A model generated the notes under the pieces. It was not told where the DNA came from and did not search any database. It saw nothing but the letters and a program-made list of their open reading frames with translations. Source: Microvirga sp. 17 mud 1-3 (GTDB taxonomy: Bacteria; Pseudomonadota; Alphaproteobacteria; Rhizobiales; Beijerinckiaceae). From it: a DNA stretch of 64,000 bases. Both the position numbers and the translations under genes were made by a program. Location of the stretch: the NCBI RefSeq assembly GCF_003151255.1, contig NZ_CP029481.1:4031001-4095000 (forward strand). Reading direction: 5' to 3'. Of this stretch, positions 1 through 64,000 are shown piece by piece (the stretch's first letter is position 1; the number at the start of each line of letters is the position of its first letter).

Positions 1-1
1 C

Positions 2-412
2 CGGCGCGGGCAGTCCCTCTCCACCTTCCTGCGCAAGGCGGCTGGCCTGCCGCCCCTGGCCGTCGCGCTGCTGCGGGAGGGGCAGACGGAGCTGCCGGCG
101 GATGCCTCGGCCCTGGCAGAGCTCATCAAGGCCGCGCCCCTGACCCTGACGGGCCTCCAGCCCCTGGAGCGGGCCATCTCGACGGCGGGCGGGCTCCCCT
201 TCGCGGAACTTGACGAGACCCTCATGCTGCGGCGCCGGCCCGGGACCTTCGCAGCGGGCGAGATGCTGGACTGGGAGGCGCCGACCGGCGGCTACCTGCT
301 CCAGGCCAGCTTCGCGACCGGGATCGCGGCGGCCCGGGGCGCCTTGCGATACCTGCGGATTCCCGATGCCGCATTGACCCCGCCCGGTCCATCGGCCACA
401 CGGCATCCGTGA
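2..412 (+). CDS. FAD-dependent flavoprotein (HI0933/TIGR03862-like), C-terminal part
   Basis: The frame is open from the window edge and ends in TGA at 410-412, so only about the last 136 residues are seen. The stretch GEMLDWEAPTGGYLLQ followed by ASFATG is the C-terminal FAD-binding signature of the HI0933-like / TIGR03862 flavoproteins, which are predicted NAD(P)/FAD-dependent oxidoreductases of unknown substrate. The final Pro-rich tail is not conserved. The stop overlaps the GTG start of recQ by four bases, so the two genes are probably co-transcribed and translationally coupled. The N-terminal nucleotide-binding fold lies outside the window. Confidence 0.8.
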   Translation, partial: RRGQSLSTFLRKAAGLPPLAVALLREGQTELPADASALAELIKAAPLTLTGLQPLERAISTAGGLPFAELDETLMLRRRPGTFAAGEMLDWEAPTGGYLLQASFATGIAAARGALRYLRIPDAALTPPGPSATRHP

Positions 413-2211
413 TCGACCCGCAACAGATTCTCCACGACGTCTTCGGCTTCCCGACCTTCCGCGAAGGGCAGGAGGAGATCGTGCGCGCGGTCCTGGCGGG
501 CGAGGACATCCTGGCCGTGATGCCCACGGGCGCCGGCAAGTCCCTGTGCTACCAGTTGCCGACGCTCGCCCGGCAGGGCCTGACCCTGGTCGTCTCGCCC
601 CTCATCGCCCTCATGCGCGATCAGGTTGCGGCCCTGCGCCATTTCGGCATCGAGGCCGGAAGCCTGAACTCGGCCAACGACGCGGAGGAGAACCGCCGCG
701 TGAGCGAGGCGATCCGCGACGGGCGCATGCGCCTGCTCTACGCCTCGCCGGAGCGCCTGGCGAATACGGGCGCTCCGGAATGGCTCGCCCGGGCAGGCGT
801 CGACCTTCTGGCCATCGACGAGGCCCATTGCGTCTCGCAATGGGGCCACGATTTCCGGCCCGAATACGCCATGCTCGGCGAGGTGCGGCGGCGGCTGGGC
901 GGTGTGCAGACTATCGCGCTCACGGCCACGGCCGACGTGGCGACGCGCGGCGACATCATGGACCGCCTGTTCGAGACGGAGCCACGCCTCTTCATCCACG
1001 GCTTCGACAGGCCGAACCTCCGGCTCGCCATGCAGGCCAAGGAGAACACGCGGCGTCAGCTCTTCACGTTCCTCGACAAGCACCGCCACGAGAGCGGGAT
1101 CGTCTATTGCTCGTCGCGCAACGCCACCGAGAAGATCGCCGATTCCCTGTCCCAGGCGGGCTACCGGGCCCTGCCCTACCATGCCGGTATGGCACAGGAC
1201 GACCGCGCCAAGAACCAGGACATCTTCCTCCAGGAGGACGGGATCGTCATGGTGGCGACCGTCGCGTTCGGCATGGGCATCGACAAGCCGGACGTGCGCT
1301 TCGTCGCCCATGCGGCCCTGCCGAAATCCATCGAAGCCTATTACCAGGAAATCGGCCGCGCGGGTCGCGACGGCGCCGCCGCCGATACGCTGACCCTTTA
1401 CGGCCTCGACGACATGCGCCTGCGCCGGCTGCAGATCGAGGAGAGCGAATCCTCCGACGAGCAGAAGCGGGTCGAGCGTCAGCGGCTCAACGCATTGGTC
1501 GCCCTGTGCGAGGCGCCGCGCTGCCGCCGCCAGACGCTCCTCGCCTATTTCGGCGAGACCACGGAGCCCTGCGGCAACTGCGATCTGTGCATCGACGGCG
1601 TCATGTCCTTCGACGGCACCGTGGAGGCGCAGAAGCTCCTCTCGGCCATCGTGCGCACGGGCGAGCGCTTCGGCACCGAGCACCTCATCAGCATCGTGGT
1701 CGGCGAGGAGACCGATGCGGTCCGCCGCTTCGGCCACGGGCAGCTCAAGACATTCGGGGTCGGGGCCGACCGCTCGAAGACCGAATGGCGCTCGCTCCTG
1801 CGGCAGATCTATGCCGCCGGCCTCGTGAGCCTGGAGCTTACCGAATACGGACGCTGGACGATCACCGATAGCGGTGTCGCGGTGCTCAAGGGGCAGGAGC
1901 GGATCGAGCTTCGCTCCGACGTGCTGATGAAGCCCCGCGACCGCCGCCGCCGTCGGGCCGCCATCGAGGCCCATGCGGCCGTGCCCGGAGACGATCCGCT
2001 GCTGATGGCCCTGAAGGCCCTGCGCACGCGCCTTGCCAAGGAAGAGGGCGTGCCCGCCTACGTGATCTTCTCCGACCGAAGCCTCATCGACATGGCCGCC
2101 CGGAAGCCCACGACCCTACGGGCCTTCGGCGAGATCCACGGCGTCGGCCAGGCCAAGCTCGACCGCTACGGGGATGCATTCCTCGAGGTGCTGAAGGAAC
2201 ACGCGGACTGA
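409..2211 (+). CDS. recQ: ATP-dependent DNA helicase RecQ
   Basis: 600 aa, the usual RecQ length. RecQ is a 3'-5' SF2 helicase that unwinds forked and recombination intermediates. Visible in order: aromatic-rich Q motif region FPTFREGQ near residue 15, Walker A TGAGKS at 40-45, DEAH at 137-140 followed by CVSQWGHDFRPEY (the RecQ aromatic-rich loop), helicase motif VI IGRAGRDG, a zinc-binding Cys cluster with CGNCDLC near residue 390, and a C-terminal HRDC domain of about 70 residues. The start is GTG, overlapping the upstream stop as GTGA; no better in-frame ATG precedes the Q motif. Confidence 0.96.
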   Translation: MIDPQQILHDVFGFPTFREGQEEIVRAVLAGEDILAVMPTGAGKSLCYQLPTLARQGLTLVVSPLIALMRDQVAALRHFGIEAGSLNSANDAEENRRVSEAIRDGRMRLLYASPERLANTGAPEWLARAGVDLLAIDEAHCVSQWGHDFRPEYAMLGEVRRRLGGVQTIALTATADVATRGDIMDRLFETEPRLFIHGFDRPNLRLAMQAKENTRRQLFTFLDKHRHESGIVYCSSRNATEKIADSLSQAGYRALPYHAGMAQDDRAKNQDIFLQEDGIVMVATVAFGMGIDKPDVRFVAHAALPKSIEAYYQEIGRAGRDGAAADTLTLYGLDDMRLRRLQIEESESSDEQKRVERQRLNALVALCEAPRCRRQTLLAYFGETTEPCGNCDLCIDGVMSFDGTVEAQKLLSAIVRTGERFGTEHLISIVVGEETDAVRRFGHGQLKTFGVGADRSKTEWRSLLRQIYAAGLVSLELTEYGRWTITDSGVAVLKGQERIELRSDVLMKPRDRRRRRAAIEAHAAVPGDDPLLMALKALRTRLAKEEGVPAYVIFSDRSLIDMAARKPTTLRAFGEIHGVGQAKLDRYGDAFLEVLKEHAD

Positions 2212-2228
2212 GCCTGCAGGGGGTATCT

Positions 2229-2372
2229 GTCATTCCGGATTGCCGTCAGGCAAGTCCGGAACCCATAAACACCGGCGATTCAGAATGAAGAGCAACGGCA
2301 AACGCTGCGCTTTCTCCTGCATCGTCAGCGGTTATGGGTTCCGGGCCCGGCCAAAGGCCGTCCCGGAATGAC
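2229..2372 (-). repeat. MITE/BIME-like element, copy 1
   Basis: About 144 bp bounded by inverted ends GTCATTCCGG and CCGGAATGAC, with inner arms containing GGAACCCATAA and its reverse complement. The roughly 60-bp spacer matches, in reverse orientation, the spacer of a second element at 14485-14629 (shared cores CGATGCAGG / GGATGCAGG and GCGCAGCGTTT). The two copies are therefore homologous mobile-type repeats and not independent hairpins. It sits between the convergent recQ and the Gfo/Idh gene. Confidence 0.75.
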
Positions 2373-2390
2373 GGGGAGCCACCACTTCAC

Positions 2391-2408
2391 CTCTCCCGTG
2401 CGGGAGAG
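2391..2408. repeat. Short intergenic palindrome (possible terminator)
   Basis: CTCTCCCG-TG-CGGGAGAG is an 8-bp perfect inverted repeat between the convergent ends of recQ and the Gfo/Idh gene, followed by more GGGAGAGG-type sequence. It could act as a bidirectional terminator or be part of a dispersed GC-rich repeat. There is no T-tract. Confidence 0.4.
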
Positions 2409-2433
2409 GGAGAGGCGCGGGGAGAGGTCGCGC

Positions 2434-3573
2434 TCAAGCCGCTGCGCGTCGCTCGTCCGCACCGACATCGATCCAGCGGTCCTCATGGGCGCTGCGGGCG
2501 ATGGCGTCGACCGTCCGCTCGATGCGGATGCCGTCCTCGAAATCGAGGATGTAGGCCTCCTCGCCCGCGATGCGCCGGATGAGTTCGCGGCATTCGATGA
2601 TCTTGAGATCGTTGAAGCCGAGGCCGTGGCCGGGTGCGGGAATGAACTTGTCATAGGGCGGATGCTGGGGACCCGTGAGAATGGTGCGGAAGCCTTGCGT
2701 CTCTTTCGTGCCGTCGGCCGTATAGAGCTGCACCTCGTTCATGCGCTCCTGGTCGTAGACGACGCTGCCTCTCGCGCCGAAGATCTGCAGGAAGATGCGG
2801 CCCTTGCGCCCCCAGGCGGAGCGGTTGAGGGCGATCAGGCCCGAGGCGCCGTTCTCCAGCTCCATGAGCACGGTCGCGATGTCGTATGTTTCCACGGCGC
2901 GGCGGCCGCCACCCTGCAAGGGCCGGTCCGCGTAAGGCTTCGTCATGTGGCCGCACACGCGCCGCACGCCGCCGAGCAGGACGCGCAGGATGCTCAAGGG
3001 ATGGACACCGAAATCGTCGAGCGCCCCATGGCCCGAAGAGGCTTCGCTCTTCCAGTAGAAGAGATCCTCCGGGTTCGCCATGAAGTCCTCGTCCATCTCG
3101 AGGCGCACATGGTTGACCTCACCGATCTGCCCCTCGTCGAGGATGCGGCGGATCAGGCGAATGACTGGGTTCTGGATATAGTTGTAGCCCAGCACCGCCA
3201 CGCGCGTCGAAACCCGGGCGGCCTCCCGCATCCGCTCTGCATCGTCCAGCCTCACGGCCATGGGCTTCTCGCACCAGACATGCTTGCCGGCTTCCAGCGC
3301 TGCGATTGCCATCTCGGGATGAAAGGCGTTGGGCGTCGTGATCGACACCACGTCGACGGCGGGATCCTCCACCAGGGAGCGCCAGTCGCCCGTCGCCCGC
3401 GCGAAGCCGAGCTCCCGGGCCTTTTTCTCGGCAAGCTCCTTTGAGGCCTCCGCCAGCACCGCGAGGTGCGGCCGCTCCACATCGCCGAAGACCGGCGCGA
3501 CCGAATTCCAGGCCAGTGCATGGCACTTGCCCATGTAGCCGGTGCCGATGAGGCCGATCTTGAGTGCTGTCAT
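2434..3573 (-). CDS. Gfo/Idh/MocA family oxidoreductase
   Basis: 379 aa from the ATG at 3573. The frame is open further upstream but that part overlaps the ATPase gene and has no family character. NAD(P)-binding Rossmann motif GLIGTGYMG at the N-terminus, the family EKP motif (CEKPMAVRLDDAE) and the catalytic DDFGVH region. Members oxidise or reduce sugars, sugar acids and inositols in the cytoplasm. It is the last gene of an ABC transporter operon and starts 1 base after the ATPase stop, so its substrate is probably what that transporter imports, plausibly an inositol or related polyol. Substrate cannot be read from sequence. Confidence 0.9.
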   Translation of the reverse strand: MTALKIGLIGTGYMGKCHALAWNSVAPVFGDVERPHLAVLAEASKELAEKKARELGFARATGDWRSLVEDPAVDVVSITTPNAFHPEMAIAALEAGKHVWCEKPMAVRLDDAERMREAARVSTRVAVLGYNYIQNPVIRLIRRILDEGQIGEVNHVRLEMDEDFMANPEDLFYWKSEASSGHGALDDFGVHPLSILRVLLGGVRRVCGHMTKPYADRPLQGGGRRAVETYDIATVLMELENGASGLIALNRSAWGRKGRIFLQIFGARGSVVYDQERMNEVQLYTADGTKETQGFRTILTGPQHPPYDKFIPAPGHGLGFNDLKIIECRELIRRIAGEEAYILDFEDGIRIERTVDAIARSAHEDRWIDVGADERRAAA

Positions 3574-3574
3574 G

Positions 3575-4360
3575 TCACACCATGCCGCCCAGTTCCTCCG
3601 ACACGGCCTGCAACTCCTTGCCGCCGGCCATGAGGTTCTGCAGCTCGTCGATCTGGATGTCGGATTTATTGTAGGTGCCGAGCGTCTTGCCGCGGTTGAG
3701 CACTGTGAAGCGATCGCCCACCGCATAGGCGTGGCGCACGTTGTGGGTGATGAAGATGACCCCCAGGCCCTTCTGGCGCACCTGGTGGATGTATTTCAGC
3801 ACCATCGATGTCTGCGCGACGCCGAGCGCCGAGGTCGGCTCGTCGAGGATCAGCACCTTGGCGCCGAAATAGACCGCGCGGGCGATAGCGACGCATTGGC
3901 GCTCGCCGCCCGACAGCGTGCCGACTGCCTGGTTGGGGTCGCGTACGTCGATGCCGATCCGGTGCATTTCCTCGCGGGTCACCTCGTTGCAACGGTCGAA
4001 ATCGATATGGCGGAAGGGCCAGATGCCGCGGGTGGGCTCGCGCCCCATGAAGAAGTTGCGCGTCACCGACATGAGCGGGATCATGGCGAGATCCTGGTAG
4101 ACAGTCGCGATCCCGGCATCGAGCGCGTCTCGCGGGCTCGTGAAGGAGACGTGGCGGCCCTCCACGAGGAACTCGCCGCTCGTCGGCCTGTGCACGCCCG
4201 CGAGGGTCTTGATGAGGGTCGACTTGCCGGCGCCATTGTCGCCGAGCAGGCACATGACCTCGCCCCGATTGACCGTGAGCGACACGCCCGAGAGCGCGAT
4301 CACGGAGCCGAAATGCTTTACCAGGTTGCGGATATCGATGAGAGGAGCCGTGTCGGTCAT
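3575..4360 (-). CDS. Sugar ABC transporter ATP-binding protein (FrcA-like)
   Basis: 261 aa, a single ATPase domain as in FrcA and not the double domain of RbsA. Walker [10 protein letters not shown] near residue 40, signature LSGGERQ near 150, Walker [12 protein letters not shown] near 170 and the switch His in ITHN. It powers uptake through the permease encoded just upstream. Spacing to that gene is 1 base and to the downstream Gfo/Idh gene also 1 base, so the genes form one operon reading leftward. Family assignment is secure; the sugar is inferred from the neighbouring inositol genes. Confidence 0.92.
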
Positions 4361-4361
4361 G

Positions 4362-5513
4362 TCAGCGCTCTCCCGTTACTTTCCGGCGGATGAAGTTGTT
4401 GAACAGGACCGCGAGCAGCAGCATGGCGCCGAGGAAGACCTGGAACCAGTCCGAGTCGAAGCGCGTGTAGGTGAGCCCGATGGACACCATGCCGAAGATG
4501 ATGGCGCCGAAGAAGGCGCCGATGGCCGAGCCATAGCCGCCGGTGAGCAGACAGCCGCCGATGACGGCCGCGATGATGGCCTCGAACTCCTTCTGGAAGC
4601 CGCGCCGGGAATCGGTGGAGCCGGCATCGAGCACCGTAAGAATGGCCACGAGCGCGGCCGCGCAGGCCGTGAGCATGAAGAGCACCGTCTTCACCCGGTC
4701 GACGGGAACGCCCGAATTGCGCGCCGCGTTCGGATCCCCGCCCGCCGCGAAGATCCAGTTGCCGGCTCGTGTCCTGAGCAGGATCCAGGTGGCGACGGCC
4801 GCAAAGAGGACGAACCATATGATCGACACCGGGACGCCCGTGACGGTGGGCGTGCCATTGGGGAATTTGCCGATGACGTCGTGGGCCGCGAGCCAGGCGA
4901 AAAGGCCCTCGAGGGCATTACCGGAGAAGATCTCACGCACGAAGCCCTCGCCCGCCCTGTCGCCGATGCCGCGCATCTGGGTGGATCCTCCGGTCGCCCA
5001 TTTCAGGCCGACGAGGGACAGGCCGCGCAGGATGAACAGGAACGCCAGCGTGACGATGAAGGACGGCAGCTTCGTGCGGATGACGATCTGCCCGTTGAGC
5101 CCGCCGAGAAGAGCCGCGACCACGAAGGTGGCCGCGATGGCGAGGAGCAGCGGCCACCCGGTGAGGGTGAGGAACGAGCCGAAGATCAGGCCCGCAAAGG
5201 CCACCATCGAACCGATGGACAGGTCGAACTCGCCGCCAATCATCAGGAGCGCCGCCGCGATGGCCAGGATTCCGAGCTGGGACGCGGGCGAGAGGATGTT
5301 CATCAGGCCCGCCAGCGTGAACATGGACGCATCGGCGGTCGAGAGAAAAAAGATGGTGACGAGGACCAGGCCGGCCAGGGCCCCGAGCTCGGGCCGGCGC
5401 ATGATCCTGGTGAGGAGGGACACGTCCTTCAGGCGCTCGTCCTGTGCCGGCCGTGAGGCGGGACCAGGAGGAACCGGAGCGATCGGCGCGGTCGGATGGC
5501 TGACGTCCGTCAT
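4362..5513 (-). CDS. Sugar ABC transporter permease (RbsC/FrcC family)
   Basis: 383 aa from the ATG at 5513. The reading frame is open upstream to 5696 but that part crosses a transcription hairpin and the end of the binding-protein gene. About 40 hydrophilic residues are followed by repeated hydrophobic segments typical of the 8-10 helix BPD_transp_2 permeases, with the conserved [14 protein letters not shown] segment after the second or third helix and [14 protein letters not shown] [14 protein letters not shown] near the C-terminus. An insert of about 60 residues around 200-260 separates helices. It forms the membrane pore of the importer. Confidence 0.9.
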
Positions 5514-5550
5514 GGGACCCTCCCTTCTGGACAGGAACCGGAAACGAAAA

Positions 5551-5574
5551 GGCCCGCGACCATAGCCGCGGGCC
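5551..5574 (-). terminator. Hairpin with T-tract between binding-protein and permease genes
   Basis: GGCCCGCG and CGCGGGCC form an 8-bp perfect stem with an 8-nt loop. Read on the minus strand it is followed by TTTTCGTTT, as in intrinsic terminators. Lying between the first and second gene of the operon, it would give partial termination and so more binding protein than membrane parts. Confidence 0.7.
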
Positions 5575-5586
5575 CGGGAAAGAGGC

Positions 5587-6528
5587 TCAGCGGATGCCCT
5601 TGGCCGAGAGTTCGACCGCCTGGGCGGCCTTGTCCTTGGTGACAAGGTTCGGACCGGACGGGACGTTGCCGCCGGGGACCAGGCCATACTTCGCATTGAG
5701 GGCCAGGAAGACCACCGGCAGGTAGCCCTGCAGATATTGCTGCTGGTCGATGGCGAAGGCCGCCTCGCCGGCCGCCACGGCCTTCAGGAAGTTCGCCGAG
5801 AGATCGAAGGTCGCAACCTTCACGGAGCCTGTCTTGCCGGCCTCCTTTGCGGCCGCGACGGACGGCTCGCCGGACAGGGAGGCATTGAGCGCCACGATCG
5901 TGTCGATGGAGGCGTCCGATGCCAGTGCCGCCTTCACCTTGGCGCGGACGTCGGCCGGGTCGTTGGTGACCGGCAGCACGGTCACCTTGCCGCCGAAGCC
6001 CTCGCCGAAGCCCTTGCAGCGCAGATCGAGGGAGACGTTGCCGACCTCGTGATTGACGCACAGGCCGACCTTGCCGCCCATCTCCTTCAGCTTCGCGCCG
6101 GCGATGCGGCCGGCATCGGCTTCGTCCTGCCCCACATGGAGCAGAGCACCGAGCTTCTTCGACACATCGGAACCGGAATTCATGGAGATCACCGGGATCC
6201 CGGCCGCGACGGCCTTCTGGATCGATGGGCCGAGGGCCGAGGCATCCGGGATCGAGACGACGAGGCCCGCCGGCTTCTGGTTGACGGCCGCGTCGATGAG
6301 CTGGCCCATGGCGACCATGTCGAAGGTCTCGGGCGCCCGGTAATCCACCTGGACCTTCATGTCCTGCCCGGCGGCGCTGACGCCGTTCTTCACCACGGAC
6401 CAGAACGGGTCGTTGGCCTGTCCGTGGCTGACCACGATGATGCGGGTATCCTGCTGCGCCGCGGCTGGAGCGGCGGCCGCGAAGGTCATGGCTGTAGCGG
6501 CAGCAAGACCGGCAATGAACGATTTCAT
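5587..6528 (-). CDS. Sugar ABC transporter substrate-binding protein
   Basis: 313 aa from the ATG at 6528, preceded by a strong ribosome site (GGAGGAAAG). A Sec signal peptide of about 24 residues ends at APAAAQQ. The mature part is a periplasmic-binding-protein type 1 (Peripla_BP_4) fold: IIVVSHGQANDPFWSVVKNG at the start, PVISMNSGSD and AFAIDQQQYLQGYLP near the end, all typical of ribose/inositol-type binding proteins. First gene of the leftward operon. It lies beside an RpiR regulator and the iol genes, so myo-inositol or a related cyclitol is the likely ligand; this is inference. Confidence 0.88.
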   Translation of the reverse strand: MKSFIAGLAAATAMTFAAAAPAAAQQDTRIIVVSHGQANDPFWSVVKNGVSAAGQDMKVQVDYRAPETFDMVAMGQLIDAAVNQKPAGLVVSIPDASALGPSIQKAVAAGIPVISMNSGSDVSKKLGALLHVGQDEADAGRIAGAKLKEMGGKVGLCVNHEVGNVSLDLRCKGFGEGFGGKVTVLPVTNDPADVRAKVKAALASDASIDTIVALNASLSGEPSVAAAKEAGKTGSVKVATFDLSANFLKAVAAGEAAFAIDQQQYLQGYLPVVFLALNAKYGLVPGGNVPSGPNLVTKDKAAQAVELSAKGIR

Positions 6529-6730
6529 GGACTTTCCTCCCATAAGGACTCGTTTCCCGCCACGGCCGGAGACCCGGCCGGACGGTGAGTGTGACGGCTT
6601 AGGCGCCGCGCCATGGAGTTCCGCAGAAGGCGACCAAACGATTCGACGGGGCGAATCCTTGGCAAGCGCGGCGTTTCCTCTGCCAGTCGGATCGCCCTGG
6701 CGGAACGATCGAACCTTTTGTTTTTTCTTG

Positions 6731-6746
6731 TGGAATTTTTATTCCA
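6731..6746. promoter_or_regulatory. Putative RpiR/IolR operator, site 1
   Basis: TGGAATTTTTATTCCA is a perfect 6+4+6 palindrome 70 bases before the regulator start and about 200 bases before the divergent binding-protein gene. The same motif occurs twice in the iolG-iolC promoter region. Regulation of both the regulator and the transporter is inferred. Confidence 0.65.
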
Positions 6747-6815
6747 TTTCAGGCGGATCGGTGTCAAGGTCTCCTCCTGCCGACAGAGATAGGGCGAAGG
6801 AGGAGCGGAAAAAGC

Positions 6816-7664
6816 ATGGAGGCCCCAGCGCAGACGGCGCCCGATGCCGCTCCGGAGGATTACGAGAGCCTCAAGCTCCTCCTGCTCAGACGCCGCGAGA
6901 CCCTGCCGAAGCGCCTGAAGCAGCTGGCGGCCTTCGCGCTGGAGCATCCGGAGGAGATGGCCTTCGGCACGGTGGCGGGCATCGCCGAACATGCGGGCGT
7001 GCAGCCCTCGACCCTGATCCGTTTCGCCAAGAGCCTCGGCTATGACGGGTTCTCCCACCTGCAGCAGATCTTCCGCGACCGCCTGAGGGAACGCTTTCCC
7101 GATTACCGGGAGCGCCTTCAGGGCCTGCGCGCTTCCAGCGGCCCCCATGTCCAGACGACCGCGCTCCTCGACGGCTTCACGGAGGCGGCGGCCGTTTCCC
7201 TGGACCGCATGCGCCGCTCCGTGGGCGCGCAGGACTTCTCCCGCGCCGTCGCGACCCTGGCGGAGGCGGACACGATCTATCTTCTGGGCGCGCGGCGGGT
7301 CTTCCCGGTTTCGGCCTATTGCGCCTATGCGTTCGGGAAGCTGCGGATCCGCTCCATCCTGATCGACCACATCGCCCAGCTCGGCCCGGAGCAGATGGCC
7401 GCGGCGGGCGAGCGGGACGCGGTGCTCGCCATCAGCTTCACGCCCTATGCGCCGGTGACCGTCGATCTGGCGGCAGCAGCGGCACGGCGCGGCATTCCGG
7501 TCGTCGCCATTACGGATTCGGCCTTCTCGCCCCTGGTGGGCAGTGCGGATGTATGGCTCGAAGTGGCGGAGGCGGATTTCGGCGCCTTCCGATCCCTCTC
7601 GGCCTCCTTCGCGCTCGCCATGGCGCTCGTGGTCGCGGTCGCCGAGAAGCGGGCACAGAGCTGA
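6816..7664 (+). CDS. MurR/RpiR family transcriptional regulator (putative iol regulator)
   Basis: 282 aa. N-terminal HTH_6 domain of about 75 residues (LPKRLKQLAAFALEHPEEMA then the recognition region VQPSTLIRFAKSLGYDGF), and a C-terminal SIS sugar-phosphate-binding domain (about 130-260; YLLGARRVFPV and VLAISFTPYAP). SIS-RpiR proteins sense phosphorylated sugars or inositol intermediates. It lies between the transporter operon (divergent) and the iol genes. A palindrome in its own promoter matches two in the iolG/iolC intergenic region, so it probably controls all three units and itself. Confidence 0.88.
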   Translation: MEAPAQTAPDAAPEDYESLKLLLLRRRETLPKRLKQLAAFALEHPEEMAFGTVAGIAEHAGVQPSTLIRFAKSLGYDGFSHLQQIFRDRLRERFPDYRERLQGLRASSGPHVQTTALLDGFTEAAAVSLDRMRRSVGAQDFSRAVATLAEADTIYLLGARRVFPVSAYCAYAFGKLRIRSILIDHIAQLGPEQMAAAGERDAVLAISFTPYAPVTVDLAAAAARRGIPVVAITDSAFSPLVGSADVWLEVAEADFGAFRSLSASFALAMALVVAVAEKRAQS

Positions 7665-7684
7665 AGACGGTCTATAATGGAAAA

Positions 7685-7703
7685 GGCCGGGACGTGCCCG
7701 GCC
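7685..7703 (-). terminator. Intrinsic terminator of iolG
   Basis: GGCCGGG-ACGTG-CCCGGCC is a 7-bp stem with a 5-nt loop. On the minus strand it is followed by TTTTCC. It lies between the convergent ends of the RpiR gene and iolG, about 40 bases past the iolG stop. Confidence 0.7.
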
Positions 7704-7743
7704 TGAAACATCTCATCTTTCAAGCGGCCTGGAGCCGCACTGC

Positions 7744-8733
7744 TCAGAGCCGCACCGGCTGACCGGACTTCGCCGATTCCGTGGCCGCGTCCGCGAGGCG
7801 CTGCGCCTTGAGGCCGTCATGTCCCGTCGGGTCGCAGGCGGTGCCCTTCTTCACGGCGGTCAGGAAGGCGCCGAGCTCGTCCCGATAGGCTTCCGCATAG
7901 CGCTCCAGGAAGAAGTCCTGCACCGGATCAGCCGCGATGCCGGAGGCGGTCGCCACCTCCACGGTCGTGCGGTGGACGTTGCCAGCGCGGATCATGCCCT
8001 TCGAGCCATGCACCTCGACGCGCTGGTCGTAGCCGTAGGTGGCGCGGCGGGAATTGGAGATCTGCACGATGCGGCCCTTGGCGGTCTTCAGGAGCACCGC
8101 CGCGGTATCCACGTCGCCCGCCTGCCCGATGGCCGGATCCACCAGGGAGGAACCGACCGCATGGACCTCCACAGGCTCGTCGCCGAGCAGGAGGAAGCGG
8201 GCCATGTCGAGATCGTGAATCATCATGTCCCGGAACAGGCCGCCGGAGGTCGCGATGTAGCTGACCGGCGGCGGGCCGGGATCGCGGGACAGGATCGTCA
8301 CAAGCTCGACCTCGCCCACCTCACCATCGGCGAGACGGCGGCGCAGGCTGGCGAAGTTCGGATCGAAGCGGCGGTTGAAGCCGATCATCAGGGGCGTGCC
8401 GGCCTTCTCGACCGTGGCGAGGCAGCTCTCGATCCGGGCGCTCGAAAGATCCACCGGCTTCTCGCAGAACACCGCCTTGCCGGCGCGCGCGCCGCGCTCG
8501 ATCAGGTCCGCATGGGTGGTCGTCGGCGTGCAGATGAGGATGGCATCCACGTCCGTGCGCTCGACGATCGACTCGAGGGACGAGACCTCCGCCCCCGTCG
8601 CGGCCGCGAGCTCCTGCGCGGAGGGCCCGTGGGGATCCGCGACCGCCACGAGGCGGGCGTCCGGATGGTTGGCGGCGTTGCGGCCGTGAATGCGGCCGAT
8701 GCGGCCTGCGCCCAGAACGGCGATCCTGATCAT
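7744..8733 (-). CDS. iolG: Inositol 2-dehydrogenase (IolG)
   Basis: 329 aa, standard for IolG. It oxidises myo-inositol to scyllo-inosose (2-keto-myo-inositol) with NAD+, the first step of cytoplasmic inositol catabolism. Rossmann motif VLGAGRIGRIHGRN at the N-terminus, the FCEKPVDLS motif near residue 95, GFNRRFDPNF, and the catalytic MIHDLDMARFLL region around 175. It is divergent from iolC with two palindromic operators between them. A scyllo-inositol dehydrogenase role is possible, but the context favours IolG. Confidence 0.9.
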   Translation of the reverse strand: MIRIAVLGAGRIGRIHGRNAANHPDARLVAVADPHGPSAQELAAATGAEVSSLESIVERTDVDAILICTPTTTHADLIERGARAGKAVFCEKPVDLSSARIESCLATVEKAGTPLMIGFNRRFDPNFASLRRRLADGEVGEVELVTILSRDPGPPPVSYIATSGGLFRDMMIHDLDMARFLLLGDEPVEVHAVGSSLVDPAIGQAGDVDTAAVLLKTAKGRIVQISNSRRATYGYDQRVEVHGSKGMIRAGNVHRTTVEVATASGIAADPVQDFFLERYAEAYRDELGAFLTAVKKGTACDPTGHDGLKAQRLADAATESAKSGQPVRL

Positions 8734-8770
8734 GATGACCCCGAGATGTTTTGCCAGCTTAAAGCAAGTT

Positions 8771-8786
8771 TGGAATTGATGTTCCA
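8771..8786. promoter_or_regulatory. Putative RpiR/IolR operator, site 2
   Basis: TGGAATTGATGTTCCA, a 6+4+6 inverted repeat with one mismatch, 38 bases upstream of iolG and 90 upstream of iolC. It is 30 bases (about three helical turns) from site 3, which would suit cooperative binding of a dimeric regulator. Confidence 0.65.
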
Positions 8787-8800
8787 GACCAAGCTGCTAA

Positions 8801-8816
8801 TAGAATAAACATTCCA
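8801..8816. promoter_or_regulatory. Putative RpiR/IolR operator, site 3
   Basis: TAGAATAAACATTCCA matches the TGGAAT-N4-ATTCCA consensus at 11 of 12 arm positions. It lies 60 bases before the iolC start in the divergent iolG/iolC promoter region. Confidence 0.6.
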
Positions 8817-8875
8817 TTGCCGCAAGGGTCCGCCAGAGACCTTCCCGGCCCGCGGGCCGGTTCGGGAGACATATC

Positions 8876-10789
8876 ATGAAGCCGCTTCTGGATGTCGTCA
8901 CCATTGGCCGCTCTTCGGTCGATCTCTACGGCCAACAGGTCGGCGGTCGGCTGGAGGACATGGCCTCCTTCTCCAAGGCGGTCGGCGGCTGCCCGGCCAA
9001 CATCGCCATCGGCACGGCGCGGCTCGGCCTGAAATCGGGCCTTGTTACGCGCGTTGGCGACGAGGCCATGGGCCGCTTCATCCGCGAGCAGATGGAGCGC
9101 GAGGGCGTCGCCACGGACGGGATCGTCATCGACAAGGAGCGGCTGACTGCCCTGGTGATCCTGGGCGTGCGCGACGAGGACTCTTTCCCGCTCATCTTCT
9201 ACCGGGACAACTGCGCCGACATGGCCCTGACCGAGGACGACATCGCGGAGGATTTCATCGCCTCCGCGGCCGCCATCGTCGTCACGGGCACGCATTTCTC
9301 CCGCGACAACACCGCAGCCGCCCAGAAGAAGGCGATCCGCATCGCCAAGGCGAACGGGCGCAAGGTGGTGTTCGACGTGGATTACCGCCCGAATCTCTGG
9401 GGCCTCCTCGGCCACGGGGCGGGCGAATCCCGCTATGTGCGCTCCGACGCCGTGACCGAGCACCTGAAGCCCATTCTCGCCGATTGCGATCTGATCGTCG
9501 GCACCGAGGAGGAGCTTCACATCGCGGGCGGCTCGGAAGATACGCTGGAAGCCATCCGCGCCATCCGCGCCATCTCGACGGCCACCATCGTGTGCAAGCG
9601 CGGACCGATGGGCTGCGTCGTGTTTCCGGGCGCGATCCCGGGCTCCCTGGACGAGGGCGTGAAGGGGCCGGGCTTCCCGGTCGAGGTCTACAACGTGCTG
9701 GGTGCCGGCGATGCGTTCCTGTCGGGCTTCCTGCGCGGCTGGCTGAAGGACGAGCCCATCGAGACCTGTTGCGCCTATGCCAATGCGAGCGGCGCCTTCG
9801 CGGTCTCGCGCCTGCTCTGCTCGCCCGAGATCCCGAGCTTCCCCGAACTGCAGCACTTCCTGAAGACGGGCAGCCGCCACAAGGCGCTGCGCTTCGACGA
9901 ATCGCTCAACCACATCCACTGGGCGACGACGCGCCGTCCCGGCCCCGACAGCCTCATGGCGTTCGCCATCGACCACCGCATGCAGCTCGAGGTCATGGCC
10001 AAGGAGGTGGGGGCCCCAGTCGAGAAGATCAGCGCCTTCAAGGTGCTGGCCGTGCAGGCCGCCGCGCGGGTCGCGGACGGGCGGCCGGGATTCGGCATGC
10101 TGCTCGACGGCACCTATGGCCGTGAGGCCCTGTTCCGCGCCGCCGATCATCCCTTCTGGATCGGCCGGCCGGTGGAGCGCCCCGGTTCGCGCCCCCTCGA
10201 TTTCGAGAATGGCGGCAGCCTCGGCGCGCAGCTCGTCGAATGGCCGGTCGGCCACACCATCAAGTGCCTGTGCTTCTACCACCCGGACGACCCGCCGGAG
10301 CTGAAGGCGCGCCAGGAGCGCGAGCTGCTCCGCCTGCACGATGCCGCCCGGCGGATCGGCCGCGAGCTCCTGGTGGAGATCATCGCCGGGAAGAACGGAC
10401 CTCTGCGGGCGAACACCATCCCGACGGTGCTCCAGCGCCTCTACGATCTCGGCATCAAGCCGGACTGGTGGAAGCTCGAACCCCAGACGGATGCATCGGC
10501 CTGGCAGGGAATCGGCGAGGTCATCACTCGCAACGATCCCTATTGCCGCGGCATCGTTCTGCTCGGGCTGGAAGCACCCGAGGAGGAGCTCGAGGCCGCC
10601 TTCGCGGCCGCCGCGAAGGAGCCATGGGTAAAGGGCTTCGCGGTGGGGCGCACCATCTTCAACGACGCCGCCCGCCGCTGGCTGGCGGGCGAGATCGCCG
10701 ACGAGGCCGCCATCGCGGACATGTCCGGGCGCTTCCAGCGTCTGGTCGATGCCTGGCAGCGCGTTTCAGCGCGTGCAAAGGCCGCCTGA
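8876..10789 (+). CDS. iolC: Bifunctional IolC: 5-dehydro-2-deoxygluconokinase fused to a DUF2090 domain
   Basis: 637 aa, twice the length of a simple IolC kinase. Residues 1-330 are a PfkB-family kinase: ITIGRSSVDLYGQQVGGRLE at the start, with GGCPANIAIG and the catalytic anion-hole motif GAGDAF near 276. It phosphorylates 2-deoxy-5-keto-gluconate. Residues about 340-635 are a DUF2090 domain (MAFAIDHRMQLE, FGMLLDGTYGREAL, KPDWWKLEP), an aldolase-like fold suggested to do the following IolJ-type cleavage. That fusion is common in proteobacteria. No separate iolJ is seen. ATG start, first gene of iolCDEB. Confidence 0.94.
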   Translation: MKPLLDVVTIGRSSVDLYGQQVGGRLEDMASFSKAVGGCPANIAIGTARLGLKSGLVTRVGDEAMGRFIREQMEREGVATDGIVIDKERLTALVILGVRDEDSFPLIFYRDNCADMALTEDDIAEDFIASAAAIVVTGTHFSRDNTAAAQKKAIRIAKANGRKVVFDVDYRPNLWGLLGHGAGESRYVRSDAVTEHLKPILADCDLIVGTEEELHIAGGSEDTLEAIRAIRAISTATIVCKRGPMGCVVFPGAIPGSLDEGVKGPGFPVEVYNVLGAGDAFLSGFLRGWLKDEPIETCCAYANASGAFAVSRLLCSPEIPSFPELQHFLKTGSRHKALRFDESLNHIHWATTRRPGPDSLMAFAIDHRMQLEVMAKEVGAPVEKISAFKVLAVQAAARVADGRPGFGMLLDGTYGREALFRAADHPFWIGRPVERPGSRPLDFENGGSLGAQLVEWPVGHTIKCLCFYHPDDPPELKARQERELLRLHDAARRIGRELLVEIIAGKNGPLRANTIPTVLQRLYDLGIKPDWWKLEPQTDASAWQGIGEVITRNDPYCRGIVLLGLEAPEEELEAAFAAAAKEPWVKGFAVGRTIFNDAARRWLAGEIADEAAIADMSGRFQRLVDAWQRVSARAKAA

Positions 10790-10882
10790 CGGCCCGAATT
10801 CGGGGTCGGGCCTTGACCGCCCGGCCCGATATCCTCTGGACTGAAGATCCTTTCCTTCGCCTCGACCCGAACAGGAGCCCGC

Positions 10883-12730
10883 ATGAGCACGATCCGCCTC
10901 ACCATGGCCCAGGCCATCGCCCGTTTCCTGGCGGCGCAGAAGGCCGATATCGACGGCGAGGTTCTTCCCCTCTTCGCCGGCGTCTGGGCGATCTTCGGCC
11001 ACGGCAACGTGGCGGGACTGGGGGAGGCCCTCTATGGCGTGCGTGACCAGCTGCCGACCTATCGCGCCCATAACGAACAGGGCATGGCCCATGCGGCCAT
11101 CGCCTTCGCCAAGGCCTCCCGCCGCCGTCGCATGATGGTCTGCACCACCTCCATCGGACCCGGCGCCACCAACATGGTGACGGCCGCCGCGGTGGCTCAT
11201 GTGAACCGCCTGCCGGTCCTGCTCCTGCCCGGCGACGTCTTCGCCAACCGCCGTCCCGATCCGGTGCTGCAGCAGATCGAGGATTTCTCGGACGGCACCG
11301 TCTCGGCCAACGACTGCTTCCGGCCCGTCTCCCGCTATTTCGACCGCATCGCGCGGCCCGAGCAGATCATCCCGGCGCTCCGACGTGCCATGGCAGTCCT
11401 GACCGATCCGGCCGATTGCGGACCCGTGACGCTCGCCCTCTGCCAGGACACGCAGACAGAGGCCTACGATTATCCGGAATCCTTCTTCGCCGAGAAGGTC
11501 TGGACGCCGCGCCGGATCCGCCCGGACCAGGCGGAGCTCACCGAGGCCACCAGGATCCTGCGCGGCGCGAAGAAGCCCTTCATCGTGGCGGGCGGCGGCG
11601 TGCTCTATTCGGGCGCCGAGGGAGCGCTTTCCGATTTCGCAAAGAAGCATGGGCTCCCGACCGGCGAGACCCAGGCCGGCAAGTCGAGCCTCGCCCATGA
11701 CGATGCCGCCAATCTCGGCGCCATCGGCGTGACCGGAACCGGCGCCGCCAATGCGCTGGCCGAGGACGCGGACGTGATCCTCGCGGTCGGCACCCGCCTG
11801 CAGGACTTCACCACCGGCTCCTGGGCCCTGTTCAAGAACCCGGACCGGCGCATCGTGTCGCTCAACGTCCAACCCTTCGATGCCACGAAGCACAATGCCG
11901 CCTCCCTAGTGGCGGACGCCAAGGCCGGTCTCGACGAGCTGAGTGCCGCCCTCGGAGCCTGGAAGGCGCCGGAGGCCTGGACCGCAAAGGCCCGGGACGA
12001 GAAGGCGCGCTGGTTCGAGCAGACGGCGCGTTTCACGGATCCGACCAACGCCGAACTGCCCTCCGACGCGCAGGTGATCGGCGCCGTCCAGCGCAATGCT
12101 CAGGCCTCCGACGTGGTGGTGTGTGCCGCGGGCGGCCTGCCGGGCGAGCTCCATAAGCACTGGAAGGCCGCGCAGGCCGGCGGTTACCATATGGAATACG
12201 GCTATTCCTGCATGGGTTACGAGATCGCGGGCGGCATCGGCGTGAAGATGGCCGACCCGAGCCGGGACGTGACCGTGATGGTCGGCGACGGCTCGTACCT
12301 CATGATGAATTCCGAGCTCGCCACCTCGGTGATGCTGGGGCTCAAGCTGACGGTCGTCCTCCTCGACAACCGGGGCTATGGCTGCATCAACCGCCTGCAG
12401 CGGGCGACCGGCGGCGAGAGCTTCAACAATCTCCTGCAACACACCCGCCATGTGACCCTGCCGGATGTCGACTTTGCGGCCCATGCGGCAAGCCTCGGCG
12501 CGCTGGCCGTCAAGGTGAAGGGGATCGGTGAACTGGAAAGTGCCCTCAAGGAGGCGCGCAAGGCAGAGCGCAGCACGGTGATCGTCATCGACACCGACCC
12601 GCTTACTTCGACCGATGCGGGCGGCCATTGGTGGGATGTGGCGGTGCCGGAAGTCTCGGCGCGCCCGCAGGTGAACGACGCCCGCAAGTCTTACGAGAAT
12701 GCCCTCGCCGCACAGCGGGTGGGCGACTGA
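10883..12730 (+). CDS. iolD: 3D-(3,5/4)-trihydroxycyclohexane-1,2-dione hydrolase (IolD)
   Basis: 615 aa, as expected. A ThDP-dependent enzyme that hydrolyses the cyclic diketone made by IolE and so opens the inositol ring. N-terminal Pyr domain with the catalytic Glu in AHNEQGMAHAAIAFAKA (about residue 62), a central domain (about 215-350), and a C-terminal PP domain with the ThDP/Mg motif VMVGDGSYLMMNSEL near 466 followed by LTVVLLDNRGYGCI. RBS-like GAACAGGAG lies before the ATG. It follows iolC by 93 bases and precedes iolE by 24. Confidence 0.96.
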   Translation: MSTIRLTMAQAIARFLAAQKADIDGEVLPLFAGVWAIFGHGNVAGLGEALYGVRDQLPTYRAHNEQGMAHAAIAFAKASRRRRMMVCTTSIGPGATNMVTAAAVAHVNRLPVLLLPGDVFANRRPDPVLQQIEDFSDGTVSANDCFRPVSRYFDRIARPEQIIPALRRAMAVLTDPADCGPVTLALCQDTQTEAYDYPESFFAEKVWTPRRIRPDQAELTEATRILRGAKKPFIVAGGGVLYSGAEGALSDFAKKHGLPTGETQAGKSSLAHDDAANLGAIGVTGTGAANALAEDADVILAVGTRLQDFTTGSWALFKNPDRRIVSLNVQPFDATKHNAASLVADAKAGLDELSAALGAWKAPEAWTAKARDEKARWFEQTARFTDPTNAELPSDAQVIGAVQRNAQASDVVVCAAGGLPGELHKHWKAAQAGGYHMEYGYSCMGYEIAGGIGVKMADPSRDVTVMVGDGSYLMMNSELATSVMLGLKLTVVLLDNRGYGCINRLQRATGGESFNNLLQHTRHVTLPDVDFAAHAASLGALAVKVKGIGELESALKEARKAERSTVIVIDTDPLTSTDAGGHWWDVAVPEVSARPQVNDARKSYENALAAQRVGD

Positions 12731-12754
12731 TCACGACAACGAGAGAGAACGACG

Positions 12755-13639
12755 ATGACGATCCGGATCGGGGCAAATCCCATTGGCTGGTCGAACGACG
12801 ACATGCAGGAACTCGGCGGCGAGACGCCCCTCGAGGTCTGCCTCGCGGAGGCGAAGGAGGCCGGCTTCGAGGGCATGGAACTCGGCAACAAGTTCCCGCG
12901 CCAGCCGGAGGCTCTGAAGAAGGCGCTGGCTCCCTTCGGCCTCGCCTGCGTGTCGGGCTGGTATTCGGCCGAGCTCCTCACCCGCGATGCGGATGCCGAG
13001 ATGAAGGCGCTACGCCCCCATCTCGACCTCCTGAAGGCCATGGGCTCGAACGTCCTCGTTTTCGCCGAGACCTCGAACGCGATCCACGGCGACCGCTCGA
13101 AGCCGCTCTCGCAGCGCCCGGTCATGAAGGCGGGCGACTGGGCCGAGTTCGGCCGCCGCGTGACCCAGGTCGCCGAACGGACCCTGCAGGAGGGCGTGCG
13201 ACTCGTCTATCATCACCATATGGGCACCATCGTGGAATCGGAGGCCGATATCGACGCCTTCATGAACGCGACCGGCGAAGCCGCCCATCTCCTCCTCGAC
13301 ACGGGCCATGCCACCTGGGGCGGCGCGGATCCGGCGGCACTCGCCCGCCGTTATCGTTCCCGCATCAGCCACGTGCACACCAAGGACGTGCGCAAGGCCG
13401 TCATGGAGACGTCCAGGGCCAAGAACTGGAGCTTCCTCGATTCGGTGATCGAGGGCGTCTACACGGTTCCGGGCGACGGCATGGTGGATTTCGTGTCTGT
13501 GTTTAAGGAACTTCCGGGCTATAGCGGCTGGGTGGTGATCGAGGCGGAGCAGGATCCCAAGAAGGCCCACCCGCTCACCTATGCCAAGATGGGCTATGCC
13601 AACCTCACCCGCTTCCTGAAGGAAGCCGGGCTCCGTTAG
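12755..13639 (+). CDS. iolE: Myo-inosose-2 dehydratase (IolE)
   Basis: 294 aa. It dehydrates scyllo-inosose to 3D-(3,5/4)-trihydroxycyclohexane-1,2-dione. Xylose-isomerase-like TIM barrel: IGANPIGWSNDDMQELGGE at the start is highly typical of IolE, YHHHMGTIVES near 150, LLLDTGHATWGG near 180, SHVHTKDVR near 205 and VIEAEQDPKKAHPL near 265 hold the metal ligands. It starts 24 bases after iolD; the upstream GAGAGAACGACG serves as RBS. 11 bases separate its stop from the iolB start. Confidence 0.95.
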   Translation: MTIRIGANPIGWSNDDMQELGGETPLEVCLAEAKEAGFEGMELGNKFPRQPEALKKALAPFGLACVSGWYSAELLTRDADAEMKALRPHLDLLKAMGSNVLVFAETSNAIHGDRSKPLSQRPVMKAGDWAEFGRRVTQVAERTLQEGVRLVYHHHMGTIVESEADIDAFMNATGEAAHLLLDTGHATWGGADPAALARRYRSRISHVHTKDVRKAVMETSRAKNWSFLDSVIEGVYTVPGDGMVDFVSVFKELPGYSGWVVIEAEQDPKKAHPLTYAKMGYANLTRFLKEAGLR

Positions 13640-13650
13640 GAGAAAGACAG

Positions 13651-14453
13651 ATGCCGAACCTCCTGGTCAAACCGTCCCGCCCCGATTCGAACGGGCGGAT
13701 CCACGCCGTCACGCCGGAATCCGCCGGCTGGACCTATGTGGGCTTCGAGGTCTTCCGCCTGAAGGCCGGACAAAGCCTGCGGCAGGAGACCGGCGACCGG
13801 GAGGCGTGCATCGTCATGCTGTCCGGCCGCGCCCGCGTCTCGGCTGGGGGCCAGGATTTCGGCGTCATCGGCGGGCGCTCGTCCCCGTTCGAGCCGGATC
13901 CGTGGTCGCTCTATGCGCCTGCGCGCTCCGAATGGTCGCTGACGGCGGAGGGCGATTGCGAGTTCGCCGTCTGTACCGCGCCGGGGGAAGGCAAGCTGCC
14001 GGCGCGCGTCATCCGCCCCGACCAGGTGGGACAGGAAACCCGCGGCAAGGGCACCAACACCCGGCACGTGCGCAACATCCTGCCCGAGACCGAGCCGGCC
14101 GAGAGCCTTCTGGTGGTCGAGGTCATTACGCCCCCGGCCACTGGTCGAGCTACCCGCCCCACAAGCACGACCGGGACGCACTCCCGAACGAGTCCCTGCT
14201 CGAAGAGACCTATTACCACCGCCTGAACCCGCCGACCGGCTTTGCCCTGCAGCGGGTCTACACGGATGATCGCTCTCTCGACGAGACTCTCGCGGCGGCG
14301 GATGGCGACGTGGTGCTGGTGCCGCGGGGCTACCACCCCGTCGGCGCACCGCACGGCTACGAGCTCTACTATCTCAACGTGATGGCCGGCCCGAAGCGCA
14401 TCTGGAAGTTCCACAACGATCCGGCGCACGAGTGGATGCTGGCGCAGGCCTGA
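13651..14453 (+). pseudogene. iolB: 5-deoxy-glucuronate isomerase (IolB), interrupted by a one-base frameshift
   Basis: IolB isomerises 5-deoxy-glucuronate to 2-deoxy-5-keto-gluconate. Codons from 13651 encode a normal N-terminus up to LLVVEVITPP (about 14136), after which that frame diverges and stops at 14226. The rest of IolB, GHWSSYPPHKHD onward through GYHPVGAPHGYELYYLNVMAGP to the stop at 14453, continues in the -1 frame. One extra base in the run CCCCCGG (14131-14137) would restore a single 267-residue protein of normal length including the metal-binding His residues. Either a genuine mutation that breaks the pathway or a sequence error at a GC run; the intact flanks favour an error or a very recent event. 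Confidence 0.88.
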
Positions 14454-14484
14454 GGCGCCTCTGCGGTTATTAAACGCCTCCACC

Positions 14485-14629
14485 GTCATTCCGGGACGGC
14501 CCAAAGGGTCGGGCCCGGAACCCATAAACGCTGAGGATGCAGGTTAAGGCGCAGCGTTTTCCACAATGCCTTGTTCTGAGACACTTGTGTTTATGGGTTC
14601 CGGGCTCCGCTACGCGGCCCCGGAATGAC
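14485..14629 (+). repeat. MITE/BIME-like element, copy 2
   Basis: About 145 bp with ends GTCATTCCGG and CCGGAATGAC and inner arms GGAACCCATAAAC and GTTTATGGGTTCC. It is homologous along its whole length, in opposite orientation, to the element at 2229-2372. It lies directly after iolB. No coding content. Confidence 0.75.
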
Positions 14630-14704
14630 AGGGTACGCAAGGCTTCAAATTGTGCCCACATTCCCATGGGACGGTCCGGCGGACGCTGACAGGGAGATGT
14701 CCTC

Positions 14705-14914
14705 ATGGCCCGTCTGGGTTGGGTCGCCGCCGGCCTGCTCGCGCTCCTCGTGGGAGGATGCGCCGTCTATGGGTCGGCCGAGACGGCAACCGTCCAGGTC
14801 CAGGGGGACCGCATGCATGTCAGGGCAGATCGCTGGGAAGGCAGCGTCGCCTGCGGTCCGGGCCTGGGAGAAAGGCCCTGCTCGGCAGGCTCCATGCGCG
14901 AGGGAATTCGCTAG
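14705..14914 (+). CDS. Small predicted lipoprotein
   Basis: 69 aa. Positively charged N-terminus, hydrophobic stretch VAAGLLALLVGGC with a lipobox (LVGGC) and Cys near residue 19, so it is probably lipidated and anchored to a membrane. The rest is hydrophilic with two further Cys (VACGPG, RPCSAG) that could form a disulfide. RBS-like GGGAGATG precedes the ATG. No family recognised. It stands alone between the repeat element and the DUF5996 gene. Confidence 0.65.
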   Translation: MARLGWVAAGLLALLVGGCAVYGSAETATVQVQGDRMHVRADRWEGSVACGPGLGERPCSAGSMREGIR

Positions 14915-15006
14915 ACCGCCCTCGCGGCCGATGGGGTTATGCTTCCCTGGTCGCACATACGCCCTAGGTCCATTCCAGCGCATCGAAAACGGGGAAGGAT
15001 GGCGGC

Positions 15007-15969
15007 ATGGCGACCGGCGAAGCATCCCGTGGCTCCTTGTGGCCCTCCCTGGATTATGCGCAATGGCGCGACACGGCCCTCACGCTGCAGCTCTGGACCC
15101 AGATCGTCGGCAAGACGCGCCTGTCCAGAACCCCATGGCTCAATCACTCCTGGCACGTGGTGTTTTATGTAACGGCGCGCGGCCTGAGCACATCGCATTT
15201 CGTGGTGGACGGCGAAGCGGTGGAGATCGAGTTCGATTTCATCGACCACAATCTCCAGATCCGCACCAGCACGGGCGCAGGCCGCTCCCTGCCCCTGACG
15301 GCCCAAACCGTCAGCGCGTTCTACCACTCTTATCTCGCAGCCCTTTCGGAGCTCGGCTTCGCCACGAAGATCCATCCGGTCCCGAACGAGGTCGATCCGG
15401 CCATTCCGTTTGCGGACGACACGGTTCATGCGTCCTATGATCCGGAGGCCGCGCATCGGTTCTGGCGCGCCCTCCTCCAGGCCGACCGGATATTCAAGCT
15501 TTTTCGCACAGCATTCCTGGGCAAATGCAGCCCGGTTCATTTCTTCTGGGGCAGCTTCGACCTCGCGGTCACGAGGTTTTCCGGCCGCAGGGCACCGCCT
15601 CATCCTGGCGGCGTACCGGCATTGCCTGACAGCGTTGTCCGTGAGGCTTATTCGCATGAGGTCAGCAGCGCGGGCTTCTGGCCCGGCAATGACGCTTATC
15701 CGCAGGCCGCGTTCTATTCATATGCCTATCCCGAGCCTGCGGGCTTCCGGGAGCGCCCGGTAAGGCCGGCCGCCGCCGGCTTCAACGCCCAGCTCGGAGA
15801 GTTCATCCTGCCCTACGAGGCCGTCCGCCAATCGCCCTCGCCGGACCACGACTTGCTGGAGTTCCTGCAATCGACCTATGAGGCCGCCGCCGAAACAGCG
15901 AAATGGGACCGCGATGCGCTGGAATGTGCGTTCGGCGTTCCCGACCGGCCCCGCCCCGTGGCGCCGTGA
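15007..15969 (+). CDS. DUF5996 family protein
   Basis: 320 aa. LWPSLDYAQWRDTALTLQLWTQIVGK at the start, then WLNHSWHVVFYVTARGL and GSFDLAVTRFSGR are the hallmarks of DUF5996, a cytosolic family of unknown function in many soil proteobacteria. No signal peptide or membrane segment. A conserved acidic and aromatic pattern (FWPGNDAYPQAAFYSYAYPEP) lies near 220-245. The ATG at 15007 is preceded by GGGGAAGGATGG. Convergent with the hlyU-like gene downstream. Confidence 0.85.
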   Translation: MATGEASRGSLWPSLDYAQWRDTALTLQLWTQIVGKTRLSRTPWLNHSWHVVFYVTARGLSTSHFVVDGEAVEIEFDFIDHNLQIRTSTGAGRSLPLTAQTVSAFYHSYLAALSELGFATKIHPVPNEVDPAIPFADDTVHASYDPEAAHRFWRALLQADRIFKLFRTAFLGKCSPVHFFWGSFDLAVTRFSGRRAPPHPGGVPALPDSVVREAYSHEVSSAGFWPGNDAYPQAAFYSYAYPEPAGFRERPVRPAAAGFNAQLGEFILPYEAVRQSPSPDHDLLEFLQSTYEAAAETAKWDRDALECAFGVPDRPRPVAP

Positions 15970-15992
15970 CGGCACGGAGACGCGCAGCCCCG

Positions 15993-16292
15993 TCAGGAAA
16001 AGATCCGGTCGCCCTGCTCGTCGATGATCTGCCGGCCTTTCGTAACCGAGAAGGCGGCGGCATCGTCGCGGCTCGCATGGGTCTCGGCCCGCACGAAGCG
16101 GTGCTCCTTCGTGCCCTCCGCAAAATCCTTCTCGATGGTTCCGGCGGTCTGGAATTGCCCCTTGGCCGGATAAGGCGCCGGGCGGATGCGATAGCCCTTG
16201 TACTCGACCGCCTCGGCGGCAGGCTCCTCGCGGGCTGCGGAGGCACCTTTGCCGACGAGACGGGACAAGAGATCGGACAAGAACGAAGCCAT
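15993..16292 (-). CDS. HlyU-like protein
   Basis: 99 aa from the ATG at 16292. Typical HlyU family layout: N-terminal MASFLSDLLSRLVG helix, then EYKGYRIRPAPYPAKGQFQTAG, HRFVRAETHASRDDA and the C-terminal KGRQIIDEQGDRIF. Named after a Vibrio haemolysin regulator, but this short alphaproteobacterial form has no helix-turn-helix that can be seen and its role is unknown. It is convergent with DUF5996 and lies downstream of the metallo-beta-lactamase gene. Confidence 0.85.
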   Translation of the reverse strand: MASFLSDLLSRLVGKGASAAREEPAAEAVEYKGYRIRPAPYPAKGQFQTAGTIEKDFAEGTKEHRFVRAETHASRDDAAAFSVTKGRQIIDEQGDRIFS

Positions 16293-16361
16293 GGGCGCGC
16301 TGAACTCCTGCGGGAAACGCCCGGTCATACCATGGCGAACCGTCGGCCCGTCAATCGCGCC

Positions 16362-17165
16362 TCAGGAGAGAAGTTCCACGTATCGCTTCACGGAGCGGTC
16401 CACCACCGCCTTCGCGTCGGCCTTGACGTCCTTTCCGGCGAAGGCCCCGTAGATCCGCTCGAAGGGCAGCGGTTCCAGCATCGCGCCGATGCGCAGAACC
16501 TCCCGGGCCGGCAGGGGCATCATGTTGGGATAGCTCCACAGGAAGCTGACGCGGCGCACATCCGCCGCCACTTGGACGATATCGCCGGACAGGATCACTC
16601 CGGCCCCGTCATGGGCCTTCGCCCAATGGAGAACGGTTCCGCCCGGAAAATGCCCGCCGAGCCGGATCAGCGTAGCGCCGGGCAGGATTTCGAGCGAATC
16701 GCCCTCCCAGAACCGGATGCCCTCCGATGGGCGCATGACCCATTCCCGGTCGGCCGCATGCAGATAGACGGGCGCGTCGAAGGCGTGGCTCCAGTCCTGC
16801 AGGGTGGTGTAATAATGCGGGTGCGAAATCGCGATAGCCGCAAGGCCGCCGAGTGCATGGACAATCGCCACCGTGGCCTCGTCGAGATGGGCGATGCAGT
16901 CCCACAGGATGTTCCCGGCCGGCGTCCTCAGCAGGAAGGCGCGCTGGTTGATGGCGAAGGCCGGAACGGTCTGGACGCTGTAGAGCTCCGGCTCGTGCAG
17001 CCTCCAGGCATTCGCATGAGAGGCCGCGAGCTTCTCGCGCGTCGTCCAGCCCTGGCCGGAGGCCGGAACATATTGCCGCTCGTCGTCGCAGATCGGGCAG
17101 GCGGAGGGCGGCGTCTCGGCGGGCGGGTAGGAGGTCCCGCAGGCGGAGCAGAGGAAGATCGGCAT
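16362..17165 (-). CDS. Metallo-beta-lactamase-fold hydrolase with N-terminal zinc ribbon
   Basis: 267 aa from the ATG at 17165. An N-terminal rubredoxin/zinc-ribbon-like pair (CSACG and CPIC, residues 6-26) precedes an MBL domain: ISHPHYYTTLQDW near 130 takes the place of the classical HxHxDH motif, GGHFPGG near 195 gives the third His, and ILSGDIVQV near 215 the bridging Asp. The Asp and the third His of the first motif are replaced by Tyr and Thr, so metal binding is unusual or reduced. Substrate unknown. Divergent from kynA with 134 bases between. Confidence 0.8.
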   Translation of the reverse strand: MPIFLCSACGTSYPPAETPPSACPICDDERQYVPASGQGWTTREKLAASHANAWRLHEPELYSVQTVPAFAINQRAFLLRTPAGNILWDCIAHLDEATVAIVHALGGLAAIAISHPHYYTTLQDWSHAFDAPVYLHAADREWVMRPSEGIRFWEGDSLEILPGATLIRLGGHFPGGTVLHWAKAHDGAGVILSGDIVQVAADVRRVSFLWSYPNMMPLPAREVLRIGAMLEPLPFERIYGAFAGKDVKADAKAVVDRSVKRYVELLS

Positions 17166-17299
17166 GGCGCTGGCTTTCCGTTCAGAGGCGGCGCAGCCTA
17201 ATGGCTTGCCCTTCCCGATCAAGCCTGCGAGCCGGTTTTACATCACACCGCCGATTTCCTAGGATCGCCTTCGGTCAATCGGACAGCAAGGAGAGCCGC

Positions 17300-18160
17300 A
17301 TGGGCGCGGAACGGGGCGCGAAGGATGGTGATACGGCCTCCCCCATCGCTGAGGGCATCCACACCGATTTTTCAGGAGGCATGAGCTATGGCGATTACCT
17401 CCATCTCGACACCCTCCTGTCGGCGCAGGCTCCCCTTACGGGCGAGCATGACGAGCTGCTCTTCATTGTCATCCACCAGGTGATGGAGCTGTGGCTGAAG
17501 CTCTTCAACCGCGAGCTCGACACGGCGCTCGGGCATATCCGCGCGGACGAGCTGCAGCCCGCCTTCAAGTGCTGCGCCCGGATCAACCGCATTCAGGAGC
17601 AGCTGATCCAGGCCTGGACGGTGCTCTCCACCATGACTCCGTCCGACTACCTGCGCTTCCGGCCGGCTCTCGGGCGCTCGTCAGGCTTCCAGTCCTGGCA
17701 GTACCGCCTCGTCGAGTTCAAGCTCGGCGCGAAGGACGCCCTGAAGATCGCGCCTCACCGGCACCGGCCCGAGATTGCCGCGCGGCTGGAGGAGGCCTAC
17801 CGGGCGCCCGGCCTCTATGACGAGGCGCTACGCCTCTTGGCACGGCGCGGCTATCCGGTGCCGCCGGAGGTCCTGGAGCGGGACGTGACGCAGCCTTACG
17901 TGGCGCATCCGGGCGTCGAAGCCGTCTGGGAGGAAATTTATCGCCACTCGGACGAGCATTTCGACCTCTACGAGCTGGCCGAGGAGCTGGTGGACCTTGA
18001 GGACGCGTTCCAGCAATGGCGCTTCCGGCACATGAAGACCGTGGAGCGCATCATCGGCATGCGCCGCGGCACCGGCGGCAGCGCCGGCGTCGCCTATCTC
18101 AAGCACGCGCTGGACCGCTCCTTCTTTCCGGAGCTCTGGTCCGTGCGAACCAAGCTCTGA
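17300..18160 (+). CDS. kynA: Tryptophan 2,3-dioxygenase
   Basis: 286 aa from the ATG at 17300, preceded by AAGGAGAG; the frame extends upstream but without family similarity. The haem enzyme opens the indole ring of L-tryptophan to N-formylkynurenine. Family signatures: GGMSYGDYLHLDTLLSAQ, HDELLFIVIHQVMELWLKL (distal pocket), FQSWQYRLVEFKLG, and the C-terminal QWRFRHMKTVERIIG with the haem-ligand His followed by RRGTGGSAGVAYL. It is 16 bases from the kynureninase-like gene, so the two form a short tryptophan-degradation operon. No kynurenine formamidase is seen in the window. Confidence 0.95.
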   Translation: MGAERGAKDGDTASPIAEGIHTDFSGGMSYGDYLHLDTLLSAQAPLTGEHDELLFIVIHQVMELWLKLFNRELDTALGHIRADELQPAFKCCARINRIQEQLIQAWTVLSTMTPSDYLRFRPALGRSSGFQSWQYRLVEFKLGAKDALKIAPHRHRPEIAARLEEAYRAPGLYDEALRLLARRGYPVPPEVLERDVTQPYVAHPGVEAVWEEIYRHSDEHFDLYELAEELVDLEDAFQQWRFRHMKTVERIIGMRRGTGGSAGVAYLKHALDRSFFPELWSVRTKL

Positions 18161-18176
18161 CGGAGCGGATGCGACG

Positions 18177-19331
18177 ATGCTCGACCTGCGTGCCCATTTC
18201 TCCCGTTTCCTGGATGCGGATCCCGGCCGGCTCCACTTCGCCGCCCACAGTCATCATCCCTGGCCCGACGTGACGCGAGAAGCGCAGCTCGAGGCCTGGG
18301 ACGACGCGGCCCGTCTCGTGGACGACAAATGGGGCCGTATCCTCGGGCCGGTCCTGGAGGAATTCCAACGCCATGTGGCGGGTCATCTGGGCCTGCCCGA
18401 TCCATCCACCATCGCGGTCGCGCCGAACACCCATGAATTCGTGCGGCGGATCCTCTCGTGCTTCCCAGCGGAGCGCCCAGTGCGCATCCTCACCTCCGAC
18501 GGGGAATTCCACTCCTTCACACGCCAGATCGCGCGGCTCGAGGAGGAAGGCCTCGTGGCCGTGACGCGGATTTCGGCCGAGCCCTTCGCGACCTTCGACG
18601 AGCGCTTCCGCTCCGCTGCCTGCGAGGCGCACGACCTCGTCTTTGTCAGCCAGGTCTTCTTCAATTCGGGCTTCGCCATCGACCTCGACGGACTCGGGAA
18701 CCATGTGGGCGACGCCATGCTGGTGATCGATGGCTATCATGGCTTTATGGCGCGCCCGACGGACCTGTCGTGCCTCGCGCCCCGCGCCTTCTACATCGCA
18801 GGCGGCTACAAATACGCCATGGCGGGAGAAGGCGCGTGCTTCATGCATTGCCCGCCCGGCTGGGGCCTGCGGCCCCGCGACACGGGCTGGTATGCGGCCT
18901 TCGGAAACCTCGCCAAGGCGCAGGGCGGAAAGGTCGCCTACAGCGAGGATGCGTGGCGCTTCATGGGGTCGACCTTCGACCCTTCGGGGCTTTATCGCTT
19001 CAACGCTGTCATGCGGTGGCTCGAAGAGACCGGGATCACGGTCGCGGCGATCCACGATCACGTGATTTCCCTTCAGGAGCATTTCCTCCGCGGTTTGCCC
19101 TCGGAGACAGGCCTTTCGCCGGAAGCGCTCGTGGTGCCATCTCAAGAGACGCGCCGCGGCAATTTTCTCACCTTTGAGATGCCGGATGCGCAGCGGACTT
19201 ACGAGCGGCTGAAGGCCCTGCGGGTCGTGACCGACGTGCGCGGCAACCGCCTGCGCCTCGGCTTTGGTCTTTACCAGACCCGCGAGGAGGTGGACGAGCT
19301 GATCCGCCGCCTCGGCCGGTCCGCCGGCTAA
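18177..19331 (+). CDS. PLP-dependent class V aminotransferase-fold enzyme, probable kynureninase
   Basis: 384 aa. N-terminus RLHFAAHSHHPWPDVT, active-site Lys in IAGGYKYAMAGEGACF (about residue 215), cofactor Asp in MLVIDGYHGFMA, and a C-terminal small domain. The class V / kynureninase-like family is clear. Location immediately after tryptophan dioxygenase suggests it cleaves kynurenine to anthranilate and alanine. It is shorter and more divergent than the well-studied KynU, so another substrate cannot be excluded. ATG start, 16 bases after the kynA stop. Confidence 0.82.
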   Translation: MLDLRAHFSRFLDADPGRLHFAAHSHHPWPDVTREAQLEAWDDAARLVDDKWGRILGPVLEEFQRHVAGHLGLPDPSTIAVAPNTHEFVRRILSCFPAERPVRILTSDGEFHSFTRQIARLEEEGLVAVTRISAEPFATFDERFRSAACEAHDLVFVSQVFFNSGFAIDLDGLGNHVGDAMLVIDGYHGFMARPTDLSCLAPRAFYIAGGYKYAMAGEGACFMHCPPGWGLRPRDTGWYAAFGNLAKAQGGKVAYSEDAWRFMGSTFDPSGLYRFNAVMRWLEETGITVAAIHDHVISLQEHFLRGLPSETGLSPEALVVPSQETRRGNFLTFEMPDAQRTYERLKALRVVTDVRGNRLRLGFGLYQTREEVDELIRRLGRSAG

Positions 19332-19342
19332 CGCCGGCTTCC

Positions 19343-20242
19343 CTATTCCTTCACCGCACCTGTCATCGAGGACACGTAATAGTCCACGAAGAACGAGTAG
19401 AGCAGCACCACAGGCAGCGAGCCGAGGAGCGCCCCGGCCATCAGCGCTCCCCATTCGTAGACGTCCCCGCGCACGAGCTCCGTCAGCACGCCAACCGGGA
19501 CGGTCTTGTTCTCCGACGACTGGATGAACGTGAGTGCGTAGATGAACTCGTTCCACGACAACGTGAAGGCGAAGATGCCAGCCGAGATCAGGCCAGGGAC
19601 GGAAAGCGGCAGCATGATCCGCGTGAGGATCTGCCACCGGGAGGCCCCGTCGACGAGGGCGCATTCCTCGAGCTCGTAGGGAATCGACCGGAAATACCCC
19701 ATCAGCAGCCATGTGCAGAACGGGATGAGGAACGTCGGATAGGTGAAAATGAGAGCGAGCTTGGTGTCGTAGATGCCGAACTTGAAGATCATCACGGCGA
19801 GCGGAATGAACAGGATCGAGGGTGGCACCAGATAGGCGAGGAAGATCGCAAGTCCCGTCCAGCGCGCACCCGGAAACCGGACCCTCTCGATCGCATAGGC
19901 GGCGAGTACGGCAGCCACGAGGGACAGGATGGTCGATCCCACGGCCACGATCATCGTATTGAGGAGCCAAGCCGGATAGGAGGTTTCGAGCAGCAGATAG
20001 CGCATATGCTGCAGGGTCGGCTCCGATGGCCAGAACGGGCTGTAGTCGCGGAAATTCGTAAGCTCCGAGTTCGGCTTCAGGGCCGTGACCGCCATCCAGT
20101 AGAACGGGAAGAGCAGCACGAACACGAAGACCGCGAGCGGCAGGTAAATGGTCACCACCCGGCGCGGCAGGCGCTCCAGGTAGCTCATGCCGACGCTCTC
20201 GTCGGCAGGCGCAGGGTCTGCGGGTCTGGCCGAAAAGGTCAT
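19343..20242 (-). CDS. Carbohydrate ABC transporter permease (MalG family)
   Basis: 299 aa. About 35 cytoplasmic residues then six predicted membrane segments (for example VVTIYLPLAVFVFVLLFPFYWMAV). The EAA loop that contacts the ATPase is EECALVDGASRWQILTRIMLPLSVPGL near residue 200. The start overlaps the stop of the partner permease as ATGA, showing tight coupling. Last gene of a leftward operon: ATPase, binding protein, MalF-type, MalG-type. Confidence 0.93.
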   Translation of the reverse strand: MTFSARPADPAPADESVGMSYLERLPRRVVTIYLPLAVFVFVLLFPFYWMAVTALKPNSELTNFRDYSPFWPSEPTLQHMRYLLLETSYPAWLLNTMIVAVGSTILSLVAAVLAAYAIERVRFPGARWTGLAIFLAYLVPPSILFIPLAVMIFKFGIYDTKLALIFTYPTFLIPFCTWLLMGYFRSIPYELEECALVDGASRWQILTRIMLPLSVPGLISAGIFAFTLSWNEFIYALTFIQSSENKTVPVGVLTELVRGDVYEWGALMAGALLGSLPVVLLYSFFVDYYVSSMTGAVKE

Positions 20243-21186
20243 CAGTCGCCTCCCCCCTGTTGCCAGCGCCGCCGCTGCAGGCCGAAATAGCTGAACAGGA
20301 TCGCGCCGAGCAGGAACGGCACCATGGCGACCGCGATGGCCGCCCCTTCGCCGAGCTGCCCGCCGGGAATCGCCCGCTGGAAACTCAAAGTCGCCATGAG
20401 GTGAGTGGCGTTCAAAGGCCCGCCGCGGGTGAGCACGTAGATGAGCTGGAAATCCGTGAAGGTGAACAGCACCGAGAAGGTCATCACCACGGCGATGAGC
20501 GGCGAGAGCATGGGCAGAGTTAGATAGCGGAACCGCTGCCAGGACGACGCACCATCGAGAGTCGCGGCCTCATGCAGGGAGGGCGAGATCGTCTGCAGGC
20601 CCGCAAGCAGGGTGATGGCCACGAACGGAATGCCACGCCAGACATTGGTGAGCATCACGGTGATGCGCGCATTGGTGGTGTTGCCGAGGAAGTTGATCGG
20701 CGTATCGATCAGCCCGATCTTGATCAGCGCCCAGGAAATGATCGAGAACTGCGCATCGTAGATCCACCAGAATGCGATGGCTGAAAGCACGGTGGGCACG
20801 ACCCAGGGAAGCAGCACCACCGCACGGATGAGGGCCTTGAAGGGAAGGTGCTCGTTGAGCAGCAGCGCGAGCCACAGGCCGAGGGCAAATTTCAGGATCG
20901 ATGCCCCGACCGTGTAGACGACCGTGTTGAACACCGACAGCCAGAAGATGCTGTCGTCCCAGAGAAGCTGGTAGTTCTCAAGTCCGACAAAGACGCCGGT
21001 ACGCCCCACCCGCGTATCCGTGAACCCCAGCCATACGCCGAGGCCGAGCGGATAGGTGAGGAAGACCAGGAGGAAGGCCGCGGCCGGCAGCATGAAGAGC
21101 AGGCCGATAAAGCCCTTTCGCTGCAGCAGGGGCTCCCGCGTCGCAGCGATGGGCGCATCCGTGTGAGTAATGGCGGCTCCGGCCAT
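20242..21186 (-). CDS. Carbohydrate ABC transporter permease (MalF family)
   Basis: 314 aa from the ATG at 21186; upstream codons in this frame overlap the binding-protein gene and are not family-like. Six membrane segments beginning GFIGLLFMLPAAAFLLVFLTYP; the EAA loop is LHEAATLDGASSWQRFRYLTLPML near 220. It pairs with the MalG-type permease to form the pore. The preceding binding-protein stop is 61 bases away. Confidence 0.92.
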   Translation of the reverse strand: MAGAAITHTDAPIAATREPLLQRKGFIGLLFMLPAAAFLLVFLTYPLGLGVWLGFTDTRVGRTGVFVGLENYQLLWDDSIFWLSVFNTVVYTVGASILKFALGLWLALLLNEHLPFKALIRAVVLLPWVVPTVLSAIAFWWIYDAQFSIISWALIKIGLIDTPINFLGNTTNARITVMLTNVWRGIPFVAITLLAGLQTISPSLHEAATLDGASSWQRFRYLTLPMLSPLIAVVMTFSVLFTFTDFQLIYVLTRGGPLNATHLMATLSFQRAIPGGQLGEGAAIAVAMVPFLLGAILFSYFGLQRRRWQQGGGD

Positions 21187-21247
21187 GATCGTCTCCGGTC
21201 GGTCCGAAAGGATGGGCGGCGCGCATTCCGCGCCGCCCCGCGATGCG

Positions 21248-22558
21248 TCAGACGCGGTAGTAGCGGTTGGCCCGCTGCTCGGCGCGCTTGGCCGCTTCCT
21301 CGGGCGTGCGTTGCCCGGTCGCGGCTTCGGCCACCATGTCGACCATGACGTAGTCGGCCATCGTGGCAGCGGATGCATAGCCCAGCGGGCCCGCATAGCC
21401 GTTCGGCCGCAGCGTGGAGGAGGCGCGCTTGTAGGGCTCGTGGACCGGATCCGACGTCCAGACCGGGTTGTCGATCATTCCCTTGAGCGGCGGGCAGCAA
21501 TAGGCGCTCGACGCCGTGATCCAGGCATCCATCTGGGGCTTGTCGAGCATGTATTGCAGATAGGCCCGGGCGGCATTCGGGTACTTGGTGTACTGGAAGA
21601 TCACCGCGGATGTGGTCTGGTGAAGTTCCACGGGCTGCCCCACGGGGCCCGTCGGCATGACGGTTGAGCGGATGTCCTGGGCCATCTCGGCCATCTTCGG
21701 GTCGTTCTTGGCCGAGTAGTAGAGGGACACGCCGTTCGCCGTCACGGAGATGTCGCCGGACAGGAAGACGCGGTTGTTGTTGATATCGAGCCAGCTCTCC
21801 GTCCCGGGGATGAAGGTCTGATACAGCTCCCGCGCATATTGCAGGGCCTTGATGGTCTCGGGCGAGTTGATGACCACCTTGCCGCTCTCGTCCACCATCT
21901 TCCCGCCGTGGCTCCATACGATCCAGTGCGCGAAGTTGTTGCCGTCGCCGACCGCCTTGCCGAGCGCGAAGCCGGCGGGCTTGCTCTTGGCCTTGAGGGC
22001 CTTGCACATCTCCAGGAACTCGTCCGACTTCTCGGGGAATTTGGACCAGCCCGCCTGCTTGAGCATGCTCTCCCGGTAGAGGATGCCGTTCCCGATGGCT
22101 GCGAGGGGCAGAGCGATGAACTTGTCTCCCTTCTTGGCGTAGCCCTCCAGACCCGGATAATAGCCGCCGTACCGGCTCGCGAAGCTCGTCCCGATATCGG
22201 TCACGTCGAGGAGCTTGTCCGGATACTGGAACGGGTCGTCGAACCAGACGAGCATGATATCGGGCCCCGAGCCCACATTGGCCGCGACCGCGGCCTTTGG
22301 CCGGATGTCCTCCCAGCTCTCCTTATCGACCCGCACCTCCACGCCGGTCGCCTCGGTGAATTTCTTCGTGTTGGCGAGCCAGGAATCCTCATCGCCCTTG
22401 ACGAAGGGGGTCCAGCGCAGCACCCGCAGCGAAGCACCCTGCTCTGGTTTGTAGCTGGGCGCAGCCGCCTGTGCGAAGGCCGGCCCGGCCCCCAGGAGCC
22501 GGGATCCTGCCGCAAGGCCGGCGGTCCCGAGAAGCAGATCACGTCTAGACAGGGTCAT
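21248..22558 (-). CDS. ABC transporter substrate-binding protein (family 1), Tat-exported
   Basis: 436 aa. The N-terminus MTLSRRDLLLGTAGLAAG has a twin-arginine motif (SRRDLL), with a cleavage-type AFAQA near residue 30, so it is exported folded to the periplasm. The body is an SBP_bac_1 fold for oligosaccharides or polyols (VLRWTPFVKGDEDSW, GVEVRVDKESWEDIRPK, AYLQYMLDKPQMDAW). It precedes the two permeases and follows the ATPase gene. The sugar is not known; the divergent erythronate and dehydrogenase genes hint at a polyol or sugar acid. Confidence 0.9.
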   Translation of the reverse strand: MTLSRRDLLLGTAGLAAGSRLLGAGPAFAQAAAPSYKPEQGASLRVLRWTPFVKGDEDSWLANTKKFTEATGVEVRVDKESWEDIRPKAAVAANVGSGPDIMLVWFDDPFQYPDKLLDVTDIGTSFASRYGGYYPGLEGYAKKGDKFIALPLAAIGNGILYRESMLKQAGWSKFPEKSDEFLEMCKALKAKSKPAGFALGKAVGDGNNFAHWIVWSHGGKMVDESGKVVINSPETIKALQYARELYQTFIPGTESWLDINNNRVFLSGDISVTANGVSLYYSAKNDPKMAEMAQDIRSTVMPTGPVGQPVELHQTTSAVIFQYTKYPNAARAYLQYMLDKPQMDAWITASSAYCCPPLKGMIDNPVWTSDPVHEPYKRASSTLRPNGYAGPLGYASAATMADYVMVDMVAEAATGQRTPEEAAKRAEQRANRYYRV

Positions 22559-22630
22559 CGTCGTTTTCCTCCGCAGCCCGGGATTGGTGAAGAGCGCAGC
22601 GACCTTCCCGGTGGGGTCGCGGGCTTGAAG

Positions 22631-23683
<1,053 letters not shown>

Positions 23684-24090
23684 AGGACACCTGCTCTGTT
23701 TGACGAGAGAGAAGGTGCATTGCCGAACGGAACTGCCGATGGATGCCAGAGGCAGCCGGACGGCACGTCAACGCCGCTTCACGGCCTTGAAGCATGCGCT
23801 TCCTCCCAAGCCCCCGCGTTGGACTGGCCCGTCTGTCGCGGGCCTTCCAATGTCATTAGTATGATTATTCCAGCAGGAGCGGCAGAAGATCAAGCGCTCG
23901 GCCTCGACGCCGCCGGAAGTGACGCCGACCCGGTTTTCCTGAAGGGAAACAACGGGCAAGCGATGAATGTCCCGTTTGCCCGGCACAAAGACCGCATCCA
24001 CCTGCCTTAGACTTTGGTCGGTCTCCCGGGACTTATTGCCAAGGCGGGAGCGGCCCGTCAGACTGAACCCGACGCAAGGGAAGATTGCCG
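23684..24090. promoter_or_regulatory. Divergent intergenic region between ABC ATPase gene and denD
   Basis: 407 bases with no credible gene. It must hold both divergent promoters. The only notable motif is an A/T-rich inverted repeat at 23853-23864 (TCAT-TAGT-ATGA inside AATGTCATTAGTATGATTAT), which stands out from GC-rich surroundings and could be a regulator-binding site. No regulator gene lies next to it in the window. Confidence 0.45.
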
Positions 24091-25074
24091 ATGGACGTCC
24101 TCATTCTCGGTGCGGCCGGCATGGTCGGGCGCAAGCTCGCGGAGCGTCTGGCCCAGGAGGGCCGGATCGGAGAGCGCAGCCTCTCCCGCCTCGTGCTGCA
24201 CGACGTGGTGGCCCCGACGCCACCGGCGAACGCTCCCTTTCCGGTTGTGACAGCGGTGTCCGACTTCTCATCCCCCGGCGAGATCGAGAAGCTCGTCGCG
24301 GGGCGCCCCGATCCCATCTTCCATCTCGCGGCCATCGTTTCCGGAGAGGCCGAGGCGGATTTCGAGAAGGGCTACCGAATCAATCTCGACGGCACCCGTG
24401 CCCTGTTCGAGGCAATCCGCGTCATCGGTGACGGCTATTGCCCCCGTGTCGTCTTTACCTCCTCGATTGCCGTGTTTGGCGCGCCCTTTCCGGAGGCGAT
24501 CGGAGACGAGTTCTTCCTCACGCCCCTGACGAGCTACGGCACGCAGAAGGCCATCGGCGAGCTGCTCCTCGCCGATTACACCCGGCGGGGCTTCCTCGAC
24601 GGAGTTGGCATTCGCCTGCCGACGATCTGCGTGCGCCCCGGAAAGCCCAACAAAGCCGCCTCCGGCTTCTTCTCCGGCATCATCCGCGAGCCCCTGAACG
24701 GCGAGGAAGCGATTCTGCCCGTGCCCGAGGACGTGCGCCACACCCACGCGTCTCCACGCTCCGCGGTCAATTTCCTTCTTCATGCAGCGAGCCTCGACGG
24801 AAATCTGCTCGGCCCGCGCCGCAGCCTCACCATGCCGGGTGTCTCGGTGACGGTGGCGGAGCAGATCGAGGCCCTGCGGCGCATCGCCGGCGACAAGGTC
24901 GCGGCGCTGATCCGCCGCGAGCCGGATCCGGTCGTCATGCGGATCGTGGAAGGCTGGCCGCGCCGCTTCGATGCACAGCGGGCGAAACGACTCGGCTTCA
25001 AGGCCGAAGAGAGCTTCGACGAGATCATCCGTATTCATATCGAAGACGAGTTCCGCGGCGAGATCGTCAGCTGA
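24091..25074 (+). CDS. denD: D-erythronate dehydrogenase (DenD-like), extended SDR/epimerase family
   Basis: 327 aa from the ATG at 24091 (an in-frame TTG six bases earlier is less likely; AAGGGAAG is the RBS). NAD-binding motif GAAGMVGRKLAERL, FHLAAIVSGEAEADFEKGYRINLDGT, catalytic TSYGTQKAIGELLLADY (Tyr-x3-Lys), and VCVRPGKPNKAASGFFSGIIREPL are close to DenD, which oxidises D-erythronate to 2-oxo-tetronate. The usual OtnK/OtnC/OtnI partners are not present here, so pathway use is uncertain. Confidence 0.82.
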   Translation: MDVLILGAAGMVGRKLAERLAQEGRIGERSLSRLVLHDVVAPTPPANAPFPVVTAVSDFSSPGEIEKLVAGRPDPIFHLAAIVSGEAEADFEKGYRINLDGTRALFEAIRVIGDGYCPRVVFTSSIAVFGAPFPEAIGDEFFLTPLTSYGTQKAIGELLLADYTRRGFLDGVGIRLPTICVRPGKPNKAASGFFSGIIREPLNGEEAILPVPEDVRHTHASPRSAVNFLLHAASLDGNLLGPRRSLTMPGVSVTVAEQIEALRRIAGDKVAALIRREPDPVVMRIVEGWPRRFDAQRAKRLGFKAEESFDEIIRIHIEDEFRGEIVS

Positions 25075-25097
25075 GATTTCAGGAGGGGCCAGGATTC

Positions 25098-25844
25098 ATG
25101 GACGGTTTCAAGCGCTTCGAAGGAAAAAGGGCAGTCGTGACGGGCGGCGCATCGGGGATTGGGCTCGGCGTCAGCGCGCGTCTGGCGGCCGAGGGCGCTG
25201 CCGTCGCTATCTGGGATGCGGATAAGGCAGCCCTGGAAAGTGTTCGGGAAAGGGGATCGATTGCGACAGCCGTCACGGTCGATATCACGGATCCCGACGC
25301 GGTGGAGCGGGCTCTTGCCGAGACTTTAGCGGTGCTGGGTGGCGTCGATATTCTCGTGGCGAGCGCCGGAATTACCGGCCCGAATACGTCGCTCTGGGAC
25401 TATCCGGTGGCAGCCTGGCGCCAAGTCATCGATGTCAATCTCAACGGCCTGTTCTACTGCAATCGGGTTGTCGTGCCGGAAATGCTGAAGGGCGGCTACG
25501 GGCGGATCGTCAACATCGCGTCCATCGCCGGTAAGGAGGGTAACCCGAACGCCTCCGCCTACAGCGCCTCGAAGGCGGCCGTGATCGGACTCACCAAGTC
25601 CCTCGGCAAGGAACTGGCGAAGAACAACATCACGGTGAACTGCGTGACGCCCGCGGCCGTGCACACGCCGATCTTCGACCAGATGACGCAGGCGCATATC
25701 GACTTCATGCTGTCGAAAATCCCGATGGGGCGCTTCGGCAAGGTGGAGGAGGTGACAGCGCTGATCGCCTGGCTCGCCAGCGAGGAATGCTCCTTCACGA
25801 CGGGCGGTGTGTTCGACATCTCCGGCGGCCGCGCGACCTATTGA
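25098..25844 (+). CDS. Short-chain dehydrogenase/reductase (FabG-like), enzyme 1
   Basis: 248 aa from the ATG at 25098 with AGGAGGGGC as RBS; the long upstream extension of the frame overlaps denD and is not coding. Classical SDR: TGGASGIGLGVSARL cofactor motif, NAG-like ASAGITGPN, catalytic Ser in NIASIAGKEG, YSASKAAVIGL with Tyr and Lys, and a C-terminal SFTTGGVFDISGGRATY. It probably interconverts a hydroxyl and keto group on a sugar acid, given its place 23 bases after denD. Confidence 0.88.
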   Translation: MDGFKRFEGKRAVVTGGASGIGLGVSARLAAEGAAVAIWDADKAALESVRERGSIATAVTVDITDPDAVERALAETLAVLGGVDILVASAGITGPNTSLWDYPVAAWRQVIDVNLNGLFYCNRVVVPEMLKGGYGRIVNIASIAGKEGNPNASAYSASKAAVIGLTKSLGKELAKNNITVNCVTPAAVHTPIFDQMTQAHIDFMLSKIPMGRFGKVEEVTALIAWLASEECSFTTGGVFDISGGRATY

Positions 25845-25863
25845 CGAATGAAGAGGACATTCC

Positions 25864-26622
25864 ATGGCTGAGCAAAAGAAGGTCGCCATTGTCACCGGCG
25901 CGGGAACGGGGGTCGGAAAGGCGATGGCGAAAGGCCTTGCCGAGGCGGGCTTCTCCGTCGTGCTCGCCGGGCGGCGAAAGGAGCCTCTAGAGGAGGTGGA
26001 GCGAGAGCTCTCCGGCGTCGGCGCAGAGACGCTGGCGGTTCCGACGGACGTCGCCGATCCTGCCTCCGTCGCTCGGCTCTTCGCCGCCACAAAGCAGCGC
26101 TTCGGGCGGCTCGACCTTCTCGTCAACAATGCGGGCGTCAACACGCCGCCCATCCCCCTCGAGGACCTGTCCTTCGCGCAGTGGAAGAGCGTTGTAGACA
26201 CTAACCTCACTGGTGCCTTCCTGTGCACACAGGAGGCCTTCCGGATGATGAAGGCGCAGGACCCGCGCGGCGGGCGCATCATCAACAACGGCTCCGTCTC
26301 GGCCTCTGCGCCGCGCCCGCATTCCGCACCCTATACGGCCACGAAGCACGCCATCACGGGCCTGACCAAGTCCACGTCCCTGGACGGTCGCGCCTACGAC
26401 ATCGCCTGCGGCCAGATCGACATCGGCAACGCTGCAACCGACATGACGTCCCGAATGGCGAGCGGTGTCCTCCAGGCGGACGGCTCCGTCGCGCCGGAAC
26501 CCACCATCGACCCGCGCCATGTGGCCGACGCAGTCGTCTATATGGCGAAGCTCCCCCTCTCGGCCAATGTTCAGACCATCACGGTCATGGCCACCAAGAT
26601 GCCTCTGGTCGGGCGGGGATGA
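25864..26622 (+). CDS. Short-chain dehydrogenase/reductase, enzyme 2
   Basis: 252 aa, 19 bases after the previous gene. [15 protein letters not shown] cofactor motif, [31 protein letters not shown] with the catalytic Ser and Tyr, followed by [13 protein letters not shown]. The C-terminus is short and lacks the glycine-rich GGxxxD end of enzyme 1. Part of the denD operon; substrate unknown. Confidence 0.87.
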
Positions 26623-26838
26623 GGCTCCACGGTATGATGACCTGACAGGTTTCACGTGCATGGCCGCCATGGAGCATCAATTCCGCTCCGAGAGCCTCCG
26701 CTGAGGCCAGTCCGTGCCGGTCTCTTCTTCCTGACCGCATCCTGTGTCCGGCCCGGAGCTTGACCTTAGGGAAATCTCCTGCAAGGTTGCGGCCCGGAAT
26801 AAGAAAATTTTCTATATTTGTGGGGGCAAATACGGAAA

Positions 26839-27345
26839 ATGCACCGATGTACGGTCGATCTGACCGACTATCCTGACCTGGTCGTTCTTTATCTCGGAAT
26901 GCGGGTCAACACGCTTCGCGGCGTGCCGACGCTGCTTCGGTTCGGCCCCAAGATCCGGGCCGTTGCCGACGATCCGCCGGAAGGACTTCTGGCGCATGAC
27001 AACATCATCTATTCGCTTTTTCCGCTCCATATCGGGATGCGCCAGTACTGGCGGAACTTCGAAACCCTTGAGACCTGGGCGCGAAGCGAACCCCATCGCC
27101 AATGGTGGCAATCCTTCCTGAAGGACCCGAAGGGCACCGGCTTCTGGCACGAGGCCTACTTCATGCGCGGCGGCATGGAGACCGTGTCCGTCAACATGCC
27201 CGCCAAGCTGGGCTTGCGCAAATTCGCGCCGGAGGCTGCAGCCCGGGGCCCGATGTTCTCGGCGCGGACGCGGGCGGCGCGTGATGGGCTTGCGAGCTCT
27301 CCCACTCCGGTGTCGGAAACGGAACTCTATCCGGACGGTCGCTGA
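26839..27345 (+). CDS. DUF4188 family protein
   Basis: 168 aa from the ATG at 26839 (TTG at 26818 is the other option). LVVLYLGMRVNTLRGV, GLLAHDNIIY, MRQYWRNFETLETWARSEPHRQWW, GTGFWHEAYFMRGGMETVSVNMP match the DUF4188 / ferredoxin-like alpha-beta-barrel monooxygenase-type fold, of unproven activity. It starts a short run with the DUF2141 gene 1 base away. An A/T-rich stretch (AAGAAAATTTTCTATA) lies 25 bases upstream and may be the promoter. Confidence 0.82.
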   Translation: MHRCTVDLTDYPDLVVLYLGMRVNTLRGVPTLLRFGPKIRAVADDPPEGLLAHDNIIYSLFPLHIGMRQYWRNFETLETWARSEPHRQWWQSFLKDPKGTGFWHEAYFMRGGMETVSVNMPAKLGLRKFAPEAAARGPMFSARTRAARDGLASSPTPVSETELYPDGR

Positions 27346-27346
27346 C

Positions 27347-27799
27347 ATGCAGAAAGGACCTTCTGTGCTTCACCGCGCTCTCATTCAAGCCATGGTGGCG
27401 GCAGTCGCCCTTTTGGCTCCGGCTGCTGCTGTGGCCGGCACGGTTCATGTCAGCATCAACGGCGCACGCAATAATGCCGGCATCATCCGTTGCGGCCTGT
27501 TCGCTTCGGCTGACGGCTTCCGCGTTCCTGGACGCGAATTGCAGGAAGTCGTCAGCAAGATTAGCGGCGGAAAGGCGACCTGCATCTTTGGCGCAGTGCC
27601 CGATGGGCATTACGCGATTGCGGTCTTCCATGCCGAGAACAACGAGAAGACTCTGGAAACCGGCCTGTTCGGACAGCCGAAGCAGGGTGTGGGGTTCTCG
27701 CGCAACCCGTCCATCACTTTCGGCCCTCCGGGTTTCTCGTCCGCGTCTTTCCCGGTCGGCCCGAAACCGATGAATCTGCAAATCGACATGAAATATTGA
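27347..27799 (+). CDS. DUF2141 family exported protein
   Basis: 150 aa from the ATG at 27347. A signal peptide ending near AAAVAGTV, then GTVHVSINGARNNAGIIRCGLF, VPDGHYAIAVFHAENNEKTLETG and GFSRNPSITFGPPGFSSASF, all marks of DUF2141, a small secreted beta-sandwich family of unknown function. It starts immediately after the DUF4188 stop. Confidence 0.85.
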   Translation: MQKGPSVLHRALIQAMVAAVALLAPAAAVAGTVHVSINGARNNAGIIRCGLFASADGFRVPGRELQEVVSKISGGKATCIFGAVPDGHYAIAVFHAENNEKTLETGLFGQPKQGVGFSRNPSITFGPPGFSSASFPVGPKPMNLQIDMKY

Positions 27800-27818
27800 G
27801 CCGCCTTTTCGGCACGTA

Positions 27819-28580
27819 ATGGAACCGGGGGTAGAATTGACGAAGCGAAACAAGTTGGCGCGATGGTGGCGGCCCTGTCTGGCTGGCATGGTCTCGGTCG
27901 TCATGACGGGAAGCGCAACGTCGGCCGATCTCGCGTCGCCGGCCGCAGACGCCATCTTCAATCCATCACCGCTCTGGTCCGGTTTCCATGTGGGTGCCAA
28001 GGCCGGCGGGGTATGGTCGCACGCAACCTCGGATTTTCGCTACAATGATGGCCCCGTCTTCGGGGTCGCTCCCAACCGGATCTCGGGCTTCACCGGCGGG
28101 CTGGAGGGTGGTTACGATTGGCAATCCGGTGCCCTCGTGGTTGGCGCGGCGGCCGACTTTCACCTGACCGGCGGCCATGGGAGAAAGACCGCAACCTGCC
28201 CGTCCGGGCTCTGCAGCGCGAGCTATGCGCAAGATCTGTCCTGGCTCGGCACCGTGCGCGGACGCCTGGGCTATGCTTCAGGAAACTGGCTGGCCTATGT
28301 GACGGGCGGCTATGCCTATGCAAGGCTCGAAACCAAGGCGTCCGCCGTTGCGCCTATGGGGGGAGCAAGCACGCGTTGGCACGCGCTTAAGGGCGGCTGG
28401 GTCCTGGGTGGTGGCGTCGAAATCATGATCGCCCCAGGCTGGAGCGCAAGCATGGAAGCGCTCCATTTCAGGTTTGGCGAAACAGACACGTCATGGACGC
28501 CGGCTGCGTCAGCGATCATCACGGAGACCAGCCATTTGAAGACCAATCTCGTCCGCGGCGGGGTAAACTACCGCTTCTAA
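27819..28580 (+). CDS. Outer-membrane beta-barrel protein (Omp25/OmpA-like porin family)
   Basis: 253 aa. The N-terminal signal region ends around TSADLASP. The mature part shows alternating beta-strand patterns (WSGFHVGAKAGGVWSH, GGLEGGYDWQSGALVVGAAADF, GTVRGRLGYASGNWLAYVTGGYAYA) and ends in the typical C-terminal Phe (VRGGVNYRF) needed for BamA recognition. Common in Hyphomicrobiales, where related proteins bind haem or help envelope stability; the specific role is unknown. Confidence 0.88.
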   Translation: MEPGVELTKRNKLARWWRPCLAGMVSVVMTGSATSADLASPAADAIFNPSPLWSGFHVGAKAGGVWSHATSDFRYNDGPVFGVAPNRISGFTGGLEGGYDWQSGALVVGAAADFHLTGGHGRKTATCPSGLCSASYAQDLSWLGTVRGRLGYASGNWLAYVTGGYAYARLETKASAVAPMGGASTRWHALKGGWVLGGGVEIMIAPGWSASMEALHFRFGETDTSWTPAASAIITETSHLKTNLVRGGVNYRF

Positions 28581-28753
28581 GCCCTCTCGAGGCGACGGCT
28601 GCAGGACATTTGCGGAAGGCGACACGTTACGCCTCCTCGTCAAGCACCAGAGAGTGATGAGCCTATTTCCCGAATGTCTTGGGAAACCGTGCCAAAGATG
28701 GCCCGATCATTTTTTTGGCTGGCGTCCAGGCTCCCGAGGCCATCGAAAAGAAC

Positions 28754-28798
28754 GGCGCGCCCGACATAATTTAAACGTGTGATCCTTGCCTTCAGCGG
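28754..28798 (-). repeat. Decayed tRNA-Arg 3'-half (old attachment-site remnant)
   Basis: This intergenic stretch matches the 3' half of tRNA-Arg(CCG) read on the minus strand: GGCGCGCCCGACA, AAACGTGTGA and CCTTGCCTTC correspond to GGCGCACCCGACA, GAACGTGTGA and CTTTGCCTTC of the intact gene at 46334-46410, with scattered substitutions. It looks like an ancient att duplicate left by an element since lost. The region 28581-28935 holds nothing else apart from this and a terminator. Confidence 0.65.
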
Positions 28799-28884
28799 AT
28801 TAGAGACCCTCCGTCATAAACGGCGATTTTTAGTCCGCCCTCTCTAGTAACTGCGACACTTCTCCAACGGGGATGATAGAAAAC

Positions 28885-28918
28885 CGGAGAGCCAGGGGTT
28901 CGGAGCTCTGGCTCTCCG
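28885..28918 (-). terminator. Intrinsic terminator of the lipoprotein gene
   Basis: CGGAGAGCCAG and CTGGCTCTCCG form an 11-bp perfect stem with a 12-nt loop. On the minus strand it is followed by TTTTCTATC. It sits about 18 bases past the stop of the minus-strand lipoprotein gene. Confidence 0.8.
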
Positions 28919-28935
28919 AGACTTAGGATACGGTC

Positions 28936-29349
28936 TTATCCATTTCTCCCAGCCGTCAGCCCACGTTCCAGACCGATCTCGTACCCCTGATCGAAGTCAC
29001 TCTGCATCCCACGCTTGAGAGGCTGAAGAGGGCACGAGGGTGTAAAGACAGAGGAGCGGCCCGCGGCTTGCCTGTATCCGTTCATGTAGCCCCGCTCGAA
29101 ACCGGGGCAGAATGCGGTCATGGTGTTGGAACTGGCATTGGCGCTGGAGGCGGCGAGAAGAGATCGATTGAACTCCTCACGCTTCCGGTGCTCCGTTTCG
29201 GCCCACATCCGGCATTGGACATAAGCCTCGGTCCCCGGTTCTGCGCCATAGGACTGGCACTGATTGTCATCCATGGCATTTCGTTCTTCGACCGACACAC
29301 AACCCGCCAGAAGCAATGCACAGAGGGCTATGGGAGCAAGAATTCTCAT
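28936..29349 (-). CDS. Predicted lipoprotein of unknown function
   Basis: 137 aa from the ATG at 29349. N-terminus MRILAPIALCALLLAGCVS carries a lipobox (LLAGC). The body is hydrophilic with repeated Cys (NQCQSYG, YVQCRMW, AFCPGFERGY, SCPLQP) and a repeated Gly-Tyr pattern (FERGYMNGYRQA and FDQGYEIGLERGL) of the DUF2799 type, here only a weak resemblance. It lies between two tRNA-Arg remnants and may therefore be part of an old insertion. Confidence 0.65.
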   Translation of the reverse strand: MRILAPIALCALLLAGCVSVEERNAMDDNQCQSYGAEPGTEAYVQCRMWAETEHRKREEFNRSLLAASSANASSNTMTAFCPGFERGYMNGYRQAAGRSSVFTPSCPLQPLKRGMQSDFDQGYEIGLERGLTAGRNG

Positions 29350-29517
29350 GGTTTCCGTCGCTTGTTGGATTTTAGGCCGGGCTTGTGGGTGGCTCGCCGC
29401 CCTTGACCGGTCGACGATAACGGCCTGACGCGACCAAGAACAGGACGGCAGGCGCAAATAGGGCCCGGATCAAGCAAATATGCCTAATTCGATAAAGTGT
29501 CAGATCGGGAAACTACG

Positions 29518-29997
29518 CTAGGATTTTGCTGGTGACGACCACTCTGGAACGCGGGCATCGGGGTGACGATCCTCGATGAAAGCCGGACGAATACCGTGCT
29601 CCAACCAGAGCTTTGCAGCGGCGAGCACCAGCGCGAATCCGCCTGCGCTATCGATCGCCAGTGATACCTGATCAGGCCCTTGCCCAAAGCCCCGGTTCAC
29701 GATCTCCACGAACGTTCCTTCAGGGTGCGGGTGGAATGTCCACTCGACCTCGGTTGGTGATGTCTCCACATCCCAGTCGATGAGGAGGCGACGGTTTGGT
29801 TCGACGTGCTTGACCCTGATGTCCGTGGAAACACCGTACATCCCCCAGGTCCATCGCACCTCGGCACCGGGCTCAAGCTGTCCGTTGGAGTGAGTGAACC
29901 AGAAGAGTGTCGTAACCGATGGACTAACGAAGGCCTCGAACACAACAGGGACGGGCCGTCGGATCAGCATTCCTGCGGTAGCGATGGGGCAAGTCAT
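29518..29997 (-). CDS. SRPBCC/AHSA1-domain protein
   Basis: 159 aa. RPVPVVFEAFVSPSVTTLFWF, VRWTWGMYGVSTDIRVKHVEPNRRLLIDWD, VEWTFHPHPEGTFVEIVNRGF match the AHSA1 (activator of Hsp90 ATPase-like) START-fold family, which bind small hydrophobic ligands. Ligand unknown. ATG start. It is the last complete gene before the tRNA-Arg insertion cluster. Confidence 0.82.
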   Translation of the reverse strand: MTCPIATAGMLIRRPVPVVFEAFVSPSVTTLFWFTHSNGQLEPGAEVRWTWGMYGVSTDIRVKHVEPNRRLLIDWDVETSPTEVEWTFHPHPEGTFVEIVNRGFGQGPDQVSLAIDSAGGFALVLAAAKLWLEHGIRPAFIEDRHPDARVPEWSSPAKS

Positions 29998-30046
29998 GTC
30001 GGAACGATCTCCTTCAAAGGATATCAGTAACGCCTTTGTCGGAGGT

Positions 30047-30107
30047 GGGAAGCCGTCTCGGCGGACTTGGACTTGCCAGGAAGAGCCGCGCTTGCGGAGG
30101 TCGCCAT
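30047..30107 (-). pseudogene. Remnant of a tyrosine integrase gene (first ~20 codons)
   Basis: On the minus strand from the ATG at 30107 the DNA aligns with the first 20 codons of the element-2 integrase gene (start 59787): ATGGCGAC, TCCGCAA, CGGCTCTTC and TGGCAAGTCCAAGTC against ATGGCGAC, TCCGCAA, AGGCTCCTC and TGGCAAGTCCAAGTC. One missing base after the third codon shifts the frame. If corrected it would read MAT-RKRGSSWQVQVRRDG. The rest of the gene is gone. As in element 2, its 5' end faces the tRNA fragment, about 95 bases away, so an older related element once ended here. Confidence 0.65.
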
Positions 30108-30201
30108 AGGTTCTTTTCCGTTGACCTGTGACGGATGGGCTACCTTGGCTGTTTATGAGGCTGAACCCTTGCGCAAAACCTTTGCTTTACAAGGCTTTGA
30201 A

Positions 30202-30249
30202 ATGGCGCACCCGACACGATTCGAACGTGTGACCTTTGCCTTCGGAGGG
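30202..30249 (-). repeat. attL of element 1: tRNA-Arg(CCG) 3' half
   Basis: 48 bases identical to 46333-46380, covering the CCA end, T arm and anticodon region of tRNA-Arg(CCG) up to GCCTTCGGAGGG, after which the two sequences diverge. This is the chromosomal 3' half separated from its 5' half by integration; the element restored the gene with its own copy at the other end. Confidence 0.92.
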
Positions 30250-30377
30250 TTTCGGTTAGGCATTTTCTCTGGTTTACAGGAATTTTCTCGAAGCGCCTAA
30301 AGCCTTATTTTACAGGACTTTTCGTCTGTTTCGGGTTTTCCGGCCAATTCGAGCATCTTCCTCAATTTCCGATTTTG

Positions 30378-30397
30378 TGGTGACTCTGTGGTGACAC
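30378..30397 (+). promoter_or_regulatory. Element 1 integrase arm-type site, left end
   Basis: TGGTGACTCTGTGGTGACAC contains two TGGTGAC direct repeats 11 bases apart. The same 20-mer with one mismatch occurs in the same orientation at the right end of the element (46267-46286), as expected for arm binding sites of a tyrosine integrase. It also lies 25 bases before the integrase start, so could couple binding to expression. Confidence 0.7.
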
Positions 30398-30421
30398 TAA
30401 CCCCGAAGGCAAGGGTTACAG

Positions 30422-31702
30422 ATGCCGAAGCTCACCAAGAAAATCGTGGACGCGGCTGAGCCGCGGGAGAAGCCATATTTCATCTGGTGCAGTGACCTGG
30501 TCGGCTTCGGCGTCCGGGTCTTTCCGTCTGGCAAGCGGATCTATTATGCGGACTATCGCAACAAGTCCGGCCAGCGGAAGCGAATGACCATCGGACCGCA
30601 CGGCAAGCTCACGACCGAAGAGGCCCGCAAGCTCGCCATGATGACGCTGGGCGACGTTCTGAAGGGTGAAGACCCGGCCGAGGAACGGGCCACCCGCCGC
30701 AACTCCCTCACCGTGAAGGAGCTATGCGCCAACTACCTCGAAGCGGCCGAGCGCGGTTTGATCATGGGTAAGGGTGGGCGGGCGAAGAAAGCCTCCACCC
30801 TCTACGTGGATCGCGGCCGGATCGAGCGGCATATCATCCCGTTGCTGGGCCCGAAGCTGGTCCGTGACCTGGCGCAAGCCGACATTCACCGCTTCATCCG
30901 AGATGTAGCTTCCGGCAAGACGGCCGCTGTCGAGAAGACCGGCAATCTGCGCGGCAAAGCCATTGTTGAGGGTGGCACCGGCACGGCCGCCCGCACCGCC
31001 GGCCTGCTGGGCGGCATCCTGTCCTTCGCGGTGTCCGAAGGCGTCATTCCGTTCAATCCAGCGCAAGGCGTGAGGCGCCCTGCCGACAAGAAACGCCAGC
31101 GGCGGCTCACGGCCGAGGAGTATCGCCGGTTAGGAGAGGCGCTTGAAAAGGCCGAGGAGCAGGCCGAGACGGAACAGGCCATTCATGGAGCTTGGTTGCT
31201 TGCCCTGACGGGTTGCCGCCTGGACGAAATCCAAGGGCTGAAGTGGTCCGAAGTTGATGAGGCGGGCGGCTGCTTCCGGCTGGAGGACACCAAGGAAGGC
31301 GCATCGGTCCGGCCCATCGGCCGCTCAGTCTTCGACGCGCTGGCTAGGATCGAGAGACGGAAGAGCTGTCCCTATGTCCTGCCTGCCGCAAGGGAAGCCA
31401 AGGGCCATTATGGCGGCCTGCCTGGCGGCTGGCAGCGGATAGCGGAACGGGCAAAGTTCACCGACGTGACGCCGCATACCCTCCGGCATTCCTTCGCCAG
31501 CGTGGCCGGCGATCTTGGGTTCGCGGAATCAACCATTGCCGCAATGCTCGGCCACGCAGCCGGATCGGTGACGAGCCGCTACGTCCATCACCTCGATAGC
31601 GTCCTGATCGCAGCGGCCGATAAGGTGGCGCAGGCGATCCATGCGCAGATGACGGGAGAGGAAGGGAAAGTCGTGCAGCTTCCCAGCCGAGCGACGCGAT
31701 GA
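30422..31702 (+). CDS. int: Tyrosine site-specific integrase of element 1 (DUF4102/P4-type)
   Basis: 426 aa. N-terminal DUF4102 arm-binding domain (MPKLTKKIVDAAEPREKPYF, GFGVRVFPSGKRIYYADYR), SAM-like core-binding region around 95-200, and catalytic domain with Arg in TGCRLDEIQGLKW, HTLRHSFAS (His-x-x-Arg), GHAAG, and the Tyr nucleophile in SRYVHH. It would integrate and excise element 1 at the tRNA-Arg anticodon region. It is 172 bases from the attL repeat and oriented away from it. Confidence 0.95.
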   Translation: MPKLTKKIVDAAEPREKPYFIWCSDLVGFGVRVFPSGKRIYYADYRNKSGQRKRMTIGPHGKLTTEEARKLAMMTLGDVLKGEDPAEERATRRNSLTVKELCANYLEAAERGLIMGKGGRAKKASTLYVDRGRIERHIIPLLGPKLVRDLAQADIHRFIRDVASGKTAAVEKTGNLRGKAIVEGGTGTAARTAGLLGGILSFAVSEGVIPFNPAQGVRRPADKKRQRRLTAEEYRRLGEALEKAEEQAETEQAIHGAWLLALTGCRLDEIQGLKWSEVDEAGGCFRLEDTKEGASVRPIGRSVFDALARIERRKSCPYVLPAAREAKGHYGGLPGGWQRIAERAKFTDVTPHTLRHSFASVAGDLGFAESTIAAMLGHAAGSVTSRYVHHLDSVLIAAADKVAQAIHAQMTGEEGKVVQLPSRATR

Positions 31703-31716
31703 TTGATGTTTTTGCA

Positions 31717-31799
31717 GCGTAACAGATGTAACGCGTGTAACAGCCCTGATTTTAAAGGCAAATTCCTGTTACACCGCGATTTCCGGCATGTGTAACAGG
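31717..31799. repeat. GTGTAACAGG-type repeat cluster after int
   Basis: Repeats GCGTAACAG, GTGTAACAG (31735-31743), CCTGTTACAC (31765-31774) and GTGTAACAGG (31790-31799). The last two are a perfect 10-bp inverted repeat with a 15-base spacer. The same word occurs at 37859-37965 beside the replication ATPase gene. It is non-coding here, which argues that it is a protein-binding site and not a by-product of codon use. The 31703-31952 gap holds nothing else recognised. Confidence 0.65.
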
Positions 31800-31952
31800 C
31801 TGGGGTGAATGGGAGGCGGCTTTGGCGGAGTCGTTAACCTTGTTTATTAACGGACTCGCAACCGTTGCGTCCGATTTAGTCGGACTAATTCCCGAAACGG
31901 GAAAACTCAGACTAGACTTGCGAGCCAACTCAGAATCGCCTATATCGAGGGT

Positions 31953-32480
31953 ATGGCAACGCTTCGAGACTTCATCACTAACCGCAGAGCGGAGATCAAA
32001 CAGGAGATCGCCCGGCTTAGGACTGAGCTGCGGGAGCTCGATGTCGTCGAAAGCACCCTGAACAATGTGCCATTGCATCAGCCGACTGTTCGCGTATCAG
32101 CGACGGTTGTTCCGGGCCGATCTGAAGAAGCATCAAAGACGCTTAAGGAGATGGCGGTCGAAGTTCTGAGTGACCGTCCAGAGGGCGCAGATGCAAACCA
32201 GATCCTAAAGGCTATTCACGAGCGTTTTGGAGTTGAGGTGGCGAGGTCAAGCCTTTCGCCACAGCTTAGCCGTTTGGGGCACGAGGGTGTGCTCGAACGC
32301 GATAGCTTTATCTGGAAGCTCAGGAAGTTCGCTTCGGCGGCCGTCGAAAGCACGGCGCCGAAAGAGAATGAGCCGTCCAACGAAATGTTGAACGGCTCAG
32401 AAACCGGCTCTGAAGACGGGTACCAGCCGTCTGAAGAGCTTTCGTCAGATGCATCGTCCCGCACGGACATTTTTTCGTAG
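31953..32480 (+). CDS. Coiled-coil plus winged-helix protein of unknown function
   Basis: 175 aa. Residues 1-35 form a charged coiled coil (FITNRRAEIKQEIARLRTEL), residues about 65-120 look like a winged helix (TLKEMAVEVLSDRPEGADANQIL, RSSLSPQLSRLGHEGVLERD), and the C-terminal 50 residues are acidic and Ser/Glu-rich. Probably a DNA-binding accessory protein. It follows int and the repeat cluster in element 1. No named family recognised. Confidence 0.65.
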   Translation: MATLRDFITNRRAEIKQEIARLRTELRELDVVESTLNNVPLHQPTVRVSATVVPGRSEEASKTLKEMAVEVLSDRPEGADANQILKAIHERFGVEVARSSLSPQLSRLGHEGVLERDSFIWKLRKFASAAVESTAPKENEPSNEMLNGSETGSEDGYQPSEELSSDASSRTDIFS

Positions 32481-32638
32481 GAGGCAAGCGTGGCTCGGCA
32501 CCCCACCTGCTTAGGATAAGCCAGCCGCTTCGGCGGCCTAACCTTCCTCGAATTGCTCGGCGCCCATAGGCACCTTACTGACGCACACAATCTATGGTGT
32601 CGCCGGGCTCACGTCAACAGTAGTTGAAGGGAGCCGAC

Positions 32639-32929
32639 ATGGCCTTCCAACGTCTTTCTATACTCGCGGAGGCATTCTCCGAAACTCAAAAACTCGCAGT
32701 CTGGAACAAGGGCACCGTTATCCAGGGCTATGATCCCCGGATCTGGCGCCGAGATATGTGCGGCTACGCGATGAAGTACGACAAGTACGGAGTCTGCGGG
32801 GAGTATGGCTGGGAGATCGACCACATTCGCCCTGTTGCGAAGGGTGGCTCTGACGACCTGTTCAATCTCCAGCCGCTGTTCTGGGAAAACAACCGCCGCA
32901 AAGGCGATACCTTCCCCTGGTACGGCTGA
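32639..32929 (+). CDS. HNH endonuclease-like protein
   Basis: 96 aa from the ATG at 32639 (RBS GAAGGGAG). Compact HNH/betabetaalpha-Me motif: WEIDHIRPVAKGGSDD, FNLQPLFWENNRRKGD with Asp-His, Asn and Asn-Arg-Arg-Lys. Unlike typical HNH proteins it lacks clear zinc Cys pairs apart from CGYAM and CGEYGW (two Cys). It lies in the early region of element 1, apart from the packaging HNH at 42.5 kb, so a different role such as defence or replication is likely. Confidence 0.75.
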   Translation: MAFQRLSILAEAFSETQKLAVWNKGTVIQGYDPRIWRRDMCGYAMKYDKYGVCGEYGWEIDHIRPVAKGGSDDLFNLQPLFWENNRRKGDTFPWYG

Positions 32930-32941
32930 GGAGTGGCTGCA

Positions 32942-33193
32942 ATGTCAACCTGGCAAGTCGCTCTGGTACGAGAGCAAGGTGTCACCTTCGGGGTTGTGTC
33001 CGTCCGCGATAGCGTGATCGACAGCCCCTCCCAGCGTGACGACCTCATTCGGTGGTGGACGATGAAACTCGGCTGCCCCGCCGTTCTGATAGGTGCACAA
33101 CGACACCGGACCTATGGTCGGCAGGACATTGTGCGGTTCCTTCGGAATGTTCATCCGTCTCAGCTTCCCTGGCGGAAGATGAACGTGGCGTAA
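32942..33193 (+). CDS. Small protein of unknown function
   Basis: 83 aa from the ATG at 32942 with GAGGAG eight bases upstream (a GTG at 32933 is possible). Alternating hydrophobic and basic residues (TWQVALVREQGVTFGVVSVRD, CPAVLIGAQRHRTYGRQDIVRFL). It follows the HNH gene by 12 bases and may be its partner. Its 3' half overlaps an opposing frame at 33045-33329. Confidence 0.5.
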   Translation: MSTWQVALVREQGVTFGVVSVRDSVIDSPSQRDDLIRWWTMKLGCPAVLIGAQRHRTYGRQDIVRFLRNVHPSQLPWRKMNVA

Positions 33194-33329
33194 GGCCAGC
33201 AAGCAACGCCAGCGCGCCCGTCAAGGCTTCAAAAGCCTGGGCGCGTTCGCTCTCGTCGTACGGTAGAAGAGCGTTGGCGCCGCCGCATTCGAGGATAACG
33301 CCGCCAGAGATCTCGACCGTAACGCGCAT
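33045..33329 (-). CDS. Possible small protein, opposing overlap
   Basis: 94 aa with a good ribosome site (AGAGGA, eight bases before the ATG at 33329). The N-terminal 50 residues (VTVEISGGVILECGGANALL, AFEALTGALALLAG) look protein-like; the last 45 overlap the opposing gene and are low-complexity. Real expression is uncertain. Confidence 0.35.
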   Translation of the reverse strand: MRVTVEISGGVILECGGANALLPYDESERAQAFEALTGALALLAGLTPRSSSAREAETDEHSEGTAQCPADHRSGVVVHLSERRGSRVSSSTTE

Positions 33330-33378
33330 CGCATAAATCCTCTTTGCTGTTACTTTCTATAGCATTGAAGGTTCGGCC

Positions 33379-33639
33379 CTAGTCGTCGATGAGCCCAGCA
33401 TACCACTCTGCCATAATCTTAGTTTTCAATTTCGATGCGTTGTCTCGCGAACGCGTCAGGTTATCAATGAGCTCTTTTCGGCCTTCAATGTAGGACTTGA
33501 TAGGTTCACTGTTCGCAATACTCGGCCCTAGGTTTGTGTATTTGGTGATCTCGGCTTGATTTGCCGCGATCGCCGCGTCCAGCTGCTTTTCCCAAGCATC
33601 CAGATCGGAAGTAATTTTCGAAACGTTTTGTCCGGCCAC
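33379..33639 (-). CDS. Small coiled-coil protein of unknown function
   Basis: 86 aa with GTG start and a perfect GGAGGAG ribosome site seven bases upstream. Highly helical and charged (ITSDLDAWEKQLDAAIAANQ, KELIDNLTRSRDNASKLKTK), so probably a coiled coil. It is 30 bases downstream of the XRE repressor gene on the same strand and thus in the repressor operon. Confidence 0.6.
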   Translation of the reverse strand: MAGQNVSKITSDLDAWEKQLDAAIAANQAEITKYTNLGPSIANSEPIKSYIEGRKELIDNLTRSRDNASKLKTKIMAEWYAGLIDD

Positions 33640-33669
33640 TCTATCTCTCCTCCAAAAATCGGGATGTCC

Positions 33670-33924
33670 CTAGCTGCTGCTGGATGTAGATGCGTTCCGT
33701 CTTAGCCTCACGCCCGGCCCGCCACCATTCTCAGGGATGAACTCGACGCCCGCAGCTTCGAGGGCTCTTCTGATGGCATCGAGGGTGGCGGGAATTGGCT
33801 CTGCCCCGGCCTCAAACCGCGTGACCGTGCTGACACCGACATTCGCTTCCCGCGCAAGATCACGCACTCCCCAGCCGAGAGCCGCACGCGCCATTCTGGA
33901 CTGAACTGCTGTTATCATGAGCAT
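33670..33924 (-). CDS. XRE/Cro-CI family repressor-like protein
   Basis: 84 aa. Helix-turn-helix region: QSRMARAALGWGVRDLAREA then NVGVSTVTRFEAGAEPIPATL, followed by RRALEAAGVEFIPENG, the standard layout of short XRE regulators of mobile elements. Divergent from the early genes of element 1 with palindromes between them, so it is the candidate maintenance repressor of the switch. Confidence 0.85.
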   Translation of the reverse strand: MLMITAVQSRMARAALGWGVRDLAREANVGVSTVTRFEAGAEPIPATLDAIRRALEAAGVEFIPENGGGPGVRLRRNASTSSSS

Positions 33925-34072
33925 ATCGTACTCATGTGACTACATATTGACAAGTTGCTCGATGCGAGCACAGTGTAATCACGTGAAGACAAATTCTCAC
34001 GTAAAACGGCCGCGCTGGGTCTGATCCACCCAACGCGGCCTAGCCATCAACGCTATCGCTTACGAGCAAGAC
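33925..34072. promoter_or_regulatory. Divergent control region (switch) of element 1
   Basis: 148 bases between the XRE repressor and the first rightward gene. Three related sites: TCATGTGA (33932-33939), TCACGTGA (33979-33986) and TCACGTA (33997-34003). A separate inverted repeat TGCTCG-ATG-CGAGCA lies at 33956-33970, next to a TTGACA box (33948-33953) readable as a rightward -35 element. The layout fits repressor operators over two divergent promoters. Confidence 0.6.
34008..34040 (-). terminator. Strong hairpin in the switch leader
   Basis: GGCCGCG and CGCGGCC pair over 7 bp, then after one mismatch TGGGT pairs with ACCCA, loop of 7. On the minus strand it is followed by TTTTACG, so it could stop leftward transcription entering the repressor promoter; read rightward it lies in the 5' leader of the 34073 gene and lacks a T-tract. 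Confidence 0.6.
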
Positions 34073-34459
34073 ATGTCTCAGACTATTGGTAGCTCTACCA
34101 CACAATCCCACCGCACACAGGACCAAACGCATTCGTCAGTGAGCTTTATCATGGCGGAAGCTATCGCCATGAACCGTCTCGCGAATGAGACGGCTCGCCT
34201 TGTACAGCGCCTAGAAATCTTAGGCATGGCAACAAGCGATGGGCTGCGCCCTGCCGCAGAGGAAGTGGTCGAGGCCCTTATCAGCTTCCTCGACTACGTG
34301 GACGGTGATCCTGACCTAGAGCCGGAAGAGGACGACGAGCACGACGGCCGGGAGCCGGACGAGGACTTCGAAGACGCAGGCGACAACGGCATAGCCGACG
34401 CTGGCGAACTAGCCGAGCAGTGGAGCGGCTTCGGGCAGGCCACGAGCGGCGCGGAATGA
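34073..34459 (+). CDS. Acidic protein of unknown function
   Basis: 128 aa. Helical middle (EAIAMNRLANETARLVQRLEILGM, VVEALISFLDYVDG) and a strongly acidic tail (DPDLEPEEDDEHDG, EPDEDFEDAG). First gene right of the switch, so expressed early if the repressor is lifted. Small acidic proteins of this kind often act as anti-repressors or DNA mimics; that is speculation here. An internal ATG at residue 27 is an alternative start. Confidence 0.55.
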   Translation: MSQTIGSSTTQSHRTQDQTHSSVSFIMAEAIAMNRLANETARLVQRLEILGMATSDGLRPAAEEVVEALISFLDYVDGDPDLEPEEDDEHDGREPDEDFEDAGDNGIADAGELAEQWSGFGQATSGAE

Positions 34460-34537
34460 TCCGGTGGCCCGGCTCTAACAATGGGGCCGGGCGACTTCTC
34501 CACAGACGAACCCGTTCTTCGTTTGTTCGGCCCCCCA

Positions 34538-34585
34538 GAAAGTAATTGACTTTCCGATTAGTCGCCATAAGTTATGGAAATTCCA
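34538..34585. promoter_or_regulatory. Promoter/operator region of the MerR-like gene
   Basis: Inverted repeat GAAAGT-AATTG-ACTTTC (34538-34554) overlaps a TTGACT box, and a second short palindrome TGGAA-A-TTCCA lies at 34575-34585. Both stand directly before the ribosome site GGAGG of the next gene. Confidence 0.5.
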
Positions 34586-34602
34586 ATAGCGGAGGTTTCC
34601 AA

Positions 34603-35067
34603 ATGACTATCCCAAATCTCAAAGCCCGCACAGCACTCGCGACTGATCTCGCGTTCGTTAATCGCCAGCGGTTCAACGAAGCGGTTGCCGAGGGCTTTTA
34701 TCCGTGTGCACCGAAGACCGTCCGCGGCTCGACACGACTGTTTGACGTGAACGACATTGTTACCCTCCGCATCTATGGCCGCCTCCTCGATGAGGGCATG
34801 GTGCCACGCTCCGCCGGACTTATGGCCTGCGGGTTGAGAACCCTTCTAGCGCAATATCCTGAGATCGACCGGGCAGTGTATGTCACCAATTCGCTGGGAA
34901 GTCCGGTTTGGCTGCGGGCCGAAGACTTTGACCGAGACGCCACGCACATGAGCGGCATAGACATCGTTTCTGTGCGCGAGTGGTTCCTGAAATACACTCG
35001 CGAGCGCATCATTCACGAACTTCAGGAAGAAGCGAACATCGTCGGCTCCGATGACGACAACGAGTAA
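34603..35067 (+). CDS. MerR-like HTH regulator
   Basis: 154 aa from the ATG at 34603 with GGAGG nine bases upstream. The segment RQRFNEAVAEGFYPCAPKTVRGSTRLFDVNDIV then TLRIYGRLLDEGMVPRSAG has the MerR-type winged HTH order with the conserved RLFDVNDIVTL. The remaining part (VWLRAEDFDRDATHM, VREWFLKYTRERIIHEL) has no known effector domain. Probably the activator of the downstream replication and packaging genes, or an excisionase-like factor. Confidence 0.7.
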   Translation: MTIPNLKARTALATDLAFVNRQRFNEAVAEGFYPCAPKTVRGSTRLFDVNDIVTLRIYGRLLDEGMVPRSAGLMACGLRTLLAQYPEIDRAVYVTNSLGSPVWLRAEDFDRDATHMSGIDIVSVREWFLKYTRERIIHELQEEANIVGSDDDNE

Positions 35068-35081
35068 TCGGAGCTGGATCG

Positions 35082-35360
35082 ATGAAAGAGCAAACTCAAC
35101 TCGCTACGGCTGGCACGGCTGAAATCCCTCTTCCGGCTGCCCTTCGCAAGCCGCGCCTCCGTCGCTGGGAGGCGGCGGAGTATTTGGAAACGGTCCACGG
35201 CATCACTATTGCCGTGGCGACTCTCGCCAAGCTCGCCAGCGTTGGCGGTGGCCCTGCTTATCACAAGAGCAATCGGACGCCGCTCTATCCCCGTGACGAG
35301 CTAGACCGCTGGGCGGCTGAACGGCTCGGCAACCTGATCAACAGCGCATCGGAGCAATAG
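35082..35360 (+). CDS. AlpA/excisionase-like small HTH protein
   Basis: 92 aa. RLRRWEAAEYLETVHGITIAVATLAKLASVGGGPAYHKSNRTPLYPRDELDRWAAERL has the HTH_17 layout (xEAAxYL ... LxxLxxxGxGPxxxKxGrxxxYxxxdLdxW). Such proteins act as excisionases or as AlpA activators of P4/PICI integrases. It lies 14 bases after the MerR-like gene. Confidence 0.8.
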   Translation: MKEQTQLATAGTAEIPLPAALRKPRLRRWEAAEYLETVHGITIAVATLAKLASVGGGPAYHKSNRTPLYPRDELDRWAAERLGNLINSASEQ

Positions 35361-35362
35361 GA

Positions 35363-35590
35363 ATGGGAGTGGAAACGAAGACCCCTGCCATGGCGGCAAC
35401 CATCGGCAGGGGCTCTAAGAGCGTGATGCTTGGGAAAGATCACAGGAACAATAAACAGCACAATGCGAGGCTTATGACAAGCCGGACGCTCATTCCTGAG
35501 TTTTCCGATGATGGCGCTCTTACCGGCTGGAGTCTCTTTCCCTGCCGTGCCGACGCCCGCGCCTTCCTGCGAGCGGGAGGTGCGAGGTGA
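35363..35590 (+). CDS. Small protein of unknown function
   Basis: 75 aa starting three bases after the previous stop (RBS region GGAGCAATAGGA). Hydrophilic; ends SLFPCRADARAFLRAGGAR. No family recognised. Same strand and tight spacing to its neighbours support a real gene, but composition gives no function. Confidence 0.45.
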   Translation: MGVETKTPAMAATIGRGSKSVMLGKDHRNNKQHNARLMTSRTLIPEFSDDGALTGWSLFPCRADARAFLRAGGAR

Positions 35591-35665
35591 TCGCACTTTG
35601 CAAGGTTCATGCAAACTGGAGGGGCGCACATCCGCGCCTCTTCTATGACGCCTGGGGAGGTGAGC

Positions 35666-35896
35666 ATGGGTAAGCACAAACCCGCCGCTCATGGCACTCC
35701 AGCCGCATTCCGTGAAGCCATTGCGGAGAAAGTCGCGCTTGCCCGCCTCTACGCAGAAATGGCCGAAACTCACGCCATGATCGGAGATGACACCGGACTT
35801 GGCTATCACCTGGATAAGCTGGTTGCCTATGTCCGATCTGCGGCTTTCGTCTTCGATGATCTGAAGAAATCCAAGAGTAAGAAAGCCGAGGTGTAA
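35666..35896 (+). CDS. Small helical protein of unknown function
   Basis: 76 aa from the ATG at 35666 with GGGGAGGTGAGC as ribosome site. Mostly alpha-helical (AAFREAIAEKVALARLYAEMAE, DKLVAYVRSAAFVFDDLKKSK) and ending in a Lys-rich tail. It directly precedes the DUF927 gene and may be an accessory replication protein. Confidence 0.55.
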   Translation: MGKHKPAAHGTPAAFREAIAEKVALARLYAEMAETHAMIGDDTGLGYHLDKLVAYVRSAAFVFDDLKKSKSKKAEV

Positions 35897-35897
35897 T

Positions 35898-36446
35898 GTG
35901 CGGCTTGAACATGATCGCTTTGCCGATGTGCCCAACCCTATGGGCGCATCTGAACCGAACGGTTCCATTCCCTATCACGACGTAAACCCGCCGGCTGAGA
36001 AACTAGCGAAAGTCGCAAAGAAAGAATGGCCATTCCGGCTCACTGAACGCGGCGTGGAGAAGCGTATTGAGGCACGTGACAAGGAACTCGGCATCACAAC
36101 TGTGGAGTGGCGCTGGTTCTGTTCACGTCTTGAAGTGTCCGCTGAAACGCGATCTTCCGAGGGTGAGGAATGGGGTCGCCTGCTTTCCGTGACGGATCGT
36201 GACGGCCGCGTGAAGACCTGGGCAATGCCCATGTCAATGCTGGCCGGCGACGGCACGGCCTATCGTGAACGCCTCCTCTCTCTCGGCCTGATCATGGCAC
36301 CGGGCAAGTTCGCCCGCGATGCTCTGCACGAATACATCAGCACCGCCCAGCCTGGTGATAAGGCGCGATGCGTCGGACGCCTCGGCTGGGAGCTGGAAAC
36401 CTTTGTTCTGCCGAATGGCGCAATCGGAGATCACTCCAATGGGTGA
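35898..36446 (+). CDS. DUF927 protein, N-terminal part (split gene)
   Basis: 182 aa, GTG start one base after the previous stop. WPFRLTERGVEKRIE and then WRWFCSRLEVSAETRSSEGEEWGRLLSVTDRDGRVKTWAMPMSML, RCVGRLGWELETFVLPNGAIGD are the first third of a DUF927 domain. The frame ends at TGA 36444-36446 exactly where the rest of the domain continues in the +1 frame. With one base fewer in GGG (36441-36443) the two parts would join as one 631-residue protein. See the next entry. Confidence 0.8.
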   Translation: MRLEHDRFADVPNPMGASEPNGSIPYHDVNPPAEKLAKVAKKEWPFRLTERGVEKRIEARDKELGITTVEWRWFCSRLEVSAETRSSEGEEWGRLLSVTDRDGRVKTWAMPMSMLAGDGTAYRERLLSLGLIMAPGKFARDALHEYISTAQPGDKARCVGRLGWELETFVLPNGAIGDHSNG

Positions 36447-37794
36447 GCGTATCGTTTTTCAGGCATCCGGCGCGGTGGATCATGCCTTCCGTGTGAGCGG
36501 TGAGCTGAAGGACCGGCAGGACGAGGTTGCCCGCTATGCCGTCGGCAACTCGCGCCTGGTGCTGGCAATCTCAACAGCCTTTGCCGCGCCTCTTCTCTAT
36601 CCTACGGATTCGGAGTCCGGTGGCCTTCACTTTCGAGGCGGATCGAGCACCGGGAAGACAACGGCATTGACTGTAGCCGGATCTGTATGGGGTGGTGGTG
36701 TCCGTGGTTTTGTTCGTACCTGGCGCGCCACGTCGAACGGGCTTGAAGGTATTTGCGCCATTCACTGCGACTCTCTTCTGTGCTTGGACGAGCTCGGACA
36801 GGTTGACGGCCGGGAAGCTGGCGCGATTGCTTACATGCTGTCGAACGGCATCGGCAAAAGCCGCGCCAACCGCAACGGTGAGGCGCGCCCGGCGGCTCAA
36901 TGGCGGTTGTTGTTTCTGTCGAGTGGCGAGGTTGGCCTTGCGGACAAGATCGCGGAAGATGGGCGCGGGCGGCGCGTTGCAGCGGGTCAGCAAGTCCGTG
37001 TCGTCGATATTCTGGCCGATGCTGGTGCCGGCATGGGGATCTTCGAAAACCTCCATGGTTTTGAGAGCGCCGATGCTTTCGCACGCTACCTGAAAACCGC
37101 AACGAATAAGTTCTACGGCAGCGCCTGCCGGGAGTTCCTCACCCATCTTACGAGGGACTTCAAGGGTATCGCCCCTGTCGTCATTGGCCTGCGAGACGAG
37201 TTCCTGACTGCATACTGTCCCAAGGATGCCGATGGACAGGTTAGCAGGGTAGCGGCCCGGTTTGGATTGGTTGCCGGCGGCGGTGAGATGGCGGCCACAT
37301 TCGGCGTTCTGCCATGGAGCCGTGGAGAGGCAACAAGAGCTGCAGCACGGTGCTTTCAGGACTGGCTTGCCGCACGTGGCGGCGTCGAGCCTGCGGAGGA
37401 GCGGGAGGCGATTGCGAGAGTGAGGCACTTTATCGAGCTGCACGGCACGTCCCGCTTCGCGCCAATGGGCAATCTTGTGCCAACCGACAGCATCGGCAGC
37501 CCGGTAGAATTGCGCATCAACAACCGTGTTGGCTTCAGGCGGCGGACTGATAGCGGCGGCATTGAGTATCTTGTTCTGCCTCAGTCCTGGCAGTCCGAGG
37601 TCTGTGCCGGAATGGATGCCGGAGCTGTCGCAAAGGTGCTCAGCAATCGCGGGATGCTGAAGCGCGGCTCTGGTGGGAAGATGCAAACCGTTGCACGTGT
37701 TCCCGGCTTCGACAAGGCCGTAAGGGTCTACCTGCTCACGCCGCAACTCTTTGCCGATGACCAAGCCGCCGAACCTGAATACGACTTCGGCTGA
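36439..37794 (+). CDS. DUF927 replication ATPase, C-terminal part (split gene)
   Basis: 451 aa from the ATG at 36439, which overlaps the upstream stop as ATGGGTGA. Contains the ATPase core of DUF927: Walker A FRGGSSTGKTTAL near residue 60, TWRATSNGLEGICA, Walker B LLCLDELGQVDG near 118, NGIGKSRANRNG, LFLSSGEVGLADK and GQQVRVVDI. DUF927 proteins are superfamily 3-like helicases used for replication of phages, plasmids and satellites. Either it is a separate, translationally coupled subunit or the gene has suffered a one-base insertion. Iteron-like repeats lie just downstream. Confidence 0.85.
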   Translation: MGERIVFQASGAVDHAFRVSGELKDRQDEVARYAVGNSRLVLAISTAFAAPLLYPTDSESGGLHFRGGSSTGKTTALTVAGSVWGGGVRGFVRTWRATSNGLEGICAIHCDSLLCLDELGQVDGREAGAIAYMLSNGIGKSRANRNGEARPAAQWRLLFLSSGEVGLADKIAEDGRGRRVAAGQQVRVVDILADAGAGMGIFENLHGFESADAFARYLKTATNKFYGSACREFLTHLTRDFKGIAPVVIGLRDEFLTAYCPKDADGQVSRVAARFGLVAGGGEMAATFGVLPWSRGEATRAAARCFQDWLAARGGVEPAEEREAIARVRHFIELHGTSRFAPMGNLVPTDSIGSPVELRINNRVGFRRRTDSGGIEYLVLPQSWQSEVCAGMDAGAVAKVLSNRGMLKRGSGGKMQTVARVPGFDKAVRVYLLTPQLFADDQAAEPEYDFG

Positions 37795-37807
37795 TGAGGA
37801 CGAACCC

Positions 37808-38113
37808 ATGAAGGCTTATGACCTCCTCGACGCCCTCGCCCGCAAGATCGGCGTTACACCTGTTACACCTCCCCACCATCGAGGTGTAACAGGTGGCGTA
37901 ACCAGAAATAAGAAATTAAATCAGCTACTTAGGAAACGCGCTACACCCGTTACACCTGTTACACCTCAAAATGATAATGGCTGGGACGAAAACGACTGGC
38001 AGATGGCTTTCGAGGAACGGGCTGCGATCCTCGAATATGATGGCGGACACTCCCGGCAGGAAGCTGAGCGTTTAGCACGTGAAGAAATTAATAATACGCG
38101 CGCAAGTTACTGA
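37808..38113 (+). CDS. Small protein with VTPVTP repeats, overlapping iteron-like DNA
   Basis: 101 aa from the ATG at 37808. N-terminal helix MKAYDLLDALARKIG, then VTPVTPP and TPVTPVTP encoded by GTTACACC repeats, and a C-terminal helix (MAFEERAAILEYDGGHSRQEAERLAREE). The repeated DNA word may matter more than the peptide, since the same word occurs outside genes near int. Similar short proteins follow DUF927 or primase genes in other elements. Confidence 0.6.
   Translation: MKAYDLLDALARKIGVTPVTPPHHRGVTGGVTRNKKLNQLLRKRATPVTPVTPQNDNGWDENDWQMAFEERAAILEYDGGHSRQEAERLAREEINNTRASY
37859..37965. repeat. Iteron-like CCTGTTACACC repeats, candidate replication origin
   Basis: CCTGTTACACC at 37859-37869 and 37955-37965, inverted GGTGTAACAGG at 37883-37893, with shorter copies GCGTTACACC (37851-37860) and CCGTTACACC (37947-37956). 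The first and inverted copies are separated by 13 bases, closely matching the 15-base spacing of the pair at 31765-31799. An A/T-rich stretch AAATAAGAAATTAAATCAG (37905-37923) lies between, as expected for an unwinding region. Directly downstream of the DUF927 ATPase gene. Confidence 0.6.
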
Positions 38114-38218
38114 AATACCGTGACAATTCCAGCATATTTAAGTCACATCTTCTAGCCATCTATTCTTTGACTTACTTCCTTATTGGCCGATCTTCGCCTT
38201 GTAACGCGCAAGGCGACA

Positions 38219-39425
38219 ATGATCGAAAAGCTCAAAGGTCTGTTTCGACCTGAAACGAAATCTTCCCTGGCCAATCCCTCGGCCGAGTTACTTGCTCTTT
38301 TCGGTGCAACCCCAACCGCATCCGGCACAGTTGTCACCGCTGAGAGCGCGATGCGCTGCGCGACGGTTTACGCCAGCGTTAAGGTAATTGCCGAAAGCGT
38401 GGCTCAACTTCCGCTTCATCTGTACCGCCGCACCGAAGGCGGCGGGAAGGAACGTGCCGCCGATCATCCGCTTTCTGAACTCCTGCACGATCAGCCGAAC
38501 GAGTGGACGAGTTCTTTCGAGTTCCGGTTGTTCATGCAGACGGCCCTTTGCCTTCACGGCAACGCCTATGCCTTCATCAACCGGACGAATGGCCGGCTCT
38601 TCGAGCTTATCCCTATCCCGTCGTCGTGCGTGACCGTCGAAGTCGATCCGGTGACGATGGAGCCTTCCTATAAGGTTTCGTCTGGTGATGACAGCCAGCG
38701 TGTCTATGACCGAACCGAAATCTTCCATCTGAAGACGCTGGGCACTTCACCGCACATCGGCCTTTCGCCCATCTCTCAGATGCGGGAGGCTATCGGCCTG
38801 GCGCTGGTGATGGAGGAACACGGCGCGCCTCTTCAGCAATGGGGCGCGGCCGAGTGGCGTTTTCAAATATGGCAAGATGGTTGGACCGGACTTGGCCAAG
38901 CGCCTCCGGGAGAGCTTCAACGCCGCTCATGCTGGAGGACCGAACAGCGGCCGGACGCTGATCCTCGAAGACGGCATGGATTTCCAGGCGCTTCAGTTTA
39001 CGTCCGTGGACCTTCAGTTTCTTGAGCTGCGGCGGCATCAAATTGCGGAGATCGCGCGTGGCTTCCGCATCCCGCTCCATCTGCTGCAAGAGCTTGAGCG
39101 CGCCACGCACAACAATGCCGAGAGCATGGGACAACAGTTCCTGTCGCTCACCGTCCTGCCCTGGCTGAAGCTCTGGGAGGGCGCAATCAGCCGCTCGCTT
39201 CTGACGGCTGAAGAGCGCCGCGACTACTATGCTGAGTTCCTGGCCGACGACCTGGCGCGGGCCGATCTTGCCGCCCGCTTCGAGGCTTATGCGAAGGCTG
39301 TCACGAACGGCATTCTCAACCCGAATGAAGTCAGGACTGCTGAGAACCGCGCGCCTTATCCCGGCGGCGATCAATTCCGCCTGCCGATGAACACCGAAGA
39401 TCCGAACAAGCCGAAGGACGAGTGA
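38219..39425 (+). pseudogene. HK97-type phage portal protein, interrupted by a frameshift
   Basis: From the ATG at 38219 the N-terminal half is normal (ATVYASVKVIAESVAQLPLHLY, LHDQPNEWTSSFEF, HGNAYAFINR, GLSPISQMREAIGLALVMEEHGA) until about 38822. After that the family sequence ARLFSNGARPSGVFKYGKMV continues in another frame through FLELRRHQIAEIARGFRIPLHLL to the stop at 39425. Restoring two bases in the GCGCGC run at 38823-38828 gives about 402 residues, the usual portal length. As written, neither half can form the dodecameric DNA-entry ring. Could be a sequence error or real inactivation. Confidence 0.88.
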
Positions 39426-41083
39426 TGGAGCACCTCACCCTCGAAGTGAAGTTTGCGACCGGCGATGCCGGGCTTGTCTCCGGCTATGCCTCCCTCTTCG
39501 GCCGGCCCGCCGATTACGTGAACGATGTGATCGAGCCGGGAGCCTTTGCGGCGTCCCTGTCGGCTCACGACGTCAGCGGCACCATGCCGTTGATGCTGCG
39601 GGAGCACAAAGGCGAGCCAATCGGTGAATGGCTGGAGATCGAGGAAGACGAGATTGGGCTTCGGGTGAAGGGCCGGCTGGACCTCAACACGCCCGGCGGG
39701 CGCGAAGTCTATGAGCAAGCGTGTGGGGGCCGAATTGATGGCCTGTCCATCGGATACCGCGCCGTGAAGGCGGATCGCGGACAGGACGGCACCCGCTCAC
39801 TTCAGGAAATCGAGCTGCACGAGATCAGCCTTGTTCGACGTCCCGCGTCGAGCCGGGCACGTGTGCTGTCGATTAAGTCGGCTCCGGCCAACACTACCGC
39901 CGCGAAGGGCGCGGCATCATCCAAGAGGACGACCATGGAAAAGAAGGAAACCGCGCCCGGCGGTAACTCGGGCAATGAGACGGACATCAACGAGCGCGTT
40001 GATGGCTTGGCAGAGACGGTTTCGGCCATCGACACCCGCCTGTCGGCGGTGGAAGAAAAGGTTGGTTCCGTAAAGTCCGTTGCTGACAGGATCGAAGCCA
40101 AGCTCAACCGTCCCGGCTCCGCCACCGAGACGAAGGCGGCACCGGAGAATGTGGAGGGCAAGGCTTTCACCGTCTTCCTACGTCGCGGCGTCGAGCGCAT
40201 GGCGGCCGACGAGGTGAAGACCCTCACCGTCGCCAACGATCCTTCGGCTGGCTATCTCGCTCCTGAGACGTTCGGCACCGAGCTCTTCAAGAACATGGTG
40301 GAGTTCTCGCCTATCCGGCAATACGCCCGCGTGGTGCAGATCACCGGGCCGGAAATCCGCTACCCGCGCCGCGTCTCCGGCACGACTGCCTATTGGGTGG
40401 ATGAGATTGAGGACCGCACGGCTTCGGAACCGACCTTCGAGCAAGTGACCCTCACGCCCTGGGAACTGGTAACCTTTACGGAAGTGTCCAACCAGTTGCT
40501 TGAGGACAACGCCTATAACTTGGAGCAAGAGCTTCGCCTCGATTACACCGAGAGCTTCGGCAAGAAAGAGAGTGTTGCGTTTGTGAACGGGACTGGCGTG
40601 AAGCAGCCGAAAGGCGTCCTGCAGGCTGCGGGCGTTGCCGAGATCAACACCGGTAAGGCTGATGGCTTCGCGGCAACCGATCCGGCTGACGCTCTGGTTC
40701 GCATGTACCACGCCCTGCCTACGGCTTACGCCCAGCGCGGCGCGTGGCTCATGAACCGGAATGTCATGGGCACCATGCGTCTCTGGAAGGATGCACAGGG
40801 CCGCTACCTCTTGAACGAGCCGATCACCGAAGGGGCACCGATGACGCTTCTCGGCCGGCCGGTCATCGAGGCGGTGGATATGCCTGACGTGGCCGCCAAC
40901 GCTTTCCCTGTCGACTTTGGCGACTGGTCCGGCTACCGCATCGTGGACCGCATCGGCCTTTCGATCCTCCGCGATCCTTACACCCGCGCCCGGAACGGCA
41001 TCACGACCTTCCATGCCCGCAAGCGTGTGGGTGGTGACGTGACCCATCCCGACCGCTTCGTGAAGCTGAAGGTGGCGGCCTAA
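39425..41083 (+). CDS. Prohead protease fused to HK97-fold major capsid protein
   Basis: 552 aa from the ATG at 39425 (overlapping the portal stop as TGATG). Residues 1-150 are a prohead protease (S78/U35): catalytic His in LREHKGEPIGEW and Ser in DGLSIGYRAVK. A flexible Ala/Lys/Thr-rich linker (about 155-185) leads into a delta-domain-like coiled coil (INERVDGLAETVSAIDTRLS, VEEKVGSVKSVADRIEAKL). The HK97 capsid domain (about 240-552) has GYLAPETFGTELFKNMVEFSPIRQYA, FVNGTGVKQPKGVL and WLMNRNVMGTMRLWKD. It would assemble heads and then mature them by self-cleavage. Fusion of the two is uncommon but known. Confidence 0.93.
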   Translation: MEHLTLEVKFATGDAGLVSGYASLFGRPADYVNDVIEPGAFAASLSAHDVSGTMPLMLREHKGEPIGEWLEIEEDEIGLRVKGRLDLNTPGGREVYEQACGGRIDGLSIGYRAVKADRGQDGTRSLQEIELHEISLVRRPASSRARVLSIKSAPANTTAAKGAASSKRTTMEKKETAPGGNSGNETDINERVDGLAETVSAIDTRLSAVEEKVGSVKSVADRIEAKLNRPGSATETKAAPENVEGKAFTVFLRRGVERMAADEVKTLTVANDPSAGYLAPETFGTELFKNMVEFSPIRQYARVVQITGPEIRYPRRVSGTTAYWVDEIEDRTASEPTFEQVTLTPWELVTFTEVSNQLLEDNAYNLEQELRLDYTESFGKKESVAFVNGTGVKQPKGVLQAAGVAEINTGKADGFAATDPADALVRMYHALPTAYAQRGAWLMNRNVMGTMRLWKDAQGRYLLNEPITEGAPMTLLGRPVIEAVDMPDVAANAFPVDFGDWSGYRIVDRIGLSILRDPYTRARNGITTFHARKRVGGDVTHPDRFVKLKVAA

Positions 41084-41113
41084 CGGCCGCTTCCTCATTC
41101 GGAGGGTATCGAC

Positions 41114-41485
41114 ATGCGCGACATGCGAAACAGCATCAAAGTGGTCCCTGTGATCGAGCCGGGCGTCTATTCCGGCAAGGCCAACGGCGCGGCCGTGGAC
41201 ACAGCGGGCTATGACTCGCTCACCTTCGCCATCTCCATGGCCGAGGGCGGCAGCTCCAGCGGCTTCGAGCTCGCCATGGAGCACAGTGACAACGGCAAGG
41301 AATGGGAGCTTGTCCGGCCTGACAACGTGCTTGGTGAAATCGAGAGCGGTGAACCGTTCGGCTACACCGGCGGCACGACGGGCCAGCGGCGCTATGTGCG
41401 TCTTTCCCTCTCCCCGAAGGGCAAGAGCACGAAAGGGACCGGCATTGCCGTGATGGCCATTCTCGGCCATCGGCGCGGAGCTTAG
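41114..41485 (+). CDS. Head-associated protein (decoration- or connector-like), unassigned
   Basis: 123 aa, ribosome site GGAGG eight bases upstream. All-beta look: SIKVVPVIEPGVYSGKANGAAVDTAGYDSLTFAISM, QRRYVRLSLSPKGKSTKGTG. Similar small genes lie between capsid and connector genes in many HK97-type modules and are thought to decorate or stabilise heads. No named family is certain. 156 bases without a gene follow it. Confidence 0.6.
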   Translation: MRDMRNSIKVVPVIEPGVYSGKANGAAVDTAGYDSLTFAISMAEGGSSSGFELAMEHSDNGKEWELVRPDNVLGEIESGEPFGYTGGTTGQRRYVRLSLSPKGKSTKGTGIAVMAILGHRRGA

Positions 41486-41641
41486 GGCGGCAGTCTTTGA
41501 GGCCGATGCGATCAGGCCAACACCGAGAAGTCACCTCCCCGCCGCCCGGCAACGATCTGTTCAGAGAGGTCAAGGTGACGAGATCGCAAGAGGGACCGGG
41601 GAGGCGATACCCGGTCCCTCGCATCATTCTGAGAGGACAAG

Positions 41642-42229
41642 ATGAAGCTAACGCTGATCACCCCGCCGGCCGTCGATCCGGTCACACTCGATGAGGTGAA
41701 GGATCACCTTCGCATCACGCAAGACTTTGAGGACACCCTACTCACGGACTTCATCCGCACGGCCACACAAAAGCTCGATGGCCGTTATGGTCTGCTTGGC
41801 CGCTGCTTGATCAATCAGACTTGGCGCCTGTCGCTCGATCGCTTCAGCCGTGAAATCGTCCTGCCCTTCCCTCCTGTGCAGGCTGTTAACCGGATCTACT
41901 ACCTCGGCCACGATGGCGAAGAGGTGGACGTGACCGCCACGGATTACCGCGTCTCCGGCCCGTCTGGCTTTGACGGAGCAGCGATCCGCGCGGCGCGCGG
42001 ACTGGCCTGGCCTGAGACTTACGACACTGAGAGCGCCTTCATCGAGTTCACGGCGGGCTTCGGTGAAACGCCGGCCGATGTGCCTGAGCCGATCCGAACG
42101 GCCATCAAAATGCATGTGGGCCACCTCTATGCGAACCGGGAAAGCGTCACTCTCGGCTCCGGTTTCATCACCGAGACGCCGCACGGCTACGAAGACCTGA
42201 TCCGCGATTATCGACTGTTGGGCTTCTGA
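41642..42229 (+). CDS. Phage head-tail connector protein (gp6-like)
   Basis: 195 aa. MKLTLITPPAVDPVTLDEVKDHLRIT at the start is the gp6-like connector signature, followed by LLTDFIRTATQKLDGRYG and, near the end, IRTAIKMHVGHLYANRESV. In HK97-like phages this protein forms a ring under the portal. It gives the element a complete neck side onto which a helper tail could dock. Confidence 0.88.
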   Translation: MKLTLITPPAVDPVTLDEVKDHLRITQDFEDTLLTDFIRTATQKLDGRYGLLGRCLINQTWRLSLDRFSREIVLPFPPVQAVNRIYYLGHDGEEVDVTATDYRVSGPSGFDGAAIRAARGLAWPETYDTESAFIEFTAGFGETPADVPEPIRTAIKMHVGHLYANRESVTLGSGFITETPHGYEDLIRDYRLLGF

Positions 42230-42231
42230 TC

Positions 42232-42549
42232 ATGCGCGCGGGCATCATGGATCGGCGCATCACGGTTCAGCACTACACGACCGTGGATGATGGATATGGC
42301 AACGAGATTCCGACCTGGGCTGATCTGGCAACTGTATGGGCTTCGGTGCAACAGGAAAGCGGCCGGGAGTTCATTCAGGCATCCGCAATCACGCCGGAAC
42401 GCCGGGTTGTTTTCCGCACCCGCTGGATAGACAGCATCACGACCACGCATCGCGTGATCTATGAGGGACGCCAGCACGACATTCACCAAGTCCGTGAAAT
42501 CGGACGGCGTGAAGGGCTTGAGCTTCACACGACGGCAACAGGTGCCTAA
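42232..42549 (+). CDS. Phage head closure protein (SPP1 gp16/DUF-head-tail adaptor type)
   Basis: 105 aa. IMDRRITVQHYTTVDDGYGNEIPTW then TVWASVQQESGREFIQASAI, RTRWIDSITTTHRVIYEGRQHDIHQVREIGRREGLEL are standard for the head-tail joining family (phage_H_T_join). It starts 2 bases after the connector stop and its own stop overlaps the HNH start (TAATG). Confidence 0.88.
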   Translation: MRAGIMDRRITVQHYTTVDDGYGNEIPTWADLATVWASVQQESGREFIQASAITPERRVVFRTRWIDSITTTHRVIYEGRQHDIHQVREIGRREGLELHTTATGA

Positions 42550-42995
42550 TGCCCTGGTCAGCTCCGAAGCATTGCCCAGCCGGACACCCGCCCTTCCGTG
42601 ATCGGCGCTGCCCTGTCTGTGCTGCCGCCTCGAAGGCTGCGGCCGATGCCCGTCGTCCCTCTGCCCGCGCACGTGGCTATGACAGCAAGTGGGAACGAGA
42701 GAGCAAAGCGTTTCTCGCTCTTCCGCATAACCGCTTCTGTGCCTGCGGCTGCGGACAGGTTGCCGATATGGTCGATCACCGCATTGCTCACAAAGGTGAC
42801 AAGCTCCTGTTTTGGGACCGCTCCAACTGGCAACCCTACAACCGCCGCTGCAACAGCCGGAAGGCGGTTCGGGAGGAAGGCGCGTTCGGCAACCGGCTCA
42901 AGCTCCCCGAGCGTCAGCGCGGAGCTGCATCAAGTGAGATTGGGTTTCACCCGCATTCTCCTGAATGTTCAAAGGAGGCCGGTAGTGCTGAATGA
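42549..42995 (+). CDS. HNH endonuclease of the packaging module
   Basis: 148 aa. Zinc Cys pairs CPAGHPPFRDRRCPVC and CACGCG frame the HNH motif MVDHRIAHKGDKLLFWDRSNWQPYNRRCNSRKA. The phage-type HNH next to terminase helps large terminase make specific DNA cuts during packaging (known for HK97 and for PICIs). Its last 98 bases overlap the opposing GIY-YIG gene, so the C-terminal tail after about residue 115 may be poorly constrained. Confidence 0.88.
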   Translation: MPWSAPKHCPAGHPPFRDRRCPVCAAASKAAADARRPSARARGYDSKWERESKAFLALPHNRFCACGCGQVADMVDHRIAHKGDKLLFWDRSNWQPYNRRCNSRKAVREEGAFGNRLKLPERQRGAASSEIGFHPHSPECSKEAGSAE

Positions 42996-43440
42996 TCCAG
43001 CTTTCCAGTATGCCGGGTTCGGTGAACGGGATCCAAGCCACACGTGCATTGGCAACGATCCACTCAGACAGTGCGAGTTCACCCTGTCTCTCAAAGGCGA
43101 GCTTCCGCCTCACGCCAGTGGTGCGGGCTTGGAGGCCGAGTTCGTTCATCAAAAGGCAGCCAATCGAGCGCCGCAAACTCGAACTTCCAGAAGAGTTGTT
43201 GCAGTGGTTCAACAGGCGCTTTCGAAGCCGGGTGGCGATGCCCGTGTAAAGAAACACCATTCCATCTCGGCGGGGCAACTCGTCATGAACAGGGAGCCCA
43301 AGCGTGGATGCGAAGAACCATGCATAGATGCCCGGTTCCATGGGAATGGCCTGCTGAAGAGCGCGTATTTCCGCACTGGTCTGCAATGGTCGTTCGTTCA
43401 GCAGGTGGTGTGCAATTTGCTCAAGTTCGCTCGACTGCAT
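42898..43440 (-). CDS. GIY-YIG nuclease-family protein, reverse-strand cargo
   Basis: 180 aa from the ATG at 43440 with GGGAGGG four bases upstream. GIYAWFFASTLG, then VFLYTGIATRLRKRLLNH has the GIY and YTG(I) signature elements with catalytic-type Arg, and EPGILESWIIQHYRPPLN carries the Glu and the final Asn-like end of the fold. It is the only reverse gene inside the packaging module, inserted between HNH and TerS, with its own likely promoter. Such morons often act against competing phages. Its specific target is unknown. Confidence 0.75.
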   Translation of the reverse strand: MQSSELEQIAHHLLNERPLQTSAEIRALQQAIPMEPGIYAWFFASTLGLPVHDELPRRDGMVFLYTGIATRLRKRLLNHCNNSSGSSSLRRSIGCLLMNELGLQARTTGVRRKLAFERQGELALSEWIVANARVAWIPFTEPGILESWIIQHYRPPLNIQENAGETQSHLMQLRADARGA

Positions 43441-43571
43441 CCAGCCCTCCCCGATTCGGTGTTCGCGCCACCATACCAAAGGCCAGGGGCATCTTGGAAT
43501 TTTCGCCTATTCGCCAAGGACCGACGCCCCCATCTTGCGCGCAATCTCTTCGAAAATGGGAGTTTTCTGAA

Positions 43572-43982
43572 ATGAAGGGCCGCAAGCCGAATTTGACCGT
43601 CATCGATGGCGGCACGGTTCGGGGCAAATGCCCTTCCGCACCGGCCTGGCTGACCTCACAGGCCAAGGCGGAATGGAAGAGGGCTGCGCCGCAACTGCAT
43701 GGCCGCAATCTGCTGACCACAGACACGATGGCGACCCTGGAAAGCTATTGCGTCGCGGTGGGGATGGTGCGCGAAGCCGAAGAGATCATGGCCCGTGACG
43801 GCCGATTGGTTGAAACCGAGAAAGGCATGTCGCCTCACCCGGCTTTCAAGATGCAAAGCGCCGCAATGCGTGAAGCACGACTACTGGCCGCTGAGCTGGG
43901 GCTAACCCCGCACCGTCGCGGCATGAAAAGCAAAGACGAAGGGAAACATGACGATGGCTGGGAGTCCGATCTTCTCGCCTGA
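43572..43982 (+). CDS. terS: Terminase small subunit (P27 family)
   Basis: 136 aa from the ATG at 43572. MKGRKPNLTVIDGG, CPSAPAWLTSQAKAEWKRAAPQL, LLTTDTMATLESYCVAVGMVREAEEI and HPAFKMQSAAMREARLLAAELGLTPHRR are typical of P27. It recognises the packaging site on satellite DNA. The upstream extension of this frame overlaps the GIY-YIG gene and is ignored. Its end overlaps TerL by 35 bases. Confidence 0.9.
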   Translation: MKGRKPNLTVIDGGTVRGKCPSAPAWLTSQAKAEWKRAAPQLHGRNLLTTDTMATLESYCVAVGMVREAEEIMARDGRLVETEKGMSPHPAFKMQSAAMREARLLAAELGLTPHRRGMKSKDEGKHDDGWESDLLA

Positions 43983-45567
43983 TCCGGCGCTTTATCCTGA
44001 TCCGACTGGCAGGGCTGACCGTATCAGCCGCTTTATCCGGCGGCTCAAACTGTGGGAAGGCGACTTTGCCGGACGGCCTTTCCACCTCCACGACTTTCAA
44101 GAAGCCATTGTCCGGCGCATTTACGGGCCGAGCACCGACGACAGCGCGCGCCTGGTGCGGATCGCCTGCATTTGGATACCACGTGGCAACGCCAAAACGA
44201 CGTTGGCCGCTGGGCTTGGCCTGGCTCACTTCCTGGGACCAGAGGCGGAGGCCGGCGGACAGGTTGTCATGGCCGCTGCGGATCGAGAGAACGCTGGCAT
44301 CGCCTTCAACTCCGCTCACCAGTTAGTTCTGCAGGACGACACCTTATCCTCTCGGGTTCGGGCCATTGAGAGCCGGAAGACTCTTGGCCATCCCAAGACG
44401 AAGAGCACCCTGAAGGCTATCTCGAGCGAGGCTTATTCGAAGCACGGCCTGAACGTGTCGTTTTTCCTGGCCGATGAGGTTCACGCCTGGCCGCTGGGTG
44501 AGGGCCGGAAGCTCTTCAAAACCGTCACCGACTCCATGGTGAAGCGGTCGCACCCTCTCACGGTGATCATCTCCACGGCCGGCGAAGGGCAAGGCGGCCT
44601 TGCCTGGGACTTGTGGCAGTATTCGCACAAAGTGGCGTCTGGCGAGATCGAAGACCCGACCTTTGCACCCATCATCTTCGCGGCTCCGCCTGAAGCGGAT
44701 TGGCGGGATGAAAGCGCCTGGCGCATGGCAAACCCTGCAATTGCCGCCGGTTTCTGTTCTCTCGAAGAGCTACGCATCAAGGCGCGGCGAATTGAGCACT
44801 TCCCGGCCGAGATTGCGGACTTCCGCCGCTTCCACCTCGACCAATGGCAGGAGGGCGCGGCGAGCCCGTGGCTGGCGCTCGAAGTCTATGACGCGGCCGA
44901 GCCGATGACGCCGGTTGGGGATCTATCCGGGCGGCCGTGCTGGGTTGGCGTGGACCTGTCGAGCGTGGAAGACCTGACGGCCGTGGTTGCCGTCTTCCCC
45001 GATGGCGATGGAGAGGGCCGCCGCTATGACGTGTTGCCGATGTTCTTCCTGCCCGAAGCCGGTTTGGCAAAGAAAGCCGAAAAGGATCAGGCGGACTATC
45101 TGCGCTGGAAAGAAGGCGGATTCCTGACCGTGACCGAAGGCAACGTGGTGGACCATTCCGCTATCGTGGACCACGTGGTTGAGCTGGGCACGAAGTATGG
45201 GGTTCAGGAAATCGCTATCGACCGCTGGAACTCCACGGCGGTGAACACGGCCCTTCAGGAAGAGGGTTTCACAATCAACCAGTTCGGGCAGGGCTTCGCC
45301 AGCATGGCCGCCCCTGTGAAGGAATTGAAGCGGGCGATCCTGTCCGGCCACTTCCGCCACGGCGGTAACCCGCTCCTGCGCATGTGCTTTGGCAATGTGG
45401 TTGCCGACAAGGACGCGGCCGAGAACGAGAAGTTCACTAAAGAGCGGGCGCGCGGCCGGATCGATGGAGCCGTTGCTGCCGCTATGGCCGTGGGCCGCAT
45501 CCTGGCGAACGAAACCGGGCCATCACCCTATGAGACACAACGGCCTGAAGGCTTCCTGTTCATTTAG
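43948..45567 (+). CDS. terL: Terminase large subunit
   Basis: 539 aa. Walker A-like WIPRGNAKTTLAAGL near residue 78, Walker B VSFFLADEVHAW near 175, coupling motif VIISTAGEG, then RNase-H-fold nuclease with VGVDLSSVEDLTAV near 333, AIDRWNSTAV and ARGRIDGAVAAAMA near 510. It pumps DNA into the prohead and cuts it. The start inside terS implies coupled translation. Last rightward gene of element 1; nothing tail-like follows. Confidence 0.94.
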   Translation: MTMAGSPIFSPDPALYPDPTGRADRISRFIRRLKLWEGDFAGRPFHLHDFQEAIVRRIYGPSTDDSARLVRIACIWIPRGNAKTTLAAGLGLAHFLGPEAEAGGQVVMAAADRENAGIAFNSAHQLVLQDDTLSSRVRAIESRKTLGHPKTKSTLKAISSEAYSKHGLNVSFFLADEVHAWPLGEGRKLFKTVTDSMVKRSHPLTVIISTAGEGQGGLAWDLWQYSHKVASGEIEDPTFAPIIFAAPPEADWRDESAWRMANPAIAAGFCSLEELRIKARRIEHFPAEIADFRRFHLDQWQEGAASPWLALEVYDAAEPMTPVGDLSGRPCWVGVDLSSVEDLTAVVAVFPDGDGEGRRYDVLPMFFLPEAGLAKKAEKDQADYLRWKEGGFLTVTEGNVVDHSAIVDHVVELGTKYGVQEIAIDRWNSTAVNTALQEEGFTINQFGQGFASMAAPVKELKRAILSGHFRHGGNPLLRMCFGNVVADKDAAENEKFTKERARGRIDGAVAAAMAVGRILANETGPSPYETQRPEGFLFI

Positions 45568-46228
45568 CAGAGTTTTGATCCGCCTTGGTGCTCGCCTGGA
45601 TTTTGTCGAACAGCACCAGATCCTTGTTAATCTGCCCGTCGTTGGTACGATCATAGTGGTTGAAGCCGTGTTCCCTTCTGAACCGTCCAAGCATTTCGCA
45701 CCAATCAGCACTGATGGCCAGCACCTTCTCAGTCGTGACTTTTAGTGATTCGGGGGTAAAGAAAGAATTCTCCGGGCCCAAATCGACATTAACGAACTCC
45801 ATGATATTGCCATGGCAGATGTTGTTGCGGAGACGGACAATCTCCACATCGATTTTGTTGGGTTTTTCAGAGCTTAGATGCTCGAAAAATTTCTCTTCGT
45901 CATTGAACGCCAAGTATTTTACTGGCATTCCCACTTCATGAGCCTGCAAAATAAGCTTGTTGCTCAAGACTCGATATGGAGAAATATCACGAATGTCTTG
46001 CTCAGGCTTCTTATCGAGGAGATGGAGCGTCACTCTCAGTGTCGCCTCAATGCCGTTCAGTAGGGACGACAATGCTGGCACGTAGAGCTCATTGACGTAG
46101 GCATCGTGGCCCTGAACAAAAAACCAATGCTGTTCGGCCGCGCAGAGGCTCTCAAAGAATAGGTTCCGAATGTCGTGAAACCGAGAATAACGAACATTTT
46201 GTCGCGTGATGTAGTCAAAATCAGCCAT
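45560..46228 (-). CDS. HEPN-like protein, cargo at the right end of element 1
   Basis: 222 aa. Long helical regions with VPALSSLLNGIEATLRVTLHLLD and VEIVRLRNNICHGNIMEF, the latter carrying an Arg-x4-His pattern (RNNICH) as in HEPN ribonucleases. Codon and base use are visibly more A/T-rich than the packaging genes. It opposes terL with an 8-base overlap and lies just inside attR, where satellites usually carry accessory defence genes. Function is inferred only from the motif and place. Confidence 0.55.
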   Translation of the reverse strand: MADFDYITRQNVRYSRFHDIRNLFFESLCAAEQHWFFVQGHDAYVNELYVPALSSLLNGIEATLRVTLHLLDKKPEQDIRDISPYRVLSNKLILQAHEVGMPVKYLAFNDEEKFFEHLSSEKPNKIDVEIVRLRNNICHGNIMEFVNVDLGPENSFFTPESLKVTTEKVLAISADWCEMLGRFRREHGFNHYDRTNDGQINKDLVLFDKIQASTKADQNSAK

Positions 46229-46266
46229 TTGCGAATCCCCCAGAAAGCACCGCGCATCTCACCAGT

Positions 46267-46286
46267 TGGTGACTATGTGGTGACAC
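46267..46286 (+). promoter_or_regulatory. Element 1 integrase arm-type site, right end
   Basis: TGGTGACTATGTGGTGACAC, one mismatch to the left-end site at 30378-30397 and in the same orientation, 47 bases before attR. It supports the boundaries of element 1. Confidence 0.7.
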
Positions 46287-46333
46287 CAGCCTGGGCGGCA
46301 CGGATCATGTTTTGCCTAACTTATTGGAAATTA

Positions 46334-46410
46334 TGGCGCACCCGACACGATTCGAACGTGTGACCTTTGCCTTCGGAGGGCAACGCTCTATCCAGCTGAG
46401 CTACGGGTGC
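46334..46410 (-). tRNA. tRNA-Arg (anticodon CCG)
   Basis: On the minus strand: acceptor GCACCCG pairing with CGGGTGC, D arm AGCTCAGCTGGATAGAG, anticodon stem TTGCC/GGCAA around loop CTCCGAA (anticodon CCG), T arm ACACG-TTCGAAT-CGTGT, discriminator G and encoded CCA. This is the only intact copy in the window. It is a hybrid: its 3' half came with element 1 and its 5' half with element 2. CCG is the cognate of a common Arg codon in GC-rich genomes. Confidence 0.96.
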
Positions 46411-46486
46411 GTGGGGCCTTGGGCCTGACCTCTTCCCTACCCGATTAGGGGTCTCAGGGCAAGCTTTCACCGGCGAATGAGAGAAC

Positions 46487-46533
46487 CTCCGAAGATCAAA
46501 GGTCACACGTTCAAACCGGGTCGGGTGCGCCAT
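46487..46533 (+). repeat. Degenerate tRNA-Arg 3'-half, inverted
   Basis: Plus-strand sequence resembles the tRNA-Arg(CCG) 3' half: CCTCCGAAG, CAAAGGTCACACGTTC and GTCGGGTGCGCCA match exactly, but the T-arm partner strand is changed (AAACCGGG instead of GAATCGTG) and one base is inserted after CCTCCGAAG. It is inverted relative to the intact tRNA 77 bases away and cannot form a tRNA. An attachment remnant or recombination relic at the left end of element 2. Confidence 0.75.
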
Positions 46534-46846
46534 GAGCGGGAAGGAACAGCCAAGCTACTCCTTGGAAACCTATGGAAACTCCATCGGTCACAAGAGCACC
46601 CTAAGGGGATTCTGGAGACCTCTCAAGCCCTCTCGCTGCCCTAGTTCAGGGGGCCCCTGATGTCCATTGTGACGGAATTTGTGACAAGGCCCGGCATCTG
46701 GACGGCCTAGGACCTGTGTCCTGTAAACAACAATCCAATTGTCTAAGTTGTAACCTGCCACCTTGGGTGGTGCAGAGTCTTGCCAAGCTTAATAGCCCCT
46801 GATTTAGTCCCGCCAAAGCTCTCGAAGTTTAGGACTGGGGCAATCT
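46534..46846. other. Left-end non-coding region of element 2
   Basis: 313 bases with no credible gene. It contains the integrase-type site at 46668-46686 and presumably the promoter of the AriA-like gene; ACTGGGGC precedes its GTG start. Nothing else is recognised. Confidence 0.5.
46668..46686 (+). promoter_or_regulatory. Element 2 integrase arm-type site, left end
   Basis: TGTGACGGAATTTGTGACA: two TGTGAC words starting 12 bases apart. The same pair with identical spacing and orientation lies at 59808-59826 near the right end. Confidence 0.6.
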
Positions 46847-48115
46847 GTGTACTTCCTGCAAAAAGCGGTTATTAGTGGTTTTTGGGGCAGCAAGAAAGTA
46901 GAAATCGACTTCGACCAAGAAGTTAACTTTCTGATTGGAAAGAACGGATGCGGAAAGACCACATTCATCAATATGATTGCCGCAGCTCTGCGACTTGATC
47001 TTGAAATACTTGAGAATACGCAATTCAAACAGATCCATCTCATACTTCACGATCCAGAACAAAAATGCATCGGCGATGTTATCGTTGATAAAACTACTAA
47101 AAGCAGCGATCTTTTTTCTTCAATGAAGTATCGTGTCAGGCGCAAGCGCTCTGATCGATATCAAACACTTATCTTTGATGAAGCCGTCGATTATGGAAGA
47201 ACCGCAAGCGGCAGGGTATCTACTAGGCGGAAGCTCATTCTTAATAACTCGGCAATTTCTACAACGCTTGGCGAGATGACAAGAACCTCATGGCTCTCAA
47301 TTCATCGAGCAACTCTTGGCAGACGTTTTGAAGATGCAGAGGGCATTGATTCTTCTGTCGATAAGAAAGTGACTGAACTCGCACAGTCTTTTGCTAATTA
47401 CTTTTCTTCTCTGGATACAACTGCCCGGAGAGAGATGCAGAGCTTCCAAGAGTTCGTGTTCTTGCAGCTTCTGTTCGATGGAAAAATTCCAAATGTCTTC
47501 TCATCACAAAAGTTGGACGTTCATGAAGAATCTTCTATGCTACGGAAGATCTTCAATGAGTTTCAATTAACTCAGCAGAAATTTATATCTAAGGTGGATA
47601 GGCATTTTGGTTCGGTGTCTAAGGCACTAACGAAAATTTCTACAGGTGAGCAAATTGAGATTGGTGACTATCTAGCGCTAGCGCATAACCAGCGAATTCA
47701 TGACCTAGTGATCGAGTGGAAAGAAACCCAAAAAAGGATATCTTCGGTATATTCGCCAAAGAATGAATTTCTCACAATAATGAACAGCGAATACACAAAT
47801 AAAGAACTAATAATAAGCAACCGCAATGAGCCGGTAGTGCGCACAGACGAAGGTCACATGTTTAGACCTACAGTCATGTCTTCTGGTGAAAAGCAACTTT
47901 TTATTCTCTTGGGTGAAGTCCTTCTTCAAGAAGGTCGCCCTTACATTTTTATCGCTGACGAGCCGGAGTTATCCCTGCATGTAGAGTGGCAGTCATCTCT
48001 TGTGACTAACATGAGGAAGCTTAACCCAAACATTCAGATCATTTTTGCCACTCATAGCCCGGATATTGTTTCGGTATACGAGAAGAACATCATCAAAATG
48101 GAAGAGCATGTCTGA
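46847..48115 (+). CDS. AAA/ABC-type ATPase, AriA-like (PARIS-type defence)
   Basis: 422 aa, GTG start. N-terminal strand then Walker A LIGKNGCGKTTFINMI near residue 30; a helical insert of about 250 residues; ABC signature MSSGEKQLFILLGEV near 345; Walker B YIFIADEPELSLH near 370; H-loop IFATHSPDIVS near 400. This is the AAA15/AAA21 SMC-like family. The TGATG-coupled downstream Toprim/DUF4435 gene makes the pair resemble PARIS, in which AriA senses phage anti-restriction proteins and releases the AriB nuclease. Distinctly A/T-rich compared with flanking chromosome. Confidence 0.72.
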   Translation: MYFLQKAVISGFWGSKKVEIDFDQEVNFLIGKNGCGKTTFINMIAAALRLDLEILENTQFKQIHLILHDPEQKCIGDVIVDKTTKSSDLFSSMKYRVRRKRSDRYQTLIFDEAVDYGRTASGRVSTRRKLILNNSAISTTLGEMTRTSWLSIHRATLGRRFEDAEGIDSSVDKKVTELAQSFANYFSSLDTTARREMQSFQEFVFLQLLFDGKIPNVFSSQKLDVHEESSMLRKIFNEFQLTQQKFISKVDRHFGSVSKALTKISTGEQIEIGDYLALAHNQRIHDLVIEWKETQKRISSVYSPKNEFLTIMNSEYTNKELIISNRNEPVVRTDEGHMFRPTVMSSGEKQLFILLGEVLLQEGRPYIFIADEPELSLHVEWQSSLVTNMRKLNPNIQIIFATHSPDIVSVYEKNIIKMEEHV

Positions 48116-48999
48116 TGACGTTCAGCCGCTCTAACCTTGGCATTGCTAACCAGAAGCACTTCTTTAACGTCGATATCATCGTCTACACTGAAGGTGGAGA
48201 TGAGGAAAGACAAGAGGATGTTGATGATCCAGGCCCTACCTATGATAGCCTAGTATGGCGATCTGCCTGGGGATGCTTCAGAAAAGACCTGAAAGCCAAA
48301 TTCCGCCCTGTTGGAAGCAAGACAACTGCGCTTGAGTATGCAAGAAAGCTCGAAAGAAAAGAAATTCGCAATATAGCTGTGTGCCTAGACAGGGACTACA
48401 GCGACTATTACGCAGACAAAATACCAGATCAGAATGTTCTCTATACTTATGGATACAGTTGGGAGAATGACGTGATCACCCTTGATGGGCTTGCTTCAAT
48501 GACTCTTCTACTTGCAAGAGTTACAGAGCATGACGAGGTCATACCGGATCTTGAGAGAATAATGGAGCGTTTCGAGCGCATTGGCCGGATTGTCGGATCA
48601 ATTGATGTTCCGCTCCAAGCCGAGGGCTTGCCGCTACAACCTAAGAAAAAGGTTGGGCTACTCCTAAAGGCAAATCAGAACATTGAGCCTTGTTTCTGCC
48701 GAAAGCAGATAGCCAAACGTACAAACGAGATACGCAAAATCCGGAAAAGCCGTTTGGCTGAAACGCCTGTTCTAGGCGTAGAGTTTAATTTTTGGAGGAA
48801 CTACCACGGCAAGACCCTGGTAGAGATCGTCCGTCGAATTGTTAACTTCGTTGCCCGCAAGAATGGCAGAGTGGGTAAACTCGACGGGAACAGCTTTGAA
48901 CTATTTCTCATCAGAGAGTTCGACAAGCGATGCAAGGTGTTGGCGGATAACATTGTGCAGCACTACAAGGATAGCTTGAACGCAGTTCAGATAGCTTAA
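48115..48999 (+). CDS. DUF4435/Toprim-type effector, AriB-like
   Basis: 294 aa, starting on the last base of the ATPase stop codon. Toprim-type elements: Glu in DIIVYTEGGDEE near residue 28, then IAVCLDRDYSDYY with Asp-x-Asp near 94, and LYTYGYSWENDVI as in DUF4435. In PARIS, AriB is a Toprim nuclease that cuts host tRNA when triggered, stopping phage growth. The helical second half (about 170-290) is Lys/Arg-rich. Target and trigger here are unknown; an OLD-like system is the main alternative. Confidence 0.7.
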   Translation: MTFSRSNLGIANQKHFFNVDIIVYTEGGDEERQEDVDDPGPTYDSLVWRSAWGCFRKDLKAKFRPVGSKTTALEYARKLERKEIRNIAVCLDRDYSDYYADKIPDQNVLYTYGYSWENDVITLDGLASMTLLLARVTEHDEVIPDLERIMERFERIGRIVGSIDVPLQAEGLPLQPKKKVGLLLKANQNIEPCFCRKQIAKRTNEIRKIRKSRLAETPVLGVEFNFWRNYHGKTLVEIVRRIVNFVARKNGRVGKLDGNSFELFLIREFDKRCKVLADNIVQHYKDSLNAVQIA

Positions 49000-49441
49000 G
49001 CTAGAAGATCCCGCCCGCTGCATAGCGCTTTCGCCTTTTAGGCGACATCTGTTTCGCTGTGTCTAATTGCATCTTTTGACTTCTGAAGAGCGTATGTGTT
49101 ATTAAAGAACATCGCTCGAAACAAGTGCGATACGGAGCCTGTAGGGCTGACACAGCTCACTCCTCCTGCTCGTGAATGTAAGGCGTTCGGAGCAGGTCTC
49201 CAAGGTTCCTTTCAGCATCCCTACAAAAGCGGACACGTCTGAATCCTTCGGCTTCAGCGATCACGTTCGCTCGTCGCTTCTTATCAGCTGCACTTGTTGC
49301 AGGGGGCTGATGAAGCTCGCCCATACGACTGTTCGGCCAAAGCTACGTGCCCCTGCACGGTGACCGCTCGTTTTGTACCCACAGCAGACGTCTAAATACT
49401 ACGAACCCACATGACAGGTTCCCAACTTCTATGGAGGTCCA
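49000..49441. other. Intergenic region, 442 bases
   Basis: No convincing gene. A small hairpin TCGCC-TTTTA-GGCGA near 49029-49043 could end the AriA/AriB transcript. Further right the base composition rises in GC and several short frames exist without ribosome sites or family character. A promoter for the next operon should lie near its right end. Confidence 0.4.
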
Positions 49442-49582
49442 TTGGAAAACAAGAAACTGACTAAGACGATAAAATGTCGCCTGAGTGAAGAGCATCTGAC
49501 TCGGCTCAAGCATCAAGCAAAACAAGGAGGAACTACGATTTCCAATCTGATCCGAGGGATCATCTACAAAGAGAAAGTATGA
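49442..49582 (+). CDS. Small ribbon-helix-helix-like protein
   Basis: 46 aa, TTG start with GGAGG four bases upstream (49433-49437). ENKKLTKTIKCRLSEEHLTRL gives a beta-strand with alternating basic residues and the first helix; KQGGTTISNLIRGIIY gives the second helix, a CopG/Arc-type arrangement. Its stop overlaps the next start as ATGA, so the two are coupled. Probably autoregulates the replication operon that follows. Confidence 0.65.
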   Translation: MENKKLTKTIKCRLSEEHLTRLKHQAKQGGTTISNLIRGIIYKEKV

Positions 49583-49884
49583 GTACATTCAATAATGACA
49601 ATGCGGGAACAACTCGCAAGAACCGAATAACCGAAGCCTTCCAGGCCGCCGTTCTCCACTATCAGCATCTAACTCTTAAAGCGGAGGAAAAGCTTGATCT
49701 CTGTCAGGCCTCCGAGATGGCTTACGAGTGCGAAGCCGCATTGGAGCTTTTCCAAAACCGGCAGATCCAGGAAGGACCAGAGCTTCGTCACTTGCTCGAA
49801 GCGTACAGGTCATCCCTCATCGAGAGGGGCTTCCATTTCCAGGCGCTCAAAGTGCGCCAACTGATCGGCTCTGAAGCCCAATAA
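49579..49884 (+). CDS. Small helical protein of unknown function
   Basis: 101 aa. Overlaps the RHH gene by four bases. Largely helical with alternating charge (ITEAFQAAVLHYQHLTLKAEEKL, CQASEMAYECEAALELFQNRQ, RHLLEAYRSSLIERGFHF). No family recognised. It lies between the RHH gene and the helicase-primase gene, so may be a replication accessory protein. Confidence 0.55.
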   Translation: MSTFNNDNAGTTRKNRITEAFQAAVLHYQHLTLKAEEKLDLCQASEMAYECEAALELFQNRQIQEGPELRHLLEAYRSSLIERGFHFQALKVRQLIGSEAQ

Positions 49885-49942
49885 GCAAAAAAATGGCTCC
49901 ATCCCATGCCGGAGATGGAGCCACACTAGGACAACGCCACAT

Positions 49943-52342
49943 ATGTATATTCACTATTTATCCGCCCTTGCAGGCGCAGGGAAAACCCGTGCCATGCTGG
50001 AAGAGGCACATACGCTCGCACTTAACGGCGAAAACGTACTCTTTCTGCAACCGACAAAGGATCTCTGCAATCAGAGCGTCAAGGATCTGGCAGGCTTAAC
50101 CCTTGTCGCACATCAGCTCATCCATGGAGATACCGTCAAAGGACCAGTTGGTGAGCTATCGAAGATGTCGGCCAAAGGATTCTCCTCTGGAGGCATCGTT
50201 TTCTCCACCCACGAGGCCTTCGTCCGCACGAAGTTCTTCGCCGAGAAGATCCCTTGGACACTGTTTATCGATGAAGAGATCAATCCTCTTGTTTCTTTTC
50301 GGGGATTGGTGTCCCAAATCCATCATCACATAACAAAGTATGTCAACCTTCAGGCAATGGATGGGACCTACATTAGGGCATTCGTTACCAACGATACGCA
50401 CCTGCGAGCCTTAGCGGAAGGGCGCATTGGCGATGACGCCGTAACTGAAAAGCTAGGCCCTCTCGCCAATTGCCTTCTATCCAATCATTGGGACACCTTC
50501 TTCCACGAGGAACAATTTCGGAAGCTCGTTGGCGGGTCCGGAAGGGCAATAACGGCCTTTTCGATCCTGAAGCCATCTCTGGTGAAGAACTTCAAATCAG
50601 TGACGATGGCGGGAGCGTTCTTTGAAGAGACGCTCCTCTACAAATTATGGTCAAAGCAGTGTGTGAAGTTCGTAAAGTCGCCTCTTCGGTTGCGGTATTC
50701 TCAGCACGACAACAGTGACCTAATCACTATCTATGATGCCATTGATGATGATTGGTCATCCACGCTCCGAAAGAAAGAGAATAACCGGATCTTCAATGAG
50801 ATTGTGAAGGCCATCAAGAAAGAGACGCAAGGCGGGAAGGACCTGCTTTGGGCGGCTAATGAATGTGTTCCAGACACGCTATTCCAAGCAGAGAATCGGC
50901 TCCCGCACTCACCTCATGGATTGAATAGCTTCCAGCACTTCGATGACGTAGCCTTCCTGTCTGCCCGTCTACCAACGCCTGCACAGTTCAAGTTCCTTGA
51001 GGAGCAAGGAATCACCTCCGAGGAGGTGCGCACCTGGAGCTACTACCATTCCATCTATCAGGCAGTGCTCCGTGGCTCTATCCGTAATCCGAAGAACCTC
51101 AACCAGAAGAAGGTCTTTGTTGCCGACAAAGGAGCGAGAGATTGGCTCCTCAAGAAGCCTTTTCCGAACGCAAAGCATGTTCGTCTGAATGTTGATGTCG
51201 GGTGTGCTCCCCTGAAAGGGAAACCAGGACGAGAGAAGTTATACGCTTCAGGGTCAGCAAGGGTAGCCGCATGGAGGGAAAAGAATTGGCTGAAAGAGAT
51301 AGAAGCTGAGAAAGCAAATTGCCCTGGATTGGTCCCTTCTCACATAGAAATTGCAAAGAACGAATGTAACGAAAACACCCTATTAGGAGAAAACGTTACA
51401 CTGCAATTCTTCTGTTCCGTGTGGCCCAAAGTCGACTCAAACAAGCTGATCGGGAACGTCTTCTACAATAATGAAAGAGAATTCATTGAGCAGCTTCGAT
51501 CGTGGCACAAGCAGTCTTATGCCGAGAAGGAGGATAACAGGCTGCTTTCCCCCTGCCTCTTCGCTCCACCCTACTATCCCAATCAGCGCCGAAGGCTGGT
51601 TGATGTAGCATACGCAAGAGGCATCTTTCTCGATGTTGAGGATGGGGATCTAACACTTGAGGATTTCGCAAGAATCAACCCTGCCCTGACCTTCTACGGC
51701 TGGAACAGCTTCAGATCGACGAAGGAGAAGCCACGATTTCGCATCTATATCCCCACAAGCACGATCATCAGAAGTGCCGATGATTACGAGACAATCGCCA
51801 AGGAGATAGTTGCGACCGTCATAGATGCCGGTTTTACATATAAGAAGCAAAATCGACGCTTCCCTAATCGTAAGGCCCACGGCATTGATGGAAGCAAGCT
51901 CAACGCTGCTTCTCTCTTCTTTCGTCCCTGTCAGGCAAAAGATCCAAAGGCGAGTTTCTTTGAGATTTTTGAAGATGGTGGCCGTAAGCCGCTAGATCCG
52001 GAGGAGTGGCTGGATAAGGCAAGGGAACGGGAAACGAGACATCCTAAGCCCGTTCAACCGCTCATCAACCTTCGATCGTCTGTAGATCAGGCTATGGTAA
52101 CAGCGGCAAGGCGGCATTGGAGAAGCGTCTGTCACATTGAGAAACAAGGCAACACAGAGTTCTTCAAGTTGGGGTTGAAGCTCGCTTCTGCTGGTATGAA
52201 CGAGGAGCAAATCCGAGAAGTACTGAATGAAGAATGGCCCTATGCACGTCACCCACATGAGCGTCGGAGCGGGGTGGAATGGGTCATCCGCTCTCTTAGG
52301 AGGTACGGACACTTACAAGCCCGAATAACCGAGGATGCTTGA
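49943..52342 (+). CDS. Helicase-primase-like replication protein
   Basis: 799 aa. N-terminal helicase-type ATPase: Walker A SALAGAGKTRAML at residues 7-19, VLFLQPTKDLCNQ (motif Ia-like), IVFSTHEAFV, and Walker B LFIDEEINPL (DEE where DEAD/DEAH is usual) near 108. The C-terminal part (about 555-700) resembles archaeo-eukaryotic primase-type domains: GIFLDVEDGDLTLEDF with acidic residues, TFYGWNSFRSTKEKPRFRIYIPTS and a conserved Asp-Gly region. The final 80 residues look like a helical replication-protein tail. Probably drives element 2 replication after excision. Two-domain reading is from motifs only. Confidence 0.65.
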   Translation: MYIHYLSALAGAGKTRAMLEEAHTLALNGENVLFLQPTKDLCNQSVKDLAGLTLVAHQLIHGDTVKGPVGELSKMSAKGFSSGGIVFSTHEAFVRTKFFAEKIPWTLFIDEEINPLVSFRGLVSQIHHHITKYVNLQAMDGTYIRAFVTNDTHLRALAEGRIGDDAVTEKLGPLANCLLSNHWDTFFHEEQFRKLVGGSGRAITAFSILKPSLVKNFKSVTMAGAFFEETLLYKLWSKQCVKFVKSPLRLRYSQHDNSDLITIYDAIDDDWSSTLRKKENNRIFNEIVKAIKKETQGGKDLLWAANECVPDTLFQAENRLPHSPHGLNSFQHFDDVAFLSARLPTPAQFKFLEEQGITSEEVRTWSYYHSIYQAVLRGSIRNPKNLNQKKVFVADKGARDWLLKKPFPNAKHVRLNVDVGCAPLKGKPGREKLYASGSARVAAWREKNWLKEIEAEKANCPGLVPSHIEIAKNECNENTLLGENVTLQFFCSVWPKVDSNKLIGNVFYNNEREFIEQLRSWHKQSYAEKEDNRLLSPCLFAPPYYPNQRRRLVDVAYARGIFLDVEDGDLTLEDFARINPALTFYGWNSFRSTKEKPRFRIYIPTSTIIRSADDYETIAKEIVATVIDAGFTYKKQNRRFPNRKAHGIDGSKLNAASLFFRPCQAKDPKASFFEIFEDGGRKPLDPEEWLDKARERETRHPKPVQPLINLRSSVDQAMVTAARRHWRSVCHIEKQGNTEFFKLGLKLASAGMNEEQIREVLNEEWPYARHPHERRSGVEWVIRSLRRYGHLQARITEDA

Positions 52343-52392
52343 GTGACATTCGGGCGGTTCGCTATTGGTGAGCCGCCCATCTCGAACGCTGT

Positions 52393-52578
52393 TCAGTACA
52401 TCATCACGGCAAGGTACACACTGTAGACCGTCTGGTAAGTGATGTCGTCTCGCCCCTGGGCTTTCAGGTTATCAGTGACTGCCTGTAGAGCCGCTTGAAT
52501 CTCTTCGTCTCGACGCTCGTCAAATCGGTGGAGGATCCTTTTCTCGATTAGTCTCTCGGTTTCTCTATCAAGATCCAA
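52393..52578 (-). CDS. Small protein of unknown function
   Basis: 61 aa, TTG start with AAGGAAAG upstream. Helical and highly charged (DRETERLIEKRILHRFDERRDEEIQAALQA) with a hydrophobic C-terminus (YSVYLAVMMY). It opposes the helicase-primase gene. Expression uncertain. Confidence 0.4.
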   Translation of the reverse strand: MDLDRETERLIEKRILHRFDERRDEEIQAALQAVTDNLKAQGRDDITYQTVYSVYLAVMMY

Positions 52579-52692
52579 ATCCGTACTTTCCTTTCTTCAC
52601 TGAGGTTCAATTCGATCGCTATCGTACGACATACCTGCCCTCCGTCAATCAAGTGCTTTTAAGGGAAGGCATTCCGACCATGCTCGTTTCTT

Positions 52693-53304
52693 TCAGTCGT
52701 TCACGCTGAGATCCTTATTAGGGAAGTCGAGGCGTCCGTAGAAAAGCACCTCCTCTACAGGAGTTGCGCTCCATGGCTGCCCCATTGAGCGGAGTTGTAT
52801 GTCTGTGGTCTTCACCCCGCTCCAATAAGCCTGTGAGCAGTTGAAAATGGCTTCGTCGTCCAGCGAATGCCCAAGACGCATGAAATCTATCCAAGATGCA
52901 TCATGGGTTGAAAACTTGTATGGCCCAATTGTAATGCCCCTTTTCAACACCCTTCCAGATACGTGCTCAGGATGGGTCGATTGGTATGCATGGGCAGCAT
53001 CTCTACTGGTGAGTAGGTAGAGGGCATGAAGTCTCGACGGGTATTCTCGGAAACCGTGGTATCGTTGGATCTCCAAATTATACTCTACCCGATAGTGGCC
53101 AATGACCCCATTGTGAAATGGAGAGATCGATGTCGGTTGAGGATTAGGGTTGGGAATGAATTGCAAATGATCAGGGGTATCGGCCTCCGGAAGCAGAGGG
53201 CCACCGGAGAAGCTGCCAACCGTTCCAAGATTATGTCGGACCAACCAGTTATTTGGACTCACCCAAACAAAGAACTCTCTCGGCACTACATCAGCGACTA
53301 GCAT
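52693..53304 (-). CDS. Protein of unknown function, possible nucleotide-transfer fold
   Basis: 203 aa from the ATG at 53304 (TTG at 53322 is possible). Notable segments: VVPREFFVWVSPNNWLVRHNLG, YHGFREYPSRLHALYLLTSRDAAHAYQ, HPEHVSGRVLKRGI. The PSRLHALYLLTSRDAAHAY segment recalls DUF2441 / RES-like ADP-ribosyltransferase-type proteins, where a Ser-Arg precedes a small helix, but the match is loose. Isolated between other minus-strand accessory genes of element 2. Confidence 0.5.
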   Translation of the reverse strand: MLVADVVPREFFVWVSPNNWLVRHNLGTVGSFSGGPLLPEADTPDHLQFIPNPNPQPTSISPFHNGVIGHYRVEYNLEIQRYHGFREYPSRLHALYLLTSRDAAHAYQSTHPEHVSGRVLKRGITIGPYKFSTHDASWIDFMRLGHSLDDEAIFNCSQAYWSGVKTTDIQLRSMGQPWSATPVEEVLFYGRLDFPNKDLSVND

Positions 53305-53522
53305 AAGTTCATTCTCTAGCAATCAGTCTCCGCACCCCTGAGTTACCGATCTCCTCCGAAAGTCAAGTGAGGGGCGTCAGTGGATTGGAGGCCGCTTGCC
53401 GATAGGTCCTGCCTGTATGGCAGATCGCCCGATTGCCCGACACATTCGCCACACACATTAGATTCGACTTTTGGCAGCAGCTTGGCCATAATATCTTAGA
53501 TCCTAATGGCAGAGAAAGACGA

Positions 53523-54071
53523 ATGCTGATCGGATACAGCAGAACATCAAGCCTGGAGCAGGTTGCAGGGCTCGAAGCATAGGAGCGTGAGCTGAAAGCT
53601 CTTGGGTGTGAGAAGCTCTTCATGGAGCAAACGAGTGCAGTAGGTCCTCGAAAGCAGCTAGAGGCCGCCCTGGAGTTCGCCCGTGAAGGCGACACGTTAG
53701 CCGTCACGAAACTGGATAGGCTTGCCCGATCTGTCCGGCACCTTGGCGAAATCGTAGAGCGGTTGGAGAAGAATGGGGTTGCCCTTCGCATTCTCAACCT
53801 TGGAATTGACACTAACACTCCAACTGGACGCCTGATGCTTAATCTCCTGGGTAGCATCGCTCAATTTGAGCGGGAGATAATGCTAGAGCGCCAAAAGGAG
53901 GGAGTAGCCAAGGCGAAGGCTGAAGGTAAGTACAAAGGCCGCAAGCCAACGGCACGAACCAAGGTCGATGAGATTAAGGCTCTAGCCCTACAAGGTATAG
54001 GCAAGCGAGAAATAGCCCAAAGGCTCGGCTTAGGAGAGCGGTCTGTCTACCGGATGTTGAGTGCTCAGTAA
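53523..54071 (+). pseudogene. Serine recombinase (resolvase family) with an amber stop at codon 20
   Basis: From the ATG at 53523: MLIGYSRTSSLEQVAGLEA, then TAG (53580-53582) where relatives have Gln (CAG), then ERELKALGCEKLFMEQ and VGPRKQLEAALEFAREGDTLAVTKLDRLARSVRHL, NTPTGRLMLNLLGSIAQFEREIMLERQKEG and a C-terminal HTH (GIGKREIAQRLGLGERSVYRML). A restart at 53622 would lack the catalytic Ser of YSRTSS. Thus a recently inactivated DNA invertase/resolvase. Confidence 0.88.
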
Positions 54072-54470
54072 GCTCTCCAGCTTGTCCCATCGATCCTTGT
54101 AATCAGCCGTGTTGAGACGTGAGTGATCAATGATCCCACGGGTCTTATACTGCTTACAGCGCTCCTTAGCCTCTTCAGGCGTGCAGACGAAGTAGGTCGG
54201 AGCGTCATCCAATCCGTTGAGGCAGACGAAGATGTAAACAATGCTCGATTTGATGCGGTCACGCATGATCGGCCAACCTACGCTCTTCTTCGAGCGGATC
54301 GCCTTCACCTGAACGCTAATTGCCCTCCCGTTCTTTTCTGCAAATAGATCGATTGCCTTAGCATTGCCCATTGTGAGAGCGACCGAATACCCTCGGCGAT
54401 AGAGTTCGGCGGCCACGAAATATTCACCAGCTAGATGAGTTGAGTTTCTCTCAATAGGCGCCTCAGTCAC
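54030..54470 (-). CDS. PD-(D/E)XK-like nuclease-family protein
   Basis: 146 aa, GTG start overlapping the upstream stop by 8 bases. HLAGEYFVAAELYRRGYSVALTMGNAKAIDLFAEKNG and ISVQVKAIRS give the Glu, Asp (AIDLF) and QVK elements of the PD-(D/E)XK fold, as in Holliday-junction-resolvase-like and DUF4365-type nucleases. A plausible restriction-like component. It overlaps the end of the dead recombinase gene by 42 bases in antisense. Confidence 0.7.
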   Translation of the reverse strand: MTEAPIERNSTHLAGEYFVAAELYRRGYSVALTMGNAKAIDLFAEKNGRAISVQVKAIRSKKSVGWPIMRDRIKSSIVYIFVCLNGLDDAPTYFVCTPEEAKERCKQYKTRGIIDHSRLNTADYKDRWDKLESLLSTQHPVDRPLS

Positions 54471-55257
54471 GTTTCGAGTCCCTTTGTTCTATCCCCTGCT
54501 TCTTGCCTTCAGGGAGGCCCTCGAACATAGCATCCAGATGTTTGGGCTGTGTGATCATCTGATCCGCAATGAGGTTCACGAGCCCGAACAGCTTAGTGGC
54601 AGTCGCCTTGTCATCTCGCAAATCAATGCTGCCTGGATGGACGGCCTCGTTTCCAACGACACGGACAATATCCAAAGCTTTTTGCATTCTCGCATCGAGG
54701 CCCTTCTTAACCAGGGAGCCAATGTCCCTATTGATATCAGTCCCACTCTCTCCAAGGTGTTTTAAGAGCTTCTGAATGCATAAACGTAAGAGCGCTGCAG
54801 CGCCTCTCGGCGACTGATTCACGATCGATGCAGCTTCAAGAAAATCTTGTCGGATCTCCTCTGGGAGATCGTCATTCGGTTCAATCTCATACTTGACATG
54901 AGGGTATGTCAGCTTGTCGGCAATCCATATTGAAAGCGCATTGCAACTATAGCACTCGCTCACAAAGACATTTCCGAGTTCAGGAGCGTTGTAGGGAGAG
55001 GCCTCTGATGGGAAGAAGAATGGCACTTTAGAAGATGACTTCTCGAACCAAAGAACCAACTTCTCCTTCACTTCCTCATCAATATCCTTGTCTCTTTTGA
55101 CCCTTTCGGCACTCTCGACATCGGGGATATGGGGTCTACTATCCTTCTTATAACGCCCGCCAAAGGTCTGAAACCATGTCTGGTGGGCAATAGCCCCACA
55201 ATGCGGGCATGTGAAAGATTCTGCGCCTAGAGTAGGCTCAACGTGTTTGGTTGCCAT
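54463..55257 (-). CDS. DUF4145 domain protein
   Basis: 264 aa. N-terminal zinc ribbon (FTCPHCGAIAHQTW ... ECYSCNALSIWI), then the DUF4145 core SPRGAAALLRLCIQKLLKHLG, MQKALDIVRVVGNEAVHPGSIDL, KLFGLVNLIADQMITQPKHL. DUF4145 is HEPN-related (Arg and Gly-Asn-x-Ala-x-His) and often found in restriction and defence loci. Coupled to the nuclease gene downstream by overlap, which suggests that they work together. Confidence 0.85.
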   Translation of the reverse strand: MATKHVEPTLGAESFTCPHCGAIAHQTWFQTFGGRYKKDSRPHIPDVESAERVKRDKDIDEEVKEKLVLWFEKSSSKVPFFFPSEASPYNAPELGNVFVSECYSCNALSIWIADKLTYPHVKYEIEPNDDLPEEIRQDFLEAASIVNQSPRGAAALLRLCIQKLLKHLGESGTDINRDIGSLVKKGLDARMQKALDIVRVVGNEAVHPGSIDLRDDKATATKLFGLVNLIADQMITQPKHLDAMFEGLPEGKKQGIEQRDSKRD

Positions 55258-55266
55258 CTTAAGAAC

Positions 55267-56031
55267 CTATAGAAGCAGTTCGCCTTGCTTGTTGTCGTTT
55301 AAGCGGATCACTCCAAGGAGCTGCCAAGTTTGAGGTCGCTTTGCCATGTTACCAACAGCGAAAGCCATACCCTTCGTAGGATACTCTTCGTTATAGACTT
55401 GAGACATCCATTTTAGAGTTTCTGCCTCACTATGCCGGTTGCACCCGCTCCAGAACATGGTGTGAGTTTCCCAATCACCGCACTCATAATCATGCTTTCC
55501 AGCATCGTCCTCAAACTTGAAGCGGAACTCATAAGGTGAGGGTTCAAGCTCCGCTAATTCCTTATCAAACATGGATGTTTGACGTGCAGCATGCCGGTAG
55601 GCTTCTTGAGCCTCTTCGACCTCAACTGCATTCCTACGCTTGTAGTAAAATTTCGGGTTTCTTGGACGAATGAGAGCAAGTGATTTGCCACTCTCTTCTG
55701 CTGCCTTACCCGAAGGCATGATCATAGGAACAAGGAGGCGTGTTCGTTCAGCCTTTGAAAGTTGCCCGTCTACGACCAGAGACTCCTCGTGAACGTGGCA
55801 ACTTTCTTCTCTCTTGTCCTTCGTCGGACGGTGGTGGTCAAACTTTACCCAATCCCACCGCTTGAAACTCGCCTCTCCGCTTAAATGGCGGAATCGAACG
55901 GGAAATAGTCGCTTCCATTGCCGGTCCAGGGTTACCCCGGCGCAGCACACTGTTTCCCCGTAAGTCTTGCTAGGCTGCGGGAGAGCTTTAACTAGAACGA
56001 CGACTCGGGAGGAGGTGACGGTTCCTGACAT
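55267..56031 (-). CDS. Conserved protein of unknown function paired with DUF488
   Basis: 254 aa from the ATG at 56031 (in-frame ATGs also at 56061 and 56052). RVVVLVKALPQPSKTYGETVCCAGVTL, WKRLFPVRFRHLSGEASFKRWDWVKFDHH and GMAFAVGNMAKRPQTWQLLGVI are distinctive and look like a conserved family, but I cannot name it. Its start overlaps the end of the DUF488 gene by 44 bases, so the two are almost certainly made together. No membrane segments. Confidence 0.6.
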   Translation of the reverse strand: MSGTVTSSRVVVLVKALPQPSKTYGETVCCAGVTLDRQWKRLFPVRFRHLSGEASFKRWDWVKFDHHRPTKDKREESCHVHEESLVVDGQLSKAERTRLLVPMIMPSGKAAEESGKSLALIRPRNPKFYYKRRNAVEVEEAQEAYRHAARQTSMFDKELAELEPSPYEFRFKFEDDAGKHDYECGDWETHTMFWSGCNRHSEAETLKWMSQVYNEEYPTKGMAFAVGNMAKRPQTWQLLGVIRLNDNKQGELLL

Positions 56032-56482
56032 AGCGATTGGGATCATCGCCATAGAGATCAAAAATTACAAGCTCCTGTTGCATCAGACGTTGGGATACAA
56101 TCGAGCGGTGGCAGGTTTGAGGATCACGCTCAAAACACATGAGGCAGGTCACAGCCTCACGAACGATCTCACCTAATTCCTGTAGAGCCTCTTGAGCCGG
56201 ACCGGATTTGAGATGTCTCGTATAAACACGCCGGAAGTCATCGTAGCGCCCCGCACGAGCCGCCTCTCTCCCTTCCTTGGGGTCACCAAGGTCGATGAAG
56301 TGCTCATAACGTATACCAGCGGCTTCCAGGTGCTGCCGAAGGGCGTTCTTGGAGAAACCCTTCTTACGAGAGAGCGCAACCGCCCGCACATCGACGAGCA
56401 CCTCTATGCCAACGGCCTTCAAGGTGCTGACGAAGCGCCCAATATCGGTGCCTTCATAGCCTATGGTGTAGATGACGGACAT
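55988..56482 (-). CDS. DUF488 family protein
   Basis: 164 aa from the ATG at 56482, with GAGAGGAGCG as ribosome site. VIYTIGYEGTDIGRFVSTL, VLVDVRAVALSRKKGFSKNAL, YEHFIDLGDPKE, TCLMCFERDPQTCHRSIVSQRL are the full DUF488 signature, with conserved Cys and His near the C-terminus that could bind metal. Function unknown; members are frequent in defence islands. First gene of the pair with the overlapping downstream gene. Confidence 0.88.
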   Translation of the reverse strand: MSVIYTIGYEGTDIGRFVSTLKAVGIEVLVDVRAVALSRKKGFSKNALRQHLEAAGIRYEHFIDLGDPKEGREAARAGRYDDFRRVYTRHLKSGPAQEALQELGEIVREAVTCLMCFERDPQTCHRSIVSQRLMQQELVIFDLYGDDPNRYVRNRHLLPSRRSS

Positions 56483-56575
56483 CGCTCCTCTCGGAGCACC
56501 CTGTAGGCTTCCTGTCAATAGATGTATAGGGGCAGCCCTAGAGATGGCTCACGATACAGGCTGCGCCCGATGCCA

Positions 56576-57946
56576 TTAAAAGTCTTTCTTCAACGCTGGA
56601 GCGGCAGCCTCTTCTTTCTTCGTGCCTGCCCTTCCTAGGATCGCCTCCAGCGCCGCATTGCAGGTCAGCCCCATCACGAGACGGCCTTCGGCATCAGCTT
56701 CCTTCGGAGCCTCTCCCGATAGCTGGAGCAGCTTGCGTTGGGGTTCGACCTTCTTCTGGTGCTCTGCCAACATTGCCGAGAACTTTTGCGAAGACGTTGC
56801 CCATACTGCATCGGTATCGACCTTTTGTTCCTTGAAGGAGGCATCGATCACACGCATAGCGGCCTTGGCCTGCTCCACTTGTTCAGGCTTCAGGGTCGTA
56901 GGGACAATGACTAACCCCATATCAATCGGCTTTGAGCACCACTGAACGGTCAGGTAGTAATTGTACACCTTCGCCAATTCCTGGTCGGGACTGGAGCCTT
57001 GCGGAGTCTGTGGTTTGGTCGCCTGCATCGATGGACTTGATTGGCCGGAAGCGTTCGGAGCAGAGGTGGAGGCCTGCATAGCGGCTGAAGGCTTTGCCTC
57101 TTTATGGTAGGCCTGAACGCAGCCCTCGATAGCCTTGGTAGCTTGGGAAATGTTCGTATACGGAACGGCGATGTTGTAAGCTCGTCCCTCTGAAAGACCC
57201 CTTACAAAAGCGGTCATACGTCCTGTGTCCCCTAGGCGCTCAAGAAGCTCCGGGTTCTCACGGATAGAGACACCAAGCTCCTTGGCTGACCGAGCAATCA
57301 TGTTGATCGAGATCGGTCTTCTGCCTCCAGAAGTATGAATCTCTGCCGGATAGGTTTCATTCTCGATGAAGGTTGCATCGCTAACGAAGAGGCGAAGTTC
57401 TTTGCCGTCCGCTTCCGTGGCCGAGAAGCCGAGAGTGACCTGACTACCCTTCACGGGTGTCCAGGCTGCACAGCGCTTGAAAGCGCCTTGTTCATCCACA
57501 ACGGGGCGACCACCCCAATTCTCAATATCGAACGAATAGAGTCTTTGAGGCGTTGTCGCCGATGCCGATTGTACTCCCTCTTCAGGACACTTCGAGTAGG
57601 TGACGGTTGAACGATTACGCCCCATTGTTCGCTTAAGGCGACCGCCGATCAGCTCGACGGTTTCCTTCGACTCGAATGTCTCGCCCTCGCTCTCGCAACG
57701 CATTAGCAACTCGAAAGCCGTTCCTCTTGGAGTCGACTGGACGATCTTGCATTCACTTTCGTATGCCTTGAGAGCGTTAGACGTGTAGGTGAACAGTCCC
57801 TCTGTCTCACCAACTGACCCTTTGCAGACGCTTGAATCGTTCACGTACCACTTGCCCGCCCAGGGCTTGGTCTGTGCATAGGATTCGACAGACCAGCTCC
57901 CTAGGAGCATTGCGGTCAGTGCGCTTGCGATTCTCATCCATGACAT
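56576..57946 (-). CDS. Exported protein of unknown function
   Basis: 456 aa from the ATG at 57946 (a second ATG at 57937). Signal peptide MRIASALTAMLLGSWSVESYAQ cleaved after YAQ-like site. The mature part has Cys-rich N-terminal repeats (SSVCKGSVGETEGL, ESECKIVQSTPRG, LLMRCESEGE), a central beta-rich region, a Ser/Pro/Gln-rich linker (about 300-335) and a helical C-terminal domain (LAKVYNYYLTVQWCSKPIDMG). Possibly periplasmic. Follows the small membrane-protein gene by 26 bases. Confidence 0.6.
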   Translation of the reverse strand: MSWMRIASALTAMLLGSWSVESYAQTKPWAGKWYVNDSSVCKGSVGETEGLFTYTSNALKAYESECKIVQSTPRGTAFELLMRCESEGETFESKETVELIGGRLKRTMGRNRSTVTYSKCPEEGVQSASATTPQRLYSFDIENWGGRPVVDEQGAFKRCAAWTPVKGSQVTLGFSATEADGKELRLFVSDATFIENETYPAEIHTSGGRRPISINMIARSAKELGVSIRENPELLERLGDTGRMTAFVRGLSEGRAYNIAVPYTNISQATKAIEGCVQAYHKEAKPSAAMQASTSAPNASGQSSPSMQATKPQTPQGSSPDQELAKVYNYYLTVQWCSKPIDMGLVIVPTTLKPEQVEQAKAAMRVIDASFKEQKVDTDAVWATSSQKFSAMLAEHQKKVEPQRKLLQLSGEAPKEADAEGRLVMGLTCNAALEAILGRAGTKKEEAAAPALKKDF

Positions 57947-57972
57947 TGGCAGCTGTCCCGGCCCTGAAATTG

Positions 57973-58416
57973 TCAGGCTGCACGTTGGGCGGCGATGAAC
58001 ATCGGCACCACGAAAGCCAACCCTCCGATAAGAACTTCGGTCACAACCGCTGCAACGAGAGCCGTCACGACCGGGACTTGCCGGGCAATGAGCTTGGTCG
58101 AGGCGGTTAGGAGCGGCGCATTGATCACCACCCATGCGCCGAGCAGGAGGAGGGCACTGGTCTGAAGCGCTCCTTGCCGATCGAGGGTATGCAGCTTGAG
58201 TGAGAGTATGGCCTGATTCAGGAACTCAATGTTCGGATTGATCAGGAAAAGGGCGTAAAGGAAAACCCCGACCAAGCAGGATGCCAAGGCATTGATGCCA
58301 ACTCGATAGAGGAACTTGGGTGTCGGCTTGGCGGCGGCCACCTTGAAGCCGATCCAATGGAATGCGGCTTGGATCACGATCCCTACCAAGACCGCCACGA
58401 AAACAAACACCATCAT
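57973..58416 (-). CDS. Small integral membrane protein
   Basis: 147 aa with about four predicted membrane helices (MMVFVFVAVLVGIVIQAAFHW, VGINALASCLVGVFLYALFLI, LLLLGAWVVINAPLL, VVTALVAAVVTEVLIGGLAFVVPM). Ribosome site AGGGGGA before the ATG. Forms a two-gene unit with the exported protein downstream, which suggests an envelope-located module. Family not recognised. Confidence 0.65.
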   Translation of the reverse strand: MMVFVFVAVLVGIVIQAAFHWIGFKVAAAKPTPKFLYRVGINALASCLVGVFLYALFLINPNIEFLNQAILSLKLHTLDRQGALQTSALLLLGAWVVINAPLLTASTKLIARQVPVVTALVAAVVTEVLIGGLAFVVPMFIAAQRAA

Positions 58417-58563
58417 TTGGTCCCCCTTGTTTTGTTTCTATTGGGTGCCCGTAGGTTCACGGGCTTTTTGCAGAACCCCGCCAATCCACCGGATGGGGAC
58501 CGCAACCCTTTTATTGGTTATAATCAATATGTAACTCTGACAAGAGGCCCTTGGATTCCCTCC

Positions 58564-58803
58564 ATGAGAATCCAACAAGCCCTTGCAAAGAACGTCCGAA
58601 ATTATCGGAATGCAGCCGGTTTATCCCAATGGCAGCTAGTTGAGCGGATCGAGAACCTGGGACCCCAAACTGGAATTGATCAGGCTTACATTTCACTTCT
58701 GGAAAACGGTAAGAAGAACCCAACTCTGATATCCCTTTGGTTCATTGCAGAGGCCTTGAATGTCACCGTTGCGGAACTCGTCGATGAGAGTGACTTAGGC
58801 TGA
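58564..58803 (+). CDS. XRE-family regulator of element 2
   Basis: 79 aa from the ATG at 58564. RIQQALAKNVRNYRNAAGLSQWQLVERIE, GIDQAYISLLENGKKNPTLISLWFIAEALNVTVAELV is a textbook HTH_3 domain. It opposes the integrase gene, their stops overlapping by 9 bases. An A/T-rich stretch (TATTGGTTATAATCAATATG, 58512-58531) with TATAAT is a likely promoter. Confidence 0.87.
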   Translation: MRIQQALAKNVRNYRNAAGLSQWQLVERIENLGPQTGIDQAYISLLENGKKNPTLISLWFIAEALNVTVAELVDESDLG

Positions 58804-59787
58804 AAGCTTCGCCAATTTCTCGGCAATCTTTTCGGGTTTCAGGTGCGTGTACCGACTCAACATCCGGAGATCTCGGTGACCGCTGATCAGCGCCACCTCC
58901 GGGACGGATAAGCCTAGCTCGAAGAACCGGGACACGGCCTCATGCCGCAAATCGTGAAGGCGAAGGTCCTTCACACCAGCCTTGATCCTTAATCTCTCCC
59001 AAGCCAAGCGAAGGGCATTAGGACTGACTGGAAACACTCGATCCTCTGTCCTCTTGAGGGAAAGCAGGATCTCGATAGCTTTAGGCGTGAGAGGAATGGT
59101 TCGAGGATGCCCATTCTTGGTCTTAAGGATACGGGCTGTTCGTCCGTCTAGGTCGATGTCTTGCCATCGGATCGAAAGAAGCTCGCCTCTCCGCATTCCC
59201 GTCTCGACGGCAAGGGCAATGAAGGGCTGAACATACCAAGCCGATCTGCTCCCTAATGCATCAATGATCTTCCCGATTTCTCCATCTTCCAAGCGGCGCT
59301 CTCTAGGCGTCGAGTCTTTGGGGAGCTTGATGGCATGGACGGGATTGCTTGGGAGGGGTATACCCCATTCCAACCTCGCCACCTCGAACATATGGCGCAA
59401 CACGACCAGCTCCCGTCGAACGGATGCAGGCTGGACGGCCTTCAGCCGGTCATCCCGGTATCTTGCCGCCGATGCGCCCGAAAGGTCGCAAAGGCGCACG
59501 TGAGCTATAGAGTGTCTCTTGAGGATCTGGAGGCGTGAGCGTTCAGCCCTCTCCCCTCGCTTCGTCGGTGTAATCTCGCTCTCATAGCGAGTCAGAAGAT
59601 CAGCTACCGTGAGCTTGTGAAGGTCACGGATTGTCGGGGGCAGCTCGGCCCGGTCGATCTGAGTTTCGATGCTCCTCGCCCAAGCGGCTGCTTCCATCCT
59701 GGTACGGAAGCTCTTGGACATGGGCGGGTGCCCCTCTCGCCTGACTTGGACTTGCCAAGAGGAGCCTCGTTTGCGGATTGTCGCCAT
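58795..59787 (-). CDS. int: Tyrosine site-specific integrase of element 2
   Basis: 330 aa from the ATG at 59787 (GTG at 59793 possible). MATIRKRGSSWQVQVRREGHP is a short AP2-like arm-binding start, followed by a SAM-like core-binding domain (TVADLLTRYESEITPTKRG) and the catalytic domain with Arg in ETGMRRGELLSIRW, HDLRHEAVSRF, SGHRD and the Tyr in LSRYTHLKPEK. Oriented with its 5' end toward attR, 144 bases from the tRNA fragment. Unlike the element-1 integrase it lacks DUF4102. Confidence 0.94.
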   Translation of the reverse strand: MATIRKRGSSWQVQVRREGHPPMSKSFRTRMEAAAWARSIETQIDRAELPPTIRDLHKLTVADLLTRYESEITPTKRGERAERSRLQILKRHSIAHVRLCDLSGASAARYRDDRLKAVQPASVRRELVVLRHMFEVARLEWGIPLPSNPVHAIKLPKDSTPRERRLEDGEIGKIIDALGSRSAWYVQPFIALAVETGMRRGELLSIRWQDIDLDGRTARILKTKNGHPRTIPLTPKAIEILLSLKRTEDRVFPVSPNALRLAWERLRIKAGVKDLRLHDLRHEAVSRFFELGLSVPEVALISGHRDLRMLSRYTHLKPEKIAEKLAKLSA

Positions 59788-59807
59788 ACGCACACGTTCT
59801 GTTCAGC

Positions 59808-59826
59808 TGTGACAAATGCTGTGACA
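59808..59826 (+). promoter_or_regulatory. Element 2 integrase arm-type site, right end
   Basis: TGTGACAAATGCTGTGACA: two TGTGAC words 12 bases apart, the same layout as 46668-46686. It lies 21 bases upstream of the integrase start and may also regulate it. Confidence 0.6.
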
Positions 59827-59930
59827 GAAGGGTGTTTCTAAGATTTTCGAGGAGGTAGGGCCGCATCAAACCCAAGCTTTGAAAGGGTTTGAACATCGCA
59901 CCTTTGTGAGCACTTCTGGACTTATGTGAA

Positions 59931-59972
59931 GCCTTCGGAGGGCAACGCTCTATCCAGCTGAGCTACGGGTGC
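59931..59972 (-). repeat. attR of element 2: orphan tRNA-Arg 5' half
   Basis: 42 bases identical to 46369-46410, covering the acceptor 5' strand, D arm and anticodon arm up to GCCTTCGGAGGG. Beyond that the 3' half is replaced by element-2 sequence, so no tRNA can be made. The flank at 60002-60023 (CGATTAGGGG) resembles that upstream of the intact tRNA at 46440-46449, showing that this is the original chromosomal 5' side. Confidence 0.88.
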
Positions 59973-60801
59973 TTTGAGGCGTGCGGCCTAGCGACTCCAG
60001 TAACCGATTAGGGGCGCGAGGGCAACCTCCCGGATGAGGGTCGGTTTTGGACGCCTCGGCCTCCCAGACGATTCGGTCGAGCAGGTTCTGCCAGTAGATC
60101 GTGCGTGGGAAGGCAAAGGGCCGGACCTCGCCAAGGGAATCTTGCCCCTGCGACAGGGTCCGCACCAGGCCCAGCGCGTCCCGGCGCTTGAGGTCCGCCT
60201 TCCCAACCGGGAGCCATAGGGCCAGCCGGCGGAGGGCGGTAGCGTTCAGGCCGTCCTGCCGTCCGGCTGTCAGAACGGCCTCCCAGGTGCGGTCCTTGTA
60301 GAAGAGGCCCCTTGCAAGCGCGATGAGCCTGGAGGCCTCTGGGGGGCCGATCAGGGACCGCGCCTGCGCCCGCGCCAGGGTAGCGCGGATGTTCACCAGC
60401 GCCTCTGTTAGGGGGATATGGCCCAGCTCCGCCGGCCCGTGCTGGACGGCCACCTCGTCGTCGCCGTCGAGGAGCCCGTCGCGATAGGCCGCGAAGATTC
60501 GCCCGATTCCGCTCATGCCGAAGGCGTGGAGCTCGGCGGCGCGCAGGGCCCCCATGCTCGCCGCGCCGTAGACCGCGATGCCGCGGGACAGGGCCCAGAG
60601 GATCTCCTTGTGCCAGGGCGAGGGCGCCGTCTCGAAGAGACCGTCGATGAGGCCGATAGCGACAGGAATTGCGCCCTCAGCGCCTTCGCGGACGGCCTTG
60701 GCGATGTCGCCGCAGGCCGCCGGCGGGCGGAACGTGAGGCCAGGATAGGCTGCCCTGTCCCGAGCCGTGAGGCTCGGCCCAGCGAAGACGATCACGCTCA
60801 T
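59950..60801 (-). CDS. tfuA: TfuA-like protein
   Basis: 283 aa. MSVIVFAGPSLTARD, GAIPVAIGLIDGLFETAPSPWHKEILWALSRGI and YGAASMGALRAAELHAFGM, IGRIFAAYRDGLLDGDDEVAVQHGPAE form the TfuA domain (about 40-170). TfuA proteins act with YcaO to install thioamide in peptides or proteins, probably by supplying sulfur. The start overlaps the ycaO stop (ATGA). Its last residues run into the orphan tRNA-Arg 5' half, where the stop TAG at 59950-59952 lies. Confidence 0.92.
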   Translation of the reverse strand: MSVIVFAGPSLTARDRAAYPGLTFRPPAACGDIAKAVREGAEGAIPVAIGLIDGLFETAPSPWHKEILWALSRGIAVYGAASMGALRAAELHAFGMSGIGRIFAAYRDGLLDGDDEVAVQHGPAELGHIPLTEALVNIRATLARAQARSLIGPPEASRLIALARGLFYKDRTWEAVLTAGRQDGLNATALRRLALWLPVGKADLKRRDALGLVRTLSQGQDSLGEVRPFAFPRTIYWQNLLDRIVWEAEASKTDPHPGGCPRAPNRLLESLGRTPQSTRSSAG

Positions 60802-62015
60802 CGGTGCTCCAGCCCCCTCAGGCGCTTCCCCGGCCGGAAGGCGGGCTTCCGGTCCATGCCCTCAAGATCCGGAATGACGATCCGCACGCACGGGATGCCG
60901 ATCTCTGGATCCATCAGGTCGACCATCGCGACGCTCGTGATTCCACACCTTTCCAGATGCCTGAGAACAGCCGCGACGTCTGCCTCGATACTCTCTCCGT
61001 CCAGGGATGCGGTCTGCACGGCGCGTACCGCCTGCGCCCTCTCGCCTCGTTCGCCGACGAGGAGATGGCCGAGATTCTCGTGCCAGTCGATGAGGGGATA
61101 TCGCTCGGGCGGCAGGTCCTCCCGTGCCCCATGGATGAATGCCAGACGGCTCTGGGCCGCCTCGCCGAGGGCGCGGCACAGCGCGACGCCCGCGCAGGGA
61201 TGGCATCCGCTGCCGCCGAACCGTCCCAGGAAGGGCGGCCTCCCGTCACAATCGTCGATCGTACAGGCGAAGCTCGGGATGCCGATGTCGGACGTCGTCT
61301 CCCACAGGGCGACCCTCATGCGGGCGGCCCGGAACCGGCGGAGCATCTCGGCCGCCCCGTCATCGATGACGGAGCGAAGGTCGATCCGGGTCGCAGCGCG
61401 CCTTTCCGGCGCTCGATGGCGCCAGAGCGTCAGCGCATCCCGCTCGATCAGCTCGCAGATGGCATGAAGCTGCGCCTCGGCCAGGGAATTGCCGGCCGCG
61501 AGACCGTTGCTGCTCGCGAGAAAGCGCCCGTGTCCGGGCCGCAGGGGCAGGGCAAAATCCGTGGTGACGAGTTCCTCCGGGACGAGGATGTCCCGCTTCC
61601 GAAGGATGTCGCGGCCCTCCATCCAGGGGATCGGCGTGTCGCGGCGCAGGCGCTTCCGCAGAAGGTGCCGCGGGAGCGCCACATCGCCCGCCTCCAGCCT
61701 GTTGAGGGAAGTCTGAAGCCGGGACGGAGGCGTCCGCTGGGCGCAGTGGGATTCCACCGATTCCATGATCGCCGAGACCTTCGCGGCCTCGGGCGTCAGG
61801 CCCTTGCCCTGCTGGACCGTGAGCCCGCGGGCCAGCGGCCGCACGGACATGGCGACAGGAATCCCCACATAGTCGAGCCCGGTAATATCCGCGACACGGG
61901 TGATGCCGAGCGCCCCGAGGCTCGGGCGGAGCCCGGCGAGAGTCTCGTTTGGATGGCAGATCCGGTGGGTTCCCTGGAAGAACCTCTTGAGGTCCGTCCG
62001 CTTCCCTTCGGCCAA
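60798..62015 (-). CDS. YcaO-family cyclodehydratase/thioamidation protein
   Basis: 405 aa, TTG start four bases after the upstream stop; no ATG precedes the conserved region. YcaO ATP-binding elements: SAIMESVESH (residues 81-90, Ser-x3-Glu-x2-Glu), AQLHAICELIERDALTLW near 180, and FGGSGCHPCAGVALCRALGEAAQSRL near 265. The enzyme activates a backbone amide with ATP. With the TfuA partner the expected product is a thioamide, not an azoline. It lacks a proline-rich C-terminus. Sits in an operon with an upstream small protein. Confidence 0.92.
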   Translation of the reverse strand: MAEGKRTDLKRFFQGTHRICHPNETLAGLRPSLGALGITRVADITGLDYVGIPVAMSVRPLARGLTVQQGKGLTPEAAKVSAIMESVESHCAQRTPPSRLQTSLNRLEAGDVALPRHLLRKRLRRDTPIPWMEGRDILRKRDILVPEELVTTDFALPLRPGHGRFLASSNGLAAGNSLAEAQLHAICELIERDALTLWRHRAPERRAATRIDLRSVIDDGAAEMLRRFRAARMRVALWETTSDIGIPSFACTIDDCDGRPPFLGRFGGSGCHPCAGVALCRALGEAAQSRLAFIHGAREDLPPERYPLIDWHENLGHLLVGERGERAQAVRAVQTASLDGESIEADVAAVLRHLERCGITSVAMVDLMDPEIGIPCVRIVIPDLEGMDRKPAFRPGKRLRGLEHR

Positions 62016-62018
62016 GGT

Positions 62019-62399
62019 CTAGCCCTTTGAGCCGCGCGGCCGCCTGCCCGTGCCGGTCTTCGTCCCCGTCCTCGCTCGTGACTTGGTGGTTGCCTTGGCG
62101 GCTGTTTTGGCGCCTGCCCTGCCGCCGGTCTTCACGGCGGCCCTGCCCTTGCGTGCACTGCCCGTCTGGCCGTAGGGCGGGATGAAATCCGCATTGGCCA
62201 CGACCACGAGGTCGATCAGAACCGCCTCGCCTCTCGCCGGAGCCTTATTGAGGATTTCGTCGACCTGACCGCCCTTCAGGCCCTCGAATTTCGAGCGGCG
62301 ATAATCCTCCAGCTGCGTCGAGGGGATCACATAGATGCGCCCTCCGATCCGAACGAACAGAGCCTCGTCTGACATTTCGGGAAAAGGAACTTCGGGCAT
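62019..62399 (-). CDS. Small conserved-looking protein with basic tail, upstream of ycaO
   Basis: 126 aa from the ATG at 62399 (GTGAGGCG upstream; ATG at 62411 possible). Residues 1-70 form a compact domain (DEALFVRIGGRIYVIPSTQLEDYR, GLKGGQVDEIL, AVLIDLVVVANADFIPPYG). Residues 80-126 are an Ala/Thr/Lys/Arg tail (KTAAKATTKSRARTGTKTG). Three bases separate it from ycaO. It could be the substrate of YcaO-TfuA, a recruiting protein, or an unrelated neighbour. No canonical RiPP precursor features such as a leader with a double-Gly are seen. Confidence 0.7.
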   Translation of the reverse strand: MPEVPFPEMSDEALFVRIGGRIYVIPSTQLEDYRRSKFEGLKGGQVDEILNKAPARGEAVLIDLVVVANADFIPPYGQTGSARKGRAAVKTGGRAGAKTAAKATTKSRARTGTKTGTGRRPRGSKG

Positions 62400-62444
62400 G
62401 GATCGCCTCACCGCGGTTGGAGAACGCTTCGGATGGAGCGCCGC

Positions 62445-64000
62445 TCAGCCAGGAATTCCAGCCTTCCTGAGCAGATCCTCCATCGGATCGAATCGTCTGT
62501 CTGCGGTAAATTTGGAGCGGGAACGCCAATCGGAGATGCGGAATTTCGGATAACGCACGAGGAATTCCTCGGTAGTCTTTTTCGCCGCATCGGCCGCGCC
62601 CTGCGCCACGAGGGACGCGATCAGGATCCGGAAGGCCATCTCGGGTTTCTGGCGCCCGAGCAGCGCCTGGCGCGCCACGCGCGCGGCCTGTGCGAAGTCT
62701 CGCTCGAAGAAATACGCGAAGCCCTTCGCGCAGAGCGGGTGGTAGATCTTCGGATCGAGCGGGCTCAGCGCCATGGCCCTGTCGGCGAATTCGTGGGCCT
62801 TTCCCAGATCATCGAGATAAACCCGCACCATGCTGCTGCGCATCCACCCCTCGGCATAGTTCGGGTTGAGCTTGACGGAGCGGTCGATCCAGGCCGCCCC
62901 GGCCTCGAAATCGCCCGTGAGGGCCGAGATGGCGTGGCCGCTCAGGCAGAGTGCTACAGGATCGTTGATGTCGGCCTCGATAGCCGCCCAGGCGAGGCGA
63001 AGCCCCTCCTCGATCTCCCGTGGCCCCGGCGAGCCCCATCCCTGATCGTTCTGCGCCGCATAGCATGCGGCTGCGTGCGCGAGAGCCGGTGCATAGTTCG
63101 GATCAAGCGCAAGCGCGCGCTTGAGGAGTTGCAGTGCCTGCTCGTTGGCGGCTGCCGTCAGGGCGAGCCGAAGCGACAGAGCCTGAAGATAGAAATCGTA
63201 GGCGTCCAGGCTCTCGGGCGGCTTCCTGCGGGCGCGTTCCATCTCGCTGAAGACGATCCGCGGCTCGATGGCCGTGACGGTCCGTTCGGTAATTGCGTCC
63301 TGCAGCGCGAAGATGTCCGAAAGATTCTCGTCGAAGCGGTCGGCCCACAGGGTGCCGCCGCTCTCCGTATCCACGAGCTGCGCCGAGACGCGCACCCGCT
63401 CGCCCGAGCGCTGGAGGCTTCCGGTCACCAGGAACCTGACGCCGAGTTCGGCGGCGACCTGTGGCAATTCGAGATTCCGGCCCCTGTAGGAGAGCGCGGA
63501 TTCGCGCGCCACGACGAACAGATTGCGGAACAGAGACAGGGCCGCGACGATGCCCTCCACGATCCCGTCGGCGAAATAGTCCTGCTCCGGATCGCGGCTC
63601 AGATTGACGAAAGGAAGAACCGCAACCGAGGAATGCCTGACGTTCCGCCCGGGCTTCGGGGGATCATCGAGCAAGACTTTTGCGACGGGCACCGCATCCT
63701 GCGGGAGAGCCGCGATCTCGCTCGGCGAAAGCCCGAAGATCCGCACCGGCCGGGCGATGTTCTTCAGGTAATGCTCGCCCATATCGGTGAACGGCGCGGA
63801 AATCTTGTCGCGGATTTGCTCGAAAGTCGCCTGTGACAGGCAGATGCCGCCGGGCTCGGCAAGCGCCTCCAGCCTCGCCGTGACGTTGACGCCGTCGCCG
63901 AAGATGTCGTCCTGCTCGACGATGACGTCGCTCACGTTGATTGCCGCACGGAAGACGATGGTGTTCGCATCGTCCTCACGGCGGCGTCCGATCATGCCGT
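62445..64000 (-). CDS. Adenylate/guanylate cyclase-type protein with TPR repeats (5' end outside window)
   Basis: The frame is open to the window edge, so the N-terminal part of the cyclase domain lies outside. The visible start INVSDVIVEQDDIFGDGVNVTARLEAL, GGICLSQATFEQIRDK is the C-terminal part of a class III cyclase domain. Then a linker, a FlgO/TolB-like region SVAVLPFVNLSRDPEQDYFADGIVEGIVAALS, SYRGRNLELPQVAAELGVRFLVTGSLQRSGERVRVSAQLVD, and TPR-like helices (EQALQLLKRALALDPNYAPALAHAAACYAAQND, LNPNYAEGWMRSSMVRVY). This layout is common in Hyphomicrobiales. It lies 45 bases upstream of the small gene and may be co-transcribed. Confidence 0.9.
   Translation of the reverse strand, partial: GMIGRRREDDANTIVFRAAINVSDVIVEQDDIFGDGVNVTARLEALAEPGGICLSQATFEQIRDKISAPFTDMGEHYLKNIARPVRIFGLSPSEIAALPQDAVPVAKVLLDDPPKPGRNVRHSSVAVLPFVNLSRDPEQDYFADGIVEGIVAALSLFRNLFVVARESALSYRGRNLELPQVAAELGVRFLVTGSLQRSGERVRVSAQLVDTESGGTLWADRFDENLSDIFALQDAITERTVTAIEPRIVFSEMERARRKPPESLDAYDFYLQALSLRLALTAAANEQALQLLKRALALDPNYAPALAHAAACYAAQNDQGWGSPGPREIEEGLRLAWAAIEADINDPVALCLSGHAISALTGDFEAGAAWIDRSVKLNPNYAEGWMRSSMVRVYLDDLGKAHEFADRAMALSPLDPKIYHPLCAKGFAYFFERDFAQAARVARQALLGRQKPEMAFRILIASLVAQGAADAAKKTTEEFLVRYPKFRISDWRSRSKFTADRRFDPMEDLLRKAGIPG

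Follow-up and report, generated by a model that had tools for sequence, protein, structure and literature searches.

A probable capsid-making, tail-borrowing satellite at a tRNA-Arg gene of Microvirga sp. 17 mud 1-3

An integrated element that carries a phage head and DNA-packaging module and no recognised tail genes raises the question as to whether it is the residue of a prophage or a mobile element in its own right, one that makes its own heads and takes its tails from elsewhere. The element considered here lies at 30202..46380 of the window (the whole stretch of 64,000 nucleotides that was analysed) in Microvirga sp. 17 mud 1-3; it is bounded by att sites, measures 16.13 kb, and is called W, for window copy. 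We consider it quite likely that the element is a capsid-making integrative satellite with its own DNA-filled head that is completed by the tail of a helper phage, with W itself probably a defective copy. Similar tail-less elements are present at the same tRNA gene in other bacteria, and therefore point to a family of tail-borrowing virus parasites. The features of W are as follows.

30202-30249, no strand: attL, a 48-nt copy of the 3′ part of tRNA-Arg(CCG) and perfect repeat of 46333-46380
30422-31702, plus: tyrosine integrase (PF00589 2e-18, PF13356 2e-16; phrog_1)
31953-32480, plus: 175-aa ORF of no family (no PHROG, no Pfam above cut-off)
32624-32929, plus: small HNH protein (PF01844 2e-7)
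32933-33193, plus: member of a phage family of unknown role (phrog_23950 3.6e-18)
33670-33924, minus: HTH repressor candidate (PF13560 3e-8)
34546-35067, plus: possible MerR-type regulator, weak match (PF13411 E=0.029, below cut-off)
35082-35360, plus: AlpA-like small HTH protein, weak match (PF12728, HTH_17, E=0.017, below cut-off)
35898-36446, plus: DUF927 primase/helicase, N-terminal ORF (PF06048 positions 1-132; dN/dS 0.10-0.24)
36439-37794, plus: DUF927 primase/helicase, C-terminal ORF (PF06048 positions 128-282; dN/dS 0.06-0.18)
38183-39025, plus: portal, N-terminal frame (PF04860 positions 2-155; four close relatives read through)
38877-39425, plus: portal, C-terminal frame (PF04860 positions 173-321)
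39422-41083, plus: fused prohead protease and HK97-type major capsid protein (PF04586 1e-25, PF05065 8e-82)
41114-41485, plus: jelly-roll protein, possibly a capsid cement or decoration protein
41642-42229, plus: gp6-like head-tail adaptor (PF05135 8e-12, phrog_442)
42232-42549, plus: head closure protein Hc1 (PF05521 4e-27)
42549-42995, plus: HNH endonuclease of the packaging module (phrog_2323, phrog_144; no Pfam match)
42898-43479, minus: GIY-YIG nuclease gene, an insertion private to W (33% to annotated GIY-YIG proteins, 8e-11)
43572-43982, plus: small terminase subunit, TerS (PF05119 1.4e-22, phrog_83)
43948-45567, plus: large terminase subunit, TerL (PF20441 2e-43, PF03354 2e-18; PDB 6z6d)
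45560-46228, minus: cargo gene, no family above cut-off
46333-46380, no strand: attR, inside tRNA-Arg(CCG) at 46334-46410 (minus)

The first-pass annotation had proposed 48-bp att repeats, insertion into a tRNA-Arg gene and an integrase, and all three are borne out, the last by two strong Pfam matches. The direct repeats are perfect over their 48 nt, lie at the two ends of the element with a spacing of 16,131 bp, and have the sequence of the 3′ part of the intact tRNA-Arg(CCG); we infer that an exact repeat of this length doubling as a tRNA 3′ end is no chance match. There is a third copy of the repeat (77%) at 28752-28799, an att-like remnant, and an inverted remnant of the tRNA 3′ end is present at 46497-46533.

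The AlpA-like gene that had been called in the left arm stands as a small HTH ORF, 90-92% identical in L037-L039 and 53% in L040 (L labels denote IMG/VR loci and G labels genome loci), but with its HTH_17 match below the cut-off its assignment to AlpA is weak. A DUF927 gene is present as claimed, although not as a single gene: it consists of two ORFs, the ATG of the C-terminal one overlapping the TGA of the N-terminal one by 8 nt, and also matches phrog_1139. Because W and L037-L040 all retain this 8-nt overlap, which is spanned by 11 invariant letters, we read the pair as a conserved split gene; a GGAG lies 7-9 nt upstream of the second ATG in 5/5 of these loci, and dN/dS values of 0.06-0.24 indicate purifying selection on both ORFs. 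Judged from ORF bounds, the 8-nt overlap also occurs in L054 and L128, longer overlaps of 23-77 nt are found in L086, L097, L098 and L102, and DUF927 is a single long ORF in L060 and L119.

To the right of these genes the HK97-type head and packaging assignments (protease-capsid, adaptor, Hc1, HNH, TerS and TerL) are upheld by Pfam or PHROG matches. The set had been called a full head set; portal, protease-capsid and connectors are indeed present, but 'full' is too strong for W because its portal is frameshifted, being split over two frames where L037, L038, L039 and L040 have one open frame. The W portal is 2 nt shorter than those of its relatives, within a GC run. The frameshift could be either genuine or an error of sequencing; if genuine, it is expected to prevent the assembly of heads. 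The GIY-YIG ORF, which has no PDB match, is held in ∼0.6 kb between HNH and TerS that is absent in all of L037-L040. This nuclease insertion in the packaging module and the portal frameshift both count against the satellite reading. Among 20 pieces of W scanned with PHROGs there is no tail or lysis family, and the family scans cover all but two small ORFs (35363-35590 and 37751-38113); within that scope the claim that W lacks tail, tape-measure and lysis genes holds, and W has neither the tail nor the lysis module of a complete temperate siphophage.

A one-protein query recovered eight IMG/VR loci, of which four (L037-L040) have 93-97% capsid identity and share the plan of W; the closest named genome locus, in Microvirga subterranea (Methylobacteriaceae), is 73% identical. 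There is no close copy in 36 other genomes of the same genus, where the best capsid identity is 38%, an observation that counts against the satellite reading. A capsid search with an alignment of 13 proteins gave 339 IMG/VR relatives, and the best 80 of the 339 were used. Gene maps of the relatives were drawn with profile HMMs built for this analysis, and once 7 duplicate or unsuitable loci had been removed the set comprised 74 loci in which portal and full-length TerL are both present. Tape measure, neck and tail terminator are all undetected in 26 of the 74 (11 of which have less than 1.5 kb of sequence 3′ of TerL), a tape measure together with a neck or terminator is present in 45, and a tape measure alone in three. 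The 26 tail-less loci are not 26 independent cases, because four pairs (L097/L098, L086/G696, G165/L087 and G600/L121) share an identical capsid domain and each pair may be one element. The terminase lies 3′ of the portal in 74/74 loci, and 5′ of it in 4/4 annotated reference phages (Azospirillum phage Cd, D14E, ctuI7215 and SfII). The gene order described for W, with HNH, TerS and TerL last, is thus confirmed, but as a property common to all 74 loci and not one peculiar to this element.

The first-pass annotation had also suggested a search for the same tail-less block at tRNA sites elsewhere, and it does recur. A tRNA-Arg(CCG) lies beyond TerL in nine of the 26 tail-less loci (W, L039, L040, L098, L128, G165, G692, G696 and G153), at a distance of 0.1-0.9 kb in eight and 2.2 kb in G153, and the nine span at least four families and more than one order. 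G153 belongs to the host family of W and G165 to another family of the same order; G696 and G692 belong to other families outside it, so that the kind extends beyond the order of W. Five have att sites at both ends: W (16.13 kb), L039 (16.40 kb), L128 (17.17 kb), G696 (14.80 kb) and G153 (17.97 kb), the copies being identical over 47-51 nt in all except L128, where both are imperfect. No tail gene is recognised between the att sites of these five, with the leftover ORFs of G696 and G153 not included in the scan described below. G696 is the cleanest, reading integrase, HTH, AlpA-like gene, two DUF927 ORFs, head, terminase, ∼0.5 kb and the tRNA. Other neighbours are a tRNA-Met at L060 and a tRNA-Glu at G600; the remaining tail-less loci scanned have no tRNA-Arg(CCG), many of these contigs stopping shortly after TerL.

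Removal of the known roles left 141 ORFs in 18 loci, 17 of them tail-less, and 105 of these ORFs, from the 17 tail-less loci, were scanned with PHROGs; left out were those of L044 (a tape-measure locus), those of L039 beyond the tRNA, most small or overlapping ORFs, and a few of larger size (among them L057:11530-12129, L059:58-834 and L121:59-529). Among 25 of the 36 matched families listed there is no tail or lysis PHROG, and the 25 include primases, a topoisomerase, an invertase, an integrase, an endonuclease, one head-tail adaptor and unknowns.

In W and its close relatives purifying selection acts on the head genes, with dN/dS of about 0.01-0.3. In simple pairwise counts the values are 0.01-0.05 for TerL, 0.06-0.13 for the protease-capsid, 0.06-0.13 for the portal (four relatives only) and up to 0.30 for HNH; Hc1 gives 0.03-0.14 and the adaptor 0.13-0.24 among W and three relatives, and comparisons with the distant L054 yield 0.20-0.24 and 0.25-0.28 respectively. 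Selection therefore maintains the head genes of the close group in the absence of tails. The capsid tree scatters the tail-less loci over more than one clade, with at least 11 changes of label; L128 groups with tape-measure elements, and L039 carries another adaptor region. The scatter of the tail-less label implies that tail parts were lost or gained, or head genes exchanged, more than once.

As to where a borrowed tail might come from, Hc1 matches 302 phage records, mostly Paenibacillus and Enterococcus phages, and its best-ranked relatives, at 41-42% identity, include mEp235, QHHSV-1 and HK022, which we take to be siphophages; our best guess is that the tail donor is a siphophage. In the host genome an Hc1 search matches only the element and a cluster near 2.98-2.99 Mb, named gene transfer agent (GTA)-like by inference, which has relatives of the element's capsid, portal, gp6 and Hc1. 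The search for a helper prophage that had been suggested found none in this genome: the resident prophage near C1:2.48-2.50 Mb differs in its neck family and has genes for baseplate, tail fibre and tape measure. This absence counts against the satellite reading, although weakly, because the host strain of the E. coli cf-PICI of EDL933 contains 17 prophages, with no detectable mobilisation by any of them, as the available portion of PMC11389934 has it.

The most serious alternative is that W is a decaying siphophage prophage whose tail and lysis genes have been deleted. The frameshifted portal and the att-like remnant at 28752-28799 would fit such a history, as would the tape measure, neck and tail terminator of more distant relatives and the scattered tail-less label; the distant relatives with tape measure and neck, and the scatter, also count against the satellite reading. 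However, the tail-less plan is found in 26 of the 74 loci, five of them with att at both ends, purifying selection acts on the head and packaging genes of W and L037-L040, and a megablast search of 50,697 phage records gave no match to the element. None of the close relatives has the same module followed by tail and lysis genes, the pattern that the first-pass annotation had named as the mark of a deleted prophage. As the origin of W, deletion is largely refuted by the att-bounded tail-less relatives and holds weakly in that W is damaged, and we regard it as unlikely.

Two further explanations retain the heads and change what becomes of them. The tail could be supplied by the GTA of the host and not by a phage, for which the GTA-like cluster in the same genome, related in capsid, portal, gp6 and Hc1, speaks; but the element's Hc1 is closer to its best-ranked phages than to the GTA-like Hc1 (27%), and capsid matches of ∼35% are so common in the genus that the co-occurrence is uninformative, leaving this explanation very unlikely. 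A domesticated head-only device that forms no infectious particle is likewise very unlikely: it would fit the outcome of the helper search, but recent mobility is suggested by the close metagenome copies and by the integrase, att sites, repressor-type gene and replication genes that the element carries.

On the preferred reading, that of a satellite with borrowed tails, the integrase would insert the element at tRNA-Arg(CCG) with the tRNA restored, a step to which the anatomy of the locus attests. Excision would be followed by replication by the element's own DUF927 primase/helicase; portal, protease-capsid, adaptor and Hc1 would, going by their families, form a closed small head, and HNH, TerS and TerL, on the same basis, would package the element's own 15-18 kb DNA into it. 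The tail of a co-resident or infecting siphophage would then dock on Hc1 to give an infectious particle.

The 45 loci with a tape measure and a neck or terminator constitute a sister class, in which the integrase is often directly 5′ of the portal. One of three replication modules (DUF927, prim-pol or AAA_25) is present in 24 of the 26 tail-less loci, as against 1 of the 45. In seven sister-class genome loci (G247, G251, G112, G218, G055, G040 and G049) the flanking repeats, 17-67 nt long and overlapping a tRNA gene, are 17.4-18.4 kb apart. Of 84 ORFs found 3′ of the tape measure in 22 loci, 68 were scanned, and three PHROGs were matched, two of them minor tail proteins, in at most six ORFs; searches that drew their queries from no more than three phages for each role, an insensitive approach, found no tube, sheath, tip, baseplate or endolysin. 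Satellites of E. coli with tape measure genes are on record in the available part of PMC10448857; like the sister class they are mostly tRNA-adjacent and have a capsid and partial tail genes, and they differ, so far as that part describes them, in being without terminase, protease, alpA, adaptor and Pri-Rep.

A broader proposal, possible though we lean against it, is that Alphaproteobacteria have their own order-spanning family of 15-18 kb capsid-making satellites with a terminase-last head module, not cf-PICIs by descent, which follow two strategies. One kind, such as W, would replicate with genes of its own and encode no part of a tail; the other, with no recognised replication gene, would use its neck, tail terminator and tape measure to set how long the tail is and how it docks, the tube and tip coming from the helper. 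The data suggest that Alphaproteobacteria harbour satellites that make heads and borrow tails, recur at tRNA-Arg(CCG) and have a distinct order of genes. The tail-less kind ends at Hc1 and the sister class goes on to encode neck, terminator and tape measure, a natural comparison for which head proteins choose the tail, and the set of loci makes testable both the source of satellite head genes and the matching of heads and tails across species. The papers found on phage satellites and PICIs in Alphaproteobacteria describe, in their accessible portions, no such elements, and the primary cf-PICI survey (Alqurainy et al. 2023) may include some.

How the element stands to known systems can be judged from gene content. 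Alphaproteobacterial GTAs share with it an HK97-type capsid and portal, but the W capsid is only 33-34% identical to the GTA-like capsid of its host. A GTA has no integrase or att and has a whole tail set in its cluster; the element carries an integrase, att sites and replication genes, with no tail genes among its scanned ORFs. A P4-like satellite encodes neither capsid nor terminase and depends on the head of its helper, and the element has genes for both. HK106 and HK446 are probably phages of the same kind as HK022, one of the high-ranking matches to Hc1. HK106 and HK446 are helpers of the E. coli cf-PICI of EDL933, and cf-PICI capsids form three clades within phage capsids, according to the available text of PMC11389934. 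The Streptomyces satellites MulchRoom and MiniFlayer resemble the element in head and packaging genes, helper dependence and small capsids, and differ in having no primase, direct terminal repeats, virulent helpers and other hosts, as far as PMC10690885 is available. The cf-PICIs come closest: in the same portion of PMC10690885 they encode capsid protein, protease, portal, connectors, terminases and HNH, and need helpers only for tails.

The element likewise has an integrase and flanking att sites, its own capsid protein, protease, portal (frameshifted in W and open in L037-L040) and connectors, its own TerS, TerL and HNH, and, in W (two small ORFs outside the scan) and its relatives, no tail genes. 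It differs in that the terminase block comes last, after the connectors, in all 74 loci, a contrast drawn from the four annotated phages and not from cf-PICI maps, and in the fused protease-capsid of W, the alphaproteobacterial hosts and the weak AlpA match. Signature genes of cf-PICIs include alpA and Pri-Rep (PMC10448857, in its available part); the family here has DUF927, prim-pol or AAA_25 modules, and the DUF927 primase/helicase of W may or may not correspond to Pri-Rep. We read the element as working like cf-PICIs, a likeness by gene set to elements known from partial descriptions, and, on the same grounds of gene content, as a variant of the capsid-encoding, tail-borrowing satellites already known.

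The tRNA-Arg gene in which the tail-less capsid element (30202..46380) resides seems to have received another element as well, spanning approximately 46.4-60 kb of the window, because this low-GC stretch is bounded by 88% repeats of the 5′ part of the tRNA (46380-46421 and 59942-59983). On the left of the capsid element there is a decayed copy of the att sequence (77%) at 28752-28799, and on its right an inverted remnant of the tRNA 3′ end at 46497-46533; both are possibly traces of past integrations at this site. Two genes lie across the tRNA from the capsid element:

within 46847-48999, AriA-like AAA protein (PADLOC AriA, 9e-39)
48115-48999, ORF abutting the AriA-like gene, in the AriB position

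These likely constitute a PARIS defence pair, with the AriB half assigned from its place. A second case of a defence-type neighbour is seen in L098, a tail-less IMG/VR relative, where an SspA/DndA-like gene (10637-11860) lies directly past the tRNA.

The sister class, whose loci have a tape measure and a neck or tail terminator gene, includes L056, L061-L069, G247, G251, G055, G040, G049 and others, with the order (integrase)-portal-capsid-HNH-adaptor-neck-tail terminator-Hc1-TerS-TerL-tape measure; 44 of its 45 loci have no recognised replication gene. The elements of L044 (10951-13212), G281 and G260 have capsid, terminase and tape measure genes and no neck or terminator matches. Additional divergent capsid elements are present in G230, with a 47-nt repeat adjoining tRNA-Pro, and in G682, with portal-protease-tape measure. 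The window's own genome (G000, contig C1) contains a prophage:

G000:C1, about 2480000-2500000; it encodes a large TerL (phrog_15), a protease-capsid and Neck1, together with baseplate, tail-fibre and tape-measure proteins

Sequence comparison of the window element with its relatives L036 and L041-L044 indicates that the terminase has been exchanged between lineages, since the TerL proteins are only 37-38% identical in spite of capsid identities of 67-73% and an Hc1 that, where present, is 79% identical.
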